The translations under genes and the position numbers were made by a program. The notes under the pieces are model-generated. The model searched no databases, was not told the DNA's origin, and saw only the letters and a program-made list of their open reading frames with translations. From Marinobacter nanhaiticus D15-8W (GTDB lineage: Bacteria > Pseudomonadota > Gammaproteobacteria > Pseudomonadales > Oleiphilaceae), in NCBI RefSeq assembly GCF_036511935.1, contig NZ_AP028878.1:434001-498000 (forward strand): DNA of 64,000 nt, read 5' to 3'. Shown one piece after another: positions 1-64,000 of this stretch; position 1 is the stretch's first letter, and each line of letters begins with the position of its first letter.

Positions 1-1
1 G

Positions 2-109
2 TTCGGCCTATGGGGCGTCTTCGCCGGCTTTGTCGCCGACGAAGTCGCCAAGGCACTGATGATGGTGGTCTACCTGCGCCGCGAGACCTGGTTGCGGCGC
101 GTGGTGTAG
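2..109 (+). CDS. C-terminal end of a probable MATE-family efflux transporter (partial)
   Basis: Only the last 35 codons lie in the window; the frame is open from base 2 and ends at a TAG at 107-109. The encoded tail is a hydrophobic segment with an Asp-Glu pair (FVADEVAKAL) followed by a basic Arg-rich end. This resembles the last transmembrane helix of MATE (NorM/DinF-like) multidrug/Na+ antiporters, where a DE pair precedes the final helix. The assignment rests on this short stretch and could be wrong. The gene converges on the minus-strand chemotaxis gene, with essentially no spacer. Confidence 0.45.
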   Translation, partial: FGLWGVFAGFVADEVAKALMMVVYLRRETWLRRVV

Positions 110-1966
110 CTAGACGCTGAAGCGTGCCACCTGAGTGCGCAGGTTTTCGCCGAGCTGGGCCAGTTCCGTGCTGGACGAGGCAGCCTGGGAGGCAGCAGTC
201 GCCGACTGGTCGCTGATATCGCGGATCTGCGTGACGTTCAGGTTGATATCCTCGGCCACGGAGGTCTGCTGTTCAGCGGCAGTGGCGATCTGGCTGTTGA
301 ACTGCCGGATTTCCTCCACGGCAGCTGCAATTTCCTTGATGGTCTTGCCGGTGGTCTGGGCGCTGTCCAGTGTCTGGCCCGCCAGGCGGGTGCCGGACTC
401 CATGGCCTTGACGGAGCCTTCGGCACTGCTCACCAGGTTGCTGATCAGGGTTTCGATTTCAGATGCGGAACTCTGTGTGCGCTGGGCCAGTGATCGCACT
501 TCGTCGGCCACGACCGCAAAGCCACGACCCTGTTCTCCGGCACGGGCGGCTTCAATGGCTGCATTCAGTGCCAGCAGGTTGGTCTGCTCGGCCACGGATT
601 TGATCACGTCCAGCACCGTGACGATGTTCTGGGTGTCGGACTGCAGGCTGTGCAACTGCTGCATGACATTCTCCGACAGGCTGTTCAGCTCGCTGACGTA
701 GGAGAGCGTCTCACCCACGGCCGTTTCGCCGTCGGTGGCTTTATCGCTGGCGCGGGCGGCCGCATTGAAGGCTTCCTCGGCGCTCTTGGCGACATCGTTC
801 ACCGTGGCAACCATCTCGTTCATGGCAGTAGCGACCTGGTCGGTCTGGTCACGCTGCTGGAGCATGCCCTGGCTGGTCTGTTCGGTCACGGTGGAGAGCT
901 CACCGGTGGAGGTGGCAATATCCTGGGAGCCGCTATTTATGTCGCGTACCAGGGAGCGCAGGTTCGTCACCATCGTGCCCAGGGCGCTGAGCAGTTGCCC
1001 CAGTTCATCCTGACGGTTGGTTTGCACGTCCGAACGCAGGTCACCCGAGGCCACCTTGCTAGCGACCTCCACCGCTTGCCGTAGGGGGGTGAGGATGCTG
1101 CGCGCCAGGCTCCAGGCCGCTATAACGCCCAAAATCACTGCAGCGGCAATAGCGATGCCGATCAGCATCAAGGCACTGCCGTGCTCGCGGTCCATCTTTT
1201 CAAGTTGAATCTTCTGCAGGTTTTCTGCGGCTTCGACAATGCTCCGGGCTGTTTCGACGAGCTGGTCTTCCAGCTGAGTCAACTCCCGGACCTTATCGAC
1301 TGCGGTATCGAACGTATCCATATAAGTCTTGAACAGGCCCGTGACTTCATCCTTGACCCCCTGTTGCACGTAGGAGGCTTCGATGGACTGGATAGCGCGC
1401 TCGCCTTCTTTCTTGAAGTTGGCGATGGCTTCGTCATTGTGCTGGATCAGGAAGTTGCGCTCGTGACCGCGCATCTTCTTGATCGCGCCTTCCGCAACGT
1501 ATAACTGGGCTTCGGTACTCAGGCGACTGGCGGTAACGCGGGCGTCTTCTTCCAGTTTCGCAACGCTGGCGTCGCGGGTGGTTTGCGTTGTCGCCAGTTT
1601 TTGCAGCAGGCCAGCGTACTGTTCGGCGCCGTCCTGGACGGTATCCAGCAAAGCCAGGTCGGAGGGCACTGCGAGGCGTTCCTTTAGCACGTCAGCTGTT
1701 TGGCTGGCGGATTCGCTCAGGCGCGTGGCCTGGTCCAGCTCTGCCACGTCGCCCCGGAGCATGAAGTTCTTCTCGTTGACCCGGGCGTCCAGCAGGTACG
1801 CTTCCATCTGGCCGGCTTGGGCCACCACATCGGCACGGTGGTCATAGCTATTCAACTGCTTGATGGCCACAACGCCCACCAGCGCGGCGAGGATGATCAA
1901 CAGGCTGAAGCCAATGGTGAGCTTGCGTCCGATAGTGAGGGACGAGACGTAGCGCGATAACGGCAT
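110..1966 (-). CDS. methyl-accepting chemotaxis protein, HBM-like sensor (copy 1)
   Basis: Inner-membrane chemoreceptor of 618 residues. A first transmembrane helix (about residues 18-40) is followed by a helical periplasmic domain of about 220 residues. That domain has two similar halves, each with an Arg/His-Glu-Arg-x-Phe-Leu-type motif, as in helical bimodular (HBM) sensors such as McpS, which bind organic acids. A second membrane helix (about 265-288), a HAMP domain and a long signalling coiled coil follow, with the conserved hairpin tip [19 protein letters not shown]. No C-terminal pentapeptide for CheR/CheB is present. The start at 1966 is chosen because it gives the same length and aligns residue-for-residue with the paralogue at 3689-5545, although GGAG lies 12 bases away. 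An ATG at 1984 is the alternative. Its cytoplasmic half is nearly identical to that of the paralogue while the sensor halves differ. Confidence 0.93.
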
Positions 1967-2354
1967 GGCGAGTGTTAACTCCATTTAGGTCGAGTAGGTC
2001 TTTTATCGGCGGTCCCAAGTGAAGATTGAGCGAATTCTGCTCCACAGGGTGTTTCGGATGATCGCAACGGGATTCGCTGGGCGCGCGCGCCGTAGTCTTC
2101 GATCAGAGAAGCGCAGACCAGTTGGTCGCGTTATTCCGACAGACCCATCCAAGCAAAAAACCCGCCGTAATTGCTGAAAATGGGAAATGTTTAACGGAAA
2201 GCGGACTACCGGTCGTTCGAGTGGTGAGAAATGACACGTCGTGTCAGCTTGGGACGTATTTTTGCAGCCGATGAAATTGCCGAAACGGGGCGTTTCAAAA
2301 GGGCTTTCGGGGCTTCTAATGGGTGTTGGTGAATATACACCTATGGTATTGGGG

Positions 2355-2378
2355 AAATGGGTGAAATCTCACCCATTT
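2355..2378. promoter_or_regulatory. perfect 10-bp inverted repeat upstream of orphan TRAP receptor
   Basis: AAATGGGTGA and TCACCCATTT are separated by AATC, forming a perfect dyad. It lies about 115-130 bp upstream of a sigma-54-like promoter, the typical distance for an enhancer-binding protein site. The binding protein is unknown; DctD-type regulation is only an inference. The rest of 1967-2479 shows no gene; another dyad, GAAACG-GGG-CGTTTC, is at 2282-2296. Confidence 0.5.
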
Positions 2379-2479
2379 GATTCTGGAATCGGTCACATTG
2401 TGTTGCACAACACCAACAATACGTAAGCAGGTCCAGAAGATAACCCTTCAGCCCGCCATATCGTTGCCAATCCGATATA

Positions 2480-2496
2480 TTGGCCCCGGTCTTGCA
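2480..2496 (+). promoter_or_regulatory. candidate sigma-54 (-24/-12) promoter for orphan TRAP receptor
   Basis: The sequence reads TTGGCCCC-GGTC-TTGCA. GG and GC are spaced by exactly 10 bases, as in the YTGGCACGNNNNTTGCW consensus. It ends about 60 bases before the start codon at 2555. Confidence 0.5.
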
Positions 2497-2554
2497 GCGC
2501 TGCTCCCTTGTTGTGGCTGAGTCTAGAACAACAAGCAACTTACGGAGCATTTGG

Positions 2555-3541
2555 ATGACACTGCATTTGAAAAAAGTTTTGCTGGCGCTGTGCCTGTTTC
2601 TGCCGGTCGCTGCATGGGCCAACCCCCAGTACCTGGTGTTCACGCATGTCGTGAGCCCGGATACCCCGAAGGGGAAGATGGCCACCATGTTCAAGACCAT
2701 CGTCGAGCGGAAAATGGGCTCGAAATACAACGTTATCGTCCACCCCAACTCCGAGTTGCTGGATGATGGGGAGGCGATCACGGCCATTGCCCGCGGCGAG
2801 ATCCATTTCGCCGTTCCGTCCGTGTCCAAGTTCGAGGAATATACACCGAAGCTGAAGATCTACGACCTGCCGTTCCTGTTCCCGAACATGGACGCGGTCG
2901 AGCGTTTCCAGGAAGGGCCGGTTGGACAGTCGCTGCTGAAGAGCATGGAGTCGAAGGGTATTCTCGGCCTGGGATACCTGCACAACGGCCTGAAGCAACT
3001 GAGCGCGAACAAGGAATTCCATAAACCGTCCGATCTGGAAGGCCTGAGTTTCCGAATTATGGATTCCGAGGTGCTGCAGAAGCAGTTCCAGGCGATCGGC
3101 GCCTTTGGGATGCCGATGGCGTTTGCCGACGTTTATGAAGGGTTGGCGTCTGGACTGATCCAGGGGCAGGAGAACACCTGGTCCAATATCTATTCTAAAA
3201 AGTTCTACGAACACCAGCCGTACATCATGGAGTCGAACCACGGCGTATTGGATTACATGGTCATCACCAACTCGAATTTCTGGAACTCGCTGCCCGAAGA
3301 AGAGCGTCGTCATTTCGAATATGCGCTGGGTATGGCGCTTAAGTACGGCAATGCAGTGGCTATCGCAAAATCAAAGAATGACCATGATGAGCTTCGCAGC
3401 ATGAAGAACGTCAACCTGATCGAGCTGTCGCCGAAAGAGCTGCAAGTATGGCAGCAGGCTATGAAGCCCGTTTGGGACGCCTACGAAGGCGAAATCGGTA
3501 AGGACGTGATTGACGCTGCGATCGCAGCGGGCAAGTCGTAA
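2555..3541 (+). CDS. TRAP transporter solute receptor, DctP family (orphan)
   Basis: Periplasmic solute-binding protein of 328 residues. It has a Sec signal peptide (LKKVLLALCLFLPVAAWA, cleavage before NPQYLVF). The DctP fold is recognisable, with the conserved region around LSFRIMDSEV holding the Arg that usually salt-bridges the substrate carboxylate. The start at 2555 follows a CGGAG ribosome site 7 bases upstream; longer upstream readings lack one. It has no permease genes beside it on its own strand. It sits between two chemoreceptor genes, with the complete dctPQM operon just beyond. It may share that permease, or present ligand to a chemoreceptor; both are inference. A sigma-54-like promoter lies upstream. 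Substrate is probably a carboxylate but cannot be named. Confidence 0.88.
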   Translation: MTLHLKKVLLALCLFLPVAAWANPQYLVFTHVVSPDTPKGKMATMFKTIVERKMGSKYNVIVHPNSELLDDGEAITAIARGEIHFAVPSVSKFEEYTPKLKIYDLPFLFPNMDAVERFQEGPVGQSLLKSMESKGILGLGYLHNGLKQLSANKEFHKPSDLEGLSFRIMDSEVLQKQFQAIGAFGMPMAFADVYEGLASGLIQGQENTWSNIYSKKFYEHQPYIMESNHGVLDYMVITNSNFWNSLPEEERRHFEYALGMALKYGNAVAIAKSKNDHDELRSMKNVNLIELSPKELQVWQQAMKPVWDAYEGEIGKDVIDAAIAAGKS

Positions 3542-3559
3542 ACGCTTTCAGGGTACGAT

Positions 3560-3590
3560 GCCGCTTCGGCCTGAAGAAGCGGCTTTCTTC
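3560..3590 (+). terminator. intrinsic terminator candidate after orphan dctP
   Basis: The stem GCCGCTTC (3560-3567) pairs with GAAGCGGC (3576-3583), and TTTCTTCC follows. It lies 19 bases after the stop codon. Confidence 0.6.
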
Positions 3591-3639
3591 CTAAAAAGTG
3601 ATCCAGACGATCAGCATTGCGGACGTGGTCCGTTTTTCC

Positions 3640-3677
3640 GAACGGTGTCCTGCTTAGCAGCGGCACCGTTCTTTTTT
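3640..3677 (+). terminator. second intrinsic terminator, between convergent genes
   Basis: GAACGGTG (3640-3647) pairs with CACCGTTC (3664-3671), and a six-T run follows at 3672-3677. It lies just before the stop of the convergent MCP gene. Confidence 0.7.
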
Positions 3678-3688
3678 ATCATCTGAAA

Positions 3689-5545
3689 TCAAACACTGAA
3701 TCGCGCCACCTGTACACGCAGGTTTTCGCCCAATTGCGCCAGCTCGGTGGTCGAGGATGCGACCTGTGAGGCTGATGACGCGGACTGGTCGCTGATATCG
3801 CGAATCTGTGTGACGTTGTGATTGATATCTTCTGCGACAGATGACTGCTGTTCTGCAGCAGTTGCGATCTGGCTGTTGAACTGACGAATCTCTTCCACCG
3901 CAGCGGCGATATCCTTGATGGTTTTTCCCGTAGCCTGGGCGCTTTCCAGCGTCTGACCGGCCAGGCGGTTACCGGACTCCATGGCCTTCACCGAACCTTC
4001 GGCGCTGGTCACCAGGTTGGTAATCAGGGTTTCGATCTCAGAGGCCGAGGTCTGTGTACGCTGGGCCAGGGAGCGGACCTCGTCGGCCACCACTGCAAAG
4101 CCGCGGCCCTGTTCGCCGGCACGGGCGGCCTCGATAGCCGCATTCAGTGCCAGCAGGTTGGTCTGCTCTGCGACGGACTTGATGACATCCAGCACAGTGA
4201 CGATGTTCTGCGTGTCCGATTGCAGGCCGTGAAGCTGCTGCATCACGTTTTCCAACAGTCCATTCAGTTCGTTGACGTAAGACAGGGTTTCGCCCACTGC
4301 GGTCTCGCCTTCGGCGGCGGTTTCGCTGGCACGGTTGGCGGCGTTGAAAGCGTCCTCCGCACTCTTGGCCACCTCGCTGACGGTTGCAACCATCTCGTTC
4401 ATGGCGGTGGCTACCTGATCAGTCTGATCCCGCTGATCGGTCATACCCTGGCTGGTCTGCTCGGTTACGGTCGAGAGTTCGCCGGTGGAAGTGGCAATAT
4501 TCTCCGAGCCACTGTTGATACCGCGCACCAGTTCACGCAGGTTGCTGACCATGGCGCCCAGGGCGTTGAGCAACTGGCCCAGCTCGTCCTGGCGGTTGGT
4601 CTTCACGTCGGTGCGCAGATCGCCGGATGCGACTTTGGTAGCGACCTCCACAGCCTCGCGGATAGGACGCACAATATTGCGGGTCAGGGTCCAGGCCAGG
4701 GCGACACCGAGCAGGATAACGATGACGGTCGCGACGATGATCAGCGTAATCGCCTGCGTCTGCTCCGTGCGCATCTTGCCCACCTGGACTTCTTTCAGTT
4801 CAGCGGCGGCGGAGAGGATGCTGTTGGCGGAAGCCAGCATTTCCGTTTCCAGGGCCTCGTTACGTTGCACCTGTTTGGCTGCCTGGCCGAAGGTCGTGAT
4901 GTAGTTGGTGAACAGACCGCTGACTTCTTCCTTGATCGACTTGTCGAGAAAAGAGGACTTGATCGAACGCAAGGCCCGCTCCGCGGCGGATTCGAATTGT
5001 TCGATGGCCTTGATATCCCCCTCGATCAGAAAGCTGCGTTCGTTGCGACGCATTTGCTTGAGGGCCGCCGCCGCCATATAGAGCTTGTCTTCGGTGCTCA
5101 GCCGGCTTTCCGCCATGCGTGCATCCACTTCAAGCTGCGCGACGGTGGCCTCCCGCGCCTGGATATTGGTGGCCAGTTCGGTCAGCAGTTCACTATAGCG
5201 GGCGGCGCCGGCCTTGATGGTATCCAGCCGCTGCAGATTGGCGGGTGTCGCCAGCTCCGCTTCCAGATTAGCTGCTATCTTGCCCGCTGTGGCGCTGTTC
5301 TGGCGGGCGCCCTCAAGTCCGCCTTCCTCGTGGTCGAGCATGAATTGGCTTTCGGCAAGTCGGGCTTCCAGTAGGCGCGTTTCCATAACGCCGACCTGGC
5401 CGACGATGATAGCCCTTTGGGTATAACTATCGAGTGCTTGTAAGGCTGTGATACCGACAATGACGGCAAGTACGATCAGCGCCGAAAAACCAATAGCAAG
5501 CTTGCGTCCGATCGAGAGGGACGAGAGAAACTGAGGCATCCGCAT
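3689..5545 (-). CDS. methyl-accepting chemotaxis protein, HBM-like sensor (copy 2)
   Basis: Chemoreceptor of 618 residues with the same architecture as the gene at 110-1966: membrane helix near residues 18-40, a helical periplasmic sensor of about 220 residues with two RxERxFL/Q-type repeats, a second helix near 265-288, HAMP, and a signalling domain with the [19 protein letters not shown] tip. It ends with the same VARFSV tail and lacks a methylation-enzyme docking pentapeptide. The start at 5545 has GGGAG 7 bases upstream. It lies downstream of dctM on the same strand, about 200 bases away with a terminator-like stem between. A candidate IclR-type site (5624-5638) precedes it. The ligand is unknown; HBM sensors characterised so far bind TCA-cycle acids, which would suit the TRAP neighbours. 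Confidence 0.94.
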
Positions 5546-5623
5546 GGTGTGCTCCCTGAATACCTTGACGCCGGACGAGGGGAGGTCGAAGGCGTCTTAT
5601 TGTTGTATTTGTGCGGAAAGAAG

Positions 5624-5638
5624 TTCCGCTAAATGGTA
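5624..5638. promoter_or_regulatory. IclR-type operator-like site upstream of MCP copy 2
   Basis: TTCCGCTAAATGGTA matches 11 of 15 bases of the motif TTTCGCTATGCGGTA found intact at 31294-31308. It overlaps a dyad GCGGAA-N5-TTCCGC (5613-5629). Confidence 0.4.
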
Positions 5639-5696
5639 TTTAAGGTTTATTTCAGCTATTTGATCAAGCAAAGATTGGTAACAGAGTATTAAAGCG

Positions 5697-5730
5697 ACCC
5701 CGCTGCAGGGTCTGGATTCTGCAGCGGGGT
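5697..5730 (-). terminator. strong stem after dctM
   Basis: A perfect 12-bp inverted repeat, ACCCCGCTGCAG and CTGCAGCGGGGT with a 10-base loop, lies 24 bases after the dctM stop. On the minus strand only a weak T tract (CTTTAAT) follows, so it may be a 3'-end stabiliser more than a full terminator. Confidence 0.6.
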
Positions 5731-5753
5731 AGGTCCTCAAGATCGGACGGGAT

Positions 5754-7064
5754 CTAGAAGAACAGATCCGGCAGGTAGGTGGCGATCTCCGGGAAGATCA
5801 TGATCAGTGCGAGGCCGACGATTTCCACCAGTACGAATGGGATGATCGACAGGTAGATGTCCCGCATCGTGATATTCGGTGGCACGACCCCTTTCAGGTA
5901 GAACAGATTGAAGCCGAAGGGCGGCGTCATGTAGCCGATTTCCATGTTGATCACGAACAGGATACCGAACCAGATCGGATCGAAACCGAGACTTTCGACG
6001 ATAGGCATGAACACCGGCAACGTGATCAGCATGATGCCTACCGGATCGAGCACCATCGCCAGCAGGAAGATGATCAGCATCATCGACAGGATCACGCCCC
6101 AGGGACCGCCCGGGATCATCTGCATCAGCCCTTCGATCAGTTCCTGGGCGCCCATGCTCTGGTAGGCCGCGCTGAACGCGTGGGCAGCGAACAGGATCCA
6201 CATGATCATGCCGGTCAGCTTGAAGGTGCGGATCGACGCTTCGTGCAGCAGTTTCCAGGTGAACTTGCGGTAGACCACCGCGGAGATCAATGCGCCGAAA
6301 ACACCCACAGCGGCTGCTTCGGTTGGCGTGGTAATACCGCCAATGATCGAACCCAGTACCATGATCACGATGGCAATCGGCAGGATGACGGCCCGCAGGG
6401 CGCGGAATTTTTCCGCCCAGCTGGCTCGCTCCTCGGGCGGCAGTGCCGGTGCCAGGTGTGGCTGGAAGTAGCAGCGGATAATGATGTAGGCGATGGTCAG
6501 CACCATCAGCAGCAGCCCGGGCAATACGCCGGCGGCGAACATCTTGCCCACGGACACGCCGGTGATCAGGGCGTAGAGGATCATCAGGATACTGGGTGGA
6601 ATCAGGATGCCCCAGCCACCGCCGGTATTGATGCAGCCCAGGGCCATGTTCTTGTCATAGCCGCGCTCGAGCATCGACGGCAATGCGATGGTCCCCATGG
6701 CCACCACGGCCGCTCCACTGATGCCGCACATCGCCGCAAACAGCGCACAGATCCCCAGGGTGCCGATAGCCAGGCCGCCGCGTACGCCCCCCCACCAAAG
6801 GTGCATCATGCGGTAGAGGTCGTTGGCGACACCCGTCCGCTCCAGGATCATCGCCATATAGACGAATAGCGGGATGGCAACGAGAGTAAAGCTCTCCATG
6901 GTGCTCCAGATCTGCGAAGCCACCATAAAGAAGGAATCGAATCCCCAGGTGAAATAGAGGAAGACGACGGACACACCGCCCAGCACGAAGGCCAGCGGTA
7001 GCCCGAGGACCAGGAAGAATAGCAGGGCGCCGAAAAACAGCAGGGTCAGGACTTCGATACTCAC
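5754..7064 (-). CDS. dctM: TRAP transporter large permease, DctM
   Basis: Inner-membrane protein of 436 residues with about 12 hydrophobic segments. It is the large subunit that couples solute import to the sodium gradient in TRAP systems. Family features are seen throughout, including the GxxxGILIPPSI-type loop (GGGWGILIPPSILMI) near residue 150 and the TPTEAAAVGVFGAL motif near 230. The start is a GTG overlapping the dctQ stop (GTGA), with AGGAGG about 8 bases upstream, which indicates translational coupling. It is the third gene of dctP-dctQ-dctM, transcribed leftward from about 8.8 kb. Length is normal for the family. The substrate is set by the receptor at 7698-8741 and is not known. Confidence 0.95.
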   Translation of the reverse strand: MSIEVLTLLFFGALLFFLVLGLPLAFVLGGVSVVFLYFTWGFDSFFMVASQIWSTMESFTLVAIPLFVYMAMILERTGVANDLYRMMHLWWGGVRGGLAIGTLGICALFAAMCGISGAAVVAMGTIALPSMLERGYDKNMALGCINTGGGWGILIPPSILMILYALITGVSVGKMFAAGVLPGLLLMVLTIAYIIIRCYFQPHLAPALPPEERASWAEKFRALRAVILPIAIVIMVLGSIIGGITTPTEAAAVGVFGALISAVVYRKFTWKLLHEASIRTFKLTGMIMWILFAAHAFSAAYQSMGAQELIEGLMQMIPGGPWGVILSMMLIIFLLAMVLDPVGIMLITLPVFMPIVESLGFDPIWFGILFVINMEIGYMTPPFGFNLFYLKGVVPPNITMRDIYLSIIPFVLVEIVGLALIMIFPEIATYLPDLFF

Positions 7065-7609
7065 AGCATATCCTCCTGCTCGGCTTCGCGGCTCTCAGGT
7101 TTGTAGTAATCCAGGTTGAAGGCTATTGCGATATCCTCCAACAGCTTGACCACCCCCTGCAGGACCAGCAGACCGGTACCCAGGGGAATCGCCACCTTCA
7201 CCGGCCAGATCGGCGGGTTCCAGGCGGAATAGGACGTTTCCCAACTGGCTACCGACTGACTGGCCATGTCGTAGCCGAAATAGAAGAGCGCCAGTGTGAA
7301 GGCGAAAAACATGGTCGAGGTGAACACGTCGAGGCAGGCCTGCACCCTTGGGCCCAGGTGGGAATACAGCAAGTCGACATTCACGTGCCCCCGGTGGGCC
7401 ATGATGTAGCCGCCGGACATGATGGCGTAGACGCCGAACAGCATCTGAGTCAGCTCATTGGTCCACACCGTCGGTGAGTTCATCAGGTAGCGGAAGCACA
7501 CCTCGAGCAGCAGGAATATGAACATGGCGAAAACGAGCAGGGCGACCCATCGACCGATAAAGTCGTTCAGCCGGGTCACACCGTTCATGAATGCGGTCAG
7601 CGCACGCAT
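7061..7609 (-). CDS. dctQ: TRAP transporter small permease, DctQ
   Basis: Small membrane subunit of a TRAP transporter, 182 residues, with four hydrophobic helices. The first contains a Leu/Phe-rich run ending LEVCFRYLMNSPTVWTNEL. The pattern [FY]xRY(L)...PxxWxxEL is the DctQ signature. The start at 7609 is chosen because CGGAGG lies 6-7 bases upstream; an in-frame reading extends 21 codons further without a ribosome site. Its stop overlaps the dctM start by four bases (GTGA). Expected to form the QM membrane complex with the neighbouring DctM. Confidence 0.93.
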   Translation of the reverse strand: MRALTAFMNGVTRLNDFIGRWVALLVFAMFIFLLLEVCFRYLMNSPTVWTNELTQMLFGVYAIMSGGYIMAHRGHVNVDLLYSHLGPRVQACLDVFTSTMFFAFTLALFYFGYDMASQSVASWETSYSAWNPPIWPVKVAIPLGTGLLVLQGVVKLLEDIAIAFNLDYYKPESREAEQEDML

Positions 7610-7697
7610 GGGATCCTCCGGGAGGAAATTCGATAAACGGGGTAAAACGGAAGCCGGTGGCCAGACGACCACCGGCTGAGAGGCCTGATGGCGAGCC

Positions 7698-8741
7698 TTA
7701 GAGGTAGCCCAATTCCGTCAGGTAGTCTTTCAGCATAGTCAGTGCTTTCTGGGCACGCTCGCTACGCTCGCCTTCTTCGTCCCACATTTTCTGTGCGGTC
7801 TGGGTCAGGCGCTGTTGTACATCTTCCGGCAGGGTATTGACCTGTACATCCTCTTCAGCGATGGCCTTGGCGAGGGTAACGCGTTCCTTATACTGGTATT
7901 CGTTGGTACGGAACCAGAACTGCTCATCCAGCGCTTGCTTGACGATGTTCTGCAGGTCTTCCGGCAGCTTGTCCAATGCCTTCTGGCTCACGATGATCAC
8001 GTCGGTACCGGCGATGTTCAGGGCCGGCTTCACATGATACTTCGCCACTTCGTAGAGACCCATGGAGTAAGCACCCTGCGCCGCACCCCAGTGCGCGCCG
8101 TCGACCACGCCACTGTCCAGGGCCGGGTAGAGTTCGCTACCGGGGATATAGGAAGCAGCCGCGCCGGCTTCGGTCAGGAATTTCTGCAGCGCACCGGAAG
8201 AACGGATCTTCAGCTTGGTGAAGTCTTCCCAGCTGTTGATGGGGTTCTTGATGACCATCTCGGTCGGGTAGACCTTGTCGGTTGCCCAGTAGACGCCATA
8301 TTGGGCGGCTTCGTCACGCAGCATTTGCTCGAAGCCCAGGCCCTGATGGAAATAGGCGGTTTCCCAGACGTTGCGGAAAGCGAATGGCAGACCGGAGGCT
8401 ATGCCGGCGAGGGTCATTTTATCCTGGGCATAGGATGGGGAGATGGTGCCCATTTCCAGGATGCCGCGGCTGACCGCCTCGAAGGTTTGCTTCGGCTTGA
8501 ACAGCGCGCCGGACTCGTAAAGGTCCAGTTTCAGGCGGCCATCGCTGCGTTCTTCGATGACGCGCTTGAGGCGGCCCAGGCTGTCTTCATAGGAGCTGCT
8601 CGAGCCCGGCCAGTGGGACTGCACTTTCCAGGTAGTCGTATCCGCGGCAGTTGCTACACCGCTGAACAGGGCGCCGACACTCAGGGCCACGGCGGAGGCG
8701 CAGACCGTCAGCTGTTTCTTGAACTGGGTAAGCGTTTGCAT
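7698..8741 (-). CDS. dctP: TRAP transporter solute receptor, DctP
   Basis: Periplasmic receptor of 347 residues with a clear signal peptide (cleavage after VATAA, near residue 33). The DctP fold includes the conserved Arg in LKIRSSGALQ (near residue 176), which normally binds the substrate carboxylate, and the GVVDGAHWGA segment. The latter resembles receptors for 2-oxo or aromatic/aliphatic monocarboxylates rather than classical C4-dicarboxylate DctP. That subgroup call is tentative. It is the first gene of the dctPQM operon. The 200-bp leader (8742-8950) contains an excellent match (14/15) to the IclR-type motif at 8828-8842, placing the operon in the putative shared regulon. Confidence 0.93.
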   Translation of the reverse strand: MQTLTQFKKQLTVCASAVALSVGALFSGVATAADTTTWKVQSHWPGSSSSYEDSLGRLKRVIEERSDGRLKLDLYESGALFKPKQTFEAVSRGILEMGTISPSYAQDKMTLAGIASGLPFAFRNVWETAYFHQGLGFEQMLRDEAAQYGVYWATDKVYPTEMVIKNPINSWEDFTKLKIRSSGALQKFLTEAGAAASYIPGSELYPALDSGVVDGAHWGAAQGAYSMGLYEVAKYHVKPALNIAGTDVIIVSQKALDKLPEDLQNIVKQALDEQFWFRTNEYQYKERVTLAKAIAEEDVQVNTLPEDVQQRLTQTAQKMWDEEGERSERAQKALTMLKDYLTELGYL

Positions 8742-8827
8742 GACTTGACCTCTTGTTGTTGTGCTTTGACTTGTGTTGCTTGGACCAAAGCTTCTCTTGT
8801 TGTATTCCCGTAAAGCTTCTTGCTTAG

Positions 8828-8842
8828 TTTCGCTCTGCGGTA
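8828..8842. promoter_or_regulatory. IclR-type operator-like site upstream of dctPQM
   Basis: TTTCGCTCTGCGGTA differs by one base from TTTCGCTATGCGGTA (reverse complement of 31294-31308). Flanking bases AG and CTA also match. It lies about 90 bp upstream of the dctP start. A TTGCAA/TAAATT promoter-like pair, read leftward, lies slightly further upstream. Confidence 0.6.
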
Positions 8843-8950
8843 CTAGTGACTGCAGAATGAATCCTTGTTTTCCGAATTTATCACATGACTGACCATTTGC
8901 AATAGGACGCCTGTGGAATGTAATTCGCGTGTAAACCGGCCCTTCGCCGG

Positions 8951-10405
8951 TTACAGCGGTGGAAAGGGCAAACCATCGGGGTGCAGGTGAAGTGACATCA
9001 GTCGGGCCACCTGGATCAGGTTCTTATCACTATAGGCAGGGCCGATCAGTTGTACCGCCAACGGCAGCCCGTCGTCGCTGATGCCGACCGGCAGGCTCAG
9101 TGCCGGCAGACCGGAAATGGCCGCGATACCTGCCCAGACCGTGACATCCATGTAGACCTGGGCTTGGCCGTTGATGGTGAGGGTGCGTTCCATAGCCGAG
9201 GCCTCCTGGTCGTGGGGGAACGGCGGCGTATTCACGACCGGGCAGACCAGCAGGTCGAACCCTTCGAAGAACCGGTGCCAACGGTACTGCAATTGGGCAC
9301 GTTCCTCGTCCTGACGCATCCAGGCGGTGTGACTCTGGGTGGCGCCCCGCGCGAAGCGGGCGCGGTAATCGTCCGCCTGGCTGTCCTGGGCGGCGTCCGC
9401 AAGTTTTTGCCAGGTTTTGTCGTTCAACCCAGCGCCCATGGTGGCGGCGAGCAGGTCGTAGTAGAGGCGATGGTTCTGCTCCAGGGTAAGATCCTCCGGG
9501 CGGGCCTCCTCGTCGATCGTTGCACCATCCTCGCGCAACAGGCTTATGGCGATGTCCAGTCCGTGCTTGACGCTGTCATCGACTGGGCAGAACGCATCGT
9601 CGAGCCAGGCGGCGACTTTCAGGCCATTCAGTGATCGGATACTGGCTTCGGGCAGCCGGATTTGCCAGGCCGGAGCTTCGGCCTCATCGGGGCCGACCAG
9701 CAGCTCCAGTGCTCTTTCGATATCGTCCAGGTGCCGTCCCATGGGACCGGCAACACCAATGTCCCGTTTGCCGCGGTTGCCGGGCGGGCCCGGAATATGT
9801 CCACGGGTGGGGATGATGCCGTAGGTGGTCTTCAGGCCGTAGATGCCGCAGAAGGACGACGGTGTGCGGATCGAACCGCCGATATCGCTGCCCAGCTCCA
9901 GCGGAACCAGTCCGGCGGCCAGAGCGGCTGCTGCGCCGCCCGATGAGCCGCCCGGGGTGACATCGGTATTCCAGGGGTTGGTGGTAGTGCCATAGATGCT
10001 GTTGAAGGTCTGCAAGTCGCCCGCCAGTTCCGGGACATTGGTCTTGCCCAGGATAATCGCGCCGGCGGCCTGCAGGCGCTCGACCGCCGGTGCGGTACGA
10101 GGCGAAATGTAGTCGCGGAGCTTGTCGTAACCGGCGGTGGTGGGCCACCCTTTGATTTCAAAGGTCTCCTTGATCGTCATCGGTACGCCGTGTAGCGGGC
10201 CGAGCTCATCGCCCCGTTCGACCGCAGCGTCGGCGGCTTTGGCCTGGCGGCGGGCGTCCTCGGCGCGCAGCACGACGATAGCGTTGAGCGCAGGGTTGTA
10301 GCGCTCGATACGGTCGAGAAAGTGATCGAGAACATCTATGGAAGTGAATCGACGCTGACGGATACCTTCGGCGAGTGCGAAGCTGCTCATCTGATGAAAT
10401 TGCAC
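8951..10405 (-). CDS. amidase signature family hydrolase
   Basis: Serine amidohydrolase of about 484 residues that cleaves amides or esters. The Ser-cisSer-Lys triad is visible with exact family spacing (75 and 24 residues): Lys in MTIKET (residue 79), Ser in GGSSGG (154) and the nucleophile in IGGSIRTP (178), numbered from the chosen start. A GTG at 10405 is chosen because AAAAGGA lies about 9 bases upstream; a TTG at 10447 and an ATG at 10390 are alternatives. No GatB/GatC partners are present and the sequence context is catabolic, so it is unlikely to be GatA. It is transcribed toward the TRAP operon and divergently from the enoyl-CoA hydratase. The substrate is not predictable; it could release a carboxylate later activated to CoA by neighbours. 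Confidence 0.88.
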   Translation of the reverse strand: MQFHQMSSFALAEGIRQRRFTSIDVLDHFLDRIERYNPALNAIVVLRAEDARRQAKAADAAVERGDELGPLHGVPMTIKETFEIKGWPTTAGYDKLRDYISPRTAPAVERLQAAGAIILGKTNVPELAGDLQTFNSIYGTTTNPWNTDVTPGGSSGGAAAALAAGLVPLELGSDIGGSIRTPSSFCGIYGLKTTYGIIPTRGHIPGPPGNRGKRDIGVAGPMGRHLDDIERALELLVGPDEAEAPAWQIRLPEASIRSLNGLKVAAWLDDAFCPVDDSVKHGLDIAISLLREDGATIDEEARPEDLTLEQNHRLYYDLLAATMGAGLNDKTWQKLADAAQDSQADDYRARFARGATQSHTAWMRQDEERAQLQYRWHRFFEGFDLLVCPVVNTPPFPHDQEASAMERTLTINGQAQVYMDVTVWAGIAAISGLPALSLPVGISDDGLPLAVQLIGPAYSDKNLIQVARLMSLHLHPDGLPFPPL

Positions 10406-10607
10406 GGTCTTGGGTCCTTTTGTTGTTGGGTCTAGGCGGGACTTCAAGGCTGAGTCCGGATATGGTTATTGGCTTTATCAACGTTAGTGTTGGTTTTTGA
10501 ACTTAGCGCTGGTATCTGAACATAGAATAACTGCTCAATTTGTGAAACAGTATTTCGCAGACTAACAATCAGGCGCGAGCTCTTTCGCGTCACGTAGGAG
10601 AATCGGC

Positions 10608-11363
10608 ATGATCGAGATCAGACACGAAGCGGGACTGGTGCACCTGGTTATTGCCCGCGCGGAAAAGAAGAACGCCCTGACCCGCGAGATGTACGCCGAA
10701 CTGGCCCGCGAGGTGGACCAGGCTGCCGACGACCCTACCGTAAATGCCATTGTTATTACCGGCCAGGACGGCGTGTTTACTGCCGGCAACGACCTGGACG
10801 ACTTCCGTGCCCGGGCCACAGATCCCAATCCGAAGCCCTCCGCCGGGCTTGCCTTCATCGAACGGCTGATGATGTGCGACACCCCGATTATTGCCGGGGT
10901 CGAGGGTCTGGCGATAGGTATCGGTACGACCATGTTGATGCACTGCGATGTGGTGATCGCTGCCGAGTCGGCGCTGTTTCGCACGCCCTTCGTGGATCTC
11001 GGCCTGTCGCCGGAAGCGGCCTCCACGGTCATGATGCCGTTGCAGCTGGGATATCGACGCGCGACGGACCTGCTTATCATGGGCGAGGCGGTCACCGGTC
11101 AGGCCTCCCTCGAAAGCGGCATTGCCTCCCAGCTCGTACCGGACGGCGCAGCGACCGAGGAGGCCCTGGCGACGGCGCGTAGGCTGGCTAGTAAATCGCG
11201 GGAATCGCTACGCGCCAGTAAACGACTGCTCAAGGCCCCCTGGCGCGAGCAGGCCCTGGCGGCACTCGAACGCGAGCGCGCCGTGTTCGCCCACCGCCTC
11301 CGCTCGCCGGAATGCCAGAATGCGCTGCAGACCATTAGTCGGCGCACGACGCCGATACGGTGA
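10608..11363 (+). CDS. enoyl-CoA hydratase/isomerase family protein
   Basis: Crotonase-fold protein of 251 residues acting on acyl-CoA double bonds. The oxyanion-hole segments are visible (GVFTAGNDLDDF near residue 55-66; IIAGVEGLAIGIGTTM near 94-109). The segment LGLSPEAASTVMMP carries a Glu (about 136) in the position used by enoyl-CoA isomerases. The Glu usual in classical hydratases at the earlier site is absent, so isomerase activity is somewhat more likely than hydratase. The start is supported by TAGGAG 7 bases upstream. It is monocistronic, divergent from the amidase, and followed by a REP-like repeat. Confidence 0.88.
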   Translation: MIEIRHEAGLVHLVIARAEKKNALTREMYAELAREVDQAADDPTVNAIVITGQDGVFTAGNDLDDFRARATDPNPKPSAGLAFIERLMMCDTPIIAGVEGLAIGIGTTMLMHCDVVIAAESALFRTPFVDLGLSPEAASTVMMPLQLGYRRATDLLIMGEAVTGQASLESGIASQLVPDGAATEEALATARRLASKSRESLRASKRLLKAPWREQALAALERERAVFAHRLRSPECQNALQTISRRTTPIR

Positions 11364-11432
11364 GGGGCATTTTTAGGCACGTCGTTCGTATGCTGTACGC
11401 CGTGCTTGGTTCCGGATATCAGGCGTTAAAAA

Positions 11433-11533
11433 GGCAGCCCTTTGGGCTGCTCCGAAGCTGAAGCGTCGGCTACATTTTTCGGATAACTCGAGCATGTAGC
11501 AGAAGCTTCAGCTTCTGAGGCGCCAAAGGCGCC
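11433..11533. repeat. REP-like palindromic repeat pair (R1)
   Basis: Two inverted units face each other. The left has a hairpin (GGCAGCCC-TTT-GGGCTGC) then CTCCGAAGCTGAAGCGTCGG and CTACA. The right has TGTAGCAGAAGCTTCAGCTT and CTGAG, then a GGCGCC-AAA-GGCGCC hairpin. Related pairs are at 27309, 28453, 44183, 46227 and 63473. It lies between convergent genes. Confidence 0.85.
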
Positions 11534-11574
11534 CGCGTTTCCCCCGGTGCTGACAGACGACATTTCGCCATCAA

Positions 11575-13179
11575 TCAATCCCAATAAGGTGCCCGCAGTT
11601 CCCGCTTAAGCACCTTGCCGATCGTGCTGCGGGGCAACTCGTCACGGAACTCGATGCCCGCCAGCCGCTGGGTCTTGCCCAGGCGCGCGTTGGCCCACTC
11701 CATGATGTCTGCTTTACTCGCCGCTTCGTCGGCGCGACGGACCACCAGCCCGAGCGGTGTCTCGCCCCAGTGCTCGCTGGGGATGCCGATGACCGCCGCA
11801 TCCGCAACCGCTGGGTGCTCCAGAAGGACCTTTTCCAGATCCACGGCATAGATGTTGAAACCGCCGGAGATGATCATGTCCTTGCGCCGGTCGAGGATAT
11901 AAAGGAAGCCATCGGTATCCAGCTTGCCCATGTCGCCGCTACGGTAGAACGCCAAACCCTCCGGGCTGGTCCATAGCATTTCGGCCGTCTGTTCCTCGCG
12001 GTGGTAATAGCCGCGCATCATGGCCCCTGCCCGCCCGACGATTTCGCCGATGTGGCCCCGGGGTAGTTCGTGTCCGTCTTCATCGATGATCCGTACTTCC
12101 GCACCTTCTGTGGGCCGGCCCACGGAATCCCATTTGTCCGGGAATTCCCGGCAATCCAGGGTGGTGGAAATACCGCCTTCGGTCAGGCCATAGACTTCGC
12201 GGATATTGCCCGGCCATCGGGCCATCGCCTCGCCGATCACGTCGGAGCGAAGGGGCGCACTGGTGGACAGCTTCAGCTTGAAACTGGAGAGATCGAAGCT
12301 GTCGAAATCCGGTTCGGCGAGAATGCGTTGGTATTGCACCGGCACCAGCATAGCGTGAGTGACCCGGTGTTCCTGGGCCAGTTCCAGGAACCGTAGCGGG
12401 TTGAACTTGGCCATCAACACCAGGGTGCCGCCGTGGAACAGCGTTGGCAGTGCGGATACCAGCGTGGTGTTGGAGTAGAGCGGTGTGGATACCAGGTTGA
12501 CGGCGACGCCGTCGAGACCATAGGTGCCCATGCGCAGCATCTGCCGGTAGCGGAAGCGGTGGTCGTGCAGGATGCCCTTGGGTGTGCCCGTCGTCCCGGA
12601 GCTGTAGATGATATTGAACGGATCATCCAGGGCCAGCTTCGCGGGGTTCGGCGTACCTGGGGCGTCGGCAAGCCAGTCGTCCAGGGTCAGGGCACTGTCC
12701 GGCGGACGGAAGTCCAGGCCGATGCGAGTGCTGTGGGGGACCTTGTCCAGCTTGTCACGAATCTCGTCCAGCAAGGCTTCGTTCTTGGCGGAGACAAACA
12801 GGAAGCGGGCGTCGCAGTCGTTGACCATAAGCGCCAGTGTGTCACCGCTGGCCATGCCCGATAGCGGCACCATGCAGCCGCCGGCAGTCAAAACACCCAG
12901 GTAGAGCGCCACGTATTCCGCACTGTTTTCGGAGAGACCGGCCACGGTATCGCCGGTCTTCAGGCCGCCCTCCCGTAACCGGTTGGCAATACGGTTGACC
13001 CGTGTCACCAGGTCGCGCCAGCTTACCCGTCCCTTGTGTTCGGCCAAGGCGTCGTCGATCAGGGCGATCTTATCCGGCTGGGAACTGGCGAAGCGTTGGA
13101 TCTGTTCGCCGATGGAGACCAGGGATTCGTTGGGATTGAGGGGGGCATGGACGGCCATGGTTTTCACGTAGTCGTTCAT
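11575..13179 (-). CDS. AMP-dependent acyl-CoA synthetase (class I adenylate-forming)
   Basis: ATP-dependent carboxylate-CoA ligase of 534 residues. The P-loop SSGTTGTPKG is at residues 193-202, the YGLTEGG motif near 325, the GEIVGRAGAMMRGYY and YRSGD segments follow, and the C-terminal RSTIGKVLKREL carries the adenylation Lys. The GFNIYAVDLEKVL hinge region is typical. Substrate is a medium-chain, aromatic or branched acid and cannot be specified. It is transcribed alone leftward, divergent from the SDR operon at 13471. Two in-frame ATGs occur at the start; the first (13179) is listed and the second, MAVHAPL, is eight codons in. Confidence 0.92.
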   Translation of the reverse strand: MNDYVKTMAVHAPLNPNESLVSIGEQIQRFASSQPDKIALIDDALAEHKGRVSWRDLVTRVNRIANRLREGGLKTGDTVAGLSENSAEYVALYLGVLTAGGCMVPLSGMASGDTLALMVNDCDARFLFVSAKNEALLDEIRDKLDKVPHSTRIGLDFRPPDSALTLDDWLADAPGTPNPAKLALDDPFNIIYSSGTTGTPKGILHDHRFRYRQMLRMGTYGLDGVAVNLVSTPLYSNTTLVSALPTLFHGGTLVLMAKFNPLRFLELAQEHRVTHAMLVPVQYQRILAEPDFDSFDLSSFKLKLSTSAPLRSDVIGEAMARWPGNIREVYGLTEGGISTTLDCREFPDKWDSVGRPTEGAEVRIIDEDGHELPRGHIGEIVGRAGAMMRGYYHREEQTAEMLWTSPEGLAFYRSGDMGKLDTDGFLYILDRRKDMIISGGFNIYAVDLEKVLLEHPAVADAAVIGIPSEHWGETPLGLVVRRADEAASKADIMEWANARLGKTQRLAGIEFRDELPRSTIGKVLKRELRAPYWD

Positions 13180-13358
13180 CGTCTTGCTCTCAGTGATTGT
13201 TGTGTTTTAACTAGTGAAATTAGTTTTCGAATATATTGACTCAAAACTGGAAGGCATGACAAATTAAACCCCGAATTCCTGTTTTGCGGTTCCCGCTGTG
13301 CCGGGAGAACACCGTATTAACGAGCGTTCGCCTGCAGGCGGCGCCACCAAAAACGACG

Positions 13359-13388
13359 GTCGTTCAAAACAACCGTCGTTCAAAACAA
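13359..13388. promoter_or_regulatory. tandem 14-bp direct repeat, possible operator
   Basis: GTCGTTCAAAACAA occurs at 13359-13372 and 13375-13388 (16-bp period) in the divergent region between the acyl-CoA synthetase and the SDR operon. The first copy is preceded by ACGACG, giving a local dyad (ACGACGGTCGT). It may be a regulator site; the protein is unknown. A further dyad, TCCCG-ctgtgc-CGGGA, lies near 13291-13306. Confidence 0.4.
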
Positions 13389-13470
13389 AAAAGGAATCTC
13401 CGGACTGCTGCTTCGCACTTTGCGCGTGCAGCTATCCGAAGGAGGATTCCCAGAATAGAAGGAGCATCCC

Positions 13471-14256
13471 ATGATGCGTTTCAGGAAACGCGTGGCCCTG
13501 GTCACCGGTGCTGGAAGCGGTATCGGACGCGCCGTCGCCCTGCGTCTTGCACGCGAGGGCGCCATCCTGGTCCTGGTGGACCAGGCCGAAGCTGGCCTGA
13601 TGGAAACCGAAGGCGCCTTGCCGGAAGACACCGAATCCCTGCGACGGGTGATGGACGTATCTGATGAATCAGCGGTCGAAAGTCTGGTCAACGACGTTAT
13701 CCGCACCTACGGCCAGATCGACGTGCTCTGCAACAACGCGGGCATCTCCGGCAAGCATCCCCCAATTACCGAACAGGACCGCCAGGAGTGGGATCGCATC
13801 CTGTCTGTGAACCTGATCGGTCCCATGCTCTTTATCAAGCACGTGGCGCCGCATATGCAGGCGCGTCGTCTCGGCAGCATCGTCAATACCGCGTCCGTGG
13901 CGGGTATCCGTTCCGGTGCCGGCGGCAACGCCTATAGTGCGTCCAAGGCCGGGGTGATCAACCTGACCCAGACCGCTGCCTGTGACCTGGGCGGCGACAA
14001 CGTGCGGGTCAACGCCGTCTGTCCCGGGTTGATCGAGACCGGTATGACCCAGCCCATCTTCGATTACGCCCGTGCCAACGAGAAAGCGCACAAGCTGGGT
14101 TCGCGTTGTGAGCTGCGTCGCTACGGCGCGCCCGAGGAAATTGCCGCGGCAATCCTGTTCCTGGCCAGCGATGACGCCAGCTATATCACCGGTCAGGCGC
14201 TACCGGTGGACGGTGGCAACACGGCCTCCCTGAATCTGCCTGGAATGAAAGTCTGA
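13471..14256 (+). CDS. short-chain dehydrogenase/reductase (NAD-type)
   Basis: Classical SDR of 261 residues. The TGAGSGIG cofactor motif is at 12-19, NNAG near 88-91, and the catalytic Ser142, Tyr155 and Lys159 are in place (YSASK). Asp at the end of the second strand (LVLVD, residue 37) points to NAD(H). It probably oxidises a hydroxyacyl-CoA, as FabG-like SDRs do in beta-oxidation operons. The start has AAGGAG 7 bases upstream. It is the first gene of a seven-gene operon and its stop overlaps the next start (TGATG). Confidence 0.93.
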   Translation: MMRFRKRVALVTGAGSGIGRAVALRLAREGAILVLVDQAEAGLMETEGALPEDTESLRRVMDVSDESAVESLVNDVIRTYGQIDVLCNNAGISGKHPPITEQDRQEWDRILSVNLIGPMLFIKHVAPHMQARRLGSIVNTASVAGIRSGAGGNAYSASKAGVINLTQTAACDLGGDNVRVNAVCPGLIETGMTQPIFDYARANEKAHKLGSRCELRRYGAPEEIAAAILFLASDDASYITGQALPVDGGNTASLNLPGMKV

Positions 14257-14729
14257 TGTCTGAAGTCGAAAACCAGGAATACCCCGATTCCAAGAACCTG
14301 CCGGGCTTTCACAACGTGCTCGGCTATCGCCAGGTGTCATGGGAGGAGGACAAGGCGGTGATCGCTGTTGAACTGCAGTCCCACCACCTGAACCTGGCAG
14401 GGGTGATCCACGGCGGCGTGCTCACCTCGTTGCTGGATATCGCCCTGGCCCAGGCGGGGACCTATTGCCCCTATCCCGGCCGCATTCGCAAGGCGATCAC
14501 CTTGTCGCTGACCACTACTTTTACCGGCCAGTGCAGTGGTGGCGTGATCACGGTTACCGGACATAAACGGGCCGGGGGCACGCGAATCTTTAACAGTTCC
14601 GGCGAGATCCGTGATGAGAAAGGGCAGGTGCTGGCCATTGGCGAAGGTACCTTCCGCATTCGCTCGGGCAGCGAAAGTCCCGAAGGCGTTCCGCTGGAAA
14701 CATTCAGAAGCAGTATTCAGAAGCCGTGA
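14256..14729 (+). CDS. PaaI-type hotdog thioesterase
   Basis: Hotdog-fold acyl-CoA thioesterase of 157 residues. The signature segment LAGVIHGGVLTSLLDIALAQAG (about residues 45-66) contains the HGG turn and the downstream Asp typical of PaaI/ACOT13 enzymes. It would release free CoA from stalled or dead-end intermediates of the pathway encoded around it. Translation is coupled to the upstream SDR: the ATG shares the A of the TGA stop. An 80-bp gap precedes the acyl-CoA dehydrogenase. Confidence 0.9.
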   Translation: MSEVENQEYPDSKNLPGFHNVLGYRQVSWEEDKAVIAVELQSHHLNLAGVIHGGVLTSLLDIALAQAGTYCPYPGRIRKAITLSLTTTFTGQCSGGVITVTGHKRAGGTRIFNSSGEIRDEKGQVLAIGEGTFRIRSGSESPEGVPLETFRSSIQKP

Positions 14730-14809
14730 CGTGATTGGGCTGGCGCCGCGGGTGAGCCAAGGCCGCCGATTGAGCCCCCAAGACCAACAACGACAGAACG
14801 AGGCACAAC

Positions 14810-16033
14810 ATGTTTGAACTTTCCGAAAAGGCCCAGGCCCTGCGCGAGCAAGTGCTCGCCTTCATGGACGAGCACGTCTACCCGAACGAGCATCTGCACC
14901 ACGAGCAGATCGCCAACGCCGAGAACCGTTGGGCGCCCACCGCGATCCTGGAGGAGCTTAAGGGCAAAGCCAAGGCTGCTGGCCTGTGGAACCTGTTCCT
15001 GCCGGAAAGTGACTACGGTGCCGGCCTCACCAACTTCGAATACGCCCACCTGTGCGAAATCATGGGCCGCTCCCATATGGCGCCGGAAGTTTTCAACTGC
15101 TCCGCGCCGGATACCGGCAATATGGAAACCATCGCCCGCTACGGTTCCCCCGAACAGCAGAAGCAGTGGCTGGAGCCGCTGCTGGCCGGCGAAATACGCT
15201 CCTGTTTTTCCATGACCGAGCCGGCAGTTGCGTCGTCCGACGCCACCAACATTAGCTGCGAGATCCGTCGCGATGGCGACGAGTATGTCATCAACGGCCG
15301 CAAGTGGTGGTCCTCGGGTGCCATGACCACCACATGCAAGATCGCCATCGTCATGGGCAAGACCGATGCCGGGGCGGAAAAGCACAAGCAGCAGTCCATG
15401 ATCCTGGTGCCGCTGGATACCCCGGGCGTGAAGATCATCCGTCCGCTGACCGTGTTCGGCTATGACCACGCACCCCATGGTCATGCGGAAATCGAGTACG
15501 ACAACGTTCGAGTACCGGCCAGCAACATGCTGTTGGGCGAGGGCCGTGGTTTCGAGATCGCCCAGGGTCGTCTGGGGCCAGGTCGTATCCATCACTGCAT
15601 GCGCACCATCGGTGTGGCCGAGCGCGCATTGGAAGCCATGTGCCAACGGGTCAACGAGCGTGAAGCCTTTGGCAAGCCGCTGGCCCAGTTCGACTCCATC
15701 CGCAAGGACATCGCCCGTTCCCGCCTGGAAATCGAGCAGTGTCGCCTGCTGACCCTGAAAGCCGCGCATATGATGGATACCGTCGGTAATAAGGTGGCGC
15801 GTCAGGAAATCGCCATGATCAAGGTGGCCGCGCCGAGCATGGCGTTGAAAATTCTGGATCGCGCGATCCAGGTGCATGGCGCGACGGGCGTATGTCAGGA
15901 CACTTTCCTGGCGGCGGCCTGGGCTCAGGTGCGCACCCTGAGGTTGGCGGACGGCCCGGACGAGGTTCACCTGGACTCCATTGCCAAGCTGGAACTGCGC
16001 AACTACCCGCAAACCCACGCCAGATCCCATTGA
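14810..16033 (+). CDS. acyl-CoA dehydrogenase, ACAD10/ACAD11-like
   Basis: FAD-dependent acyl-CoA dehydrogenase family protein of 407 residues, with the usual helical N domain, middle beta domain ([17 protein letters not shown] near 132-148) and helical C domain. The C-terminal motif ADGPDEVH (near 380-387) is characteristic of the ACAD10/ACAD11 branch. Here Asp occupies the position of the Glu in the EG motif of ordinary medium-chain enzymes. In mammals this domain is fused to an APH-type kinase; here the kinase is a separate gene two positions downstream. In the bacterial lva operon the equivalent pair converts 4-hydroxyacyl-CoA to 3-hydroxyacyl-CoA through a 4-phospho intermediate. That role is therefore plausible but inferred. 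AGG-rich sequence precedes the ATG. Confidence 0.92.
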
Positions 16034-16048
16034 TCAGGAGGCCCGACC

Positions 16049-16816
16049 ATGACTAACCCATTGTTCGACATGACTGGCAAGGTGGCCCTGATCACGGGTT
16101 CTACCAAAGGTATCGGTCGCTCTATTGCAGAAGAGATGGCCCGCTGCGGTGCAAAAGTCGTGATCTCCAGTCGTAAGGCGGACGTTTGCGAACAGGTCGC
16201 CGGCGAGCTGAAAGAGCAGGGTTTCGAGGCGATCGCCATTCCCTGTCACGTGGGCAAGAAGGACGACCTCCAGAATCTCGTCGACAAGACCCTGGAAACC
16301 TGGGGCCAGATCGATGTGTTGATATGCAACGCCGCTACCAATCCGGTCTACGGTCCTACCCAGGATATGACTGACGAGGCCTGGGACAAGATCATGGATA
16401 CCAACGTCAAGGGCACCTTCTGGCTGACCCAGATGGTGTTGCCGCACATGGCGGAGCGCGGTGATGGCCAGGTGGTATTGCTGTCCAGCATTGCTGGTAT
16501 TCGGGGCAATACCGTCATCGGCACCTACGGCGTGTCCAAGGCAGCGGAAGCGGCCCTGGCGCGTAACCTGGCAGTGGAGTGGGGCCCCAGGGGCATTCGG
16601 GTCAACTCGATCGCTCCCGGACTGGTCCGTACCGATTTCGCCAAGGCGCTGGTGGAAGATCCGGAACGTCTCAAGCGCGTCGAAGAGAAGACGCCCCTGC
16701 GCCGCATCGGCGAGCCGGTTGATATCGCCGGACTTGCGGTATTCCTGTCCACCAAGGCCAGCGCCTACATCACCGGTCAGGTGATTGTGGCGGACGGCGG
16801 AGAGACCGTTGGCTGA
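16049..16816 (+). CDS. short-chain dehydrogenase/reductase (NADP-type)
   Basis: SDR of 255 residues with TGSTKGIG at 16-23, Ser147, Tyr160 and Lys164 in the active site, and Arg42 after the second strand (ISSRK), which favours NADP(H). It resembles the DHRS4-like group that reduces or oxidises 3-oxo or hydroxy substrates. CAGGAGG lies 8 bases before the ATG. It is placed between the acyl-CoA dehydrogenase and the kinase, with gaps of 15 and 7 bases, so it belongs to the same transcript. In lva-type pathways an SDR (LvaD) prepares the hydroxyacid; an equivalent role is possible here. Confidence 0.93.
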   Translation: MTNPLFDMTGKVALITGSTKGIGRSIAEEMARCGAKVVISSRKADVCEQVAGELKEQGFEAIAIPCHVGKKDDLQNLVDKTLETWGQIDVLICNAATNPVYGPTQDMTDEAWDKIMDTNVKGTFWLTQMVLPHMAERGDGQVVLLSSIAGIRGNTVIGTYGVSKAAEAALARNLAVEWGPRGIRVNSIAPGLVRTDFAKALVEDPERLKRVEEKTPLRRIGEPVDIAGLAVFLSTKASAYITGQVIVADGGETVG

Positions 16817-16823
16817 GGTGAGC

Positions 16824-17909
16824 ATGTCCGCAGTAGCAAATCTCGACCCGCAATTGGTGGACGTCCTCGACGCCCACCGGTTCGACGAGCAGAAACTCAA
16901 GGCGTGGCTGCAGGAGGCCATGCCCGATATCGGCGATCGCCTCGTCATCCAGCAGTTCCAGGGTGGGCAGTCCAATCCCACCTTCCTGCTGGATACCGAC
17001 AGTGGCCGTTACGTCCTGCGCAAGAAGCCGCCGGGTAAGACCCTGCCCTCGGCCCATATGGTGGAACGCGAGTACAAGGTGATCCGCGCCCTGTCCGACA
17101 ATACCGACGTGCCCGTTCCCCAGGCCCGGGTGCTGTGTGAGGACGCCGATATCATCGGTACACCTTTCTACGTCATGGACTTCATGCCGGGCCGCGTGGT
17201 GAGCCATCCGGCGCTGCGGGCGCTGGATCGCCCCGAGCGCCGCCCGGTACACGAGGCGGCCATGGACACCCTGGCGCAGATGCACTCGGTTGATGTGAAC
17301 GCGGTGGGCCTGGGTGATTTCGGCCGTCCGGAAGGCTACGTGGCGCGCCAGGTGGCCCGCTGGACCAAGCAGTACCTGGCATCCAAGACCGACGACATGC
17401 CGGCCATGGACAACCTGATGGCCTGGCTGCCGGACCACCTGCCGAAGAATGACGAGTGCGCCATCGCCCACGGTGATTACCGTCTGGGCAACCTGATGCT
17501 GGCGCCGGACAAGCCCGAGATCATCGCCATCCTCGACTGGGAACTGTCCACCCTCGGTCACCCACTGGCGGACCTGGCCTACTACTGCCTGCCGTACCAC
17601 CTGCCGATGGACCTGGAAGGGTCGCGCGGCATCGTTGGCGAGGACCTGGAAGCCCTGAATGTGCCGGAAGAGCATGAGCTGGTCGAACACTATTGCCGCC
17701 AATCCGGGCGTTCGGGTATCGACGACTGGCATGTCTACCTGTCGTTCTCGCTGTTCCGTCTGGCAGCCATCGTCCAGGGCGTCTATGCCCGGGCGCTGCA
17801 AGGCAATGCCAGTAACGCCGATGCCCTGCAGGTGGGCAAGCGGGCCAGCATGCTGGCGGAGGCCGGTTGGCGTATTGCCCAGAATGGCGCGAAAGGGGTC
17901 TCCGTATGA
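16824..17909 (+). CDS. APH-family (aminoglycoside phosphotransferase-like) kinase, ACAD10/11 or LvaA type
   Basis: Protein-kinase-fold phosphotransferase of 361 residues. Visible features are the nucleotide-binding Lys (YVLRKKPPG, 67-68), the Brenner motif HGDYRLGN (216-223), and the metal-binding Asp in ILDWELSTLGHPLADL (238). The YVMDFMPGRV and CLPYHLPMD segments match the family joined to acyl-CoA dehydrogenases in ACAD10/11. It is not expected to act on antibiotics; the context suggests phosphorylation of a hydroxyacyl-CoA. The start at 16824 follows GAGGTGAG; an upstream in-frame ATG would overlap the previous gene. The stop overlaps the surE start as ATGA. No LvaB-like small partner is seen next to it. 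Confidence 0.9.
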   Translation: MSAVANLDPQLVDVLDAHRFDEQKLKAWLQEAMPDIGDRLVIQQFQGGQSNPTFLLDTDSGRYVLRKKPPGKTLPSAHMVEREYKVIRALSDNTDVPVPQARVLCEDADIIGTPFYVMDFMPGRVVSHPALRALDRPERRPVHEAAMDTLAQMHSVDVNAVGLGDFGRPEGYVARQVARWTKQYLASKTDDMPAMDNLMAWLPDHLPKNDECAIAHGDYRLGNLMLAPDKPEIIAILDWELSTLGHPLADLAYYCLPYHLPMDLEGSRGIVGEDLEALNVPEEHELVEHYCRQSGRSGIDDWHVYLSFSLFRLAAIVQGVYARALQGNASNADALQVGKRASMLAEAGWRIAQNGAKGVSV

Positions 17910-18688
17910 GCGATCCCATCGTTCGCCGCATCCTGATCACCAACGACGACGGCATCAACGCGCCGGGGTTGGCGATCCTCGAACGCATCGCCCGCAACCT
18001 GGCGGAAGAAGTCTGGGTCGTCGCGCCGGAACATGACCGCAGTGGTGCCGGACAGAGTATTTCCATCCACACGCCCCTGCGCTGCTACGCCCAGGGCGAC
18101 AGTGGCCGGCGCTTTGCGTTGTCCGGCACGCCGGCGGACTGCGTGCTCTTCGCACAGGCGGAATGGTTTGGCGAAACCCTGCCGGACCTGGTGCTTTCCG
18201 GCGTCAACTGCGGCGCCAACATTAGCGACTCGGTGCAGTACTCGGGCACCGTCGGCGCGGTGCTGACGGCCGAACACCTGGGGATCCCCGCGATGGCGCT
18301 GAGCCAGGCCTTCCTGAACCGTGAAGGAATCGACTGGTCACCAGTAACCGAACTGGGCGAGCAGGTTATCCGCTCGCTCTGGAAGCCGGAAGCCCAGCCC
18401 ACCTGCTGCTGGAACATCAATTTTCCGGCGTGCGCTGCCAGTGAGGTGAAAGATCTGCGTTGGGCCCGCCAGTCCAGTGGTTCGATCCAGCGCACCCGCC
18501 TGCTGGCGGGGCAGGACGGCCGCAGTCTGCCGTATTGGTGGCTGAGCTTTGAACGCAGCTCCAAGCATATCGTTGCGCCGGATATGGACGTGACCGTAAT
18601 GCGCGACAACGCGGTCGCGGTCACGCCGCTGCGCAGCATGGCGCCACTCCCCAACGGCGAAGCGAGCTGCATCATCGAGAACGAATGA
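17906..18688 (+). CDS. surE: SurE-family 5'/3'-nucleotidase (phosphatase)
   Basis: Metal-dependent phosphatase of 260 residues. The SurE signature ILITNDDGINAPG begins at about residue 9, with the NDD metal ligands, VVAPEHDRSGAGQSIS near 38-53, and a later SGVNCGANISDSVQYSGTVGA segment with the catalytic Asn residues. The family dephosphorylates nucleoside monophosphates and short polyphosphates. The start at 17906 overlaps the kinase stop (ATGA). The location is unusual: housekeeping surE normally sits with pcm and rpoS, whereas this copy is embedded in an acyl-CoA catabolic operon directly after a kinase. It might recycle a phosphorylated intermediate or remove AMP made by the ligase. Both are speculation; a second surE elsewhere in the genome would be expected. 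Confidence 0.92.
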   Translation: MSDPIVRRILITNDDGINAPGLAILERIARNLAEEVWVVAPEHDRSGAGQSISIHTPLRCYAQGDSGRRFALSGTPADCVLFAQAEWFGETLPDLVLSGVNCGANISDSVQYSGTVGAVLTAEHLGIPAMALSQAFLNREGIDWSPVTELGEQVIRSLWKPEAQPTCCWNINFPACAASEVKDLRWARQSSGSIQRTRLLAGQDGRSLPYWWLSFERSSKHIVAPDMDVTVMRDNAVAVTPLRSMAPLPNGEASCIIENE

Positions 18689-18737
18689 CGAGGTTGATGG
18701 TCCGTCGATGACGGGCCGTAAGACGGGAGAACAATAA

Positions 18738-20408
18738 ATGTTTACGAGACACCATGGCGTCTGGCCGAAAGAGCTGCCCAAGACCATGACCCTGCCCAAG
18801 ACCAGCGTGTTCACCAACCTGGCCGTTGCGGCACTGCGCTATCCGGATCACCCGGCCATCATCTTCTACGACAGGGTGATGACTTACCGGCAGCTACTGG
18901 AGGAGGTCGAGGCCCTGGCCGGCTACCTTCAGGAGAAAGGTGTAAGGAAGGGCGATCGCGTCCTCCTTTATATGCAGAACTCGCCGCAGTATGTCATCGG
19001 CTATTACGCCATCCTGCGCGCGGATGCGGCGGTAATCCCGGTCAATCCCATGAACCGGGCTGCAGAGCTGGAGCACTACATCAGCGACACTGACGCGCGC
19101 ATCTGTCTGGCAGGTCAGGAACTGGCCGGATTCATCGCGCCGCTGGTGGGTAGCACCCACCTGGAGGAAGTGGTGGTCGCGGCCTATAACAGCTACATCG
19201 ACCCGGACACGGACCTGAGCCTGCCGGCGGAAGTGGCAGCGCCGGTGCCCAAACTTGAGGTGCCCGGCCTGGTGGGCTGGGACGAAGTGATCGGCGCCGG
19301 GTATGTGCCCGGTCCGCATACCGCCGGTCCGGACGACATCGCCGTTATTCCCTACAGCTCTGGCACGACCGGGGCGCCAAAGGGCTGTACCCACGTCCAT
19401 CGGGGCGTGATGGCTACCGCCTGTCACCGTGCGTTCTGGAACCTGAGCACCGCGGATACTGTCCAGCTCTCGACCTTGCCGTTCTTCCATGTGACCGGCA
19501 TGACCGGCTCGATGAACAGCCCGATCTACAGTGGCTCGACCTCCGTGATCATGACCCGCTGGGATCGAACCACGGCCGCCAAGCTGATCGAACGCTACAA
19601 GGTCACCGGCTGGACCAACATCGTTACCATGGCGGTGGATTTCCTGTCCAATCCCGAGCTGGGCAACTACGACATCTCCAGCCTGAAGACCATCGGTGGT
19701 GGCGGCGCGGCCATGCCCGCGGCCATTGCAGCCAAGCTGAAGAACCTCACCGGACTGGACTACATCGAGGGTTACGGTCTATCGGAAACCATGGCCGCCA
19801 CGCACATCAATCCGCCGGACGCGCCAAAGGCCCAGTGCCTCGGCATCCCGGTATTCGATGTGGATTCACGCATCATCGACGTGGAGACCCTGCAGGAGAA
19901 AGGGCCGGGTGAAGTGGGCGAGATCGTCAGTAACGGCCCCCAGGTCACCGTGGGCTACTGGAACCGCCCGATGGAAACGGAAGCCGCCTTCGTTGAGATC
20001 GACGGCAAACGCTTCTTCCGCACCGGCGACCTCGGCTACTACGACGAAGACGGCTACTTCTTCATGGTTGACCGGGTGAAGCGGATGATCAACGCATCTG
20101 GCTTCAAGGTCTGGCCTTCGGAGGTGGAAAGCCTGATGTATCGCCATCCCTCGATCCATGAGTGCTGCGTAATCTCGGCACCGGATCCCAAGCGGGGTGA
20201 GACGGTCAAGGCCTGCATCGTGCTGACACCTGAGTCCGAGGGCAAGACCTCCGCGGAGGAGATCATCGCCTGGTGCAAGGAGGAGATGTCTGCCTATAAG
20301 GTGCCTCAGCTGGTCGAGTTCGTCGCCGAGCTCCCCAAGTCGCCGACCGGGAAAGTGATGTGGCGCGCCCTGCAAGAGCAGGAGTGGCAGGACCAGGCCT
20401 CCGCCTGA
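18738..20408 (+). CDS. AMP-dependent acyl-CoA synthetase (long/medium-chain type)
   Basis: Carboxylate-CoA ligase of 556 residues. The P-loop SSGTTGAPKG is at 207-216, YGLSET near 349, the FRTGDLGYYDEDGYFF segment near 420, the hinge DRVKRMINASGFKVWPSEVE follows, and the C-terminal SPTGKVMWRAL carries the catalytic Lys. GGAGAAC lies 9 bases upstream of the ATG at 18738. It is the last gene of the operon that begins at 13471. It probably supplies the acyl-CoA substrate for the dehydrogenase and SDRs upstream. It differs clearly from the ligase at 11575-13179, so the two likely accept different acids. Confidence 0.93.
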   Translation: MFTRHHGVWPKELPKTMTLPKTSVFTNLAVAALRYPDHPAIIFYDRVMTYRQLLEEVEALAGYLQEKGVRKGDRVLLYMQNSPQYVIGYYAILRADAAVIPVNPMNRAAELEHYISDTDARICLAGQELAGFIAPLVGSTHLEEVVVAAYNSYIDPDTDLSLPAEVAAPVPKLEVPGLVGWDEVIGAGYVPGPHTAGPDDIAVIPYSSGTTGAPKGCTHVHRGVMATACHRAFWNLSTADTVQLSTLPFFHVTGMTGSMNSPIYSGSTSVIMTRWDRTTAAKLIERYKVTGWTNIVTMAVDFLSNPELGNYDISSLKTIGGGGAAMPAAIAAKLKNLTGLDYIEGYGLSETMAATHINPPDAPKAQCLGIPVFDVDSRIIDVETLQEKGPGEVGEIVSNGPQVTVGYWNRPMETEAAFVEIDGKRFFRTGDLGYYDEDGYFFMVDRVKRMINASGFKVWPSEVESLMYRHPSIHECCVISAPDPKRGETVKACIVLTPESEGKTSAEEIIAWCKEEMSAYKVPQLVEFVAELPKSPTGKVMWRALQEQEWQDQASA

Positions 20409-20412
20409 TCTT

Positions 20413-20480
20413 CTTGCACGTGGTCGTAGGTTCCGCGTGATCGAAAGTTCCGCCTGGTTGAAAGTTCCACGTGGTTGGAA
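20413..20480. repeat. four imperfect 17-bp tandem units
   Basis: GTTCCGCGTGATCGAAA (20430), GTTCCGCCTGGTTGAAA (20447) and GTTCCACGTGGTTGGAA (20464) follow one another without spacers. A diverged first unit begins at 20413. They lie just after the acyl-CoA synthetase stop. The rest of the 414-bp gap to livH holds no gene and has AT-rich promoter-like sequence (20520-20640). Confidence 0.75.
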
Positions 20481-20518
20481 AATGAAACAGGAACCATTGG
20501 TTTAGCCGGTGGTCCCTG

Positions 20519-20565
20519 TTTCGCTAAGTCTATAAAAAAATTGCTATTGGTCCGCAGAGTGGAAT
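20519..20565. promoter_or_regulatory. two weak IclR-type operator-like sites upstream of the liv operon
   Basis: TTTCGCTAAG at 20519-20528 and, on the other strand, ATTCCACTCTGCGGAC ending at 20550 share about 9-10 of 15 positions with the motif at 31294-31308. They sit 260-300 bp before livH. Weak support. Confidence 0.3.
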
Positions 20566-20822
20566 CATATTTTGTATGTTGACAGCCAGGATGCGCAGTG
20601 TACTCTTTAGAGAAAGGTGATATCACAAACTAAAGACGTTTTTCGTAGACGTCTCGTCACCTGGCTGAAGACGCACTGCCAAGGCTGAGCCCGCGGTCCT
20701 GACAGCACCACGACAGCAGTACAAATAGAACAAAAGCAAAAAAGAAAACCTAAAGTCCCAAACCTCCGCCGGTTACCCGAACCTGCGGCATACATAACAA
20801 CAATTGCCAAGAGGGGGCCACC

Positions 20823-21686
20823 TTGAACCTCTTTTTCCAAAACATCGTCAACGGGCTAACGCTTGGGAGTATCTACGGTCTCGTAGCTCTCGGCCTGACG
20901 CTCGTCTACGGTATCCTGCATATACCCAACTTCGCCCATGGCGCGCTCTACATGGTAGGGGCGTTCATGTCGTACTTCCTCATGGTCGATCTTGGCGCCC
21001 ACTACTGGGTCGCCATGGCGGGTTCCGCCGTCATCGTGGCTGGCCTTGCCGTGCTGTGCGAACGGCTGGTGTTCCATCCGCTGCGCCACTCGCCACCCAT
21101 CCACGACAAGATCGCCGCCATCGGCATCCTGCTGTTCCTTGAGGCGGTGATCCAGATGTTCTGGGGCTCTGACTTCCGCCGTATGTCTTCACCGTTCACC
21201 GGCATCATGAACTTCGATGGTCTGATCATCCCGGAGCAGCGGGCACTGATCATCGTCGGCGCGCTGGTGCTGGTGGTTGCGCTGCAGCTGTTCCTGCGCA
21301 AGACCATGACCGGCGCCACCATCATCGCCATGGCGCAGAACCGCGAGGGCGCCTTCCTGGTCGGCATTGATGCCAACCGTGTAGCCATGATGACGTTTGC
21401 CATCTCCGGTGTCCTGGCGGCCTTCGCGGCGACGCTCTACGCGCCGATCAACCTGGTGTACCCGGCGATGGGCCATATCGTGATCATGAAGGCGTTCGTC
21501 ATCATCATCCTCGGCGGGATGGGCTCGATACCGGGCGCGATCGTCGGCGGCATGATCATCGGCTTCGCCGAAGCCTTCGGTGGCTTCTATATCTCGACCA
21601 GCTACAAGGACATCATCGCGTTCGGCCTGCTCGTGTTGATCCTGTCCGTTCGTCCGCAAGGCCTGTTCGCGAAGGGGGCGCACTGA
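20823..21686 (+). CDS. livH: branched-chain amino acid-type ABC transporter permease, LivH family
   Basis: Inner-membrane permease of 287 residues with about eight hydrophobic segments. The N-terminal run NGLTLGSIYGLVALGLTLVYG is the LivH signature, and the EAA-like cytoplasmic loop appears near QNREGAFLVGIDANRV. The start is TTG at 20823, preceded by an AAGAGGGGG purine tract; no ATG is available nearby. It begins a livH-livM-livG-livF operon of which the receptor gene is the fifth member. HAAT-family importers carry branched amino acids but also urea, amides, aromatic and short acids; given the acyl-CoA synthetases on both sides, an organic acid is possible. Confidence 0.92.
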   Translation: MNLFFQNIVNGLTLGSIYGLVALGLTLVYGILHIPNFAHGALYMVGAFMSYFLMVDLGAHYWVAMAGSAVIVAGLAVLCERLVFHPLRHSPPIHDKIAAIGILLFLEAVIQMFWGSDFRRMSSPFTGIMNFDGLIIPEQRALIIVGALVLVVALQLFLRKTMTGATIIAMAQNREGAFLVGIDANRVAMMTFAISGVLAAFAATLYAPINLVYPAMGHIVIMKAFVIIILGGMGSIPGAIVGGMIIGFAEAFGGFYISTSYKDIIAFGLLVLILSVRPQGLFAKGAH

Positions 21687-21687
21687 C

Positions 21688-22716
21688 ATGCTATTCAAAC
21701 TGGGTTCCCTGCTACTTCACCCGGCGTTCAAGTACGCCCTGATTGTCCTGGCACTGTTGTTCCCGCTGTTTGCCAGCAACGAGTACCAGGTGTACGTCAT
21801 GGCCTCTGCGTTCGTCTGGGCTATCGCGGTCTACGGCCTGAATATCATCACCGGTTTCTGCGGCCAGTTGAACCTGGCGCACGGTGGCTTCTTTGCCCTC
21901 GGTGCCTACACCCTGGGCCTGCTGAGCGCAGATTACGGCTGGAGCTTCTGGCCGGCGTTCGTTGCGGCGCTGTTGTTCACCGCTTTCCTCGGCTTCCTGG
22001 TCGGTGTTGTATCGCTGCGATTGAAGGAACACTACTTCGCTATTTTCACCCTGTGTGTGGGGTTCATCATCTACCTGCTGCTGGATAAGTGGGAAGAGCT
22101 GACGCACGGCCCGATCGGCGTGCGTGATATCGCCGCGCCCAACGGTTTTGGCCTGGTGGACTTCACCCAGACCGTTCCCTTCTACTACCTGGTGCTGGCG
22201 TTCCTGGTGTTTGCCATGTGGTTCATGGGCAAACTGTCCCGGTCCCTGCTGGGCCGCACCTTCGTGGCGATCCGCAACGGCGACGAGCTGGCCCAATCCC
22301 TGGGTATCAACCTGATGCGCAACAAGACGCTGGCCTTCGTACTCTCGACGACCTACGCCGGCATGGCGGGGGCACTGTACGCGGGCATGATCCGTTTCAT
22401 CGGGCCTGAAGATGCCAATGTCCAGCACACCTTCGACATGATTACCTACCTGCTGGTGGGCGGTATCGGCACGATTTCCGGTCCGCTACTGGGCACCGTC
22501 GGTATCGTCTGGATTACCCAGTCCCTGCAGTTCCTTGAAGAGTACCGGATGATCATCTTCGGTCCGCTGCTGGTAATCCTGGTGATCTTCTTCCCCCGCG
22601 GATTCGTCGGCTCCTTCCTTACCTGGATGCACCGCGAGTCGCAGAAACAGGCGGCGCCGAGCAAGAAGAAAGAAAGCCGTGTCAGTACCGGCAAGGGGGT
22701 AGAGAACAATGCTTAA
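21688..22716 (+). CDS. livM: branched-chain amino acid-type ABC transporter permease, LivM family
   Basis: Second inner-membrane permease of the importer, 342 residues, with about ten hydrophobic segments. The family motif GFCGQLNLAHGGFFALGAYT is near residues 56-75 and a conserved cytoplasmic loop (RNGDELAQSLGINLMRNK) near 205. The C-terminus is a Lys/Gln-rich cytoplasmic tail. The start codon follows the livH stop by one base. Its last eight bases overlap livG, which indicates translational coupling. Length is normal for LivM. Confidence 0.93.
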   Translation: MLFKLGSLLLHPAFKYALIVLALLFPLFASNEYQVYVMASAFVWAIAVYGLNIITGFCGQLNLAHGGFFALGAYTLGLLSADYGWSFWPAFVAALLFTAFLGFLVGVVSLRLKEHYFAIFTLCVGFIIYLLLDKWEELTHGPIGVRDIAAPNGFGLVDFTQTVPFYYLVLAFLVFAMWFMGKLSRSLLGRTFVAIRNGDELAQSLGINLMRNKTLAFVLSTTYAGMAGALYAGMIRFIGPEDANVQHTFDMITYLLVGGIGTISGPLLGTVGIVWITQSLQFLEEYRMIIFGPLLVILVIFFPRGFVGSFLTWMHRESQKQAAPSKKKESRVSTGKGVENNA

Positions 22717-23476
22717 GATCGAGAACCTCACCAAGATGTTCGGCGGCCTGGCGGCGGTAAACGATGTGTCCGTCGAGTTCGAGGCGAACAAGGTGAATGC
22801 CATCATCGGACCCAACGGCGCCGGCAAGAGTACGTTCTTCAACCTGGTGGCCGGCACCCACAAGCCGACATCGGGGCGGATCATCCTCGATGGCGAGGAC
22901 ATTACCCCGCTGCGCTGTGACTACATTGCACAGCGTGGTGTGGGCAGGACCTTCCAGACCACCAACCTGTTCGAGCAGGCCTCGGTGCTGGATAACCTGA
23001 TCGTCGGCCATCGGCTGCGGACCAAGTCCGGTCTGTGGGATGTACTCATCAACTCCAAGCGTTTGCAGGCGGAAGAGAAGGCCTGTCGCGAAAAGGCGCG
23101 CGAGGCGTTGAACTTCGTCGGCCTGTCCCACGTAGAAAACCAGTTCATCGCCGATATCACCCAGGAGGAACGCAAGCGCGTGGCCTTCGCCCTGGCCCTG
23201 GCGACCGATCCCAAGATCGTGCTGTTGGACGAGCCGGCGGCGGGGGTCAACCCGGAGGAGACCGAAGGCCTGGCTGACCTGATGCGCAAGATGGTCCAGC
23301 ACGGCCTCACCGTCTGCCTGATCGAGCACAAGATGGACATGATCATGGGCATCGCCGACAAGATCATGGTGCTGGACCACGGCGAGAAGATCGCCGAAGG
23401 CACGCCGAAGGAAGTCCGGGAGAATCCGGTTGTCATCGAGGCCTATCTGGGGAGTGACGAAGATGTTGCAGCTTAA
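22709..23476 (+). CDS. livG: ABC transporter ATP-binding protein, LivG family
   Basis: ATPase subunit of 255 residues. Walker A GPNGAGKST is near 32-40; Walker B (KIVLLDEPAAGVNPEE) and the switch His (IEHKMDM) are in place. The signature region reads ITQEERKRVAFALAL, in which the usual LSxG is replaced by the QEER form common in LivG. The C-terminal tail IAEGTPKEVRENPVVIEAYLG is diagnostic for LivG. It overlaps livM by 8 bases and livF by 14 bases. Expected to work as a heterodimer with LivF. Confidence 0.95.
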   Translation: MLKIENLTKMFGGLAAVNDVSVEFEANKVNAIIGPNGAGKSTFFNLVAGTHKPTSGRIILDGEDITPLRCDYIAQRGVGRTFQTTNLFEQASVLDNLIVGHRLRTKSGLWDVLINSKRLQAEEKACREKAREALNFVGLSHVENQFIADITQEERKRVAFALALATDPKIVLLDEPAAGVNPEETEGLADLMRKMVQHGLTVCLIEHKMDMIMGIADKIMVLDHGEKIAEGTPKEVRENPVVIEAYLGSDEDVAA

Positions 23477-24170
23477 GAATGTCGACGTCTGCTATGGCAG
23501 CTTCAAGGCGCTCAATAATATCTCGCTGAGCGTCGATACAGGCGAGCTCGTCGTCCTGCTAGGCGCCAACGGTGCCGGTAAATCCACGCTGTTCAATACT
23601 ATCAGCGGGCTGAACAAGCCGGTGGCCGGCTCGATCGAATTCGAAGGCAAGCGCATCGGCGGGCTCAAGCCGAGCGCAGTCGTCTCATCAGGCATCGTGC
23701 AATGTGCCGAGGGCCGCAAACTGTTCCCGCAGATGACGGTGATGCAGAACCTGATGATGGGTGCCTACGTCCATCGTCGCGACAAGGCCGGCAACAAGAA
23801 GTACCTGGACGAGGTGCTTGAGCTCTATCCCATTCTTAAAGAGAAGGAGCACCAGCCGGCGGGTTCACTGTCTGGTGGTCAACAGCAGATGGTTGCCATC
23901 GGCCGTGCGCTGATGAGCCGTCCGCGCCTGCTGATGCTGGACGAACCGTCCCTGGGTCTCGCGCCGCTGGTGGTACGCCAGATGTTCGAGACCATCCAGA
24001 AGATCAACAGCCTGGGGACCACGGTCTTGCTGGCTGAACAGAATGCCTTTGCAGCGCTGAAGATTGCCACCCGTGCTTACGTCATGGAAAACGGTCAACT
24101 GGTCATGGAAGGTGACCGGGAGACCATGCTGGGCAATGAGCAGGTGCGCAAAGCATACATCGGGGCTTGA
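23463..24170 (+). CDS. livF: ABC transporter ATP-binding protein, LivF family
   Basis: Second ATPase subunit, 235 residues. Walker A GANGAGKST is near 35-43, the signature LSGGQQQMVAIGRALM near 136-151, Walker B LLMLDEPSLGLAPL near 158-170, and the H-loop position reads LLAEQN, as is usual in LivF. The start at 23463 (ATG TTG CAG) lies inside the end of livG; earlier in-frame readings lack a start context. It ends 225 bases before the receptor gene, and that spacer carries four strong hairpins. Confidence 0.95.
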   Translation: MLQLKNVDVCYGSFKALNNISLSVDTGELVVLLGANGAGKSTLFNTISGLNKPVAGSIEFEGKRIGGLKPSAVVSSGIVQCAEGRKLFPQMTVMQNLMMGAYVHRRDKAGNKKYLDEVLELYPILKEKEHQPAGSLSGGQQQMVAIGRALMSRPRLLMLDEPSLGLAPLVVRQMFETIQKINSLGTTVLLAEQNAFAALKIATRAYVMENGQLVMEGDRETMLGNEQVRKAYIGA

Positions 24171-24180
24171 AAATCTTCCT

Positions 24181-24290
24181 GAAACGCCATCCCTGGCGTT
24201 TCGCGGAGTCGCCGGATAAAACGCGGTTTTATCCAGCTCGCAAAATCAAAGGCTACTGCCTTCGATTTTGGCGGCACATCCGTGTGCCGC
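24181..24290. repeat. cluster of four adjacent hairpins between livF and the receptor gene
   Basis: GAAACGCCA-TCCC-TGGCGTTTC (24181-24202) and GGATAAAAC-GCG-GTTTTATCC (24214-24234) are perfect. A 30-base stem with one mismatch pairs CAAAATC and GATTTTG with an inner AAGGC/GCCTT (24241-24270). GCGGCACA-TCCG-TGTGCCGC (24271-24290) is perfect. None has a T run, so they are not classical terminators. They may stabilise transcript ends and help express the receptor differently from the permease genes, or belong to a modular repeat family (compare 40243-40420). Confidence 0.85.
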
Positions 24291-24394
24291 GATAGTGTGT
24301 GGAGCACAACGCAAACTTGGACGAGCAATTCATCAAACAACAATTAATCGGTCATCCAAAAAGAATGACAGGCGCAATACCCAAGGAGAAAACA

Positions 24395-25552
24395 ATGAGA
24401 ATGCTGAAAAAACTTGGTCGTGCGGTCGCAGTGGCAACTTTGGGCGCGGGCCTTTCTGCCGGCGCGATGGCGGAATCCACTGTGAATATCGGATTTACCG
24501 GTCCGCTCAGTGGTGGTGCAGCCCTTTACGGTGAGAACACCCTGTCCGGCCTGCGCATGGCGGCTGACGAGATCAACGCCGATGGCGGTTTCGACATCAA
24601 TGGCGAAACCTACAAGGTAAACATCATCTCCCTGGATGACCGGTACTCCCCGGCCCAGGCGGCAACCAACGCCAAACGTCTGAAGCAGGAATCCAATGTC
24701 CCTGCTGTTTTCGTGCCGCATTCCGGCGGTATCTTCGCACTGCAGGATTTCAACGAGCAGGACGATTTCCTGATCATGGCCTACACCAGCGTTCCGACGG
24801 TGACCGAAAAAGGGAACTCGATGACGCTCCGTATTCCCCCGACCTTCGACGGTTACGTGAAAGCGTTTACCGACTATGCCCTGGAGCATGAAGGCAAGAA
24901 ACTGGGCATGGGCGGTGCGACCCATGAATATGCCAAGATCTGGTCCAGCATGATCGAGAAGGCGTGGACCTCGAAAGGCGGCGAAGTGGTCGCCAATAAT
25001 CCGATGGACTATAACAAGTCCGCCGACTTCTACACTGGCGTCAGCCGTATCGTTGCTTCCGAGCCGGACGTGATGTTCGTCGGTGGTGCTTCCGAGCCGA
25101 CCGGTCTGGTGGTGCAGCAGGCGCGTCAGTTGGGTTTCCAGGGCGGCTTTATCGTCATGGACCAGGCGAAGATCGATGAAGTGGCCGAGGTTGCTGGCGG
25201 TTTGGACATGATGAACGGTGCGATTGGCGTCGTTCCTCTCTCTGTCTATGAAACCGACGCGGCAAAGAACTTCATCACCCGTTATGAAGATAAGTATGGC
25301 AAGACGCCCGGTTCCGAAGCAGCCTTCAACTACCTGGCACTCCACGGTCTGGTGAAGGCCATGGACATGGCTGAGACCACCGAGCCGAAGAAGATCCGCG
25401 CCACGATGAACGAAGCGATGTCGAAGTTGGATCCGTCCAAGAACCCGTACGAAGTCACCGAAGTGACTGAAAAGGGTGGCTTCGTTACCGACACCACCCT
25501 GGCCGTGGTCGAGGATGGCAAGATCGTCCAGAAGGAAATTGAGAACCAGTAA
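24395..25552 (+). CDS. branched-chain amino acid-type ABC transporter substrate-binding protein
   Basis: Periplasmic receptor of 385 residues, type I (LivJ/K-like, Peripla_BP_6) fold. A Lys-rich signal peptide ends at GAMAES (cleavage near residue 26). The mature protein opens with VNIGFTGPLSGGAALYG, the usual LivK-type start. The beginning at 24395 has AAGGAG 6 bases upstream; an in-frame upstream extension lacks both a ribosome site and a signal sequence. The receptor was probably transcribed with livHMGF and also perhaps from its own promoter, since 225 bp with hairpins intervene. The ligand cannot be read from sequence. A strong terminator follows. Confidence 0.93.
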   Translation: MRMLKKLGRAVAVATLGAGLSAGAMAESTVNIGFTGPLSGGAALYGENTLSGLRMAADEINADGGFDINGETYKVNIISLDDRYSPAQAATNAKRLKQESNVPAVFVPHSGGIFALQDFNEQDDFLIMAYTSVPTVTEKGNSMTLRIPPTFDGYVKAFTDYALEHEGKKLGMGGATHEYAKIWSSMIEKAWTSKGGEVVANNPMDYNKSADFYTGVSRIVASEPDVMFVGGASEPTGLVVQQARQLGFQGGFIVMDQAKIDEVAEVAGGLDMMNGAIGVVPLSVYETDAAKNFITRYEDKYGKTPGSEAAFNYLALHGLVKAMDMAETTEPKKIRATMNEAMSKLDPSKNPYEVTEVTEKGGFVTDTTLAVVEDGKIVQKEIENQ

Positions 25553-25567
25553 GTCTGGCTGGAAGTG

Positions 25568-25598
25568 AAAGGGGCCCCGATGCGCGGCCCCTTTTTTA
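25568..25598 (+). terminator. intrinsic terminator after the liv receptor gene
   Basis: AAAGGGGCC (25568-25576) pairs with GGCCCCTTT (25586-25594), followed by more T. A short direct repeat, TATATGTGGGTTT, comes next (25597-25625). Confidence 0.85.
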
Positions 25599-25646
25599 TA
25601 TGTGGGTTTTATATGTGGGTTTTATATCGAGGTCGGACGACTGCAA

Positions 25647-26102
25647 TCACCGCACATACATCACCAGGTTCTCTGCCACACAGGCCGGCTTGTCCTCACC
25701 CTCGATCTGGACCTGGGTGGTATAGGTGGCCAGTACCCGCTGATCGTCGACGGCGCTGACGTCCTTGAGCGTGACTTCCGTGCGGATAGCCGAGCCGGAC
25801 TTAACGGCAGCCGGGAAGCGCAACTTGTTCAGGCCGTAGTTGATGCTGGCGGACGTGCCGGTCACCTTGAGCACGCCCTGGTTGAGCAGGGGAATCAGCG
25901 ACACGGTGAGGAAACCATGGGCAACCGGGCTTTTCCAGGGGGCCTCCCGTTTGGCCCGTTCCACGTCGATGTGGATCCACTGGTGGTCGCCGGTGGCATC
26001 GGCAAAGGCCTGGATCATGTCCTGGGAAATCGTCTTCCAGGAGCTGTGGCCGATGAGGGTACCAGTGTATTGAGAGAGGTCATCCAGAGCGATTTCTTTC
26101 AT
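25647..26102 (-). CDS. MaoC-like enoyl-CoA hydratase
   Basis: Hotdog-fold (R)-specific enoyl-CoA hydratase of 151 residues. The hydratase motif is complete: FADATGDHQWIHID with the catalytic Asp and His near residues 39-44, followed by the substrate-binding segment SPVAHGFLTVSLIP. Such proteins hydrate trans-2-enoyl-CoA or related unsaturated CoA esters. It lies convergent to the liv receptor gene and divergent from the reductase at 26256, with about 150 bp between. That gap holds TTCCGCAATGGCATT (26170-26184), a poor match to the IclR-type motif. Confidence 0.92.
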   Translation of the reverse strand: MKEIALDDLSQYTGTLIGHSSWKTISQDMIQAFADATGDHQWIHIDVERAKREAPWKSPVAHGFLTVSLIPLLNQGVLKVTGTSASINYGLNKLRFPAAVKSGSAIRTEVTLKDVSAVDDQRVLATYTTQVQIEGEDKPACVAENLVMYVR

Positions 26103-26255
26103 TGTGGGTCCCGTTGTTTTTATGGTGAAGTTTTAAAAGTCTCTTGGTGTTTCGAAAAGAGAAATTGAATTCCGCAATGGCATTTTGAAGAACCGCCGCG
26201 GCGCGTGCAACAAACGATGTGGCGGTTTCAGCGCGATAAAGAGAGGACATGGATA

Positions 26256-27284
26256 ATGGAACAAAATCAACAATACATTCTCGCGTCCCGGCCGCCCGGC
26301 ATGCCGGATGAAAACCACCTGGTGATCAAAGACGCACCGAGGCCGAAACCCGAAGACGGTCAGGTGCTCCTGAAGACGATCTACCTCTCCCTCGACCCCT
26401 ACATGCGCGGCCGGATGAACGCCGGTGCCTCCTACGCCAAGGGTGTGGAGATCGGCGACGTAATGACGGGCGGCACCGTTTCCGAAGTCGTCGAGAGCCG
26501 GTACGACGGATTAAAGGCCGGCGACGTCGTGCTCAGCCACAACGGCTGGCAGCGCTATGCGGTCGCCCCCGGTGATAGCGTGCGCAAACTTGATCCCGCT
26601 GAAGCACCGGTCAGCACCGCGCTGGGTGTCATGGGGATGCCGGGATTCACGGCCTACGTCGGCCTGTTGGATCTGGGCTTGCCGAAGTCCGGCGAAACGG
26701 TAGTGGTCTCCGCGGCTTCAGGTGCCGTGGGGCAGGTCGTTGGTCAGATTGCCAAGCTCAAGGGCTGCCGTGTGGTGGGCGTTGCCGGCGCAGACGATAA
26801 GTGCCGCCATGTGGTGGATACCTATGGCTTCGATGCCTGTATCAACTACAAGGATGATGATTTCGAAACCCAGCTCGATCGTGCCTGTCCGGATGGCATC
26901 GACATCTACTTCGAGAACGTGGGTGGCAAGGTGTTCGACGCGGTCATGAAACGGGTCAACGACTTCGCCCGCATTCCGGTGTGTGGCCGTATCGCCCACT
27001 ATAACCAGACCTCGTTGCCGGAGGGCCCCGATCGTCTGATTCCGTTTATGGGCAAGGTGTTGATCAAACGGATGACCATTCGTGGCTTTATCCAGTCGGA
27101 CCACCTCGAGCGGCATCCCGACTTCCTCAAAGACATGGCAGCGTGGATTCGGGACGGAAAGGTGCAGTATCAGGAAGATATCGTCGAGGGCTTCGAGAGC
27201 GCGCTGTTGGCGTTCCAGGGGCTGTTGGAAGGACGTAACCGGGGCAAGATGTTGGTTCGGGTGGCGGACGATCCGACGCTTTAG
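26256..27284 (+). CDS. zinc-free MDR-family NADP-dependent oxidoreductase (CurA/prostaglandin reductase-like)
   Basis: Medium-chain reductase of 342 residues without the zinc-binding Cys/His set. The N-terminal region has SLDPYMRGRM (near 48-57). The nucleotide-binding segment VVSAASGAVGQVVGQIAKLKG is near 152-172, and YFENVGGKVFDAV near 232 is typical of leukotriene B4 12-hydroxydehydrogenase/CurA enzymes, which reduce activated double bonds such as alpha,beta-unsaturated ketones. The start at 26256 follows AGAGAGGA; an earlier in-frame ATG has no ribosome site. It is a single gene, followed by a repeat-rich region. Confidence 0.93.
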   Translation: MEQNQQYILASRPPGMPDENHLVIKDAPRPKPEDGQVLLKTIYLSLDPYMRGRMNAGASYAKGVEIGDVMTGGTVSEVVESRYDGLKAGDVVLSHNGWQRYAVAPGDSVRKLDPAEAPVSTALGVMGMPGFTAYVGLLDLGLPKSGETVVVSAASGAVGQVVGQIAKLKGCRVVGVAGADDKCRHVVDTYGFDACINYKDDDFETQLDRACPDGIDIYFENVGGKVFDAVMKRVNDFARIPVCGRIAHYNQTSLPEGPDRLIPFMGKVLIKRMTIRGFIQSDHLERHPDFLKDMAAWIRDGKVQYQEDIVEGFESALLAFQGLLEGRNRGKMLVRVADDPTL

Positions 27285-27308
27285 CACGGGGAAGGGGGCC
27301 AGGTTTTA

Positions 27309-27544
27309 TGTAGCCGACGCTTCAGAGGGTGTTGCAAAACTACTGTGCTCGACTATGCGGCGTTGGAAATTCGCTCAAAATGCTCATTTACTATCAGTAA
27401 ACTGCGCTTTTTCGCGAATTTCCGCCTTGCCTAGCCTTTGCTCGCTACGTTTTGCAACACCCTCTTCAGCTTCGGAGCGGACGTCAGTCCGCCGGAACAA
27501 CCCGGGAGCCTTGCGGCTCCTCCGAAGCTAAAGCGTCGGCTACA
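27309..27544. repeat. REP-like palindromic repeat pair (R2), interrupted by a MITE-like element
   Basis: The first arm begins TGTAGCCGACGCTTCAG (27309-27325), is interrupted at 27326-27463, and resumes with CTTCAGCTTCGGAGCGG. The second, inverted arm has GGGAGCC-TTGC-GGCTCC followed by TCCGAAGCTAAAGCGTCGGC and TACA. This is the same family as 11433-11533. Confidence 0.85.
27326..27463 (+). mobile_element. 138-bp MITE-like element, copy A
   Basis: Perfect 15-bp terminal inverted repeats AGGGTGTTGCAAAAC / GTTTTGCAACACCCT are flanked by a 6-bp direct duplication, CTTCAG (27320-27325 and 27464-27469). Removing the element and one duplication restores an intact REP-like unit. There is no coding capacity. 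A second copy in inverse orientation at 46303-46440 is the same length and differs at about eight positions by hand alignment. The transposase that mobilised it is not in the window. Confidence 0.9.
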
Positions 27545-27638
27545 CGCTCCGGTTAGCCTAAGTCTTCGGAGGTCGGGCTCATCCAAGGGCGTAAAACCGA
27601 TAGCGTAAGCCGACGGACATCCTGGCTGGCGGGTACCT

Positions 27639-28400
27639 TCAGACTGCATACCCCGGATTTTTACTATCCAGCAGCCGCAACAGCGCCGGCCAGGTCAGCT
27701 TCGCGGCCTTGCCCAGCGACTGGGATTGGTCTCGTGTCGTAGCAATGGCCTCGTCAGACGGTATCCAGGTCGGGCCGCAGGCCTGCGCCTTCACCTGGAT
27801 CTCACAGGCCTTCATCAGGAAGTAGAGATAGGTGAACGTCTCTGGCACGTCCTGCCCGGTGGTGAGGACCCCATGATTACGCAGGATCAACATCGACTTG
27901 TCGCCGATGTCCCGGATCAGCCGCTCCCGTTCTTCCAGGTTCAGCGCTACGCCTTCGTAGTCGTGATAGGCCACATGATCCAGACACAGCATGGCGGTCT
28001 GGCTCAAGGGCAGCAGTCCGTCCCTGTGGGCGGAGACCGCCACACCGTCGGAGGCGTGCAGGTGCATGACCGCGCCGGCATCCTCGCGCCCCATATGGAT
28101 GGCGCTATGGATGGTGAAGCCCGCCGGATTGACCCGCGGCAGGCCGCCGGCTTGTACCACATTGCCTTCCTGATCCACTTTCACCAGCGATGACGCGGTG
28201 ATTTCGTGAAACAACAAACCATACGGGTTGATCAGGAAATGGTGCTCCGGCCCCGGCACTCGGGCCGATAGGTGGGTGAACACCAAATCGTCCCAGCCAA
28301 ACAGGGCGACCAGTCGATAGGCTGCCGCCAGATCGCAGCGGGCCTGCCATTCCTGTTTACGCAATGCTTTATCCTGGTCTTGTTCTTGGTGGGATTGCAT
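27639..28400 (-). CDS. class II aldolase/adducin family protein
   Basis: Zinc-dependent class II aldolase-fold protein of 253 residues. Metal-ligand candidates are the His pair in VMHLHASD (near 112-114) and His in LRNHGVL (near 173). The segment FGWDDLVFTHLSARVPG near residue 34 is the standard substrate/phosphate region, but the usual active-site Glu of fuculose aldolase is not obvious. The family includes aldolases, epimerases and decarboxylases, so the reaction cannot be given. It lies alone between two repeat regions. The start at 28400 has AGGAGG upstream on the minus strand (28406-28411). Confidence 0.9.
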   Translation of the reverse strand: MQSHQEQDQDKALRKQEWQARCDLAAAYRLVALFGWDDLVFTHLSARVPGPEHHFLINPYGLLFHEITASSLVKVDQEGNVVQAGGLPRVNPAGFTIHSAIHMGREDAGAVMHLHASDGVAVSAHRDGLLPLSQTAMLCLDHVAYHDYEGVALNLEERERLIRDIGDKSMLILRNHGVLTTGQDVPETFTYLYFLMKACEIQVKAQACGPTWIPSDEAIATTRDQSQSLGKAAKLTWPALLRLLDSKNPGYAV

Positions 28401-28452
28401 GGGGCCTCCTAATGTCGATGAGGACGGTCGTAGTTATGTCATTCCCCGAGTA

Positions 28453-28552
28453 TGTAGCAGAAGCTTCAGCTTCTGAGCCACCGGAGGTGGCCGATAGCTC
28501 ATAGATAGTACCGGGGCACTCCGTGCCCTCCGGAGCTGAAGCGTCGGCTACA
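28453..28552. repeat. REP-like palindromic repeat pair (R3)
   Basis: TGTAGCAGAAGCTTCAGCTT plus CTGAG and a GCCACC-GGAGGTGGC hairpin face an inverted arm (GGGCACT-CCG-TGCCC, then TCCGGAGCTGAAGCGTCGGC and TACA). It lies between the aldolase promoter and the terminator of the dehydrogenase pair. Confidence 0.85.
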
Positions 28553-28578
28553 TTTTGCTCCAGAGCGCCTGTAAAACT

Positions 28579-28604
28579 AAAAAAGGGGCGGCAACGCCGC
28601 CCCC
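28579..28604 (-). terminator. intrinsic terminator of the acyl-CoA dehydrogenase pair
   Basis: GGGGCGGC-AAC-GCCGCCCC (28585-28603), followed on the minus strand by a six-T run (28579-28584). It lies about 85 bases beyond the stop at 28687. Confidence 0.85.
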
Positions 28605-28686
28605 TAAAATGGGTCTCAAAGGGGATTGGTATCGACGCAGGTCGACGCCAGAGACCCTGCTCCTCGCACAGAGAACGTGCCCGAAA

Positions 28687-29829
28687 TCAGGAAGCCTGCA
28701 GTAGCCCTGCGTAGGCTTCCAGATGATGATCGTCGTCACCGAGTTGATGGTTGATCATGATCAGTCGCTTGGCGTAGTGCGCCAGGCTGTATTCCCAGGT
28801 CATGCCGATGCCGCCGTGCAGTTGGATCGCCTGCTCCGAGATGTGCTGGCCAGCGCGGCCGATGATGTTCTTGGCCGCCGCTAATGTGCGTGTGCGCTCG
28901 TCGCTGGCTTCGTCGTTCGCCACGCTGGCGGCCAGGATAGAGGCGGAGCGCGCCTGCTCCAGCTCGGAACTCATGTCCACCATACGATGCTGAAGCACCT
29001 GGAACTTACCGATGGGCACGCCGAACTGTTTGCGGGTCTTCAGGTACTCCAGGGTCAGCTTGATGGACTCTTCCATGGCACCAACCGCTTCGGCACACAG
29101 GGCGGCCATCGCGCGGCCGGCCTGGTACTGGATCACGTCGCCCGCTTTGCCTTCGGTGCCGATCAGTGCATCAGCGCCGACCTTGACGTCCTTCAGGAAC
29201 ACATCGCAGCCCTTGGCACCGTCCATCGTCGGATAGGTGCGGCGGTCAACGCCAGCAGCTTCGGGATCGATGGCAAACAGGGACAGACCATCTGCGTCGC
29301 GACTGTCGCCACTGGTACGGGCAGAAACGATGATCAGGCCTGCTGCGTGGCCACCGATGAGAACGCCTTTGCGACCATTGAGGGTATAGCCATCGCCGGA
29401 TTTCTTGGCGCGGGTCTCAACATCGTTCAGGTTGTAGTGGCTCTGGGGCTCCTGCAGGCCGACGGCCACTTTCAGTTCGCCGGTGGCGATACGGCCCAGC
29501 CAGTCTTCTTTCTGGCTGTCGCTACCCGCCTGGCTGATAATGCCGCCGCCGAGGATGACGGTCTGCATGTACGGCTCGAGGCACAGGCCGCGGCCCAGTT
29601 CGGTCATGACCGACTGTACGTCCACGCCCGAGCCGCCAAAGCCGCCCAATTCTTCCGGGAAGGGCACGGCGCACAGGCCCAGTTCGCCCAGTTGCTTCCA
29701 GAAATCCTCGCTGAAACCCAGTTCGCTTTCGCTGTATTTCAGGCGCTTCTCGAATTCGTACTCACCGCGGACCAGGCGAGCCACGGTGTCCTGCAGCATT
29801 TGCTGCTCTTCATTCAGTCTGAAGTCCAT
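28687..29829 (-). CDS. acyl-CoA dehydrogenase, small-subunit type (PimD-like)
   Basis: Acyl-CoA dehydrogenase family protein of 380 residues. The N-terminal helical domain, middle domain (VAVGLQEPQSHYN near 135-147) and C-terminal domain with RKQFGVPIGKFQVLQHRMVDM are clear. At the site of the usual catalytic EG motif it reads INHQLGDDD, with no obvious general base. This suits the partner subunit of a heteromeric enzyme such as pimeloyl-CoA dehydrogenase (PimC/PimD) or the alpha2beta2 FadE enzymes of steroid degraders. It follows the other dehydrogenase gene by 12 bases, on the same transcript. The name is by resemblance only. Confidence 0.9.
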   Translation of the reverse strand: MDFRLNEEQQMLQDTVARLVRGEYEFEKRLKYSESELGFSEDFWKQLGELGLCAVPFPEELGGFGGSGVDVQSVMTELGRGLCLEPYMQTVILGGGIISQAGSDSQKEDWLGRIATGELKVAVGLQEPQSHYNLNDVETRAKKSGDGYTLNGRKGVLIGGHAAGLIIVSARTSGDSRDADGLSLFAIDPEAAGVDRRTYPTMDGAKGCDVFLKDVKVGADALIGTEGKAGDVIQYQAGRAMAALCAEAVGAMEESIKLTLEYLKTRKQFGVPIGKFQVLQHRMVDMSSELEQARSASILAASVANDEASDERTRTLAAAKNIIGRAGQHISEQAIQLHGGIGMTWEYSLAHYAKRLIMINHQLGDDDHHLEAYAGLLQAS

Positions 29830-29841
29830 GGGTGCCTCCTG

Positions 29842-31038
29842 TTACAGCCCGAGAATCATTTTGGTGACGATGTTCTTCTGGATCTCGTTGGATCCACCGA
29901 AGATCGACAGCTTGCGCATGTTGAAGTACTGCGCGGACAGCGGTGCGCCGTCCTGGTCGGACAGGAAGTCACCTTCGTAATCCAGGTTCAGTTCCTCTTC
30001 CACAAACGGCTGGGCGTAGGGGCCCAGGGCACGACGGGCGAGGTCCGTGATGGCCTGGCGGATCTCGGTACCGCGGACTTTCAGCATCGAACTCTCGGCA
30101 CCTGGCACGCCGCCACCTTCAACGGAGGCGATAATACGCAGGTTGCTGATGGCAGCGGCCATCAGGTCGATCTCGACCTGGGCAACGCGCTGGGCAAAGG
30201 ACGGGTCCTCGATCAACGGACGCCCGTTTTTCTTCTGGCGGCTGGCGATACCCTTGAGGTGGCTCAACGCCGCCTTGGATGCGCCAATGCCAGCCAGGCC
30301 GGTTCGTTCATACGTGAGCAGGTACTTGGCGTAGGTCCAGCCTTTATCTTCTTCGCCCACCAGGTTCTCGACCGGCACCTTGACGTTGTCGAAGAAAACT
30401 TCGTTGACCTCGTGTTCCCCGTCCAGGGTGATGATCGGACGCACGGTGACCCCCGGGGTCTCCATGTCGATCAACAGGAAGGAAATACCCTCCTGGGCCT
30501 TCACCTCGGTATTCGTGCGTACCAGACAGAAAATCATGTTGGCGTGCTGGCCCAGGGTGGTCCAGGTCTTCTGACCGTTGACCACGTAATGATCGCCCTC
30601 ACGCACGGCGCGGGTCTTGAGGGAGGCCAGGTCGGAACCGGCACCCGGCTCTGAATAGCCCTGACACCACCAGTCCTCGCCACTCAGGATGCGTGGCAGG
30701 TACTGCTGCTTCTGTTCTTCGCTACCGAACTTGATGATGACCGGCGCGACCATGTTGACGCCGAAGGGGATCGAGCGCGGTGCGCCATAACGGCAGGACT
30801 CTTCGTCCCAGATGTGCTTCTGGACTGCGGACCACTTCACACCGCCATACTCTTCCGGCCAGTGGGTGGCATACCAGCCCTGCTTGCTCAGGATCTGTTG
30901 CCAGCGTTCGTGGTCGGCCCGGGACATGCGGCGTCCGCGTTTGACCTTGGCTGCGATGTCCGCCGGCAGCTTCTGCTCAAGGAAGCTCCGGACCTCGTCA
31001 CGGAAGGCCAGCTCTTCCGCCGTGTAGTTCATATTCAT
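29842..31038 (-). CDS. acyl-CoA dehydrogenase, large-subunit type (PimC-like)
   Basis: Acyl-CoA dehydrogenase of 398 residues. The FAD-binding middle domain is clear (CQGYSEPGAGSDLASLKTRA near 124-143; GQKTWTTLGQHAN near 155-167), and the C-terminal end reads SIFGGSNEIQKNIVTKMIL. Gly replaces the Glu found before Gly in butyryl/medium-chain enzymes at this point, so the base must lie elsewhere, as in several FadE types. It heads a two-gene operon with the PimD-like gene. It is divergent from the DcaP-like porin, and the shared 374-bp region carries three IclR-type sites. A joint role in uptake and oxidation of a dicarboxylic or cyclic acid is inferred. Confidence 0.92.
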   Translation of the reverse strand: MNMNYTAEELAFRDEVRSFLEQKLPADIAAKVKRGRRMSRADHERWQQILSKQGWYATHWPEEYGGVKWSAVQKHIWDEESCRYGAPRSIPFGVNMVAPVIIKFGSEEQKQQYLPRILSGEDWWCQGYSEPGAGSDLASLKTRAVREGDHYVVNGQKTWTTLGQHANMIFCLVRTNTEVKAQEGISFLLIDMETPGVTVRPIITLDGEHEVNEVFFDNVKVPVENLVGEEDKGWTYAKYLLTYERTGLAGIGASKAALSHLKGIASRQKKNGRPLIEDPSFAQRVAQVEIDLMAAAISNLRIIASVEGGGVPGAESSMLKVRGTEIRQAITDLARRALGPYAQPFVEEELNLDYEGDFLSDQDGAPLSAQYFNMRKLSIFGGSNEIQKNIVTKMILGL

Positions 31039-31101
31039 CGATCAACCTCTCGGTTCTTTTTTGTGCTCTGTAAGCCGAATCTTGTGTTCTGTGAAAGCCT
31101 A

Positions 31102-31116
31102 TACCGCATAGCAGAA
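31102..31116. promoter_or_regulatory. IclR-type operator-like site (1 of 3) in dehydrogenase/porin intergenic region
   Basis: TACCGCATAGCAGAA; its reverse complement matches 13 of 15 positions of TTTCGCTATGCGGTA. It lies 64 bp from the dehydrogenase start. Confidence 0.5.
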
Positions 31117-31262
31117 TATGCGAAGCATGAATGATGAAACTTTCACTGTCAATTGCCCGACTTTCTCCATTTGACTTTTCTGTTACGAGAAACAGCAAAA
31201 TTTAGTTTTAAAAGGTTGTCGTCGAAAACACCTTTGTCTATATTCGGAAATACGGAAGCCGG

Positions 31263-31277
31263 TATTGCTAAGCGGAA
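31263..31277. promoter_or_regulatory. IclR-type operator-like site (2 of 3)
   Basis: TATTGCTAAGCGGAA matches 11 of 15 positions of the motif in the forward direction. It lies 136 bp before the porin start. Confidence 0.45.
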
Positions 31278-31293
31278 TCTTTAAAGGAGATTG

Positions 31294-31308
31294 TACCGCA
31301 TAGCGAAA
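31294..31308. promoter_or_regulatory. IclR-type operator-like site (3 of 3), reference copy
   Basis: TACCGCATAGCGAAA, reverse complement TTTCGCTATGCGGTA. It is a pseudo-palindrome of the kind bound by IclR-family regulators and lies about 105 bp before the porin ATG. Confidence 0.55.
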
Positions 31309-31412
31309 CTATAGGATCGAGAAGAACAATAACCGGCTGAAGGACCAGAAAAACAAAGACGCAACTACCTACAACAAAGACTCTCTACAACAAAGAAAAG
31401 ACGAGGTTTGAA

Positions 31413-32735
31413 ATGACAACAAGAAATAAGTCATTCAGAGCACATCCACTCACCCGTGCCGTGGCTCTTGCAGGATTTCCGCTGATTGCAGCATTGTCGA
31501 TGCCGGCCCAGGCCCAGGATTCAGAAGTTGACGAACTGCGCCAGCGTGTCGATCAATTGGAGCAGGCGCTCAGAGGCGCGGTGTCTACCGCACCCGAAGC
31601 CACCGCCGATAACCCTTATATCCTGCGCGAAGGGGACGGTCTGAAGATTGGTGACACCACCATTTCCTTTGGTGGCTTCATCAAGGCGGACATGATCTAT
31701 GGCTCGGGTGGTGACGGCACCATTAATACGTACAGCACCGGTCTGCCACGTAACTTTGCCTCTGCAGCAGCCTCGGACGAGGACTGGAAAGTGGGGTTCA
31801 GTGCGCGCGAATCCCGGTTCAGCTTCGGTACTGAAACGGAAGACGTTGGCGGCCACACCCTGCGTACCTACCTGGAAATGGACTTCAACACTGCGGACGA
31901 CGCAGCGGGTAACGAAGTCGTATCCAACAGCTATAACCCCCGTCTGCGCCAGGCCTATGGCGCTTGGAACGGTTGGGAATTCGGTCAGACCTATACCACC
32001 TTCACCGATCTGGCCGCACTGCCTGAGATCCTGAACCAGGGCAAGATGGCGGCGTTCATCTACACCACCCAGCCAATGATTCGCTATAACATGGCCGCCC
32101 CGGGTGGCAAGCTTATGGTCGCCCTGGAAAACCCGGAAGACGGTTTTGGCAGCACTTCATACGACGATCAGTCCTATCCGGACCTGACGGCTCGTTACCA
32201 GATTCGCGGCAATTACGGCTTCTACTCCATTGCCGGTGTTGTGCGTAATCTGGAGGACGATGCCTCTGATGACTCTAAAGTAACGGGCGCGGTGTCCTTG
32301 AGCGCACGTATCCCCACAATTGGGCGCGACGATTTGCGGCTGCAATATAGCTACGGCTCTCTGGGTCGATACATGGGGCTCTTTACTTACCCAGATGTAG
32401 ATTTGGTCGAACAGGGTCAGGGTGAGGTCGATCCTTTGAAAACGTATGGTGCGACTGTGGCCTATCGTCACTTCTGGTCGCCGACCTGGCGTTCGAGCCT
32501 GGTGGGTTCGCACACGGAGATCCTCGACGATCTGACCCTGCGCCAGTCAGCATCCCCGAATGGCACCCTCAGCTACTTCGATTCGTCGACTTCTGTCCAT
32601 GCCAACCTGTTGTGGTCGCCGAAGTCGAACCTGACTCTGGGTATTGAGTATGCCTACTGGGACTTTGGAGAAATTGCATCTGACAGCAGCGAACAGTATG
32701 AACAGGTCATGCTGTCAGCACTTATGCAGTTCTAA
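31413..32735 (+). CDS. DcaP-like trimeric outer-membrane porin
   Basis: Outer-membrane channel of 440 residues. A signal peptide (cleavage after MPAQAQ, near residue 35) is followed by a short N-terminal coiled coil (VDELRQRVDQLEQAL), then a beta-barrel beginning ISFGGFIKADMIYG and ending in a C-terminal Phe (MLSALMQF), the usual outer-membrane insertion signal. This layout is that of DcaP, a porin linked to dicarboxylic-acid use in Acinetobacter. The gene is divergent from the PimC/PimD-like dehydrogenases, supporting a role in taking up their substrate. The listed ATG follows a purine-rich leader (GACGAGG about 8 bases upstream). Confidence 0.9.
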   Translation: MTTRNKSFRAHPLTRAVALAGFPLIAALSMPAQAQDSEVDELRQRVDQLEQALRGAVSTAPEATADNPYILREGDGLKIGDTTISFGGFIKADMIYGSGGDGTINTYSTGLPRNFASAAASDEDWKVGFSARESRFSFGTETEDVGGHTLRTYLEMDFNTADDAAGNEVVSNSYNPRLRQAYGAWNGWEFGQTYTTFTDLAALPEILNQGKMAAFIYTTQPMIRYNMAAPGGKLMVALENPEDGFGSTSYDDQSYPDLTARYQIRGNYGFYSIAGVVRNLEDDASDDSKVTGAVSLSARIPTIGRDDLRLQYSYGSLGRYMGLFTYPDVDLVEQGQGEVDPLKTYGATVAYRHFWSPTWRSSLVGSHTEILDDLTLRQSASPNGTLSYFDSSTSVHANLLWSPKSNLTLGIEYAYWDFGEIASDSSEQYEQVMLSALMQF

Positions 32736-32749
32736 AAGAAGATGTATTG

Positions 32750-32770
32750 GGCCGGCTTAAGCCGGCCTTT
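32750..32770 (+). terminator. terminator candidate after the porin gene
   Basis: The perfect palindrome GGCCGGCTTAAGCCGGCC lies 15 bases after the stop and is followed by TTT. A second stem, CCCC-TCC-GGGG with TTTTT, is near 32811-32828. Confidence 0.65.
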
Positions 32771-32849
32771 CCTTCCGGTTACTCGGTTGTTTTGCCCGTT
32801 GCCCTGGATCCCCTCCGGGGCCTTTTTGCGTCAGGCGAACAATTTAGTT

Positions 32850-33965
32850 CTAGGGGCGCCGCGCAAACGCGACCGCCTTGACCAGTGCCGTGACCGTCCG
32901 GTCCGGCGCCAATCCCAGTTCATCATAGGACTTGCGCGTCACGCGGGCGCGCAGGGTCTGTTCACCGATTCTCAGGCGCAACTCCATAGCCGCGGGATTG
33001 TCCGGCTGCGGTGCCGTGTCCTCGATCACGGCCTTGAGCTGGTTGCGATAACTCGATAACGGCTGCGGTTCCAGCGCAAGCGCGACGTCCCGCACTGGGA
33101 TGCGCAGGCGCAAAGGTTCGTCGACAGGCATATCGACTTCGGGCACCGTCAGTAGCTGGCCATCGGCGAGGGCGAGCCGGGTCAGATGGTAGTCGGGGTC
33201 ATGGTCGTGCACCTGTGCCTCCAGAATGGATGCGGCGTTGAATCCACCCAGGTAAGGCGTCAGATCGAAGCGCATCAGCAGGTCGTCCAATTGGCCTGTT
33301 GCCACCACCCGACCCTTTTCCAGCAGGACCAGGTTGTCGGCGATCGCGGCCAGTTCTTTAGGGTCGTGGCTGACGTAGATGATGGGGATGTCGATTTCGT
33401 GGGTCAGGTGGAGGATGAAATCCAGCAGCTCCTGCTTGCGTGGCCCATCCAGTCCGGTGAGGGGTTCGTCCAGCAGGAGCATGCGCGGCTCGCTCAGCAG
33501 GGCGCGGCCGATGGCTACTCTGCGGGCTTCGCCACCGGAGAGGGTGGCGGGGAAGCGGTCGAGCAAGTGGTCAATGCCCAGCAGTTGCACGATCTTCTCG
33601 AAGTGTGCGCCGTCCTTTTTCGAGATGCCGTAGGCCAGGTTGCCGCGTACCCGGTAGTGAGGAAACAGCCGGGGTTCCTGAAAAACGATTCCAAGCTGGC
33701 GTCGGTGAACCGCCACATTGATATTGCGACGGCTATCGACCAGGATCTCGTCACCGAGGCGGATCCGGCCCTGCCGCGGCGTATCGAGGCCAGCAATTAG
33801 ACGCAGCAGGCTGGTCTTGCCACTGCCGGAGGCGCCGAACAGTGCAGTAACCCCCCGTCCGGGTAGGGCGAGGTCGGCTTCTACCGAGAACGTCCCCTGC
33901 TGATGGTGCACCTGGATATGCAGGTCATTGCCGGCGAGTTTCGTTCTGTTGGATCGGTCAGTCAT
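32850..33965 (-). CDS. modC: molybdate ABC transporter ATP-binding protein
   Basis: ATPase of the molybdate importer, 371 residues. Walker A is GASGSGKTS (near 44-52), the signature LSGGEARRVAIGRALL near 143-158, Walker B MLLLDEPLTGLD near 163-174, and the switch His is in YVSHDPKEL. A C-terminal Mop/TOBE domain (about 300-370) is typical of ModC and binds oxyanion. Its start overlaps the end of modB by eight bases. The modA-modB-modC order and single strand show one operon, transcribed leftward. It supplies molybdenum for molybdoenzymes, possibly nitrate reductase or xanthine dehydrogenase elsewhere. Confidence 0.95.
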   Translation of the reverse strand: MTDRSNRTKLAGNDLHIQVHHQQGTFSVEADLALPGRGVTALFGASGSGKTSLLRLIAGLDTPRQGRIRLGDEILVDSRRNINVAVHRRQLGIVFQEPRLFPHYRVRGNLAYGISKKDGAHFEKIVQLLGIDHLLDRFPATLSGGEARRVAIGRALLSEPRMLLLDEPLTGLDGPRKQELLDFILHLTHEIDIPIIYVSHDPKELAAIADNLVLLEKGRVVATGQLDDLLMRFDLTPYLGGFNAASILEAQVHDHDPDYHLTRLALADGQLLTVPEVDMPVDEPLRLRIPVRDVALALEPQPLSSYRNQLKAVIEDTAPQPDNPAAMELRLRIGEQTLRARVTRKSYDELGLAPDRTVTALVKAVAFARRP

Positions 33966-34653
33966 CGCGACCTCGCAGACGTCGCCGCGCCCGGCGGGCG
34001 AGCCATTCGGAAATGATCAGGGAAAGCATGGCGATCACGATCGCAATCGCGCAGAGTCGGGCCGCGGCTGCTTCCGCGCCAGGCGTCTGGATCAGCGTGT
34101 AGAGGGCCAGGGGCAGGGTGCGGGTTTCCCCCGGAATATTGGAAGCAAAGGTGATGGTGGCGCCAAATTCCGACAAGGCCCGGGCAAAGGCCAGCACGGT
34201 GCCAGTGATCAGGCCGGGCAACGTCAGGGGAAGGGTAATGGTGTAGAACACTCGCCAGCGACTGGCGCCCAGGGTGCGGGCAGCAGCTTCCAGGCCAGTA
34301 TCTACAGCTTCCAGCGAAAGGCGAACGGAGCGCACCAGCAGTGGGAAGGCCATCACGCCGCCGGCAACGGCAGCCCCCTGCCAGGTGAACGGTAGTTGAA
34401 TATCGAACACCCGATCCAGCCACTGTCCAAGCACGCCCTGGCGTCCAAGGCCGACCAGCAGCAGGTAGCCGACGACCACCGGCGGAAGTACCAGCGGCAG
34501 GTGAAGAACCCCGTCCACGATGGACTTGCCACGAAAATCCCGCCGCGCCATCAGCCAGGCCATGGCGATGCCCGGTACCAATATCCAGGCCACCGCGCTG
34601 CCGGCCACCCGCATACTGATGGCGATGGCTTCCCATTCGGTTGCGGTCAGCAC
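33958..34653 (-). CDS. modB: molybdate ABC transporter permease
   Basis: Inner-membrane permease of 231 residues with about five to six hydrophobic helices. The EAA motif of binding-protein-dependent permeases is visible (LEAAARTLGASRWRVFYTITLPLTLPGL, near 119-146). GTG at 34653 is used as start, nine bases after modA ends. It overlaps modC by eight bases. Length and sequence are standard for ModB. Confidence 0.95.
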   Translation of the reverse strand: MLTATEWEAIAISMRVAGSAVAWILVPGIAMAWLMARRDFRGKSIVDGVLHLPLVLPPVVVGYLLLVGLGRQGVLGQWLDRVFDIQLPFTWQGAAVAGGVMAFPLLVRSVRLSLEAVDTGLEAAARTLGASRWRVFYTITLPLTLPGLITGTVLAFARALSEFGATITFASNIPGETRTLPLALYTLIQTPGAEAAAARLCAIAIVIAMLSLIISEWLARRARRRLRGRDD

Positions 34654-34662
34654 GCGACTTCC

Positions 34663-35484
34663 CTATTGGACCTGTTGCTCGACCGGCGTAAAGCCGAAGC
34701 GCTGGAAGATGCTCTGGGCGGTCTCCGTCTCCAGCCAATTGCGGAACGCTATCACGGCCTCTGTGGCCTCCGGAGTGGCGATCGCAACCGGATAGGTGAT
34801 GGGTGTATGACTTTCCTGGGGAAACAGACCCAGGCGCTTGACCTTCTTGCTGGCCAGCGCATCAGTCTGGTAGACGATGCCCAGGGGTGTCTCGCCACGC
34901 TCGACCAGTGCCAGTGCGGCGCGGACGTTGTCGCCCCGGGCCAGCCGTGATTCCAGCGAATCCCATTCACCCAGGTTTTCCAGCGCCTGTTTGGCATAGA
35001 TGCCGGCAGGGACATGCGCCGGGTCGCCTACAGAAAGTCGCTCCCCGGGGGCAAGTAGCGAAGCCAGGGGTTGGCCACCGCCGGGCACGAAGCGATCCGT
35101 TTCAGCGGATGTGGGCGCAACCAGCGCGAGCCGATTGTGGAACAGGTCGGTCCGCGCGGACAGTTTGATGCCCTGTTCGCCGAGCCAGTTCATCCATTTC
35201 TCGTTGGCCGATAGGTAGATATGTGCCGGGGCGCCGTTAGCGATCTGTCTGGCCAGCGTGGACGAAGAGGCGTATACGGGCACGATGTCTACATTGTGGT
35301 CCTTCTCATAACGGGTGATGGCCGCGTCCATCGCATCGGTCAGGGACGCTGCAGCGAAAACCTTAAAGCGTTGAGGGGATGCGGCCTGAGCCGGCAGCGA
35401 CAGACTGGCGAGCGTCGCTATTAACAGTGTGGCGCTGGCTACCCTAAGGCAACGAACCGTCCAGCGGCGGAGAGGTCCGGTCAT
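34663..35484 (-). CDS. modA: molybdate-binding periplasmic protein
   Basis: Periplasmic receptor of 273 residues for molybdate/tungstate. A basic N-terminus and hydrophobic stretch (signal peptide ending near PAQAA, residue 33) lead into FKVFAAASLTDAMDAAI, the ModA opening in which Ser residues bind the oxyanion. YASSSTLARQI follows, with the second conserved Ser. The start at 35484 is the only one placing the signal peptide correctly; the much longer in-frame reading runs through the promoter. A ModE-box-like dyad lies seven bases upstream. Confidence 0.95.
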   Translation of the reverse strand: MTGPLRRWTVRCLRVASATLLIATLASLSLPAQAASPQRFKVFAAASLTDAMDAAITRYEKDHNVDIVPVYASSSTLARQIANGAPAHIYLSANEKWMNWLGEQGIKLSARTDLFHNRLALVAPTSAETDRFVPGGGQPLASLLAPGERLSVGDPAHVPAGIYAKQALENLGEWDSLESRLARGDNVRAALALVERGETPLGIVYQTDALASKKVKRLGLFPQESHTPITYPVAIATPEATEAVIAFRNWLETETAQSIFQRFGFTPVEQQVQ

Positions 35485-35490
35485 GCGATA

Positions 35491-35518
35491 CCCGTTATGT
35501 ATAAATGGAAATAACGGG
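35491..35518. promoter_or_regulatory. candidate ModE operator upstream of modA
   Basis: CCCGTTAT and ATAACGGG are separated by 12 bases, with CGTTATGTA at one side; the arrangement resembles the E. coli ModE box (CGnTATATA-N6-8-TATATAnCG). It sits between modE and the modA start, so it would block modABC transcription when molybdate-loaded regulator is bound. Confidence 0.65.
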
Positions 35519-35557
35519 TTCACTATAGTCTGTTGGAGGGCGTTGTCCAAGGGGCGG

Positions 35558-35935
35558 TTATTGACCCGTGTCAGGGGCCGGGGCGAGAAGATCGAGCAGT
35601 GCACCGGCTTCGTCGGCAAGGTCAGGATCGAGGCGCGCCTGCAAGGCGCGATACTGACGCAGCACCTGCTGGCCGAGTTCCGTAATTTCGGCACCGCCGC
35701 GCTGGCTTCCGCCGGATGTGGTAGCAATCACCGGCTGGGCAAAATGCTGGTTCATGGTGTTGATCAATTGCCATGCTTTCTTGTAGCTCAGTCCCATCTC
35801 TCGGCAGGCAGAGGAAATGGAGCCCGTGCGGCCGATGGCGTCCAGCAGGTCAGCCTTACCGGGGCCGATAACGACATCCTTGCCGGAGACCAGGCGGAGC
35901 TGGAAGTGGGGTTGGCGGTGGTGGGTGCGTGTCAT
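35558..35935 (-). CDS. ModE-like molybdate regulator, DNA-binding domain only
   Basis: Winged helix-turn-helix protein of 125 residues, matching the N-terminal DNA-binding domain of ModE (GKADLLDAIGRTGSISSACREMGLSYKKAWQLINTMN, about 26-62). The C-terminal tandem Mop/molbindin domains that sense molybdate in E. coli ModE are absent; the protein ends soon after the dimerisation helix (LRQYRALQARL). Such short ModE-like proteins are common beside modABC. How molybdate is sensed without Mop domains is unclear. It is transcribed with or just ahead of modA, 73 bp upstream. Confidence 0.9.
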   Translation of the reverse strand: MTRTHHRQPHFQLRLVSGKDVVIGPGKADLLDAIGRTGSISSACREMGLSYKKAWQLINTMNQHFAQPVIATTSGGSQRGGAEITELGQQVLRQYRALQARLDPDLADEAGALLDLLAPAPDTGQ

Positions 35936-36072
35936 GCCGGTCGTCTGCCACAGGAGTTCGGAAGTGAAAGACCGGTTCTATCACGGATGTCTGGAAAGAA
36001 ACAGACTGGAGACAAAGCCGCCCCGTCACAGCCGTGAACGAGGCGGATGTCAGGCGATAAAGCCAGAAAGAA

Positions 36073-37278
36073 TCAGTCGCTGAAACGTTCCAGGACCGCA
36101 GCGATCCCCTGGCCAACGCCGATGCACAGGCTGATCAGTGCATAACGACCATTCACGCGTTCCAACTGACGGGTGGCCGTAAGCGCGATGCGCGCACCGG
36201 ATGCCCCCAGGGGATGGCCGACGGCGATGGCGCCGCCATTCGGGTTCAGCCGCGAATCCGTGGGGTCGATACCCAGCTTGGTGGTGCAGCCGAGGACCTG
36301 GGCGGCGAAGGCTTCGTTGATTTCGATAACGTCCATATCCTTCAGCGCCAGGCCGGCGCGGGCCAGTGCTTTTTCGCTGGCTGGCACGGGGCCATAGCCC
36401 ATAACACTAGGCGGTACCCCGGCGATGGCGGCGGAAACGATGCGGGCCCGGGGGCGTACGCCCGCCTTTTCTCCGGCTTCGCGCGAGCCGATGATCAGCG
36501 CTGCGGCGCCATCGTTCACGCCAGACGCGTTGCCAGCGGTCACCACGCCGCCTTCAAACAGGGTGCGCAGTCCGGACAAGGCTTCGAGGTTGGACTGCGG
36601 GCGCGGATGCTCGTCTTTATCCACGGTCACCGAGGGTTTCTTGCGGCCCTGGGGGACCTCGACCGGCAGCAACTCTTCGTCGTAGAAGCCGTCTTTCAGG
36701 GCGGCGTCGTAGCGGGCCTGGCTCTGGGCGGCATAGCGGTCGACGGCGTCCCGCGAGAGGTTCAGTTCGCGGGCAATGTTATCGGCCGTTTGCGGCATGG
36801 TATCGCTACCATACTCGTTCTCGACCCGTGGGTTGGGGAAGCGGGCGCCGATAGTGCTGTCGAAAGCGCGAAAATCCCGGCTGTAGGGACTATCGGCCTT
36901 GGCCATGACGAAGGGCGCCCGGCTCATGCTCTCGGAGCCGCCGGCAACGAACAGTTCGCCTTCACCGCAGCGCACGGCGCGGGCGGCATCGATGACGGCG
37001 GCCAGGCCCGATCCACAGAGACGGTTGACTGTCAGGCCGCCCGTTTCAACCGGAAGTCCAGCCATCAGTCCCGCGTGGCGTGCGATATTGCGGGCATCTT
37101 CACCGGCCTGGTTGGTGCAACCGGCAATCACGTCTTCGTATAGCGCCTTGTCGAAATCGTTCCGCTCGACCACGGCCTGGATCACGCCAGCCAGCAGGTC
37201 GTCCGGCCGTACCTTGGCCAGGGCGCCGGCATGGCGTCCAAAGGGGGTTCTCAGGCCATCATAGATATACGCGGACAT
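36073..37278 (-). CDS. acetyl-CoA acyltransferase, 3-oxoadipyl-CoA thiolase-like (PcaF/PaaJ type)
   Basis: Thiolase of 401 residues that splits a 3-oxoacyl-CoA with CoA. The acylated Cys is in NRLCGSGL (Cys88), the His in [14 protein letters not shown] (near 357) and the second Cys in SLCIGVGQG (near 387). The opening [16 protein letters not shown] and the [17 protein letters not shown] segment match 3-oxoadipyl-CoA thiolases, suggesting a dicarboxylyl-CoA substrate. Start: ATG 37278 has GGAG 5 bases upstream; ATG 37290 with GGAGG is an equal alternative. It is divergent from the membrane protein at 37508 and shares a strong IclR-type dyad with it. Confidence 0.92.
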
Positions 37279-37411
37279 GGTGTCTCCCATCGTCGTGCCC
37301 TCCCGGTTCCGCTTTGTCGCTATTGCCACGTTTATCGTACGCGCGAATCAGCGCGGGTTAGCAACGTGCGCATGAAAGCGGGAGGGACTTGAGTTGGCGT
37401 AAATGTTAATA

Positions 37412-37432
37412 TAGTTTCGTTAAGCGAAACTA
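37412..37432. promoter_or_regulatory. IclR-type operator-like perfect dyad between thiolase and membrane protein
   Basis: TAGTTTCG and CGAAACTA flank TTAAG, a perfect 8-bp inverted repeat. The core TTTCGTTAAGCGAAA matches 11 of 15 bases of the recurrent motif. It lies in the divergent promoter region, 134 bp from one start and 76 bp from the other. Confidence 0.55.
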
Positions 37433-37507
37433 AGTTTTATATATGAACTAGATTAATCGGGGGATATAACAAATGCAAGCCGTCCCGACGCCCCGTCACG
37501 GTCTCTC

Positions 37508-38851
37508 ATGACGCAGTATTTCCTGCCTGCCGCCGTTCTCTGTGAACTGATTGCATTGCTGACCGGGAGCCACCTCCTGAGCCTGGTCGCCGGTTCCATT
37601 TTCCTCGTCTATTTCCTCCCGCGCTTGGGACGGTTGGAAGGCTATGCCCGTTATCTGATGTTGGTGACCGTCACCATGCTGACGGGGTTTCTGTTGACAG
37701 ACCGGCTTTCCGGCCCGCAGCTTGCAGAGGCTGCAACGGCGGCGGCCTTCTATGGCGCATTTCTCGGGAGCCTGGGAACCATGCAGTGCCTGGTGCGCCG
37801 GTTCGAAGTGCTCAGGCGCATCCATGACGTGCTCCTCGGTGGCAAGCCGGCGTGGCTCTATCCCAAGTATGTGTTGACCAGTTGCAGTGTGGCCTCGGTG
37901 CTGAACTTCGGCGTGATGAACCTGCTTTGTGGTGCGCTCTCGGAAACCCTGAGCCAGCGTGGCATCACTGGGACGGCCCGGCTTCGCTGGTTGCGCAGCG
38001 TGCTCAGTAGTACCCTGCGTGGGTTTGCACTGGTTCCGCTGATCGCGCCGACCAGCGTAGCTGTAGCTATCATCACCCGCGAAGTGCCCTCGCTCAGTTG
38101 GGTGCAGATCCTGCCGTTCAGTGCGACTGCGGCGGTCGTCTTTATTGGCGTAGGGTGGCTGCTGGAATACCGGCGCTTCAGTCAGGTCAGCGCCGAGCGG
38201 ACGTTGATGCGGGGATGGCCAGCGGGTACCGGACGTCTGGTGGCGGTGATAGCCATCGTATTTGCGTTGATGGCATTGCTGGTGCTCACGACACCGCTGA
38301 ACGTATCGCGTGCCGCCATGCTTTCGGTGCCGACGGTGACCTTCCTTTATATGTGGCTGACGGATCGGGGGTTGGTAGCGGTAGCTGGCGAGGTGGCGGA
38401 TAGTGTCGCCGGGCTGCATAACGAGATCTGCATTTTCGCTGCCTCGGCGGCGCTGGGCGTGGCCTTGTCGGCCCAGGTGCCTCCGGAAGTCTTGTCGCAG
38501 TTGCTGGATGGTCGGGCAAGCCTGTTCATTTTAGCCGCATGCAGCATGCTGATCCTGCCCTTGTTGGCTACGGTGGGTATCGCGCCAATCACGGTGCTGA
38601 GCTTCCTGGCGGGGTTGCTGTCCCAGTTTGCAGCGTCCGGCCTGGAGCCTTTGCTGGTCGCAGTCGCGTTGGTGATCGGCTTTTCCCTCGCGATGATGCT
38701 GTCACCCTTTGGGCCGTCGGTCATGCTGTTGTCGCGGTTTGGCCAGTTGTCCCGCTGGGTGGTTGCATTCGGTTGGAACGGAGTATTTGCGCTGACATCG
38801 ATCCCGTTGATGCTTCTATTGCTCTGGGTATGGCTGCCCTGGGCGGCTTGA
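37508..38851 (+). CDS. unidentified polytopic inner-membrane protein, transporter-like
   Basis: A very hydrophobic protein of 447 residues with about 12 predicted membrane segments and short charged loops. I do not recognise the family. The internal layout suggests two halves, with conserved-looking polar turns (TSCSVASVLNFGVMNLL near residue 120; MMLSPFGPSVMLLSRFGQLSRW near 395). Similar Ser/Pro/Gly turns within helices occur in ion-transporter superfamily carriers and TRAP/tricarboxylate permeases. It is divergent from the thiolase and just upstream of the IclR gene, so export or import of an acid used by this locus is a reasonable guess. No clear Shine-Dalgarno sequence precedes the ATG (ACGGTCTC upstream). 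Confidence 0.75.
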   Translation: MTQYFLPAAVLCELIALLTGSHLLSLVAGSIFLVYFLPRLGRLEGYARYLMLVTVTMLTGFLLTDRLSGPQLAEAATAAAFYGAFLGSLGTMQCLVRRFEVLRRIHDVLLGGKPAWLYPKYVLTSCSVASVLNFGVMNLLCGALSETLSQRGITGTARLRWLRSVLSSTLRGFALVPLIAPTSVAVAIITREVPSLSWVQILPFSATAAVVFIGVGWLLEYRRFSQVSAERTLMRGWPAGTGRLVAVIAIVFALMALLVLTTPLNVSRAAMLSVPTVTFLYMWLTDRGLVAVAGEVADSVAGLHNEICIFAASAALGVALSAQVPPEVLSQLLDGRASLFILAACSMLILPLLATVGIAPITVLSFLAGLLSQFAASGLEPLLVAVALVIGFSLAMMLSPFGPSVMLLSRFGQLSRWVVAFGWNGVFALTSIPLMLLLLWVWLPWAA

Positions 38852-39326
38852 CCGGGTTCAGGTGGATGGTCCAGGTGTAAGTAAGACTTCGAGGGTGAGC
38901 CGAAGTGCCACGCTCCGCCTACTCTGTGGCGGAACTTTTAAGTCAATTTCTTCGCTAAATACTCTGTAATTGGCTAACATGTTCTGCATAGCAAAATTTC
39001 GTATCAGTTAATTCACCAAACCTTCCGTCGCCCTCGATTCGTAGCGGGATAGTAATGAAACAAAAAGAAAGAGTGTTTCAGATTTGGCATGCAATTTGAT
39101 TGCTGGTAGGTGGTACTCGTATCTTACTCTGATTAGAATAGAGCGAAATTTCATCATCGGCGTTTTATCGCTCAGAGTCAGGCTGCGATAGGCAGAGTTG
39201 AACTCGTTAGGCGAATTACCTGAAATGCCAAAGCGTGTTGGTCGCTTGTCTCGTGTTCCAGTCAATGCTGGAAAAGGACCAGGCCATTTCGTGAAGGTTG
39301 AGGGCTGTGGGGAGCACTAGGCAATT
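38852..39326. other. AT-rich intergenic region upstream of iclR-type gene
   Basis: This 475-bp stretch is clearly more AT-rich than its neighbours and contains no convincing gene. It holds one good IclR-type site (38982-38996) and a weaker TTCTTCGCTAAATA (38949-38962), suggesting autoregulation. Confidence 0.6.
38982..38996. promoter_or_regulatory. IclR-type operator-like site upstream of the IclR gene
   Basis: TTCTGCATAGCAAAA; its reverse complement TTTTGCTATGCAGAA matches 12 of 15 bases of the motif. It lies about 330 bp before the regulator's ATG. Confidence 0.5.
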
Positions 39327-40151
39327 ATGACGGCAAAACAGAAAATCAAAACGGATCTGGCCCTGGCAACGGGCGAGGGCCGATCGAAAACGGGTGAAAA
39401 GGATCGCAAGTTCGTCGAGGCGCTGTCCCGCGGGCTTGATGTGTTGCGTGCCTTCAGTCAGGGATCCGTGATCCTGGGTAATCAGGACATCGCCCGGCTG
39501 ACAGGTCTGCCCAAGCCGACCGTTTCCCGCATGACCTACACCCTGACCAAGCTGGGTTACCTGAGCTATAACCCGCTGCTGGAGAAATACCAGCTCAGCT
39601 CTGGCGTTCTCGCCCTGGGTTACGCCTACGTCTCCAACCTGAAAGTGCGCCAGCTGGCCAAACCCTACATGGACGAGTTTGCCCGTCGCACCAACATGTC
39701 TGTTGGCCTGACCTGTCACGATCGCCTGCACATGATCTACGTGGAAAACCGCATGCCTCCGGAAGCCACGCTGTTGCGCATGGAGATTGGTCTGCGTCTG
39801 CCCATGGCGACCACCTCTGCGGGTCGTGCCTATTGCGCGGCGGTGAGCGAAAGCCAGCGCAAGATCCTGATGGACGGTATGGCCAAGAAATACGGTGATC
39901 AGTGGCCGGAGAAGCGAGAGGGCCTCGAACGCGCCATGGAAGAGTACAAGGCCAACGGCTTCTGTCTCTCCCTGGGCGAGTGGGACCGCAACATCAATTC
40001 CGCTGGGGTTCCGGTTCACCTGGAAGATGGCACCACCATGGTGCTGACCTGTGCGGCGCCATCCTACCTCATCTCCGGCGAGAAGCTGCGCGATTCCATT
40101 GCCCACCAGTTGGCAATGCTGGCGAGTGATATCGAGGCGCTTGGGGTCTGA
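39327..40151 (+). CDS. IclR-family transcriptional regulator
   Basis: DNA-binding regulator of 274 residues. The N-terminal winged helix-turn-helix spans about 28-90 (LSRGLDVLRAF...IARLTGLPKPTVSRMTYTLTKLGYL), followed by the IclR effector domain (about 105-270) with YAYVSNLKVRQLAKPYMDEFARRTNMSV and a GRAYCAA motif. PcaR/PcaU-type members of this family respond to acids such as 3-oxoadipate. It lies between the membrane protein and the bifunctional beta-oxidation gene. It is the best candidate for binding the 15-bp motif found upstream of several loci here, including its own promoter. That link is inferred from position and motif type. Confidence 0.93.
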   Translation: MTAKQKIKTDLALATGEGRSKTGEKDRKFVEALSRGLDVLRAFSQGSVILGNQDIARLTGLPKPTVSRMTYTLTKLGYLSYNPLLEKYQLSSGVLALGYAYVSNLKVRQLAKPYMDEFARRTNMSVGLTCHDRLHMIYVENRMPPEATLLRMEIGLRLPMATTSAGRAYCAAVSESQRKILMDGMAKKYGDQWPEKREGLERAMEEYKANGFCLSLGEWDRNINSAGVPVHLEDGTTMVLTCAAPSYLISGEKLRDSIAHQLAMLASDIEALGV

Positions 40152-40180
40152 TTTCACGAGCCGGTCGCAGTGAGAGTAAG

Positions 40181-40208
40181 AACCGCGGGTCACGCCCGCG
40201 GTTTTTTT
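40181..40208 (+). terminator. intrinsic terminator after the IclR gene
   Basis: AACCGCGGG (40181-40189) pairs with CCCGCGGTT (40195-40203), followed by a seven-T run. Confidence 0.9.
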
Positions 40209-40242
40209 GTGCCTGCCTTTTCCTAAGACTTCACTGCCCGCG

Positions 40243-40420
40243 TAGCGTGCTGGTAAGGCGAAGCCGGACCGCACGGTGTTCGCCTTTTGGTTGGCGAACC
40301 TCGTGCCGGAAGCGGCGGGCCACCCTTGCCTACGCTGTCCTGCATGGCCGTCCCTGGCCAGCCATGACGACCGGGACATCCCTGTCCCTTCTTCGGCAAG
40401 GGTAGCCCGCCGCTTCTTCT
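40243..40420. repeat. large composite palindromic repeat
   Basis: Outer 22-bp arms (40309-40330 and 40395-40416) are complementary except for one base. Nested inside are CATGGC/GCCATG (40343/40361) and GGGACA-TCCC-TGTCCC (40373-40388). To the left is GTTCGCC-N8-GGCGAAC (40278-40299) and a module TAGCGTGCTGGTAAGGCGAA (from 40243) also found in diverged form at 63404-63437. There is no coding potential. The region to the next gene (40421-40741) has no other gene. Confidence 0.8.
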
Positions 40421-40741
40421 AATCTCGAGTTGGTTCAATAACTAAATGATAGCTGGGCATCGCTTACTTCCGGGTAGGAGCTGCTAACGGCTTTCCTCGA
40501 TCCTGACTTAGTTCCACGAATGATCGGTCGATGCGGTTCGCAGGCTCGCCCGTTCCTACTTCGACTGGTTTCTTTCCTCCCTGTTTGTATCGACTAAGCT
40601 GTTTGATTACCCGCCGTATTGATTCGTCTAACGATGCGCTGTCTCAATTTACTGTTGAAAGATCGATTGAAAATGGTTTAAATCGTCTTCAAGTTTCGCT
40701 TATTAAAACTGCATTCCATAGAAATACAAAAGGAGAGAGCA

Positions 40742-42835
40742 ATGTCAGAGGTCGTCACCTATCAACGCGAAGGCGCCATCGGCGTCATTACCGTGAACTA
40801 TCCGCCGGTCAACGCTCTCAGCCATGCCGTTCGCTCCGGCTTGCTCGACGCCCTCAAGCAGGGGCAGGCCGATGCTGAGGCCAAGGCGCTCCTACTGGTT
40901 TGTGAAGGCCGGACCTTCATCGCCGGCGCCGATATCCGTGAGTTCGGCAAGCCAATGCAGGAGCCGGGTCTGCCTACCGTTGTGGAAGCCTACGAGAACA
41001 GTGATAAGCCGATTATTGCCGCCATCCATGGCACGGCATTGGGCGGCGGGCTGGAAATGGCCCTTGGCTGTCATTACCGCGTTGCACTGGAAAGCGCCAA
41101 GGTGGGTCTGCCTGAAGTGAAGCTCGGGCTGCTGCCGGGCGCGGGTGGTACCCAGCGCCTGCCGCGTCTCGCCGGCGCCCAGAAATCCCTGGAGATGATC
41201 ACCACTGGTGACTTCATTTCTGCCAGTGATGCACTGCAGGCCGGTATTGTCGATGCTGTGGAAGCCAGTTCCGATGCGAAGGCGGCAGGCGAACAGTTTG
41301 CCCTGAAAGTCATCGACGAAGGTAAGCCTGCTCGCCGTGTCCGCGAGCTGACTGACAGGATTGAAGCCGACAAAGGCAGTGACGTTTTCGAACAGTTCCG
41401 TACCGGCCTGCAGAAGAAGGCCCGTGGGCTGTTCTCGCCGTTCAAGTGCGTGGATGCGGTCGAAGCGGCTTTCCAACTGCCGTTCGAAGAGGGCATGAAG
41501 CGCGAGCGCGAGCTGTTTATGGAATGTATGGAATCGCCCCAGCGCGCTGGCCTGGTCCACGCTTTCTTCGCCGAGCGTGAAGTGTCCAAGGTGCCGGGAC
41601 TGCCCAAGGATACGCCGGTTCGCGACATCAAGTCCGTGGGTATCATCGGCGCCGGCACCATGGGCGGCGGTATCGCCATGAACTTCGCCAACGTCGGTAT
41701 CCCCGTGCGCCTGCTGGAAGTGAAGCAGGAAGCGCTGGACAAGGGTTTGGCCATCATTCGCCGCAACTATGAGAACACCGCCAAGAAAGGTCGGATAACC
41801 CAGGCCCAGGTAGAGGAGCGCATGGCGCTGATCCAGCCGACGCTGGCCTATGAGGATTTCGGTGATGTGGACCTGGTGATCGAGGCCGTGTTCGAAAACA
41901 TGGGCATCAAGAAAGAGATCTTCGGCACCCTGGATAAGGTCTGTAAACAAGGCGCCATCCTGGCTTCGAATACCTCGACACTCGATATCGACGAGATTGC
42001 CTCGGCCACCAACCGTCCGGAAGACGTGGTGGGCATGCATTTCTTTAGTCCCGCTAACGTGATGAAGCTGCTTGAAAACGTGCGCGGCACCAAGACCGCT
42101 GACGACGTGAAGGCGACGGTGATGGACATCGCCAAGCGCATCAAGAAAGTCGGTGTACTGGTGGGCAACTGCTACGGCTTCGTCGGCAACCGGATGCTGC
42201 ACCAGCGTGGCGCAGAGGCGATCAAACTGGTCAATGAGGGTGCGACGCCGCAGCAGGTGGACAAGGTGCTAACCGACCTGGGCTTCCCCATGGGTCAGTT
42301 CGCCATGTCCGATCTGGCCGGCATCGATGTTGGTTACCGTATCCGCGAAGAACGCCGCAATGCCGGCGAGAATATCCCGCCCAGTTGGATGGACAAACTG
42401 GCGGAGCAGGGTCGTCTCGGCCAGAAGACCCAGGCCGGTACCTACCTCTATGAGGAAGGCAGCCGCAAGCCGATCCCCGATCCGAAGGTGGATGCGCTGA
42501 TCGAAGAGTTCCGCAAGGAGCAGGGCATCGAGCCGCGCGAGATCACCGACCAGGAAATCCTCGAACGCTGCATGTACGTGATGATCAACGAGGGTGCGAA
42601 GATCCTGGAAGAGGGCATCGCCGATCGGGCGCTGGATGTAGATATCGTCTGGATCTATGGCTACGGCTTCCCGGCCTACCGTGGTGGCCCGATGTTCTGG
42701 GCGGATCAGGTGGGCGTGAAGGAGATCTACGAGACCGTCAAGCGTTTCCACGACACCCTGGGCGGTGACCAGTGGAAGCCGGCCCCGTTGCTTGAGCGTC
42801 TGGCGAAGGAAGGCAAGACCTTCGGCAGCCTTTGA
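40742..42835 (+). CDS. bifunctional enoyl-CoA hydratase / 3-hydroxyacyl-CoA dehydrogenase
   Basis: Multifunctional beta-oxidation enzyme of 697 residues, similar in layout to FadJ/FadB and peroxisomal MFE-1. The N-terminal crotonase domain (about 1-190) has FIAGADIREFG (near 60) and GTALGGGLEMALGCHYRVA (near 97-115, with catalytic Glu). The Rossmann domain begins VGIIGAGTMGGGIAMNFA near 301, and the dehydrogenase C-terminal domains follow (GMHFFSPANVMKLLE; GNCYGFVGNRML; a final repeat with GYGFPAYRGGPMFWAD). Compared with FadB it is slightly shorter and lacks the FadB-type linker. AAGGAGAG precedes the ATG. Upstream AGTTTCGCT (40692) is only a partial match to the IclR-type motif. It pairs functionally with the thiolase 90 bp downstream. 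Confidence 0.95.
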   Translation: MSEVVTYQREGAIGVITVNYPPVNALSHAVRSGLLDALKQGQADAEAKALLLVCEGRTFIAGADIREFGKPMQEPGLPTVVEAYENSDKPIIAAIHGTALGGGLEMALGCHYRVALESAKVGLPEVKLGLLPGAGGTQRLPRLAGAQKSLEMITTGDFISASDALQAGIVDAVEASSDAKAAGEQFALKVIDEGKPARRVRELTDRIEADKGSDVFEQFRTGLQKKARGLFSPFKCVDAVEAAFQLPFEEGMKRERELFMECMESPQRAGLVHAFFAEREVSKVPGLPKDTPVRDIKSVGIIGAGTMGGGIAMNFANVGIPVRLLEVKQEALDKGLAIIRRNYENTAKKGRITQAQVEERMALIQPTLAYEDFGDVDLVIEAVFENMGIKKEIFGTLDKVCKQGAILASNTSTLDIDEIASATNRPEDVVGMHFFSPANVMKLLENVRGTKTADDVKATVMDIAKRIKKVGVLVGNCYGFVGNRMLHQRGAEAIKLVNEGATPQQVDKVLTDLGFPMGQFAMSDLAGIDVGYRIREERRNAGENIPPSWMDKLAEQGRLGQKTQAGTYLYEEGSRKPIPDPKVDALIEEFRKEQGIEPREITDQEILERCMYVMINEGAKILEEGIADRALDVDIVWIYGYGFPAYRGGPMFWADQVGVKEIYETVKRFHDTLGGDQWKPAPLLERLAKEGKTFGSL

Positions 42836-42857
42836 TCCGAATCCGATCGTGATTTGC

Positions 42858-42888
42858 AAACCTGCGGTGCGAGCCGCGGGTTTGTTTC
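42858..42888 (+). terminator. hairpin between the bifunctional enzyme and thiolase genes
   Basis: AAACCTGCGG (42858-42867) pairs with CCGCGGGTTT (42874-42883) with one T-G pair, followed by GTTTCCC. The weak T tract suggests partial termination or attenuation within an operon. Confidence 0.5.
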
Positions 42889-42922
42889 CCTATAACCACA
42901 ATAGCTTTCCGAGGACTCTCTC

Positions 42923-44107
42923 ATGTCTGACGCCGTAATCGTCTCCACCGCCCGTACCGGGCTGGGCAAATCCTATCGCGGTGCCCTGAACAACGCCCAC
43001 AGTGTCGACCTGGCTGGCCATGTGATCCAGCATGCGGTCCAACGTGCGGGTATCGACCCCGCCGTCGTCGAGGACGTGATCCTGGGCGCCACGTTCCACG
43101 AAGGCGCGCAGGGCAAGAACATGGCTCGCCTGGCCGCCGTGCGTGCCGGCCTGCCGGTAACGACCGCCGGCCTGTCCATCAACCGTTTCTGCAGCTCCGG
43201 TCTGCAGTCCATCGCCCTGGCGTCCCAGCGCATCGTTTCAGAGAAAGTGCCCGCGATGGTCGCTGGCGGTGTGGAGTCCATCAGCTTGGTGCAGAACGAC
43301 AAAATCAACCAGTTCCGCGCCACCAATGAATGGCTGATGAAGAACAAGCCAGAGCTGTACCTGTCCATGATCGAAACCGCGGACATTGTGGCCAAGCGCT
43401 ACAACATTAGCCGTGAGGCCCAGGACGAGTACGCCCTGGTCAGCCAGCAGCGGACTGCCGCGGCGCAGGAAAAGGGCTACTTCGACGACGAGATCGTGCC
43501 CTACGATGCCACCATGTTGGTGAAGGACAAGGAAACCGGCGAGGTGAGCGAAAAGCAAGTCACCCTGACCAAGGATGAGTGCAACCGTCCGAATACCACC
43601 CTGGAAGGTCTGGCCGGCCTGAATCCGGTACGTGGTGACGACCAGTTCGTTACGGCCGGTAATGCGAGCCAGTTGTCCGACGGTGCATCGGTTTGTGTGG
43701 TGATGGACAGCACGTACGCCGAAAAGAACAACATCGAGCCCATGGGGATCTTCCGTGGTTTTGCCGTTGCTGGTTGCGAGCCGGATGAAATGGGTATTGG
43801 CCCGGTCTATGCCATCCCGCGTCTGCTGGAACGCACCGGGCTAAAGATGGACGATATCGACCTGTGGGAGTTGAACGAAGCCTTTGCTTCCCAGGTGGTC
43901 TATTGCCGTGATCGCCTGGGGATTCCCATGGACAAGCTGAACGTCAACGGCGGCTCGATCTCCATTGGCCACCCCTACGGTGTTACGGGCTCCCGTTTGA
44001 CCGGCCATGCGCTGATCGAAGGCAAACGCCGCGGCGCCAAGTATGTCGTGGTGACCATGTGTATTGGTGGTGGTCAGGGTGCGGCTGGATTGTTTGAGGT
44101 CGTTTAA
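42923..44107 (+). CDS. acetyl-CoA C-acyltransferase (thiolase)
   Basis: Thiolase of 394 residues. Cys90 lies in [11 protein letters not shown], the His is in [19 protein letters not shown] (near 349) and the second catalytic Cys in [18 protein letters not shown] (near 380). The sequence is of the FadA/acetyl-CoA acyltransferase group rather than the PcaF type. It follows the bifunctional hydratase/dehydrogenase by 87 bp and probably completes the same beta-oxidation cycle. CCGAGGA lies upstream of the ATG. A REP-like repeat follows the gene. Confidence 0.94.
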
Positions 44108-44182
44108 CACCGTTGAGGCCTGGGCCGTTGTTGTGCGTGGCGAGGTGGTTGCCACGGGTTCGCAGCGGCAGGGGAGGCGAGG

Positions 44183-44284
44183 GGCGCCCATGGCGCCTCA
44201 GAAGCTGAAGCTTCTGCTACATGCTCGAGTTGGTTGCAAAATGTAGCCGACGCTTCAGCTTCGGAGCAGCCCGTAAGGGCTGCC
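44183..44284. repeat. REP-like palindromic repeat pair (R4)
   Basis: A GGCGCC-CAT-GGCGCC hairpin is followed by TCAGAAGCTGAAGCTTCTGC and TACA, then an inverted unit TGTAGCCGACGCTTCAGCTT and CGGAG with a GCAGCCC-GTAA-GGGCTGC hairpin. This copy is uninterrupted and shows the pre-insertion sequence of the MITE site. Confidence 0.88.
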
Positions 44285-44369
44285 ACTCGCTCTTCAGGCC
44301 GCCTCAGCCGACAAACCCGAACTGCAAAAACTGTACAAGCAGCCAAACCGATAACAATAGGGCTTTACC

Positions 44370-46172
44370 ATGCAGCAGCGCATCATTAATCCCCAGGATC
44401 TGGCCTTCCAACTCTTCGAACTGCACCGCACCGAAGATGTTTTGAACTATGACCGCTACGCCGATCACAGCCTGGAAACCCTACAGGCGGCACTCGATCT
44501 GGCATTGAAAGTCGCGGCGGAAGAGTTTGCGCCTCACGCCCGACTGGTGGATGAGGAAGAGCCTACCTTCGAGAGCGGCCGCGTCACCATGCGTCCTGAG
44601 GTCAAGAAGGCATTGGATGTGCTGCGCGAAACCGGTCTGATGGCCGCTGGCCAGAGCTACGAGCGTGGCGGTATGCAACTCCCCGCAGCCGTAGCGCAGA
44701 TGTGCGTGGGCATGCTCAAGGGCGCCAACGTCGGCACCCAGGGGTATGCGGGTCTGACCATCGCTGCCGCCAACCTGATCCTGGCCCATGGCTCTGAAGA
44801 ACAGAAACAGCGTTACGCCGATCACATGCTGGCGGGCCGCTTCTTCGGCACCATGTGCCTGACCGAGCCGCACGCCGGTTCCTCCCTGGGCGATCTGCGC
44901 ACCCGTGCCGAGCCCCAGGACGACGGTAGCTACCGGCTCAAGGGCAACAAGATCTATATCTCCGCCGGCGACCACGAGCTGAGCGAGAACATCATTCACA
45001 TGGTGCTTGCCCGCTTGCCGGATGCGCCTCCTGGCGTGAAGGGGATTTCCCTGTTCCTGGTGCCCAAGTCCCTGGTGAACGAGGACGGCAGTCTCGGTGA
45101 ACGGAATGATGTCGCCCTGGCCGGCCTGATCCACAAGATGGGTTATCGCGGTACCACGTCCACCATGCTCAATTTCGGCGAGAAGGACGGCGCGGTGGGC
45201 TATCTGGTGGGAGAGCCGCACAAGGGCCTGGCAGCCATGTTCCACATGATGAACGAGGCGCGGATCGGCGTGGGCCTGGGCGCCGTTATGTTGGGCTATA
45301 CCGGCTACCTGCATGCACTGGAGTACGCTCGCGAGCGCAGGCAGGGTCGCCCCATGGGCGAGAAGGATCCGGCAACGCCCCAGGTGCCGCTAATCCGTCA
45401 TGCCGATATCCGCCGGATGCTGCTGACCCAGAAGGCCTATGTCGAAGGTGGTCTGGCCCTGTGCCTGGAAGGCGCGCGGCTGGTGGACGAGAAAAAGTTC
45501 GCCGCGTCCGACACCGAGCGCGCGGAAGCCGCCGGCGTGTTGGACCTGCTGACCCCGCTGATCAAGTCCTGGCCCTCCCAGTTCTGCCTTGAAGCCAACA
45601 GCCTGGCGATCCAGGTTCACGGCGGCTACGGCTATACCCGCGAGTACCCGGTGGAACAGTTCTACCGGGACAATCGCCTGAACCCGATCCATGAGGGCAC
45701 CCACGGCATCCAGGGGCTCGACCTGCTGGGCCGCAAGGTCATCATGGCCAACGGCGAATACTACAATGCGCTGATGGGCAGGATACGCCGTACCATCAAA
45801 GAAGCGCGGGAAGTGGCCGAACTCAAGGACAGCGCCGAACGCCTGCAGGTCGCCATCGAACAGATGGCCCAGGCGACCGACGCCATCAATAAGGTACGCG
45901 CCTCCGGAGAAACCGAGCGGGCGTTAGCCAATGCCTCCCTTTATCTGGAAGCGTTCGGCCATACCGTGGTTGGGTGGCTCTGGCTGCGCCAGGCTCAGGT
46001 CGCCCTGCAGGGGATCGCCAACAGCGGTCCGCAGACCGAGGAATTCTACCGCGGCAAGCTGAAAGCCTGTGATTACTTCGCCCGTTACGAATTGCCACGG
46101 GTGGCGTCGCTGGCAGGACTGTTGGCGGAAGTCGACGGGACGGCCCTGAATATTGCCGATGCCGAATTTTAG
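44370..46172 (+). CDS. acyl-CoA dehydrogenase, 600-residue type (DmdC-like)
   Basis: Large acyl-CoA dehydrogenase of 600 residues. The standard ACAD core spans about 40-465 (CLTEPHAGSSLGDLRTRA near 163; QVHGGYGYTREYPVEQFYRDNRLNPIHEGTHGIQ near 412-445, with the catalytic Glu in HEGT). A C-terminal helical extension of about 130 residues follows. This size and extension match the DmdC / acyl-CoA dehydrogenase C-terminal-domain group, which includes 3-methylmercaptopropionyl-CoA dehydrogenase and general long-chain enzymes. It is probably co-regulated with the upstream beta-oxidation pair, though a repeat lies between. A substrate role in DMSP metabolism cannot be claimed without dmdB/dmdD neighbours. 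The stop codon abuts the repeat at 46172. Confidence 0.92.
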   Translation: MQQRIINPQDLAFQLFELHRTEDVLNYDRYADHSLETLQAALDLALKVAAEEFAPHARLVDEEEPTFESGRVTMRPEVKKALDVLRETGLMAAGQSYERGGMQLPAAVAQMCVGMLKGANVGTQGYAGLTIAAANLILAHGSEEQKQRYADHMLAGRFFGTMCLTEPHAGSSLGDLRTRAEPQDDGSYRLKGNKIYISAGDHELSENIIHMVLARLPDAPPGVKGISLFLVPKSLVNEDGSLGERNDVALAGLIHKMGYRGTTSTMLNFGEKDGAVGYLVGEPHKGLAAMFHMMNEARIGVGLGAVMLGYTGYLHALEYARERRQGRPMGEKDPATPQVPLIRHADIRRMLLTQKAYVEGGLALCLEGARLVDEKKFAASDTERAEAAGVLDLLTPLIKSWPSQFCLEANSLAIQVHGGYGYTREYPVEQFYRDNRLNPIHEGTHGIQGLDLLGRKVIMANGEYYNALMGRIRRTIKEAREVAELKDSAERLQVAIEQMAQATDAINKVRASGETERALANASLYLEAFGHTVVGWLWLRQAQVALQGIANSGPQTEEFYRGKLKACDYFARYELPRVASLAGLLAEVDGTALNIADAEF

Positions 46173-46522
46173 ATTCATTGCGGATACGCGTGAACGGGAG
46201 AGCGCCGCCTGACAAATATAACTACGGGCACCTGCGGCGCCTCAGAAGCTAAAGCGTCTGCTACATGCTCGAGTTTGATGCAAAGTGTAGCCGATGCTTC
46301 AGAGGGTGTTGCAAAACGTAGCGAGCGAAGGCCAGGCAAGGCGGAAATTCGCGAAAAAGCGCAGTTTACTGGTCGTAAATGAGCATTTTGAGGGAATTTC
46401 CAACGCCGCATGGCCGAGCGCAGTAGTTTTGCAACACCCTCTTCAGCTTCGGAGCAGCCTGTAGGGCTGCCTATTTCCGGGACGCTTTCGCGGTACGGCT
46501 TCCCGTTAAAATACGATGAATC
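46172..46522. repeat. composite repeat region (R5) with REP-like units and outer inverted ends
   Basis: The outer ends GATTCAT...GAACGGGA (46172-46199) and TCCCGTT...GATGAATC (46501-46522) are inverted relative to each other. Inside is a REP-like pair (46227-46471): GCGCCTCAGAAGCTAAAGCG onward, then TGTAGCCGATGCTTCAG, interrupted by the MITE-like element at 46303-46440, then CTTCGGAG and a GCAGCC-TGTA-GGGCTGC hairpin. Similar outer ends occur at 63234-63375. Confidence 0.8.
46303..46440 (-). mobile_element. 138-bp MITE-like element, copy B
   Basis: Same 15-bp terminal inverted repeats and same length as 27326-27463, but in the opposite orientation. It is flanked by CTTCAG at 46297-46302 and 46441-46446. 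It is inserted after the same base of the REP-like unit as copy A. About eight differences in 138 positions between copies, by eye. Non-autonomous: no reading frame of note. Confidence 0.9.
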
Positions 46523-46601
46523 GAGTTGAAGGGGCTGCTGTTAACGAATTTGCAGCACCACAGAGATAACTACAGATAACCATAAAAAGGGAGAACGAAT
46601 C

Positions 46602-47708
46602 ATGACGCGTGACGCAAAGGCTGTTATCTGCCGGGAATGGGGTAAGCCCATCACGGTGGAAACCATCAAAGTGGCTCCACCCAAGCGCAATGAAATCACC
46701 ATCAAGGTGGCGGCCTGTGGCGTGTGCCACAGCGACCTGTCGGCCACCACCGGCAAGATCCAGTACCCGCCGCCCCTGGTGCTGGGCCACGAAGCAGCCG
46801 GGGTCGTGATCGAAGTGGGTGAGGGTGTGACCGACTTCCAGGAAGGCGACCATGTGGTCAGTTCCTTCATCTCGATGTGTGGCAAGTGCCGCCAGTGCGT
46901 GCGCGGACGCCCGGTGCTGTGCGAGAACGCGCGCAAGGCGATGTTCACCCTGCCGGACGGCAGCGTGCGCACCACCGATGCCGACGGCAATGACCTGAAC
47001 GTGTTCGGCGCCTGCGGCGTGATGGCCGAATACGCCACCCTGCACGTGGACAATGCGGTCAAGATCGAGCAGGGCGTGCCGTTGCAGAACGCGGCGCTGG
47101 TGGGCTGCGCGGTGATGACCGGTGTCGGTGCCGTGTTCAATACGGCGAAGCTGGAACCGGGGTCCCGGGCGGCGGTCTTTGGTGTTGGCGGTGTCGGCCT
47201 CAATGCCATCCAGGGCTGCGCGACGGCCGGCGCGGAAATGATCGTTGCCGTGGACACCAGCGACAAGAAGCTGGAGATGGCCAAGGAATTCGGCGCCACC
47301 CATACGGTGAACATCAACGAAGTGGACGACGCCGCCAAGGCGGTGAAGAAGCTGACCGGTGGTGTGGACTACGCCTTTGAATGCGTCGGTGCCGGTGCGG
47401 TGGCTGCGCAAGCCTACAAGTGCCTGGGTCGAGGCGGCACTGCCGTGGTGGTCGGGGTGGCCGACCCCAAGGACAAGACGGAAATCGGAACGCTGTCCCT
47501 GCCCGCCGATGAGCGTACGCTCAAGGGTAGCTGGTTGGGTTCGGCCCGTCCGCAGCACGATTTTCCCCGTATCCTTGCGTTGTACAAGGCGGGCAAGCTC
47601 AAGCTCGACGAGCTGATCACCCAGACTTATAGCATCGACCAGGCCCCACAGGCGTTCGACGACATGGTTTCCGGCAAGAATGCCCGCGGCGTGATTGTCT
47701 TTGAATAA
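46602..47708 (+). CDS. zinc-dependent alcohol dehydrogenase (MDR, class III-like)
   Basis: Alcohol dehydrogenase of 368 residues. Catalytic zinc ligands are the Cys in ACGVCHSD (near 40), the His in LGHEAAG (near 62) and a later Cys (GCAVMTG, near 169). The structural zinc loop CGKCRQCVRGRPVLC (near 92-106) is complete. The nucleotide fold reads AAVFGVGGVGLNAIQ, with Asp after the second strand (VAVDTS) indicating NAD. AGGGAGAAC lies before the ATG. It forms an operon with the aldehyde dehydrogenase 21 bases downstream, so the pair would oxidise a primary alcohol to a carboxylic acid for CoA activation. Confidence 0.94.
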   Translation: MTRDAKAVICREWGKPITVETIKVAPPKRNEITIKVAACGVCHSDLSATTGKIQYPPPLVLGHEAAGVVIEVGEGVTDFQEGDHVVSSFISMCGKCRQCVRGRPVLCENARKAMFTLPDGSVRTTDADGNDLNVFGACGVMAEYATLHVDNAVKIEQGVPLQNAALVGCAVMTGVGAVFNTAKLEPGSRAAVFGVGGVGLNAIQGCATAGAEMIVAVDTSDKKLEMAKEFGATHTVNINEVDDAAKAVKKLTGGVDYAFECVGAGAVAAQAYKCLGRGGTAVVVGVADPKDKTEIGTLSLPADERTLKGSWLGSARPQHDFPRILALYKAGKLKLDELITQTYSIDQAPQAFDDMVSGKNARGVIVFE

Positions 47709-47729
47709 AACCCACTTTGAGGAATGAAG

Positions 47730-49145
47730 ATGAAGAACCTGAGCAAGCTCTACATCAACGGCCAGTGGGAAGACTGGAGCGGCGATACCCTTAATGTCTA
47801 CGAAGCCGCCACGGGGGAAGTAATGGCCAAGGTGCCAGCGGCCGGCCGGTCCGACATGGAGCGGGCCATAGAAGCCGCTCACAATGCTTTCGAGAGCTGG
47901 TCCGAAACCTCGCTGGACGAGCGACTGAAGATCCTCAAGCAATTGCTGGACGGCTTGAAGGAACGGGCACCGGAGATTGCCGAAACGGTGAGCCGGGAAG
48001 TGGGTATGCCGGCCAAGCTGGCGGGCCAGATCCAGGCGGGTATGCCGATCGTCACCACCAAGTCCTATCTGGAGCTGCTGCCGGAGTTCCAGTTCAGCGA
48101 GCAGGTCGGCAACTCCGAAGTGCAGTACACGCCCGTGGGTGTCGTCGGCTGTATCACGCCCTGGAACTATCCGTTGCACCAGGTGATGCTGAAAGTGGTG
48201 CCGGCCATGGCTGCAGGCTGCACAGTGGTTCTCAAGCCCAGTGAAATCGCGCCAGGCAGTGCGTTTATCCTGTCGGAAATCCTCGACGCGACCGACCTGC
48301 CCAAGGGTGTGTTCAACATGGTTTGTGGTCTGGGCCAGGAGGTGGGCGACACGCTGATCAAGCATCCGCAGGTGAGCATGGTCTCCTTTACCGGCTCCAC
48401 CCGCACCGGGCACTTGATCGCCCACGCCGCCGCCGACGATTTCAAACGCTACGCGCTGGAAATGGGCGGCAAATCAGCGTCGGTCGTCCTGCCGGATGCG
48501 GACCTGAAAGCCGCAGTGAAGGGCACGATCAACAACTGCCTGCTCAATTCCGGCCAGACCTGCACTGCGCTGACCCGCATGCTGGTACCCGCAGAAAAGC
48601 ACGACGAAGCCTGCGAGCTGGCAGCTGAAGCCGTGGCCAAGATGACGCCGGGCAACCCGCTGGAAGAGACCACGCGTCTTGGGCCGCTGGCCTCTGCACA
48701 GCAGCGCGACAAAGTGTTCGAGTATATCCGCCTGGGTATCGAAGAGGGCGCGACCCTCGTGGCCGGTGGCGCCGAGGCGCCGGAAGGCTTGGATAAAGGC
48801 TACTTCGTCAAGGCGACGGTATTCGGCAACGTGAAGCCGGATAGCCGTATTGCCCAGGAGGAGATCTTCGGCCCTGTTCTGTGTGTCATTCCCTACAACG
48901 ACGAAGCCGAAGCGGTGAAGATCGCCAACGGCACGGCGTATGGTCTGTCCGGAGCGGTCTGGTCCGGCGATGCCGACAAGGCGAAGAAGATTGCCGGCAA
49001 GCTGCGCACCGGTCAGGTGTTTGTCAATGGCGGTGCCTTTAATCCACAGGCGCCGTTTGGCGGTTTTGGTCATTCCGGCGTGGGCCGGGAATTCGGAAAA
49101 TGGGGCCTCGAGGAATTCCTGGAGGTACGTTCTCTCCAGCTTTAA
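47730..49145 (+). CDS. NAD(P)-dependent aldehyde dehydrogenase
   Basis: Aldehyde dehydrogenase of 471 residues. Catalytic Cys278 (LLNSGQTCTALTR), general-base Glu244 (YALEMGGKSA), the oxyanion Asn in ITPWNYPLH (near 146) and the FTGSTRTG cofactor loop (near 220) are all visible. ATG 47730 is chosen because GAGG ends 7 bases upstream; ATG 47724 would leave almost no spacing. It is translated with the alcohol dehydrogenase and 57 bp before a thioesterase gene. The preferred aldehyde is unknown. Confidence 0.95.
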   Translation: MKNLSKLYINGQWEDWSGDTLNVYEAATGEVMAKVPAAGRSDMERAIEAAHNAFESWSETSLDERLKILKQLLDGLKERAPEIAETVSREVGMPAKLAGQIQAGMPIVTTKSYLELLPEFQFSEQVGNSEVQYTPVGVVGCITPWNYPLHQVMLKVVPAMAAGCTVVLKPSEIAPGSAFILSEILDATDLPKGVFNMVCGLGQEVGDTLIKHPQVSMVSFTGSTRTGHLIAHAAADDFKRYALEMGGKSASVVLPDADLKAAVKGTINNCLLNSGQTCTALTRMLVPAEKHDEACELAAEAVAKMTPGNPLEETTRLGPLASAQQRDKVFEYIRLGIEEGATLVAGGAEAPEGLDKGYFVKATVFGNVKPDSRIAQEEIFGPVLCVIPYNDEAEAVKIANGTAYGLSGAVWSGDADKAKKIAGKLRTGQVFVNGGAFNPQAPFGGFGHSGVGREFGKWGLEEFLEVRSLQL

Positions 49146-49202
49146 TCGGTGGTTTAATAGGTGCCTATCTTTCTAGGCGCCTAATTCAGGAGATCAACAA
49201 CG

Positions 49203-49634
49203 ATGAGCAGTGTCTGGACCCATACCCCGACCGTGGAAGAAATGCAGGTACACAGCGAGAACACTGCTGTAAGTACCATGGGTATTGAGTTCCTCGAAGC
49301 CGGGGACGATTACCTCAAGGCGCGGATGCCGGTGGACCAGCGTACCGTGCAACCGTTTGGCATTCTCCATGGCGGGGCGTCGGTGGTGCTGGCGGAAACC
49401 CTCGGTAGCGTTGCCGCCAACCATTGCCTGCGTAAGCCGACCCAGGCGGCGGTGGGTCTGGAAATCAACGCCAACCATATCCGCTCGGTCTCATCTGGTT
49501 GGGTCTACGGCACGGCGCGGCCCCACCATATTGGCGGCTCGACCCAGGTTTGGGAGATTCGCATTGAGGACGAGCAGGGCCGGCTGACCTGCATTTCCCG
49601 TATTACGATGGCTGTGATCAACAGGCCAGGGTGA
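49203..49634 (+). CDS. hotdog thioesterase, MenI/EntH (YdiI/YbdB)-like
   Basis: Acyl-CoA thioesterase of 143 residues. The segment QPFGILHGGASVVLAETLGSVA (about 50-71) with HGG and the catalytic Glu is the signature of the YdiI/YbdB hotdog group (Glu type), unlike the Asp-type PaaI thioesterase at 14256. These enzymes hydrolyse aromatic or acyl CoA and carrier-protein thioesters. It is probably the third gene of the alcohol/aldehyde dehydrogenase operon. CAGGAGATC lies upstream of the ATG. Confidence 0.9.
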   Translation: MSSVWTHTPTVEEMQVHSENTAVSTMGIEFLEAGDDYLKARMPVDQRTVQPFGILHGGASVVLAETLGSVAANHCLRKPTQAAVGLEINANHIRSVSSGWVYGTARPHHIGGSTQVWEIRIEDEQGRLTCISRITMAVINRPG

Positions 49635-49710
49635 TAGCTCGACTACAATCAGCCTCGATCAAGTGGAGGGTCGATCGGATCCTCTGCTTGTTTTCGTCTT
49701 GGACGTTCCT

Positions 49711-50334
49711 TCAGGGCTGACCGCCCAGCAGAATACGCACCGCCTTACACGCTTCCTCCAGTTCCTCTTCCTGTGGCTCCCGGCCGCAAATCACGTCGCT
49801 GTAGAGGCAGGATTCGGCCAGTCGCACCATAAAGTAGGACAGGCTCTCGGTCTTCATGGCCGGTTGTTTCAAGTAACCGCCGTCAATCTGTTCCCAGAGT
49901 AGCCGTGTGTTCGATTGGACCACGCGGCTATGCAGCGTCGAACTGGTGGAGGTCAAAATACGCAAGGCGTACTCAGGATCTTCGCCGATAAAGCGTCGCA
50001 GGGCGGTGTCGTTAAGCAGGGCGGCGTTGATGCGGTGGTAAACGCCGACAATGTAGTCGATGCCTTGACCCTGCACTTCGCGGCGGGCGCGATCGCGAAG
50101 CGGGGCGTAGAGCGACCAGAGGATCTCCCCCAGCAGCAGGTCCTTGTTGCCGACCCAGCGAAACAGGGTGGCGCGACCGATATTCAATTCCTCGGCAAGG
50201 GACGCCAGGTGAATGCGCTCACCTTTGAGCCATTGGTCGCGGGCCTTGCGAAAAGCATCGTCGGGCGTGGCCCTCGTCGGGCGGGATGACGATTCAGACA
50301 GCGCCGCCTCGGCGGTAGTTACTTGCTTCGTCAC
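49711..50334 (-). CDS. TetR-family regulator, QsdR-like
   Basis: Regulator of 207 residues. The N-terminal helix-turn-helix is at about residues 38-62 (LASLAEELNIGRATLFRWVGNKDLL), the TetR form with Trp-Val in place of Tyr-His in the recognition helix. A C-terminal ligand domain follows (IDYIVGVYHRINAALL...MVRLAESCLYSDVICGREP), which resembles the QsdR C-terminal domain. It is convergent with the thioesterase operon and divergent from the flavoprotein gene at 50734. Acyl-CoA or related ligands are common for such regulators; the actual ligand is unknown. Confidence 0.88.
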   Translation of the reverse strand: MTKQVTTAEAALSESSSRPTRATPDDAFRKARDQWLKGERIHLASLAEELNIGRATLFRWVGNKDLLLGEILWSLYAPLRDRARREVQGQGIDYIVGVYHRINAALLNDTALRRFIGEDPEYALRILTSTSSTLHSRVVQSNTRLLWEQIDGGYLKQPAMKTESLSYFMVRLAESCLYSDVICGREPQEEELEEACKAVRILLGGQP

Positions 50335-50733
50335 AGTAGCATTGTCCTCATTTGGTCAGGCATTTCTTATTTATTTGCATTAAGTATACATTTCCAAATT
50401 CGCATGCCGAACAAAGCAGTGCACATTGTTTACAGACGTGGGTCGTAGGACGAAGGGGGTTTGGCCTCGGCGACATATCGCGAGTGAACATGCCGGATCT
50501 TGTGCATGCTATTGAGGTCTCATGAGCGCCTGTTGGTTTTCATTCTAGCGTCACAGCGCCCATCCCGTTCTATTGCTGTCGCTAGAATAGCCCACCATCT
50601 GCAGCTCCCCTTCCCAAGACCGAGCCTGGTTGACGACTTGCAGAGCGCATTGATTTGATGTGTTTTGACGTCGATAATGAAATCAAGTTTCAACAAATAA
50701 AATAAACGCGTCACTATCGCCTGCGGGGAACCT
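50335..50733. other. intergenic region with a long inverted repeat
   Basis: No gene is seen in these 399 bases. ATTCTAGCG (50542-50550) and CGCTAGAAT (50580-50588) form a perfect 9-bp dyad extended inward by ACAGC/GCTGT. It may be a transcript hairpin or operator. AT-rich sequence at 50650-50710 is the probable promoter of the next gene. Confidence 0.55.
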
Positions 50734-51714
50734 ATGAAGACAAGAATCACTGACCTGTTCCAGATTGAGCACCCCATCATCCAGGGCGGCATGCACCATG
50801 TCGGTTATGCCGAACTCGCGGCCGCCGTCTCCAACGCGGGCGGTCTTGGCATCATTACCGGTCTGACCCAGCCGACGCCGGAAGACCTGGCCCGGGAAAT
50901 TTCACGCTGTCGGGATATGACCGACAAGCCCTTCGGCGTCAACCTGACCTTCCTGCCCAGCTTCAAGGCGCCACCGTATCCCGAATACATCCAGGCGATT
51001 ATCGAGGGTGGCGTAAAGGCGGTGGAAACGGCGGGCCGCAGTCCCGAGCAATACATGCCTTCCCTGAAAGAAGCCGGCATCAAGGTGATCCACAAATGCA
51101 CGTCCGTGCGTCACGCGCTCAAGGCAGAGAAGATCGGCTGTGACGCCGTGAGCGTCGACGGGTTCGAGTGTGGCGGCCATCCCGGCGAGGACGATATTCC
51201 CAACTTCATACTGTTACCGCGGGCAGCGGAAGAGCTGGGTATTCCCTTCGTCGCATCCGGTGGCATGGCTGACGGCCGCAGCCTCGTGGCTGCCATGGCC
51301 CTGGGCGCCGAAGGCATGAATATGGGGACCCGCTTTATCGCCACCATCGACGCCCCGGTGCATGACAACGTCAAACAGGCGCTGCTGGAAGCGGACGAGC
51401 GCCAGACCCGCCTGATCATGCGTAACCTCCGCAATACCGAGCGGGTCATGAAGAATGCGGCTGTGGACGAGATTATTCGCATCGAAGCGCTCAAGGGCGA
51501 GGCCGTGGCGATCGACGATATCCGTCACCTGGTCACCGGTGTGCAGGGTCGCAAGGTGCTGCAGGATGGTGAGATGGATGCGGCGGCCTGGAGCTGCGGT
51601 ATGGTGGCCGGGTTGATCCACGACATTCCCAGTTGTGCGGAGCTGATCGGGCGTATCATGAAGCAGGCAGAAACCATCATCAGCCAACGGCTGGCGGGCT
51701 TCGTCCAGTCATAA
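50734..51714 (+). CDS. nitronate monooxygenase / NAD(P)H:quinone reductase-family flavoprotein
   Basis: FMN-dependent TIM-barrel protein of 326 residues. The opening HPIIQGGMHHVGYAELAAAVSNAGGLG, the DAVSVDGFECGGHPGEDD segment (near 133-150) and VASGGMADGRSLVAAMALGAEGMNMGTRF (near 171-200) are the NMO/2-nitropropane dioxygenase family hallmarks. The His in ECGGHPG is the usual catalytic residue of class I NMO. The enzyme resembles PA1024-type proteins, which act as NADH:quinone reductases, so either activity is possible. AGGGGAACCT precedes the ATG. It is followed 9 bases later by the SMP-30 gene. Confidence 0.92.
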   Translation: MKTRITDLFQIEHPIIQGGMHHVGYAELAAAVSNAGGLGIITGLTQPTPEDLAREISRCRDMTDKPFGVNLTFLPSFKAPPYPEYIQAIIEGGVKAVETAGRSPEQYMPSLKEAGIKVIHKCTSVRHALKAEKIGCDAVSVDGFECGGHPGEDDIPNFILLPRAAEELGIPFVASGGMADGRSLVAAMALGAEGMNMGTRFIATIDAPVHDNVKQALLEADERQTRLIMRNLRNTERVMKNAAVDEIIRIEALKGEAVAIDDIRHLVTGVQGRKVLQDGEMDAAAWSCGMVAGLIHDIPSCAELIGRIMKQAETIISQRLAGFVQS

Positions 51715-51723
51715 GGAGACGGT

Positions 51724-52623
51724 ATGGCAGGGGCAATGGAACGTTTTGTTGAGGGTGGCACTTTCTTCGAGGGGCCGCGCTGGCACGGCGGCCACTGGTG
51801 GGCGTCGGATTTCTACTCCCATGCAGTCAGCAGGATCAGCGCGGATGGCAAGATGGAAACCGTCTGCGAAGTGCCGGGCCAACCCTCGGGTCTGGGCTGG
51901 CTGCCGGACGGCTCCATGCTGATTGTCTCGATGCTCGATCATCGGGTCCTGCGCCGCTGGCCGGATGGTCGGATCGATACCCACGCCGATCTGAGCGAGT
52001 TCGCCACCGGTCATGCCAACGACATGGTGGTCGCGGAGGACGGCACCGCCTGGGTGGGCAATTTCGGTTTCGACCTGATGGAAGGTGAAGACATGCGTCC
52101 CGCCTGCCTGGTACGGGTCACTCCGGAAGGCGAGGTTTCACTGGCGGCGGACGATCTCTATTTCCCTAATGGCGCGGTGATCACGCCCGACGGCAAGAGC
52201 CTGATCGTCGGTGAGACCTTTGGCAACCGCATGACCACTTTCACCATCGACTCGAAGGGTGAGCTCATTGACCGACGTGCCTGGGCGGCATTTGGTCCAC
52301 GTCCTGAGCCAGGCCCCCGTGCAGAACTCCTTAAACAGCTTGCCGTCGGCCCTGATGGCTGCTGCCTGGACGCCGAGAATCACATCTGGATCGCCGATGC
52401 CTTCAACCAGCGCTGCATCCGCGTCGCGCCCGGTGGCGACATTGTCGATGAAGTGAGAACACCGGATGGCCAGGGCGTCTTCGCCTGTATGCTCGGCGGC
52501 GAGGATGGCCGCACGCTACTGCTCTGCGTCGCTCCCGATTCCAGCGCCAAACGCCGCCGGCAAGTGCGGGAGGCCAGCCTGTGGACCGCCCGGGTCGACG
52601 TGCCTCACGCGGGCCGGCCGTGA
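51724..52623 (+). CDS. SMP-30/gluconolactonase-family six-bladed propeller hydrolase
   Basis: Calcium- or zinc-dependent lactonase-fold protein of 299 residues. Typical blades are visible: FFEGPRWHGGHWWASDFYSHAV with the metal-binding Glu near residue 14, the GHANDMVVAEDGTAWVGNFGFD stretch with the Asn ligand (near 99), and a later DAFNQRCIRVAPGG. Family members hydrolyse sugar or fatty-acid lactones. It is translated with the flavoprotein (AAGGAGACGGT upstream). A lactonase would fit the hydroxy-acid idea for the 13-20 kb operon, but there is no direct link. Confidence 0.9.
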   Translation: MAGAMERFVEGGTFFEGPRWHGGHWWASDFYSHAVSRISADGKMETVCEVPGQPSGLGWLPDGSMLIVSMLDHRVLRRWPDGRIDTHADLSEFATGHANDMVVAEDGTAWVGNFGFDLMEGEDMRPACLVRVTPEGEVSLAADDLYFPNGAVITPDGKSLIVGETFGNRMTTFTIDSKGELIDRRAWAAFGPRPEPGPRAELLKQLAVGPDGCCLDAENHIWIADAFNQRCIRVAPGGDIVDEVRTPDGQGVFACMLGGEDGRTLLLCVAPDSSAKRRRQVREASLWTARVDVPHAGRP

Positions 52624-52794
52624 TCAGTCCGCGTCAGACGAATGTCTTGGCGCGGTTCCACTTTTATTGATAGAGGTCAATGAAGCAGACGAAACCCTCT
52701 CGTGATACTGCTTGAACTATAGGGCCCCGGAAAACGGTCTGGTATCTTGCCGGCGCCCCGCAGTGGGGTTCAGGCAGGAAAGGGGAGGACCGAC

Positions 52795-53202
52795 ATGCGT
52801 TCGGTGGCATCGAAAGACAGCGACATCGTATTCCAGAGTTACGGTCGCTGCTGCAACAACGAGATTTTCTTCATCGATTTCTACGACCGGTTCATGAGCA
52901 GTTCGCCGGCGATCTTCGAGCGGTTTCGCGAGACTGACATGAAGCAGCAGCGTCACTTGCTGCGTAACGGGATCATGCAACTGGTGCTTTATTCGAGAGG
53001 TATGTCGGATGCCAAGCTACGGTCCCTGGGCAAGAGTCACGATCGCCACGGCTATAATATTCGTCCCGAGTGGTATGAACTCTGGATAGAAGCGCTCATT
53101 GCCACCCTGCGCGAGCACGATCCGGTGTTCTCACCGGAGGTTGAAACCGCCTGGCGCCGTGCGATTGCCCCGGGTGTGGAGCTCATTCGCGGGGCCTATT
53201 GA
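52795..53202 (+). CDS. single-domain globin
   Basis: Haem-binding globin of about 135 residues. The helical pattern fits: FFIDFYDRFMSSSPAIFERF corresponds to helices B-C with the CD1 Phe, and LGKSHDRHGYNI to helix F, where His82 is the likely proximal ligand. The WYELWIEALIATL segment forms helix G. It is close in size to bacterial single-domain haemoglobins and lacks a reductase or sensor domain. Roles in oxygen or NO handling are inferred. The start at 52795 follows GGGGAGGA; longer readings lack a ribosome site. It stands alone and converges on the DTW-domain gene. Confidence 0.85.
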   Translation: MRSVASKDSDIVFQSYGRCCNNEIFFIDFYDRFMSSSPAIFERFRETDMKQQRHLLRNGIMQLVLYSRGMSDAKLRSLGKSHDRHGYNIRPEWYELWIEALIATLREHDPVFSPEVETAWRRAIAPGVELIRGAY

Positions 53203-53801
53203 TCCCGGTTTTGACCATCATACCGGCGCTGAACGTCCTCGGGCATCTGGGCGAGTTGCCGCCTGACCAATATGTTCATACTTCGCTTTAGCGGACCGGT
53301 ATCAACCTTCGGACATACCTGTTCCAGCAGGTAGGCGATCGCTTCTGCTGTGGAAAGGCTATCGCCGCGCGGAGCCTTGCGGATTCGGTAGGTGGACGCG
53401 GGCGGTGTGTCGAAATGGAATTGGGGAAGATCATTTAGCCAGGGATTGCTCAGAAAGATTTTCCGGGCCTTGCGCCAAGTGCCATCGATAACGATCCACT
53501 CTGAAATGCCGGATGTATCGGACGTCTCCATAGGTTGGCTGGATAGCGTGGGAAAAAGGACGCCCATCGGTACCCGGGCGCTGCGGGCCGATAGCGTCGA
53601 GAACGCGTCCGGCTGTTCCCCGATCAGGGTCTGGAGCCCGGGCAGACAGGCGTCCGCCACACGCAACGTACCCTTACTGTGCGCCACCTCGGTGGGGTGC
53701 TGCAGTACCCACAGCGGTGGAGCGTCGGCTACGGTTTCACAGACATCGCATACGCAGATGTTGATGTGGACTCCGCAGTCGGGACACAGACCTTCGCGCA
53801 T
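53196..53801 (-). CDS. DTW-domain tRNA-uridine aminocarboxypropyltransferase
   Basis: Enzyme of 201 residues that adds the 3-amino-3-carboxypropyl group (acp3U) to tRNA, as TapT/DTWD proteins do. Evidence: an N-terminal zinc-type Cys cluster (CPDCGVHINICVC), LWVLQHPTEVAHSKGTLRVA near 30-49 and the DTW motif in VIDGTWRKARK (near 107-113). Housekeeping gene unrelated to the catabolic loci. The end overlaps the globin stop by a few bases in convergent orientation. Length is normal for bacterial members. Confidence 0.92.
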   Translation of the reverse strand: MREGLCPDCGVHINICVCDVCETVADAPPLWVLQHPTEVAHSKGTLRVADACLPGLQTLIGEQPDAFSTLSARSARVPMGVLFPTLSSQPMETSDTSGISEWIVIDGTWRKARKIFLSNPWLNDLPQFHFDTPPASTYRIRKAPRGDSLSTAEAIAYLLEQVCPKVDTGPLKRSMNILVRRQLAQMPEDVQRRYDGQNRDQ

Positions 53802-53947
53802 TCTTCCTCCCGGTTGCGCCCATCATAGCCGCGGGTACGCCGCTTGGCCATGTTGGGAACAGCGCCGCAAGCCGGTGCTATCTGCGGTAGCAACGACGTG
53901 CTCCGGTTGGAAGCGATCCCCGTGAACGGACGGGTGTCTGGAACCGG

Positions 53948-54070
53948 TTAGTGCTTCTCGTCTGACTTCTTGTGGGAGTCCTTGTAAATGAAATAACCCA
54001 CACCGCCAAAGAAGCCGAATATCAGGACGACGGTAGCGATACCTGCGAAAACGACAGCATCCATATACAT
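53948..54070 (-). CDS. CcoM-like cbb3-oxidase small subunit (40 residues)
   Basis: Small membrane protein not picked up by usual length cut-offs. Read on the minus strand it begins MYMDAVVFAGIATVVLIFGF, has one transmembrane helix (about 5-29), then a GYFIYKDSHKKSDEKH-type basic tail. AGAGGAG lies 8-9 bases upstream of the ATG. The layout and the YF-I-(W/Y)KDSHKK end resemble CcoM, the tiny assembly/stability subunit of cbb3 cytochrome oxidase in Pseudomonas. An FNR-type box sits at 54134-54147, suiting a microaerobic gene. The ccoNOQP genes are not in the window, so it is an isolated subunit as in Pseudomonas. The identification is by resemblance recalled, not alignment. Confidence 0.72.
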   Translation of the reverse strand: MYMDAVVFAGIATVVLIFGFFGGVGYFIYKDSHKKSDEKH

Positions 54071-54133
54071 GTCAGAGTCTCCTCTGCTATTGAGTCTATG
54101 GAGATACTGTATGTCCCGACCCTTCTTTTATAC

Positions 54134-54147
54134 TTGACCTGCATCAA
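54134..54147 (-). promoter_or_regulatory. FNR/Anr box for the CcoM-like gene
   Basis: TTGAC-CTGC-ATCAA fits the TTGAT-N4-ATCAA consensus with one deviation. Its centre is about 70 bp before the CcoM-like start; a -10-like TACAGT/CAGTAT lies 25-30 bp further on, read leftward, as in class II FNR promoters. Confidence 0.7.
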
Positions 54148-54165
54148 TTGCCCTGGCCGGCACCT

Positions 54166-54179
54166 TTGACCTGGGTCAA
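54166..54179 (+). promoter_or_regulatory. second FNR/Anr box, facing the beta-CASP nuclease gene
   Basis: TTGACCTGGGTCAA is a perfect FNR-type dyad. Its centre is 123 bp before the nuclease start. With the box at 54134 it makes a divergent oxygen-controlled promoter region. Confidence 0.68.
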
Positions 54180-54295
54180 ATTTTCTTCGAAGGGCCGACG
54201 GATGCTTTTCCAGTCGGATTTGCGCTGAGTCAAGGCGAGCTAAGGCCGCTACTGTTATTTCTAAACAGACGCATCGCAAACCCACGGAGGCTGGC

Positions 54296-55657
54296 ATGCA
54301 GCTGCAATTTCTTGGGGGAGCGGGAACAGTGACCGGCTCCCGCTATCTGCTCTCGACCGACAAGCATAAAATCCTGGTGGATTGCGGCCTGTACCAGGGC
54401 GTGAAAACGTTGCGCCGGCGCAACTGGGCACGGTTCCCGGTGGAGCCGGCCAGCTTGGATGCCGTGATATTGACCCATGCCCACATCGATCATTCCGGCT
54501 ATCTGCCGGCGTTGGTGAAGCAAGGCTTTCGTGGCCGGGTCTATTGCACGAAGGCGACCCATCAGTTGTCCCGGGTATTATTGCCGGACGCAGGTCACCT
54601 GCAGGAAGAGGACGCCCGTTACGCCAACCGCAAGAAGTTTTCGCGCCATCATCCGGCCGAGCCTCTTTTTACCGAGGCGGATGCCTGGGAGGCGCTCAAG
54701 TATTTCGAAGCCATGCCCTTCCAGATTCCCTTTGAGCCAGTGCCTGGCCTGCGGGTTCGTTATACGCCGGCGGGTCATATACTCGGCTCGGCCTGCGTGC
54801 ATGTGACGGCGATCGAGGATGAACGGACGGTCGTCTTCAGCGGTGATGTCGGGCGGCAGGTCGACCTGCTGATGCGCCCTCCCGAGCCGATCGATCACGC
54901 CGACATACTGGTCTGCGAATCCACCTACGGCGACCGCCTGCACGCGGACGAAGATCCGGAGGCGACGCTGGCAGATATCGTCAGCCGAACTGCCGGTCGC
55001 GGCGGTATCGTTCTGATTCCGGCGTTTGCCGTAGGCCGGGCCCAGGCAATGCTTTATCTGATCCACAAGCTGATGGGTGAGGGACGCATCCCGCAATTGC
55101 CGGTCTACCTGAACAGTCCGATGGCGATCAAGGCCACGGAGATATTCTGTCATTATCATAAGGAACATCGGCTCACCGCAGAGCAGTGCGCGTTGATCGA
55201 CGACCAGACCACCTACGTCAGAACGGTCGATGAGTCGATCGATCTCAACAGTAAACGTTTTCCCTGCGTGATTGTTTCGGCCAGTGGTATGGCCAGCGGT
55301 GGTCGGGTCCTGCATCACCTGAAAACGTTGTTGCCGAATCCGCGCAATAGTGTGGTGTTCGCCGGCTTCCAGGCGCCGGGCACGCGGGGTGATGCCCTGG
55401 TCAACGGTGCCGACCGGGTGAAGATCCATGGCGAGTACTGGCCGGTAAAAGCGGAAGTCTTCAACCTGGACACCCTGTCGGCGCACGGCGACTATCAGGA
55501 GATCCTCGACTGGCTCGGTCAGGGCAACCTCGCCCCTGAACGGGTCTATATCACCCATGGTGAACCCCTGGCTAGCGATGTCATGCGCAAGCGCATCGAA
55601 GAACGTTTTTCCTGGGAAGCGGAAGTGCCGGATCTCTATGAAACGGTGAACATCTGA
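54296..55657 (+). CDS. MBL-fold, beta-CASP ribonuclease (CPSF/RNA specificity factor family)
   Basis: Metallo-beta-lactamase/beta-CASP nuclease of 453 residues. The zinc motif LTHAHIDHSGYLP (near 58-70) is complete, SGDVGR is near 181, and the beta-CASP signatures SASGMASGGRVLHHL (near 329) and LSAHGDYQEIL (near 398) and a final THGEP follow. Such proteins cut RNA endo- or exonucleolytically; members beside FNR boxes are common in pseudomonads, but their targets are not known to me. Two FNR-type boxes upstream suggest induction at low oxygen. CGGAGG lies 6-7 bases before the ATG. Confidence 0.9.
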   Translation: MQLQFLGGAGTVTGSRYLLSTDKHKILVDCGLYQGVKTLRRRNWARFPVEPASLDAVILTHAHIDHSGYLPALVKQGFRGRVYCTKATHQLSRVLLPDAGHLQEEDARYANRKKFSRHHPAEPLFTEADAWEALKYFEAMPFQIPFEPVPGLRVRYTPAGHILGSACVHVTAIEDERTVVFSGDVGRQVDLLMRPPEPIDHADILVCESTYGDRLHADEDPEATLADIVSRTAGRGGIVLIPAFAVGRAQAMLYLIHKLMGEGRIPQLPVYLNSPMAIKATEIFCHYHKEHRLTAEQCALIDDQTTYVRTVDESIDLNSKRFPCVIVSASGMASGGRVLHHLKTLLPNPRNSVVFAGFQAPGTRGDALVNGADRVKIHGEYWPVKAEVFNLDTLSAHGDYQEILDWLGQGNLAPERVYITHGEPLASDVMRKRIEERFSWEAEVPDLYETVNI

Positions 55658-55658
55658 C

Positions 55659-57301
55659 TCAGGTCGATGGTGTTTGCTTGCCTTTGTCTTCGGGCGACTT
55701 CGCGGGTGCCGCATACCACTGCTCCTGCGGAACCAGTTTGGGTTCGGCCGGATCGGCGATATAGGCCGGCGTCATGATCGCGACACCGTACTCGTTGAAT
55801 ACGTCGAGGATATTCCGGTGTAACTCGGCACTGCGGTAGAAGCGGTGGGTCGGCGAGTCGATCGCAACATTCAATTCGTAAGTGACGGCGAAGTCGCCGA
55901 GGGCGCGTTCCAGCACGAAAGGCGTCGGTTTCTCCTTCAGGCCCTTGGTGCGGCGGCCGCTTCCTTGAGCATGGCTTCCACTTGGCGCCAGGGGGTTTCA
56001 TAGCCGATCCCGACCGTTGCCTTGAGCAGCAGACCGTTTTCCTCCGCCGATCGGGTCAGGTTGGTGACCGGACTGTTCAGGATCAATGAATTGGGTAACA
56101 CGATCTCTTCATTGTGAAAGGTGCGCAGATGAGTGACCAGCAGGCGCATTTCCCGGACCACGCCAGTGTGCTCGCCGATCACCACCAGGTCGCCAATCCG
56201 GAACGCCCGGCGATAGGTCATCGCATACCCGGCCACGATGCTTGAAACCGCCGAAGAGGCGCCCAGTGAAACCATGATCCCAAGCAGTAGGGACAAACCC
56301 TGGAAAGCCGCGCTACCGGAACCGGGAATGTATGGGTAGGCCAGCACGACGGTGAGTAGGATGATAAAGAACCGCAGCAGCTTATAGGTGGGCTGTGCCC
56401 ATTCCTGCTCGAAACCGCCGATATGGACACGGCCGTGCTCGACACCACGAAAGAACAGGTGAAGCAGCTTGAGTGCGTAACGAGCGACGGCGATCAGGAT
56501 GATGAGGAAGACCAGTTCGGGCAGGTAGTCTAGGAAGGCACTGATGATGGTGGTCACCGGTTCGACGACGACATCAAGCAAAATGTTGGCAGTCCCGCGG
56601 GTCCAGGGGAAACGGTAGAGAATGAATTCGATACCCAGGTAGGCAATAATCAGTACCGTGGCCAGTCGGGCGAAACGCAGGAGACCGGTGACCAGGTTCC
56701 AGATGTTATCGGCCCGGACCACCTCGAAGGATTCGATCTTCACGTCCTGAACCATGCGCTTGTAATGGCTATCGAGGAAAGCGAACAACCGGCGGAACAA
56801 GATTACGGTCAGCCAGACCAGTCCAGCGGTCACTACCAGCGCCGCGCCCGCCAGAAGACTGGCTTTGAACAGGTAGTCGGTAGTGCGACGGGCCCGGTAC
56901 TGCTCCACGGCGTTTCGTATGCGAAGCAGGAAGACGTTCGACACCTCGTCCAGGGGCGCGCCCTCCGTCGAGGCATCGAGGGGAAATACGGCGACGAGGG
57001 GTTGGTTCCCGGCTTTGATGAGAATACGGCCTTCGAGGGGCGTCGCTTGAATATCGTCAGCAGTGATAGCGGAATCGGCGGCTGCCGTTCGGATGCGTTT
57101 GGCCACGTTGGCCGCCCGCTCCTCGGCGGGGAAGGATGCCGTACCTGCCAACGAAAACAGCGGATCGCCATCGAGCATCACCGGTGCTGCGCTAACCTGC
57201 GAAAGATCGGTATTTGCGTCCTGGGCAGAGACCACAGCACTGGCAGATAACAGGATGGCCAGAGACATGCGCAGAAGGATGTTCGATGCGTTGTTTGCCA
57301 T
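55659..57301 (-). pseudogene. MscS-family mechanosensitive channel, broken by a frameshift
   Basis: Two frames together give one MscS-type channel. The first (57301 to 55937) carries a signal peptide, a periplasmic domain, several membrane helices, the pore helix near SLLLGIMVSLGASSAVSSIVAGYAM and the beta domain (RIGDLVVIGEHTGVVREM; LPNSLILNSPVTNLT). It then stops after EAMLKEAAAAPRA. The other frame resumes with RTKGLKEKPTPFVLERALG and DFAVTYELNVAID to 55659, the expected MscS C-terminal alpha/beta domain. One missing base within the GC-rich run at about 55955-55966 (GCGGCCGCCGC) restores a single frame. It could be a real inactivating mutation or a sequencing error. ATG 57301 with AGGGAAG upstream is the best start. 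The channel core is complete, so a truncated product might still fold. Confidence 0.85.
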
Positions 57302-57757
57302 AGCTTTCTTCCCTGAGCCGGCGTCGAGGCGCGGCCGCTCCTTCAATTAAAGCGCAAAGTCTGGCCCGAGGCTGGCATTTCGTCTTATCGATCCATCCAA
57401 ATGGCTGTTGTGGCGGATACCCTCAACCTTTGATTTTCAGCACTATCGTCAAAGCTGCCGGCGGCACATCTCCGAGTTATGCTTTAAGGACAGGCGATGA
57501 GCCTTTGATGTGCACAATTCTGGTGCCTTTTCAGCGACTACCTCGCTGACGAGGCTCGGTTCTTGTTTCGTTATAAAGGTTTTTTCAATGTACATTCAGT
57601 GATTTAAAAAAATCCTGATCATTTGGCCAGCTTTTTGCTCAGCCTCTGCCAGTACTGATTCGCGCCCGGTACGTTCGGCGACCTCACGTCGACGAGACGA
57701 TAAGAAAAACCGGGCCATGAATGAGTGGCTTACCAAGTGATAACAGGAGACGTGCGA
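57302..57757. other. intergenic region before the BMP-type receptor
   Basis: About 450 bp with no convincing gene. It contains AT-rich promoter-like sequence near 57570-57615 and a small dyad, CCTCG-CTGA-CGAGG, at 57541-57554. I see no known operator. Confidence 0.5.
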
Positions 57758-58825
57758 ATGCGCTTTATCAAGAAACTGGCAGTGCTGGCGGCCTTGGTCA
57801 TTCCAATGCAGGCCTTTGCGGAAGACCCCCTCAAAGTCGGCTTTGTGTACGTAGGACCTATCGGTGACCACGGCTGGAGCTACCAGCATGACCAGGGTCG
57901 CCTGGCGCTGGAAGAGCATTTCGGTGACAAGGTACAGACCACCTATGTCGAGAACGTGAATGAAGGTGCGGATGCCGAGCGTACCATTCGCCGTCTGGCC
58001 CAGGCGGGCAACGACGTGATATTCACCACTTCATTTGGTTTCATGAACCCGACCGCACGCGTGGCCAAGGAGTTCCCGGAAAAGACCTTCTTGCACGCCA
58101 CCGGCTACAAGCGTTCGGACAATCTTGGTACCTATCTGTCCAAGACATTCGAAGGCCGCTATGTGACCGGCATCGCCGCCGGCCAGGTCACCGAGACCAA
58201 CAAGCTGGGCTATATCGCCTCATTCCCGATTCCGGAAGTCATCCGCGATATCAACTCGACCTTCCTGGCCGCCCGCAAGGTTAATCCGAATGTGGAACTG
58301 AAGGTGGTCTGGGTCAACACCTGGTTCGACCCGGCCAAGGAAGCGGATGCCGCCAACACGCTGATGGACCAGGGTGTGGATGTCATTATCCAGCATACCG
58401 ACAGCCCGGCGGCGATGATCGCAGCCGAGAAACGTGGTGTGTGGGCGGTAGGTCAGGCCTCAGACATGTCCCATTTCGGCCCGACCGCACACCTGCTGTC
58501 CGTGGTTGACGACTGGTCCCCTTACTACATCGAAACCGTGCAGGACGTCATGGACGGTACCTGGGAATCCAAGGACTACTGGGGCGGCATCAAGGAAGGC
58601 GACATCGTGATTGCCAGTATCAGCGACCGTCTGACAGACGAACAGCGCGCCAAGGTTGACGAAACCATCGAAGCCATCCGGACCGGTGAGCTGCATCCTT
58701 TCACCGGGCCGCTCAAGGACCAGTCCGGCAAGCTGCGTCTGGAGGAAGGCGAGACCATGACCCATGAGCAGTTGGCAGGCATGGATTGGTACGTGGAAGG
58801 TATGACTGCCACATTGCCAAAGTAA
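57758..58825 (+). CDS. BMP-family ABC transporter substrate-binding protein
   Basis: Periplasmic receptor of 355 residues of the basic membrane protein/PnrA family, whose characterised members bind purine nucleosides or related compounds. A signal peptide (cleavage after MQAFAED, near residue 24) precedes VGFVYVGPIGDHGWSYQHDQGR, the family's opening motif; FTTSFGFMNPTARVAKEFPE and QHTDSPAAM follow. The start at 57758 follows ACAGGAGA; an in-frame ATG 33 bases earlier lacks a ribosome site. No permease or ATPase gene is adjacent. The nearby deaminase and urate hydroxylase support a purine ligand. Confidence 0.92.
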   Translation: MRFIKKLAVLAALVIPMQAFAEDPLKVGFVYVGPIGDHGWSYQHDQGRLALEEHFGDKVQTTYVENVNEGADAERTIRRLAQAGNDVIFTTSFGFMNPTARVAKEFPEKTFLHATGYKRSDNLGTYLSKTFEGRYVTGIAAGQVTETNKLGYIASFPIPEVIRDINSTFLAARKVNPNVELKVVWVNTWFDPAKEADAANTLMDQGVDVIIQHTDSPAAMIAAEKRGVWAVGQASDMSHFGPTAHLLSVVDDWSPYYIETVQDVMDGTWESKDYWGGIKEGDIVIASISDRLTDEQRAKVDETIEAIRTGELHPFTGPLKDQSGKLRLEEGETMTHEQLAGMDWYVEGMTATLPK

Positions 58826-58887
58826 CTCAGGCAAGGCCGAAAGCCGGGGCAAGTTGAGTTACCCCGCGTAAGATTGCTGTCTGATTT

Positions 58888-58916
58888 GCCCGGTGCTCGG
58901 TGCACCGGGCTTTTTT
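58888..58916 (+). terminator. intrinsic terminator after the BMP-type receptor
   Basis: GCCCGGTGC (58888-58896) pairs with GCACCGGGC (58902-58910), followed by six T. Confidence 0.9.
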
Positions 58917-58935
58917 GTGCCCGGGAGCCGGCTTA

Positions 58936-59044
58936 TGTAGGTCGGATTAGCCTTGGCGCAATCCGGCATGGAGCTCGAACGTGTCGCGAAGGGGCGGCGA
59001 AGCAACAACGATTGTTGGGTTACGCATAGCTAACGCAACCTACA
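58936..59044. repeat. dispersed repeat with inverted ends (GTAGGTCGGATTAG type)
   Basis: It begins TGTAGGTCGGATTAGC, continues with GCAATCCG, and ends with TGTTGGGTTACGC...AACGCAACCTACA. Ends TGTAGG/CCTACA are inverted. Elements of this pattern are widespread in gammaproteobacteria. It lies between convergent genes. Confidence 0.75.
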
Positions 59045-59065
59045 TTGGTCGTCGGCGTGAGGTCT

Positions 59066-60430
59066 CTAGCTCACCCGCTGCAACAAAGTCCTAACACCCT
59101 GCCGAACCTCCGCCACGAGTTGGCGCTCATCCAGTCCTTTCACGCAGCCGTCCTCGACCACAGGCTGGCCGTTGACAAAACTGTGCTTCACCGTCGCCGG
59201 CTCACCACACATCAATGGCGCCATGAGCGGTGTGTGTACACCGGCGAATCGAGGCTGGTCGATGTCGTAGAGCGCAAAATCAGCAAGCTTGCCTACCGCA
59301 AGTTCCCCCGTTTGTTCTAGCCCTAACAGGCGTGCGCCGTCGCGTGAGCCCCAGTGAAGTACCTGGCTGAGATCGGTGGCGTCGGGACCGTGCATTGCAC
59401 GATGAATCAGCCACGCCAGGTTCAGCTCCTGCAACAGGGAACCTGATTCGGATGAAGCGGAACCATCGACGCCGACACTGATGGGCACGCCCTTGCGAGC
59501 CATCGGGATGACTGGCGCGACGCCGCTCCCCAGTCGACAGTTGGATGTCGGGCAGTGGGCGATGCCCGTGCCGGTCGCCGCCAGTCGGTCAATAACATGT
59601 TCGTCGCTTTGCACCAGGTGCGCGAACCAGACGTCTGGTCCCAGGAAATCGCACTGTTCGGCATAGTCGATAGCGTGAAGGCCGTACTTCTCGCGAGCCT
59701 GGACTTCGTCAAAGGCCACTTCCAGCAGGTGAGAATGCAGGCGCAGCCCGTGACGGCGGGCGTAAGCAGCCTGCTCGCGCAGAGCCTCCGGTGTGCTTGA
59801 GTGGATCAGGCTGGTGGGTGCCACTACCAGTCGACGCATGGCATCGGGACCGGGCTGGTGATGCCGCGCGAGGGTATGGTCCATGCGTTCGAAGACCTGA
59901 TCGATCGATTCCGGCTCGATACCGTGGCGGGCCATACCTTTGTGACTGCCTTTCTCCACGGCATTGCCGCGACAGAGCACGAGCCGGATGCCCAGATCCT
60001 CTGCGGCCTGCCACACCGCGTCTTCCATGTCTGGCGTGGTGTCGCGATGGTAAAGGTAGTGGTGATCGGCGCAGGTGGTGGTCCCCGAGCGGAGCATCTC
60101 GTAAAGTCCGAGGCGCGCGGCGTGGTACATGAGGTCCGGGCTGATCTGGGGCCAGAAACGGTAGGGCACGGACGCCAGCCACTCGCCGAGGCCCTGGTTC
60201 AGGCCCTCGGGAATGCCCTTGAGAATGGACTGCGCCAGGTGGTGGTGGGTATTGACCAGGCCGGGATAGATCACGCAGCCGCGGGCATCGATGACGGTCT
60301 CGGCGCCATCTTCTGCAGGCAGTAATTGACGGCCCATCTCGGTAATGCGCCCATCGCGGAGACGGATATCGGTGGCATCGGGGTGGGCTTCGGAAAAGAC
60401 AGCAACGGCGTTGCGAATCAGGTAGGGCAT
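59066..60430 (-). CDS. 8-oxoguanine deaminase / guanine deaminase-like amidohydrolase
   Basis: Zinc amidohydrolase of 454 residues. Metal ligands are the HxH pair in YPGLVNTHHHLAQ (near 61-64), His in LHSHLLE (near 235), His in VWFAHLV (near 272), and Asp in SVGVDGSASSESGSL (near 322). The opening MPYLIRNAVAVF, the DHHYLYH segment and the general architecture match the 8-oxoguanine deaminase described in Pseudomonas (PA0142 type), which converts 8-oxoguanine to urate. The neighbouring urate hydroxylase fits that product well. Guanine or a pterin could be alternative substrates. It is transcribed alone, leftward, converging on the receptor gene. Confidence 0.9.
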   Translation of the reverse strand: MPYLIRNAVAVFSEAHPDATDIRLRDGRITEMGRQLLPAEDGAETVIDARGCVIYPGLVNTHHHLAQSILKGIPEGLNQGLGEWLASVPYRFWPQISPDLMYHAARLGLYEMLRSGTTTCADHHYLYHRDTTPDMEDAVWQAAEDLGIRLVLCRGNAVEKGSHKGMARHGIEPESIDQVFERMDHTLARHHQPGPDAMRRLVVAPTSLIHSSTPEALREQAAYARRHGLRLHSHLLEVAFDEVQAREKYGLHAIDYAEQCDFLGPDVWFAHLVQSDEHVIDRLAATGTGIAHCPTSNCRLGSGVAPVIPMARKGVPISVGVDGSASSESGSLLQELNLAWLIHRAMHGPDATDLSQVLHWGSRDGARLLGLEQTGELAVGKLADFALYDIDQPRFAGVHTPLMAPLMCGEPATVKHSFVNGQPVVEDGCVKGLDERQLVAEVRQGVRTLLQRVS

Positions 60431-61048
60431 AGCTTGCTCCTTAATACTTGAAGAGCAATGTCCCGGGATGCCCGTGCGTCCTGTAAGACGCCGGCCCCTG
60501 ACCGCTTCTACTCTTGTTCGTGAATGCGTGATGTCTTTTCAGGCTAGCAAATCTTTGGCCAGGCAGTCGTCGCTCCGGCCCTTTGACTTGGGGTGACGAT
60601 GGGATCGGGCACACAACGCCGTGAAAAATGTTGATGCAAATCGGGCCGCAGTTGCGCCTTTATGGTGCGCTTCAGACCCATGTCAGCCGGAGGTAGAGCA
60701 CTGTGCTAAGAGCCTGGATCAGTGTTTCCAAAGCGTTCGGATCGTCCTGGCATGCGCGATGCAAGATTTGGCCATGAGGGGGCCAGGAATTCGTGTGTCG
60801 TTCCGCGATACCTGGCCCACCTCACCAACGTGACTGAGTAGAAGCAGTCAGGTCCGGTCTCTGCCTGTTGGCGAACCCGGATCGGGTCATTGCTCATCGC
60901 GCTCTGGCCGGCAGGTGTCATTTAAGACATCGGGACCGGGACGGCGCGATTGGTAGCTCTACTCCGTGCCGATCCTGTTTTCCCGTCTCCCTGCCGCCAC
61001 TTGAACGATGGCCCGCGTTCGCGGGTTTCACTTGGATTGGAGCAGGCC
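60431..61048. other. long intergenic region without a recognised gene
   Basis: These 618 bases separate the divergent deaminase and NMT1-type receptor genes. Short open frames exist but none has a ribosome site or recognisable product. TTGACTTGGGG at 60582 could be a -35 region. No repeat family member was found. Confidence 0.55.
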
Positions 61049-62047
61049 ATGAAACAACGACGCAGACTTCCCGGTACTCTCGCCTTGGCGGCCCTGGCAT
61101 TAAGCACCCAGATCTGCCTGGCGGCAGATAAAGTCACCTTCCAGCTCGATTGGCTGCCCGGTGGCGACAAGGCGCCGGTCTATGTGGGCGTCGGGAAGGG
61201 TTTCTTCGCTGCTGAGGATCTGGACGTCACCATAGCGCAGGGGCGTGGTTCTACTGATGCCCTGACAAAGCTGACGACAGGCCAGGCTGATGTGGGTCTT
61301 TCGGACCTGGTCGCGCTGCTGGTCGCAAGGGCCAATGACGACATTCCGGTCAAGGGCATCTATTCGGTATTCAGCGAAGCCCCTCATGCCTTCTATACCG
61401 TGAAAGGGTCAGGTATCGACAGTGTAAGTGATGTGGGGAGCAAGACCATCGCCACCTCGCCGTTTACCTCTTCGAATATCTTCCTGCCCCTGTTGCTCGA
61501 TGTGAACGGCGTCGATCAGGACAGCATCAAACTGCTGAAAAGCGATCCCGGGGCCCTGAACCCGATGCTACTGACCGGTCGCACCGACGTGGTGGTCAGT
61601 TGGGTGACCGACGCTGAGAAGTACCGGGCGATGGCCCGCGAAGCCAACAAGGAACTTCAGGTGCTGCCCTGGTATGACGCCGGGCTTGAGTTCTACGCCA
61701 CTTCCGTCATCGCCAGCGAGCGTTTCCTGGAAGAGCGCCCCGACGTTGCGCGCCGATTCGTCAAGGCATACGCCAAGGCCATCGAATACACCTGGTCCCA
61801 TCCCGAGGAAAGCGCCGAAGCGGTCCATGAGGTTGTGCCGGAAGTGGACGTCAAAATGGCTGCGGACACCATCCGTTCGATTCGGCCCCTGGTCTACAAC
61901 GAGGCGAGTGAAGCCCACGGTATGGGCGCCTTTGATCCGGACCGGCTGGCCACCACCTGGCAGTGGACCGCACGCGCCCAGGCGCTTGAACCGGCGTCGT
62001 TCGATCCTGAAGAGGCGGTCGATCGTTCCTTTATGCCCGGCTCCTGA
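61049..62047 (+). CDS. ABC transporter substrate-binding protein, NMT1/THI5-like
   Basis: Periplasmic receptor of 332 residues. A basic, hydrophobic signal peptide ends near QICLAAD (residue 25). The mature start VTFQLDWLPGGDKAPVYVGVGKGFFAAEDLDV is the NMT1/ThiY/SsuA-like opening; GRGSTDALTKLTTGQADVGLSD follows. The family binds pyrimidines, nitrate, sulfonates or related compounds; the DWLPGG-type start is frequent in nucleobase/hydroxymethylpyrimidine-type receptors. The start at 61049 follows TGGAGCAGG. Its permease and ATPase are not in the window. It is 113 bp before the oxygenase gene and probably cotranscribed. Confidence 0.9.
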   Translation: MKQRRRLPGTLALAALALSTQICLAADKVTFQLDWLPGGDKAPVYVGVGKGFFAAEDLDVTIAQGRGSTDALTKLTTGQADVGLSDLVALLVARANDDIPVKGIYSVFSEAPHAFYTVKGSGIDSVSDVGSKTIATSPFTSSNIFLPLLLDVNGVDQDSIKLLKSDPGALNPMLLTGRTDVVVSWVTDAEKYRAMAREANKELQVLPWYDAGLEFYATSVIASERFLEERPDVARRFVKAYAKAIEYTWSHPEESAEAVHEVVPEVDVKMAADTIRSIRPLVYNEASEAHGMGAFDPDRLATTWQWTARAQALEPASFDPEEAVDRSFMPGS

Positions 62048-62160
62048 CAGGCACGGGCTGACACCGGAGTAGAAGCGGCAGGCGGCGGCTATGAAGTTCG
62101 CCGCCAGGCATTGCTCCAATGACTGACAGGGCAACCTGTCCCACAGTTGGAGAAGGCAGT

Positions 62161-63168
62161 ATGAGCAACGCAACCAAGTACAGCATGAAAGAACTTGAGT
62201 TTGAGAGCACCCTCGGTGGTGAGGGAACGGAAACCGACAGTCGCCAGATCCCGCTCATCGATCTAAGTGACTTTGTCCATCGACGGTCAGAAATAACCGA
62301 GCAGCTCTGGGCTGCAGCATCGGACGTCGGGTTCTTCCAGTTGGTTAACCACGGCCTCGACGTGGAGAAGGTCAGGGACGCGTTCCGAATGGCCGAAGCT
62401 TTCTTTGCGCTGGACACAGACATCAAGGCCCGGTTTCCGTTAAAGGAAGGTCTGAATACCGGTTGGGAATTCAGGTCACAGGTGCGACCCTCGACCGGCA
62501 CTGCCGACGAGAAGGAATCGTTCCAGGTCACCTTACCCCACATGGACGACCTTTGGCCCGGCCAAACCACGGTGCCGGAGTTCCAGCGGATCATGCTGAA
62601 TTTCGAGTACCAGGCCTGGCAGATCGGTATGGATATCCTGTCCTGCTTTGCGGATAAACTGGGTTTCGAGCGTGATTTCTTCACCTATGCCCACGACCGC
62701 CGCTCGCCGGAGTACCAGAGCACCCTGCGCCTGCTGCACTACCTGCCGCTACCGGACAATGCCCAGATTGCTCCCGGTACCTGGCGCGCCGGCGCGCACA
62801 CCGACTTCGACTGCCTCACTATGGTGTTCCAGAAAGAAGGCCAGTTCGGTCTGCAGGTCTGTCCCGGCAAGGATGCGCAAGGTCGCACGGACCAGGAGTG
62901 GACCAGCGTGGTGCCGAGGGATGATGTTATCACCTGCAACATCGGCGACATGCTGATGCGCTGGAGCGATGACAAACTGAAGTCCACCCTGCACCGGGTC
63001 CGCATGCCCCGGCCGGGTGAATACCAGGGACCGCGCTACAGCATGGCGTTCTTCTGCCAGGCGAATAAGGACGTGATGATCCAGGGGCCGGAGAAAAAGT
63101 ATCCGGAGATATCGGCGCGGGATTACCTGTTGCAACGGATTAACGCTAACTTTGCTGCGAAGATGTAG
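62161..63168 (+). CDS. isopenicillin N synthase-family 2OG-Fe(II) oxygenase
   Basis: Non-haem iron dioxygenase of 335 residues. The N-terminal DIOX_N segment is clear (IPLIDLSDFVHR...AASDVGFFQLVNHGLD, about 29-67). The iron ligands are in GAHTDFDCLT (His and Asp, near 217-219) and STLHRV (His, near 279); the 2-oxoglutarate-binding Arg-x-Ser is in GPRYSMAFF (near 294-296). Substrate is unknown. It is found beside a receptor and purine-degradation genes. Similar oxygenases occur in bacterial purine/pyrimidine gene groups, so a modified nucleobase is a guess. The start at 62161 follows TTGGAGAAGG; an earlier in-frame ATG lacks such a site. A strong terminator follows. Confidence 0.9.
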   Translation: MSNATKYSMKELEFESTLGGEGTETDSRQIPLIDLSDFVHRRSEITEQLWAAASDVGFFQLVNHGLDVEKVRDAFRMAEAFFALDTDIKARFPLKEGLNTGWEFRSQVRPSTGTADEKESFQVTLPHMDDLWPGQTTVPEFQRIMLNFEYQAWQIGMDILSCFADKLGFERDFFTYAHDRRSPEYQSTLRLLHYLPLPDNAQIAPGTWRAGAHTDFDCLTMVFQKEGQFGLQVCPGKDAQGRTDQEWTSVVPRDDVITCNIGDMLMRWSDDKLKSTLHRVRMPRPGEYQGPRYSMAFFCQANKDVMIQGPEKKYPEISARDYLLQRINANFAAKM

Positions 63169-63200
63169 GGCGTTTCAGCGAAGGGTAGCGGACAACGAGG

Positions 63201-63231
63201 AAGCCCGCGCCGGGAGGTGCGGGCTTTTTTA
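63201..63231 (+). terminator. intrinsic terminator after the oxygenase gene
   Basis: AAGCCCGC (63201-63208) pairs with GCGGGCTT (63219-63226), followed by a T run to 63230. Confidence 0.9.
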
Positions 63232-63233
63232 TT

Positions 63234-63375
63234 GGTTCATCGCGGATTAGCGTGACGGGAGTCCGGAGCCCTCCGCACGAGTCTTAAGACCATGGGCACC
63301 TTCGGAGCAGCCCGCCGGGCTGCCCATTCCCGCGATGCTTCGTGTTACGCGAATTCCCACTAAAGTGTGATGAAC
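63234..63375. repeat. composite repeat with inverted ends, related to 46172-46522
   Basis: The left end GGTTCATCGCGGATTAGCGT continues with GACGGGAG, and the right end is TCCCAC...GTGATGAAC. The inside has TTCGGAG plus GCAGCCC-GCC-GGGCTGC, then CCCGCGATGCTTCG. The order of parts matches the flanks of R5, without the MITE. Confidence 0.7.
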
Positions 63376-63403
63376 TTTTTTATGGCGTTGGAATGACATT
63401 CCA

Positions 63404-63437
63404 TAGCGTGCTGGTGAGGCGAAACCGAACCGTACGG
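63404..63437. repeat. module shared with 40243-40276
   Basis: TAGCGTGCTGGTGAGGCGAA, then ACCGAACCGTACGG, against TAGCGTGCTGGTAAGGCGAA and GCCGGACCGCACGG at 40243. The two copies differ at about five positions. Confidence 0.7.
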
Positions 63438-63472
63438 TTGCCCGGAATGGTCCCAAACCATGGGCACCGAAA

Positions 63473-63563
63473 TGTAGCAGACGCTTCAGCTTCTGAGCAG
63501 ACGGAAGGTCTGCCCGTATATCTCGGGCTCTGCGGGCCCTCCGAAGCTAGAGCATCGGCTACA
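63473..63563. repeat. REP-like palindromic repeat pair (R6)
   Basis: TGTAGCAGACGCTTCAGCTT plus CTGAG and GCAGAC-GGAAG-GTCTGC face an inverted arm GGGC-TCTGCG-GGCCC, then TCCGAAGCTAGAGCATCGGC and TACA. It ends one base before the puuD stop codon. Confidence 0.88.
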
Positions 63564-63564
63564 T

Positions 63565-64000
63565 CTACTTCTGTTCCTGCAGCCAATTCCCCAGCTTCTG
63601 CCGTTCCTCCGGCGTCATCCCCGTGGTATTCCCCAACGGCATGTACTGGGTTGTCACCGCAGCCTGCATGATCTGCGCACTGTGCTGTTTTACGGACGCC
63701 AACGACCCAAGGGCGATACCGGCCGGCGGCGCGTTGAAGGCCGGGTTGGAGGGACTTTCGGCATGGCACGTCTGGCAGTGGGTGCTGACCAGGTTCTGGA
63801 TATCGACATCGGTCACGGCGTTCTCTGCTCCGGCCGTCGCGGTTGCCGTTCCGGCGTGTTGACCAGTGGAAGGTGCCAGCACACCAATCAGGATGACCGT
63901 CAGGATCGCCGCGACCAGCAGAATCGAGGGACGATGCACCCCCCGATGGCGCAGATTGAAGAAGTGTCGCGCGAATGCGGTGATGAAACCGATAGCCGCC
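63565..64000 (-). CDS. puuD: urate hydroxylase PuuD, C-terminal part (partial at window edge)
   Basis: The frame is open to the window end; at least 145 codons are present. The visible part holds a cytoplasm-to-membrane transition with FFNLRHRGVHRPSILLVAAI (last transmembrane helix), then a cytochrome c domain with the haem motif CQTCH and a distal Met in YMPLGNTTGM. This is the layout of PuuD, a membrane urate oxidase with a C-terminal cytochrome c, which converts urate to 5-hydroxyisourate. Together with the deaminase at 59066 it forms the guanine/8-oxoguanine-to-urate-to-allantoin direction. An internal GTG near 63939 is not a true start. The 5' portion lies beyond the window. Confidence 0.88.
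   Translation of the reverse strand, partial: AAIGFITAFARHFFNLRHRGVHRPSILLVAAILTVILIGVLAPSTGQHAGTATATAGAENAVTDVDIQNLVSTHCQTCHAESPSNPAFNAPPAGIALGSLASVKQHSAQIMQAAVTTQYMPLGNTTGMTPEERQKLGNWLQEQK

Follow-up and report, generated by a model that had tools for sequence, protein, structure and literature searches.

Two insertions at the same point of one repeat

The window, a stretch of 64,000 nucleotides from Marinobacter nanhaiticus D15-8W, contains two short elements that each divide a REP palindrome, together with an intact copy of the same repeat. The features discussed below are the following.

27310..27324, + strand: 5' half of the REP split at copy 1, GTAGCCGACGC-TTCA
27321..27324, + strand: left 4-bp target duplication of copy 1, TTCA
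27325..27464, + strand: copy 1, type A MITE of 140 bp with GAGGGTGTTGCAAAAC ends, a long inverted repeat in its sequence
27465..27468, + strand: right 4-bp target duplication of copy 1, TTCA
27465..27477, + strand: 3' half of the REP split at copy 1, TTCA-GCTTCGGAG
44243..44266, + strand: intact REP of the same sequence, an unoccupied target
46287..46301, + strand: 5' half of the REP split at copy 2, GTAGCCGATGC-TTCA
46298..46301, + strand: left 4-bp target duplication of copy 2, TTCA
46302..46441, - strand: copy 2, type A MITE of 140 bp, inverted relative to the REP
46442..46445, + strand: right 4-bp target duplication of copy 2, TTCA
46442..46454, + strand: 3' half of the REP split at copy 2

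The initial annotation of this DNA had described two inverse copies of a 138-bp element, at 27326-27463 (forward) and 46303-46440 (inverse), with identical 15-bp inverted ends and about eight differences. This description holds, the differences numbering exactly eight, as does the opposite orientation of the two copies relative to the repeat. Deletion of the insert with one duplication, followed by joining of the flanks, yields TGTAGCCGACGCTTCAGCTTCGGAGC at the first copy and TGTAGCCGATGCTTCAGCTTCGGAGC at the second, rebuilding, as had been claimed, the intact repeat, here taken at 44243-44266, from which TGTAGCCGATGCTTCAGCTTCGGAGC differs at one position. At up to two mismatches the end motif occurs four times in the window, in each case exactly, against a mean of 0.14 in shuffled sequences. 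Short (140 bp), bounded by identical 16-bp inverted ends and non-coding, the elements have the general properties of MITEs; no listed ORF of at least 150 aa overlaps either copy, and copy 1 is a long inverted repeat with a folding z of -8.

Insertions across the genome and the genus

Genome-wide, ends with at most one mismatch number 67, against 1 for a reversed control. In fetched genome pieces totaling 213 kb, a script called 38 pairs of ends, of which 35 were kept; two of those dropped overlapped a better pair and the third, at 3979970, had one mismatch in one end and three in the other, enclosed no interior of a known kind and had no REP beside it. A GTAG-tagged REP is split at the same point by 34 of the 35 paired elements, so that the site-specific insertion into REP palindromes proposed from the two window copies is borne out by the flanks tabulated from these pieces. 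Complementary REP halves are found at 31 of these 34, two of them (30761 and 2646280) having been assigned by eye with a 1-base shift or deletion. The two types of interior, A and B, have nothing in common but their ends, yet share the target site, and each has been inserted in both orientations. Outside REPs lie one paired copy (1583858) and two of five unpaired ends (3361530 and 5336574). A degenerate end is also present at C1:3154163.

Elsewhere in the genome, 262 REP matches remain at up to three mismatches. The window contains 70 CTTYAG hexamers, and because only 12 of these, including three flanks of the two inserts, scored as REP-like, a preference for the hexamer alone is insufficient to account for the distribution.

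The dispersed copies are accompanied by target duplications, whose two sides agree in 27 of the 30 elements that could be scored (TTCA in 16, TTTA in 11; agreement expected by chance 0.52, P about 1e-5). The CTTCAG flanks noted initially thus stand as duplications but not at a length of 6 bp. Inside REPs, duplications of 4 and 6 bp are indistinguishable; the shorter was chosen because copies outside REPs separate the two. In a copy from Xenorhabdus, TTTA/TTTA agrees at 4 bp and 6 bp fails (GTTTAG/CTTTAC); in another copy, L098, GTGT/GTGT agrees and 6 bp again fails (TGTGTG/CGTGTG). From these alignments the boundary would be better placed one base outward on each side, giving a 16-bp terminal inverted repeat, GAGGGTGTTGCAAAAC, an element of 140 bp, and a 4-bp duplication, TTCA.

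Among related genomes the pattern is mixed. The same REP split occurs at 6 of 10 paired elements in one species (G005), 7 of 10 in a second (G003) and 3 of 4 in a third (G002), and is not seen in two species (0/2 and 0/1). Paired elements that are not flanked by REP on both sides accordingly make up 4/10, 3/10 and 1/4 in the first three, the last having REP on one side only, and 3/3 in the last two species taken together. A good hairpin is absent in most of these exceptions, and mismatched duplications are frequent among them.

Autonomous relatives and the missing mobiliser

A full-length insertion sequence with these ends, which the initial annotation had suggested looking for, was found as an IS1182-family element in other bacteria, recognized by the identity of its ends, but not as a resident copy. 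No autonomous element with GAGGGTGTTGCAAAAC ends was found in the genome itself (estimated as 100% complete, two contigs) or in six genomes of the genus, so that on these searches the MITEs have no resident autonomous partner with matching ends. A DDE_Tnp_1 search of the genome returned its five IS1182 copies and nothing else, and resident IS1182 ends match the MITE end at 13/16 positions. The genus genomes contain 18 IS1182 matches, and the ends read at 13 of them are all of the GAGGCTGTAGAAAAAC type. Likewise, IS1182 matches (1e-10) occur in 21 of the 163 genomes covered for the family, and in the stretch scanned on the upstream side of the gene, at the 30 loci examined, no end is closer than 13/16.

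Several other candidates were rejected. Three end pairs 1.5-1.6 kb apart, considered as an autonomous element, are in fact type B MITEs containing an IS481-family element; that family was likewise set aside as the mobiliser, because its element is bounded by different ends, TGTGCAA, and the point at which it interrupts a type B copy varies. End-pattern matches in Desulfosporosinus, inside a reading frame that we take to be nagA, were judged to be chance, as were 66 stretches from a scan of viral contigs, where no partner end closer than 3 mismatches lies within 5 kb. A scan of viral contigs for the Endozoicomonas transposase described below confirmed none.

In Endozoicomonas sp. 4G, a genus other than Marinobacter, an element of 1708 bp encodes a 540-aa transposase, 493 aa of which score above the NCBIfam IS1182 cut-off (NF033551; 296 versus 270 bits). 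One of its ends is GAGGGTGTTGCAAAAC, exact over 16 bp, and the other, GAGGGTGTCGCGAAAC, matches at 14/16. Two copies lie in the palindrome TTCCCACGC-TCT-GCGTGGGAA, so that this element has in common with the Marinobacter MITEs both the 16-bp end and insertion at a palindrome apex. It differs from them in being autonomous and far longer, in occupying another palindrome, and in a duplication of 5 bp, comprising the loop TCT and two stem bases rather than a centered four. A plasmid element of Xenorhabdus sp. TH1, with a transposase 44% identical and ends GAGGGTGTCGTAAAA, has duplicated the central TTTA of the palindrome CCCCGTTG-TTTA-CGGCGGGG. In protein comparison these two transposases and P0045, a protein from a Marinobacter MAG that is 49% identical to that of Endozoicomonas, form one clade (100/100) separate from the resident IS1182 transposases. 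Beyond the ends, the MITE interiors have no likeness above chance to the Endozoicomonas and Xenorhabdus elements.

Taken together, shared ends and shared placement suggest, with a probability of roughly 0.7, that the MITEs with GAGGGTGTTGCAAAAC ends at the REP dyad owe their movement to an IS1182-clade transposase, acting in trans and directed to palindrome apices. The non-autonomous elements with 16-bp ends lie, in either orientation, at the center of symmetry of the GTAG-tagged REP, with its four central bases on both sides; they would have been placed there by cut-and-paste through the DDE transposase of this one clade. In Endozoicomonas and Xenorhabdus, autonomous members of the clade have ends that are identical or nearly so, and they too lie at a palindrome apex. 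Because no autonomous copy was found in this genome, the mobiliser would have been lost from it or would have ends too diverged for the searches.

Recognition of the palindrome and alternative mobilisers

How such a transposase might recognize its target is a separate question. In the minimum-energy folds of two REP types and of the Xenorhabdus target, TTCA or TTTA is exactly the 4-nt loop. A tentative model, less likely than not to be correct, is that the IS1182-clade transposase and its MITEs recognize extruded hairpins by shape and a TTYA tetraloop, insert at the loop, and duplicate exactly the loop. REPs, multiplied by their own transposase, would then offer harmless insertion sites throughout the genome, away from genes. 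Target choice by the double-stranded sequence of the REP dyad, read by a dimeric transposase much as a repressor site is read, has a little less than an even chance of being correct. The Marinobacter REP targets are closely related to one another, CTNNAG-like centers recur at several off-REP sites, and shuffled sequences fold as well as the REP in its GTAGCCGACG form (z -0.2), all as expected if sequence is what is read. Against this reading, related insertions share the same center in palindromes of other sequence, namely the Xenorhabdus target, GCGGC-TTCA-GCCGC in a Pseudomonadales MAG, and a divergent REP in a second genus, and insertions also occur in the Endozoicomonas palindromes. A test of arm pairing scored 6/10 at the Xenorhabdus target and at two of three Marinobacter sites; weighing against the hairpin reading are its scores of 3/10 at the third Marinobacter site and at the Endozoicomonas 5-bp duplication, and the centroid fold of the Xenorhabdus target, which has a loop of 8 nt.

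That the same MITEs and the same REP target are served by an IS5-family transposase instead is unlikely. IS5 duplications are of the YTAR type, from which the TTYA duplications differ; moreover, the exact 16-mer GAGGGTGTTGCAAAAC was encountered on an IS1182 element and on none of the IS5 family, and the DDE_Tnp_1 profile, one that is relevant to IS5, gave just the five IS1182 copies in this genome. The case for IS5 comes from similar ends and from company: the type A core is also found with several other ends, for example beside CTAG or TTAA on Pseudomonas plasmids; IS5 elements such as ISPsy19 are described as ending in sequences like GAGGGTGTAGACAAAAT, and the same family is the tentative assignment of MITEPsy1, whose 4-nt duplications are CTAG or YTAA (PMC3189936); and ISNm1106, an IS5-family element, is listed as REP-associated (PMC1525189). 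Finally, amplification of REP and insert as one unit by a REP-associated tyrosine transposase (RAYT), with few insertions copied many times, is highly improbable despite six Y1_Tnp matches in the genome, one of them (C1:2789618) within a REP cluster, because the unrelated interiors A and B, both orientations, two REP subtypes, duplications that match within an element and vary between elements, and differing outer flanks require many separate insertions; membership in a REPIN/RAYT unit was rejected on these grounds, and the tabulated flanks do not show the common outer REPIN sequence that most copies would then have.

Relation to known systems

The spread of REPs is attributed to a tyrosine transposase, and insertion by an IS1182-clade enzyme would link two parasites, the repeats spread by one becoming targets of another to which it is not related. 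With so many natural insertions, of differing interior, at a single base step of the same palindrome, it becomes directly testable whether a DDE transposase reads the base sequence of a palindrome or its folded form.

Repeated insertion into REP palindromes is likewise described for IS1397, ISKpn1, IS621, ISPsy8, ISPa11, ISPpu9/10 and ISRm22 (PMC1525189). These and related cases span the IS3, IS110, IS4, IS256 and IS5 families, and neither "IS1182" nor "MITE" appears in the main text of that paper; IS1182 would, if the present reading is correct, be added to the REP-targeting families. MITEPsy1 is likewise small and non-coding with a 4-nt duplication, and related sequences are reported from Pseudomonas species and Marinobacter aquaeolei; it has other inverted ends, of 18 nt, and CTAG or YTAA targets, and no location in REPs was noted for it in PMC3189936. 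In the open-licence literature, mainly titles and the openings of abstracts, no description was found of these ends, of a MITE in Marinobacter REPs, or of IS1182 in REPs. Thus REP-targeting insertion sequences and palindrome-targeting IS1182 members are already known, and it is their combination that was not found in print.

A further close comparison is with the IS1182 family itself, a DDE family in which some members are reported to target inverted repeats (PMC5678879). The Marinobacter case differs in involving MITEs within REPs. It also differs in outcome from IS1272, which is described as replacing a stem-loop without duplication (PMC5678879): replacement of this type was rejected here, as both REP halves are kept on either side of an apical split, with duplication of the four bases at the center, TTYA. 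The model drawn for IS1272 includes an alternative pathway, in which joining occurs at the loop and only the loop is duplicated (PMC5678879), and if the hairpin reading is correct, this pathway, there drawn as a possibility, would be the one used in Marinobacter.

REP Dyads as Insertion Sites for Two MITE Types

MITEs with different interiors have inserted many times at the dyad of a palindromic repeat (REP) in Marinobacter nanhaiticus D15-8W, with duplication of 4 bp. The target repeat begins with GTAG and reads CCGACG-CTTCAG-CTTCGG, in agreement with the GTAG class of REPs as portrayed in PMC3733652. Sequence comparison confirms the two copies reported by the initial annotation as inverse in orientation (138 bp by its boundaries, with 8 differences), and the flanks of both rejoin, as it had proposed, into an intact REP once the insert is removed. 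The end motif occurs 4 times in the window against 0.14 expected by chance. The frequent motif CTTYAG occurs there 70 times on both strands; 12 occurrences scored as REP-like. Three of the 12 belong to the insert flanks, and the remaining insert flank scored narrowly below the cut-off. The accompanying probability, which is very small, depends on an assumed 300 REP sites and serves for illustration. Elsewhere in the window, three matches to the xanthine riboswitch (Rfam RF03054) are clustered in 1.7 kb, at 60448-60518 (-), 60831-60900 (+), and 62062-62121 (+), and the small RNA PhrS (RF01673) has a match at 53938-54105 (-).

Elements in the window and MITE types
27325-27464, type A MITE splitting a REP
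46302-46441, type A MITE splitting a REP, opposite orientation to the first
Type A, about 140-157 bp with both outermost bases (G and C) included
Type B, about 200-225 and 290 bp, containing CTCTCTCCCC repeats

Across the whole genome, the 14-mer AGGGTGTTGCAAAA is found 67 times with at most 1 mismatch, compared with 1 occurrence of a reversed control. Pairing of ends by script in fetched pieces of the genome gave 38 pairs, from which 35 elements were kept after removal of two that overlapped a better pair and of one at 3979970, whose ends carry 1 and 3 mismatches and which lacks both a known interior and a REP. REP halves lie on both flanks in 34 of these 35, so that the site specificity first proposed from two copies stands; the single paired copy outside a REP, at 1583858, is degenerate. 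The halves are complementary in 31 elements, two of them assigned by eye owing to a 1-base shift or deletion, and 3 elements carry the same half on both sides, which we read as the product of recombination between copies. Five unpaired ends with at most 1 mismatch include three with REP-like flanks (1303420, 3653868, 5074406) and two without (3361530, 5336574). A degenerate type A element apparently spans the start and end of the chromosome record (C1:5336574 to end plus C1:1-100; loci L018 and L069).

When the elements with complementary halves are scored for duplication (30 of the 31, one being left out for a flank deletion), the 4 bp are identical on both sides in 27 (TTCA in 16, TTTA in 11), where independent flanks would be expected to agree in about 52% of cases (P ~1e-5). 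The ends are all that types A and B have in common, and both types occur in both orientations relative to the REP (A, 10 and 5; B, 12 and 3). DNA folding of two REP forms yields a hairpin whose loop, TTCA, is the duplicated tetranucleotide; relative to shuffled sequences, the first form folds no better (z -0.2) and the second modestly so (z -1.6). The genome retains 262 REP matches (at most 3 mismatches) and has 6 Y1_Tnp matches representing RAYT-type genes, one of which lies within a REP cluster at C1:2789618.

Related Elements in Other Genomes

A pattern scan for the ends in named genomes places 17 of 37 stretches in Marinobacter, including M. halodurans, M. mangrovi, and Marinobacter sp. 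BGYM27. Among loci picked by exact end matches, with single-end loci excluded, REP halves flank both sides of 6/10 paired elements in M. halodurans (G005), 7/10 in G003, 3/4 in M. mangrovi (G002), 0/2 in G001, and 0/1 in G004. Copies outside REPs in Marinobacter mostly lack a good hairpin, and their duplications are often mismatched. In another genus of the family (G006), one element occupies a divergent REP whose arms, CCGAATA and TGTTCGG, contain one mispair, and TTTA is duplicated; a 64-bp element in a Pseudomonadales MAG (L164) lies within GCGGC-TTCA-GCCGC, and the insertion site in Pontibacterium (L162) is not palindromic, its duplication being imperfect. Short elements (84-97 bp) bounded on each side by AGGGTGTTGCAAAA, with no evident duplication, were also seen in Lachnospiraceae MAGs of the Firmicutes (L139, L153, L157).

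The type A core, CTCAAAATGCTCATTTAC...GTAAACTGCGCTTTTTCG (27366-27440 in the window; L232-L250 in relatives), is widespread: among 244 genomes examined from the order, 65 contain a match. In these other genomes (L232-L250) the terminal repeats around it differ, as though a single interior had been fitted with many ends.

IS1182 Elements with the Same Ends

The exact 16-mer end is present in 9 of 390 genomes of the order. A full-length IS with these ends, as envisaged in the initial annotation, does exist in Endozoicomonas sp. 4G, where a 1708-bp IS1182 element encodes a 540-aa transposase (one end the exact 16-mer, the other matching at 14/16); the resident Marinobacter IS1182 elements have different ends. 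Two Endozoicomonas copies occupy a TTCCCACGC-TCT-GCGTGGGAA palindrome; the duplication there is 5 bp long and comprises the loop and two stem bases. The arm-pairing score at this duplication is low (3/10) because the insertion lies off the dyad, and the whole repeat folds into a hairpin (z -5.6). By-eye counting finds a palindrome of this kind adjoining the end at 9 of 14 end loci, from three genomes under one genus label. Same-end elements under the Endozoicomonas label (L258, L265, L271, L277, L279, L283) adjoin CGTTCCCACGCTCTGCGTGGGAA-type palindromes and are sometimes near or within one another.

In the plasmid collection, the closest relative comes from Xenorhabdus sp. TH1 (44% identical); its ends are GAGGGTGTCGTAAAA, and TTTA is duplicated within CCCCGTTG-TTTA-CGGCGGGG. 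TTTA forms the loop in the minimum-energy fold of this target; in the centroid fold the loop comprises 8 nt. In a tree of 22 IS1182 transposases, those of Endozoicomonas sp. 4G, Xenorhabdus, a Marinobacter MAG, Endozoicomonas montiporae, Halomonas, and Massilia form one clade (100/100), which stands apart from the resident Marinobacter IS1182. Beyond the ends, similarity of the MITE interiors to the Endozoicomonas and Xenorhabdus elements is no better than chance.

Resident IS1182 and IS481-family Elements

The resident IS1182 copies of D15-8W (L251-L255) have the terminal inverted repeat GAGGCTGTAGAAAAAC, preceded by GCGTT in 5/5 and followed by GTTA in 4/5 and GTTG in the fifth. IS1182 elements in two other species (L322, L323) have junctions of the same GCGTT/GTTA type. 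We take these junctions at the resident copies to be attC-like, and the resident type is possibly an attC-specific group.

An element with a 405-aa transposase and ends TGTGCAA... is present in 11 full copies; its best NCBIfam match is IS481, slightly below the cut-off (210 of 224 bits). Type B MITEs with recognizable ends harbor eight of the 11 copies, and a ninth lies in B-like sequence. The insertion points fall at several different places, as though the element favored type B.

IS481-family insertions in type B MITEs (contig C1; L058, L059, L063, and others)
649937
2646280
2813269
2924282
3062859
3207188
3507177
4383487

Proposed Mechanism and Known Systems

The MITEs are probably cut and pasted in trans by a DDE transposase of the IS1182 clade, its two strand joinings being offset by 4 bp about the dyad. 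ISs that target REPs are known in the IS3, IS110, IS4, IS256, and IS5 families, according to PMC1525189, and palindrome-targeting members of IS1182 are already known from PMC5678879. Judged by titles and the starts of abstracts, the open-licence literature searched does not describe IS1182-type MITEs in REP loops. One of the alternatives in the IS1272 model of PMC5678879 has joining take place at the loops and the loop duplicated, and it is this loop-joining alternative that the Marinobacter MITE sites look like.
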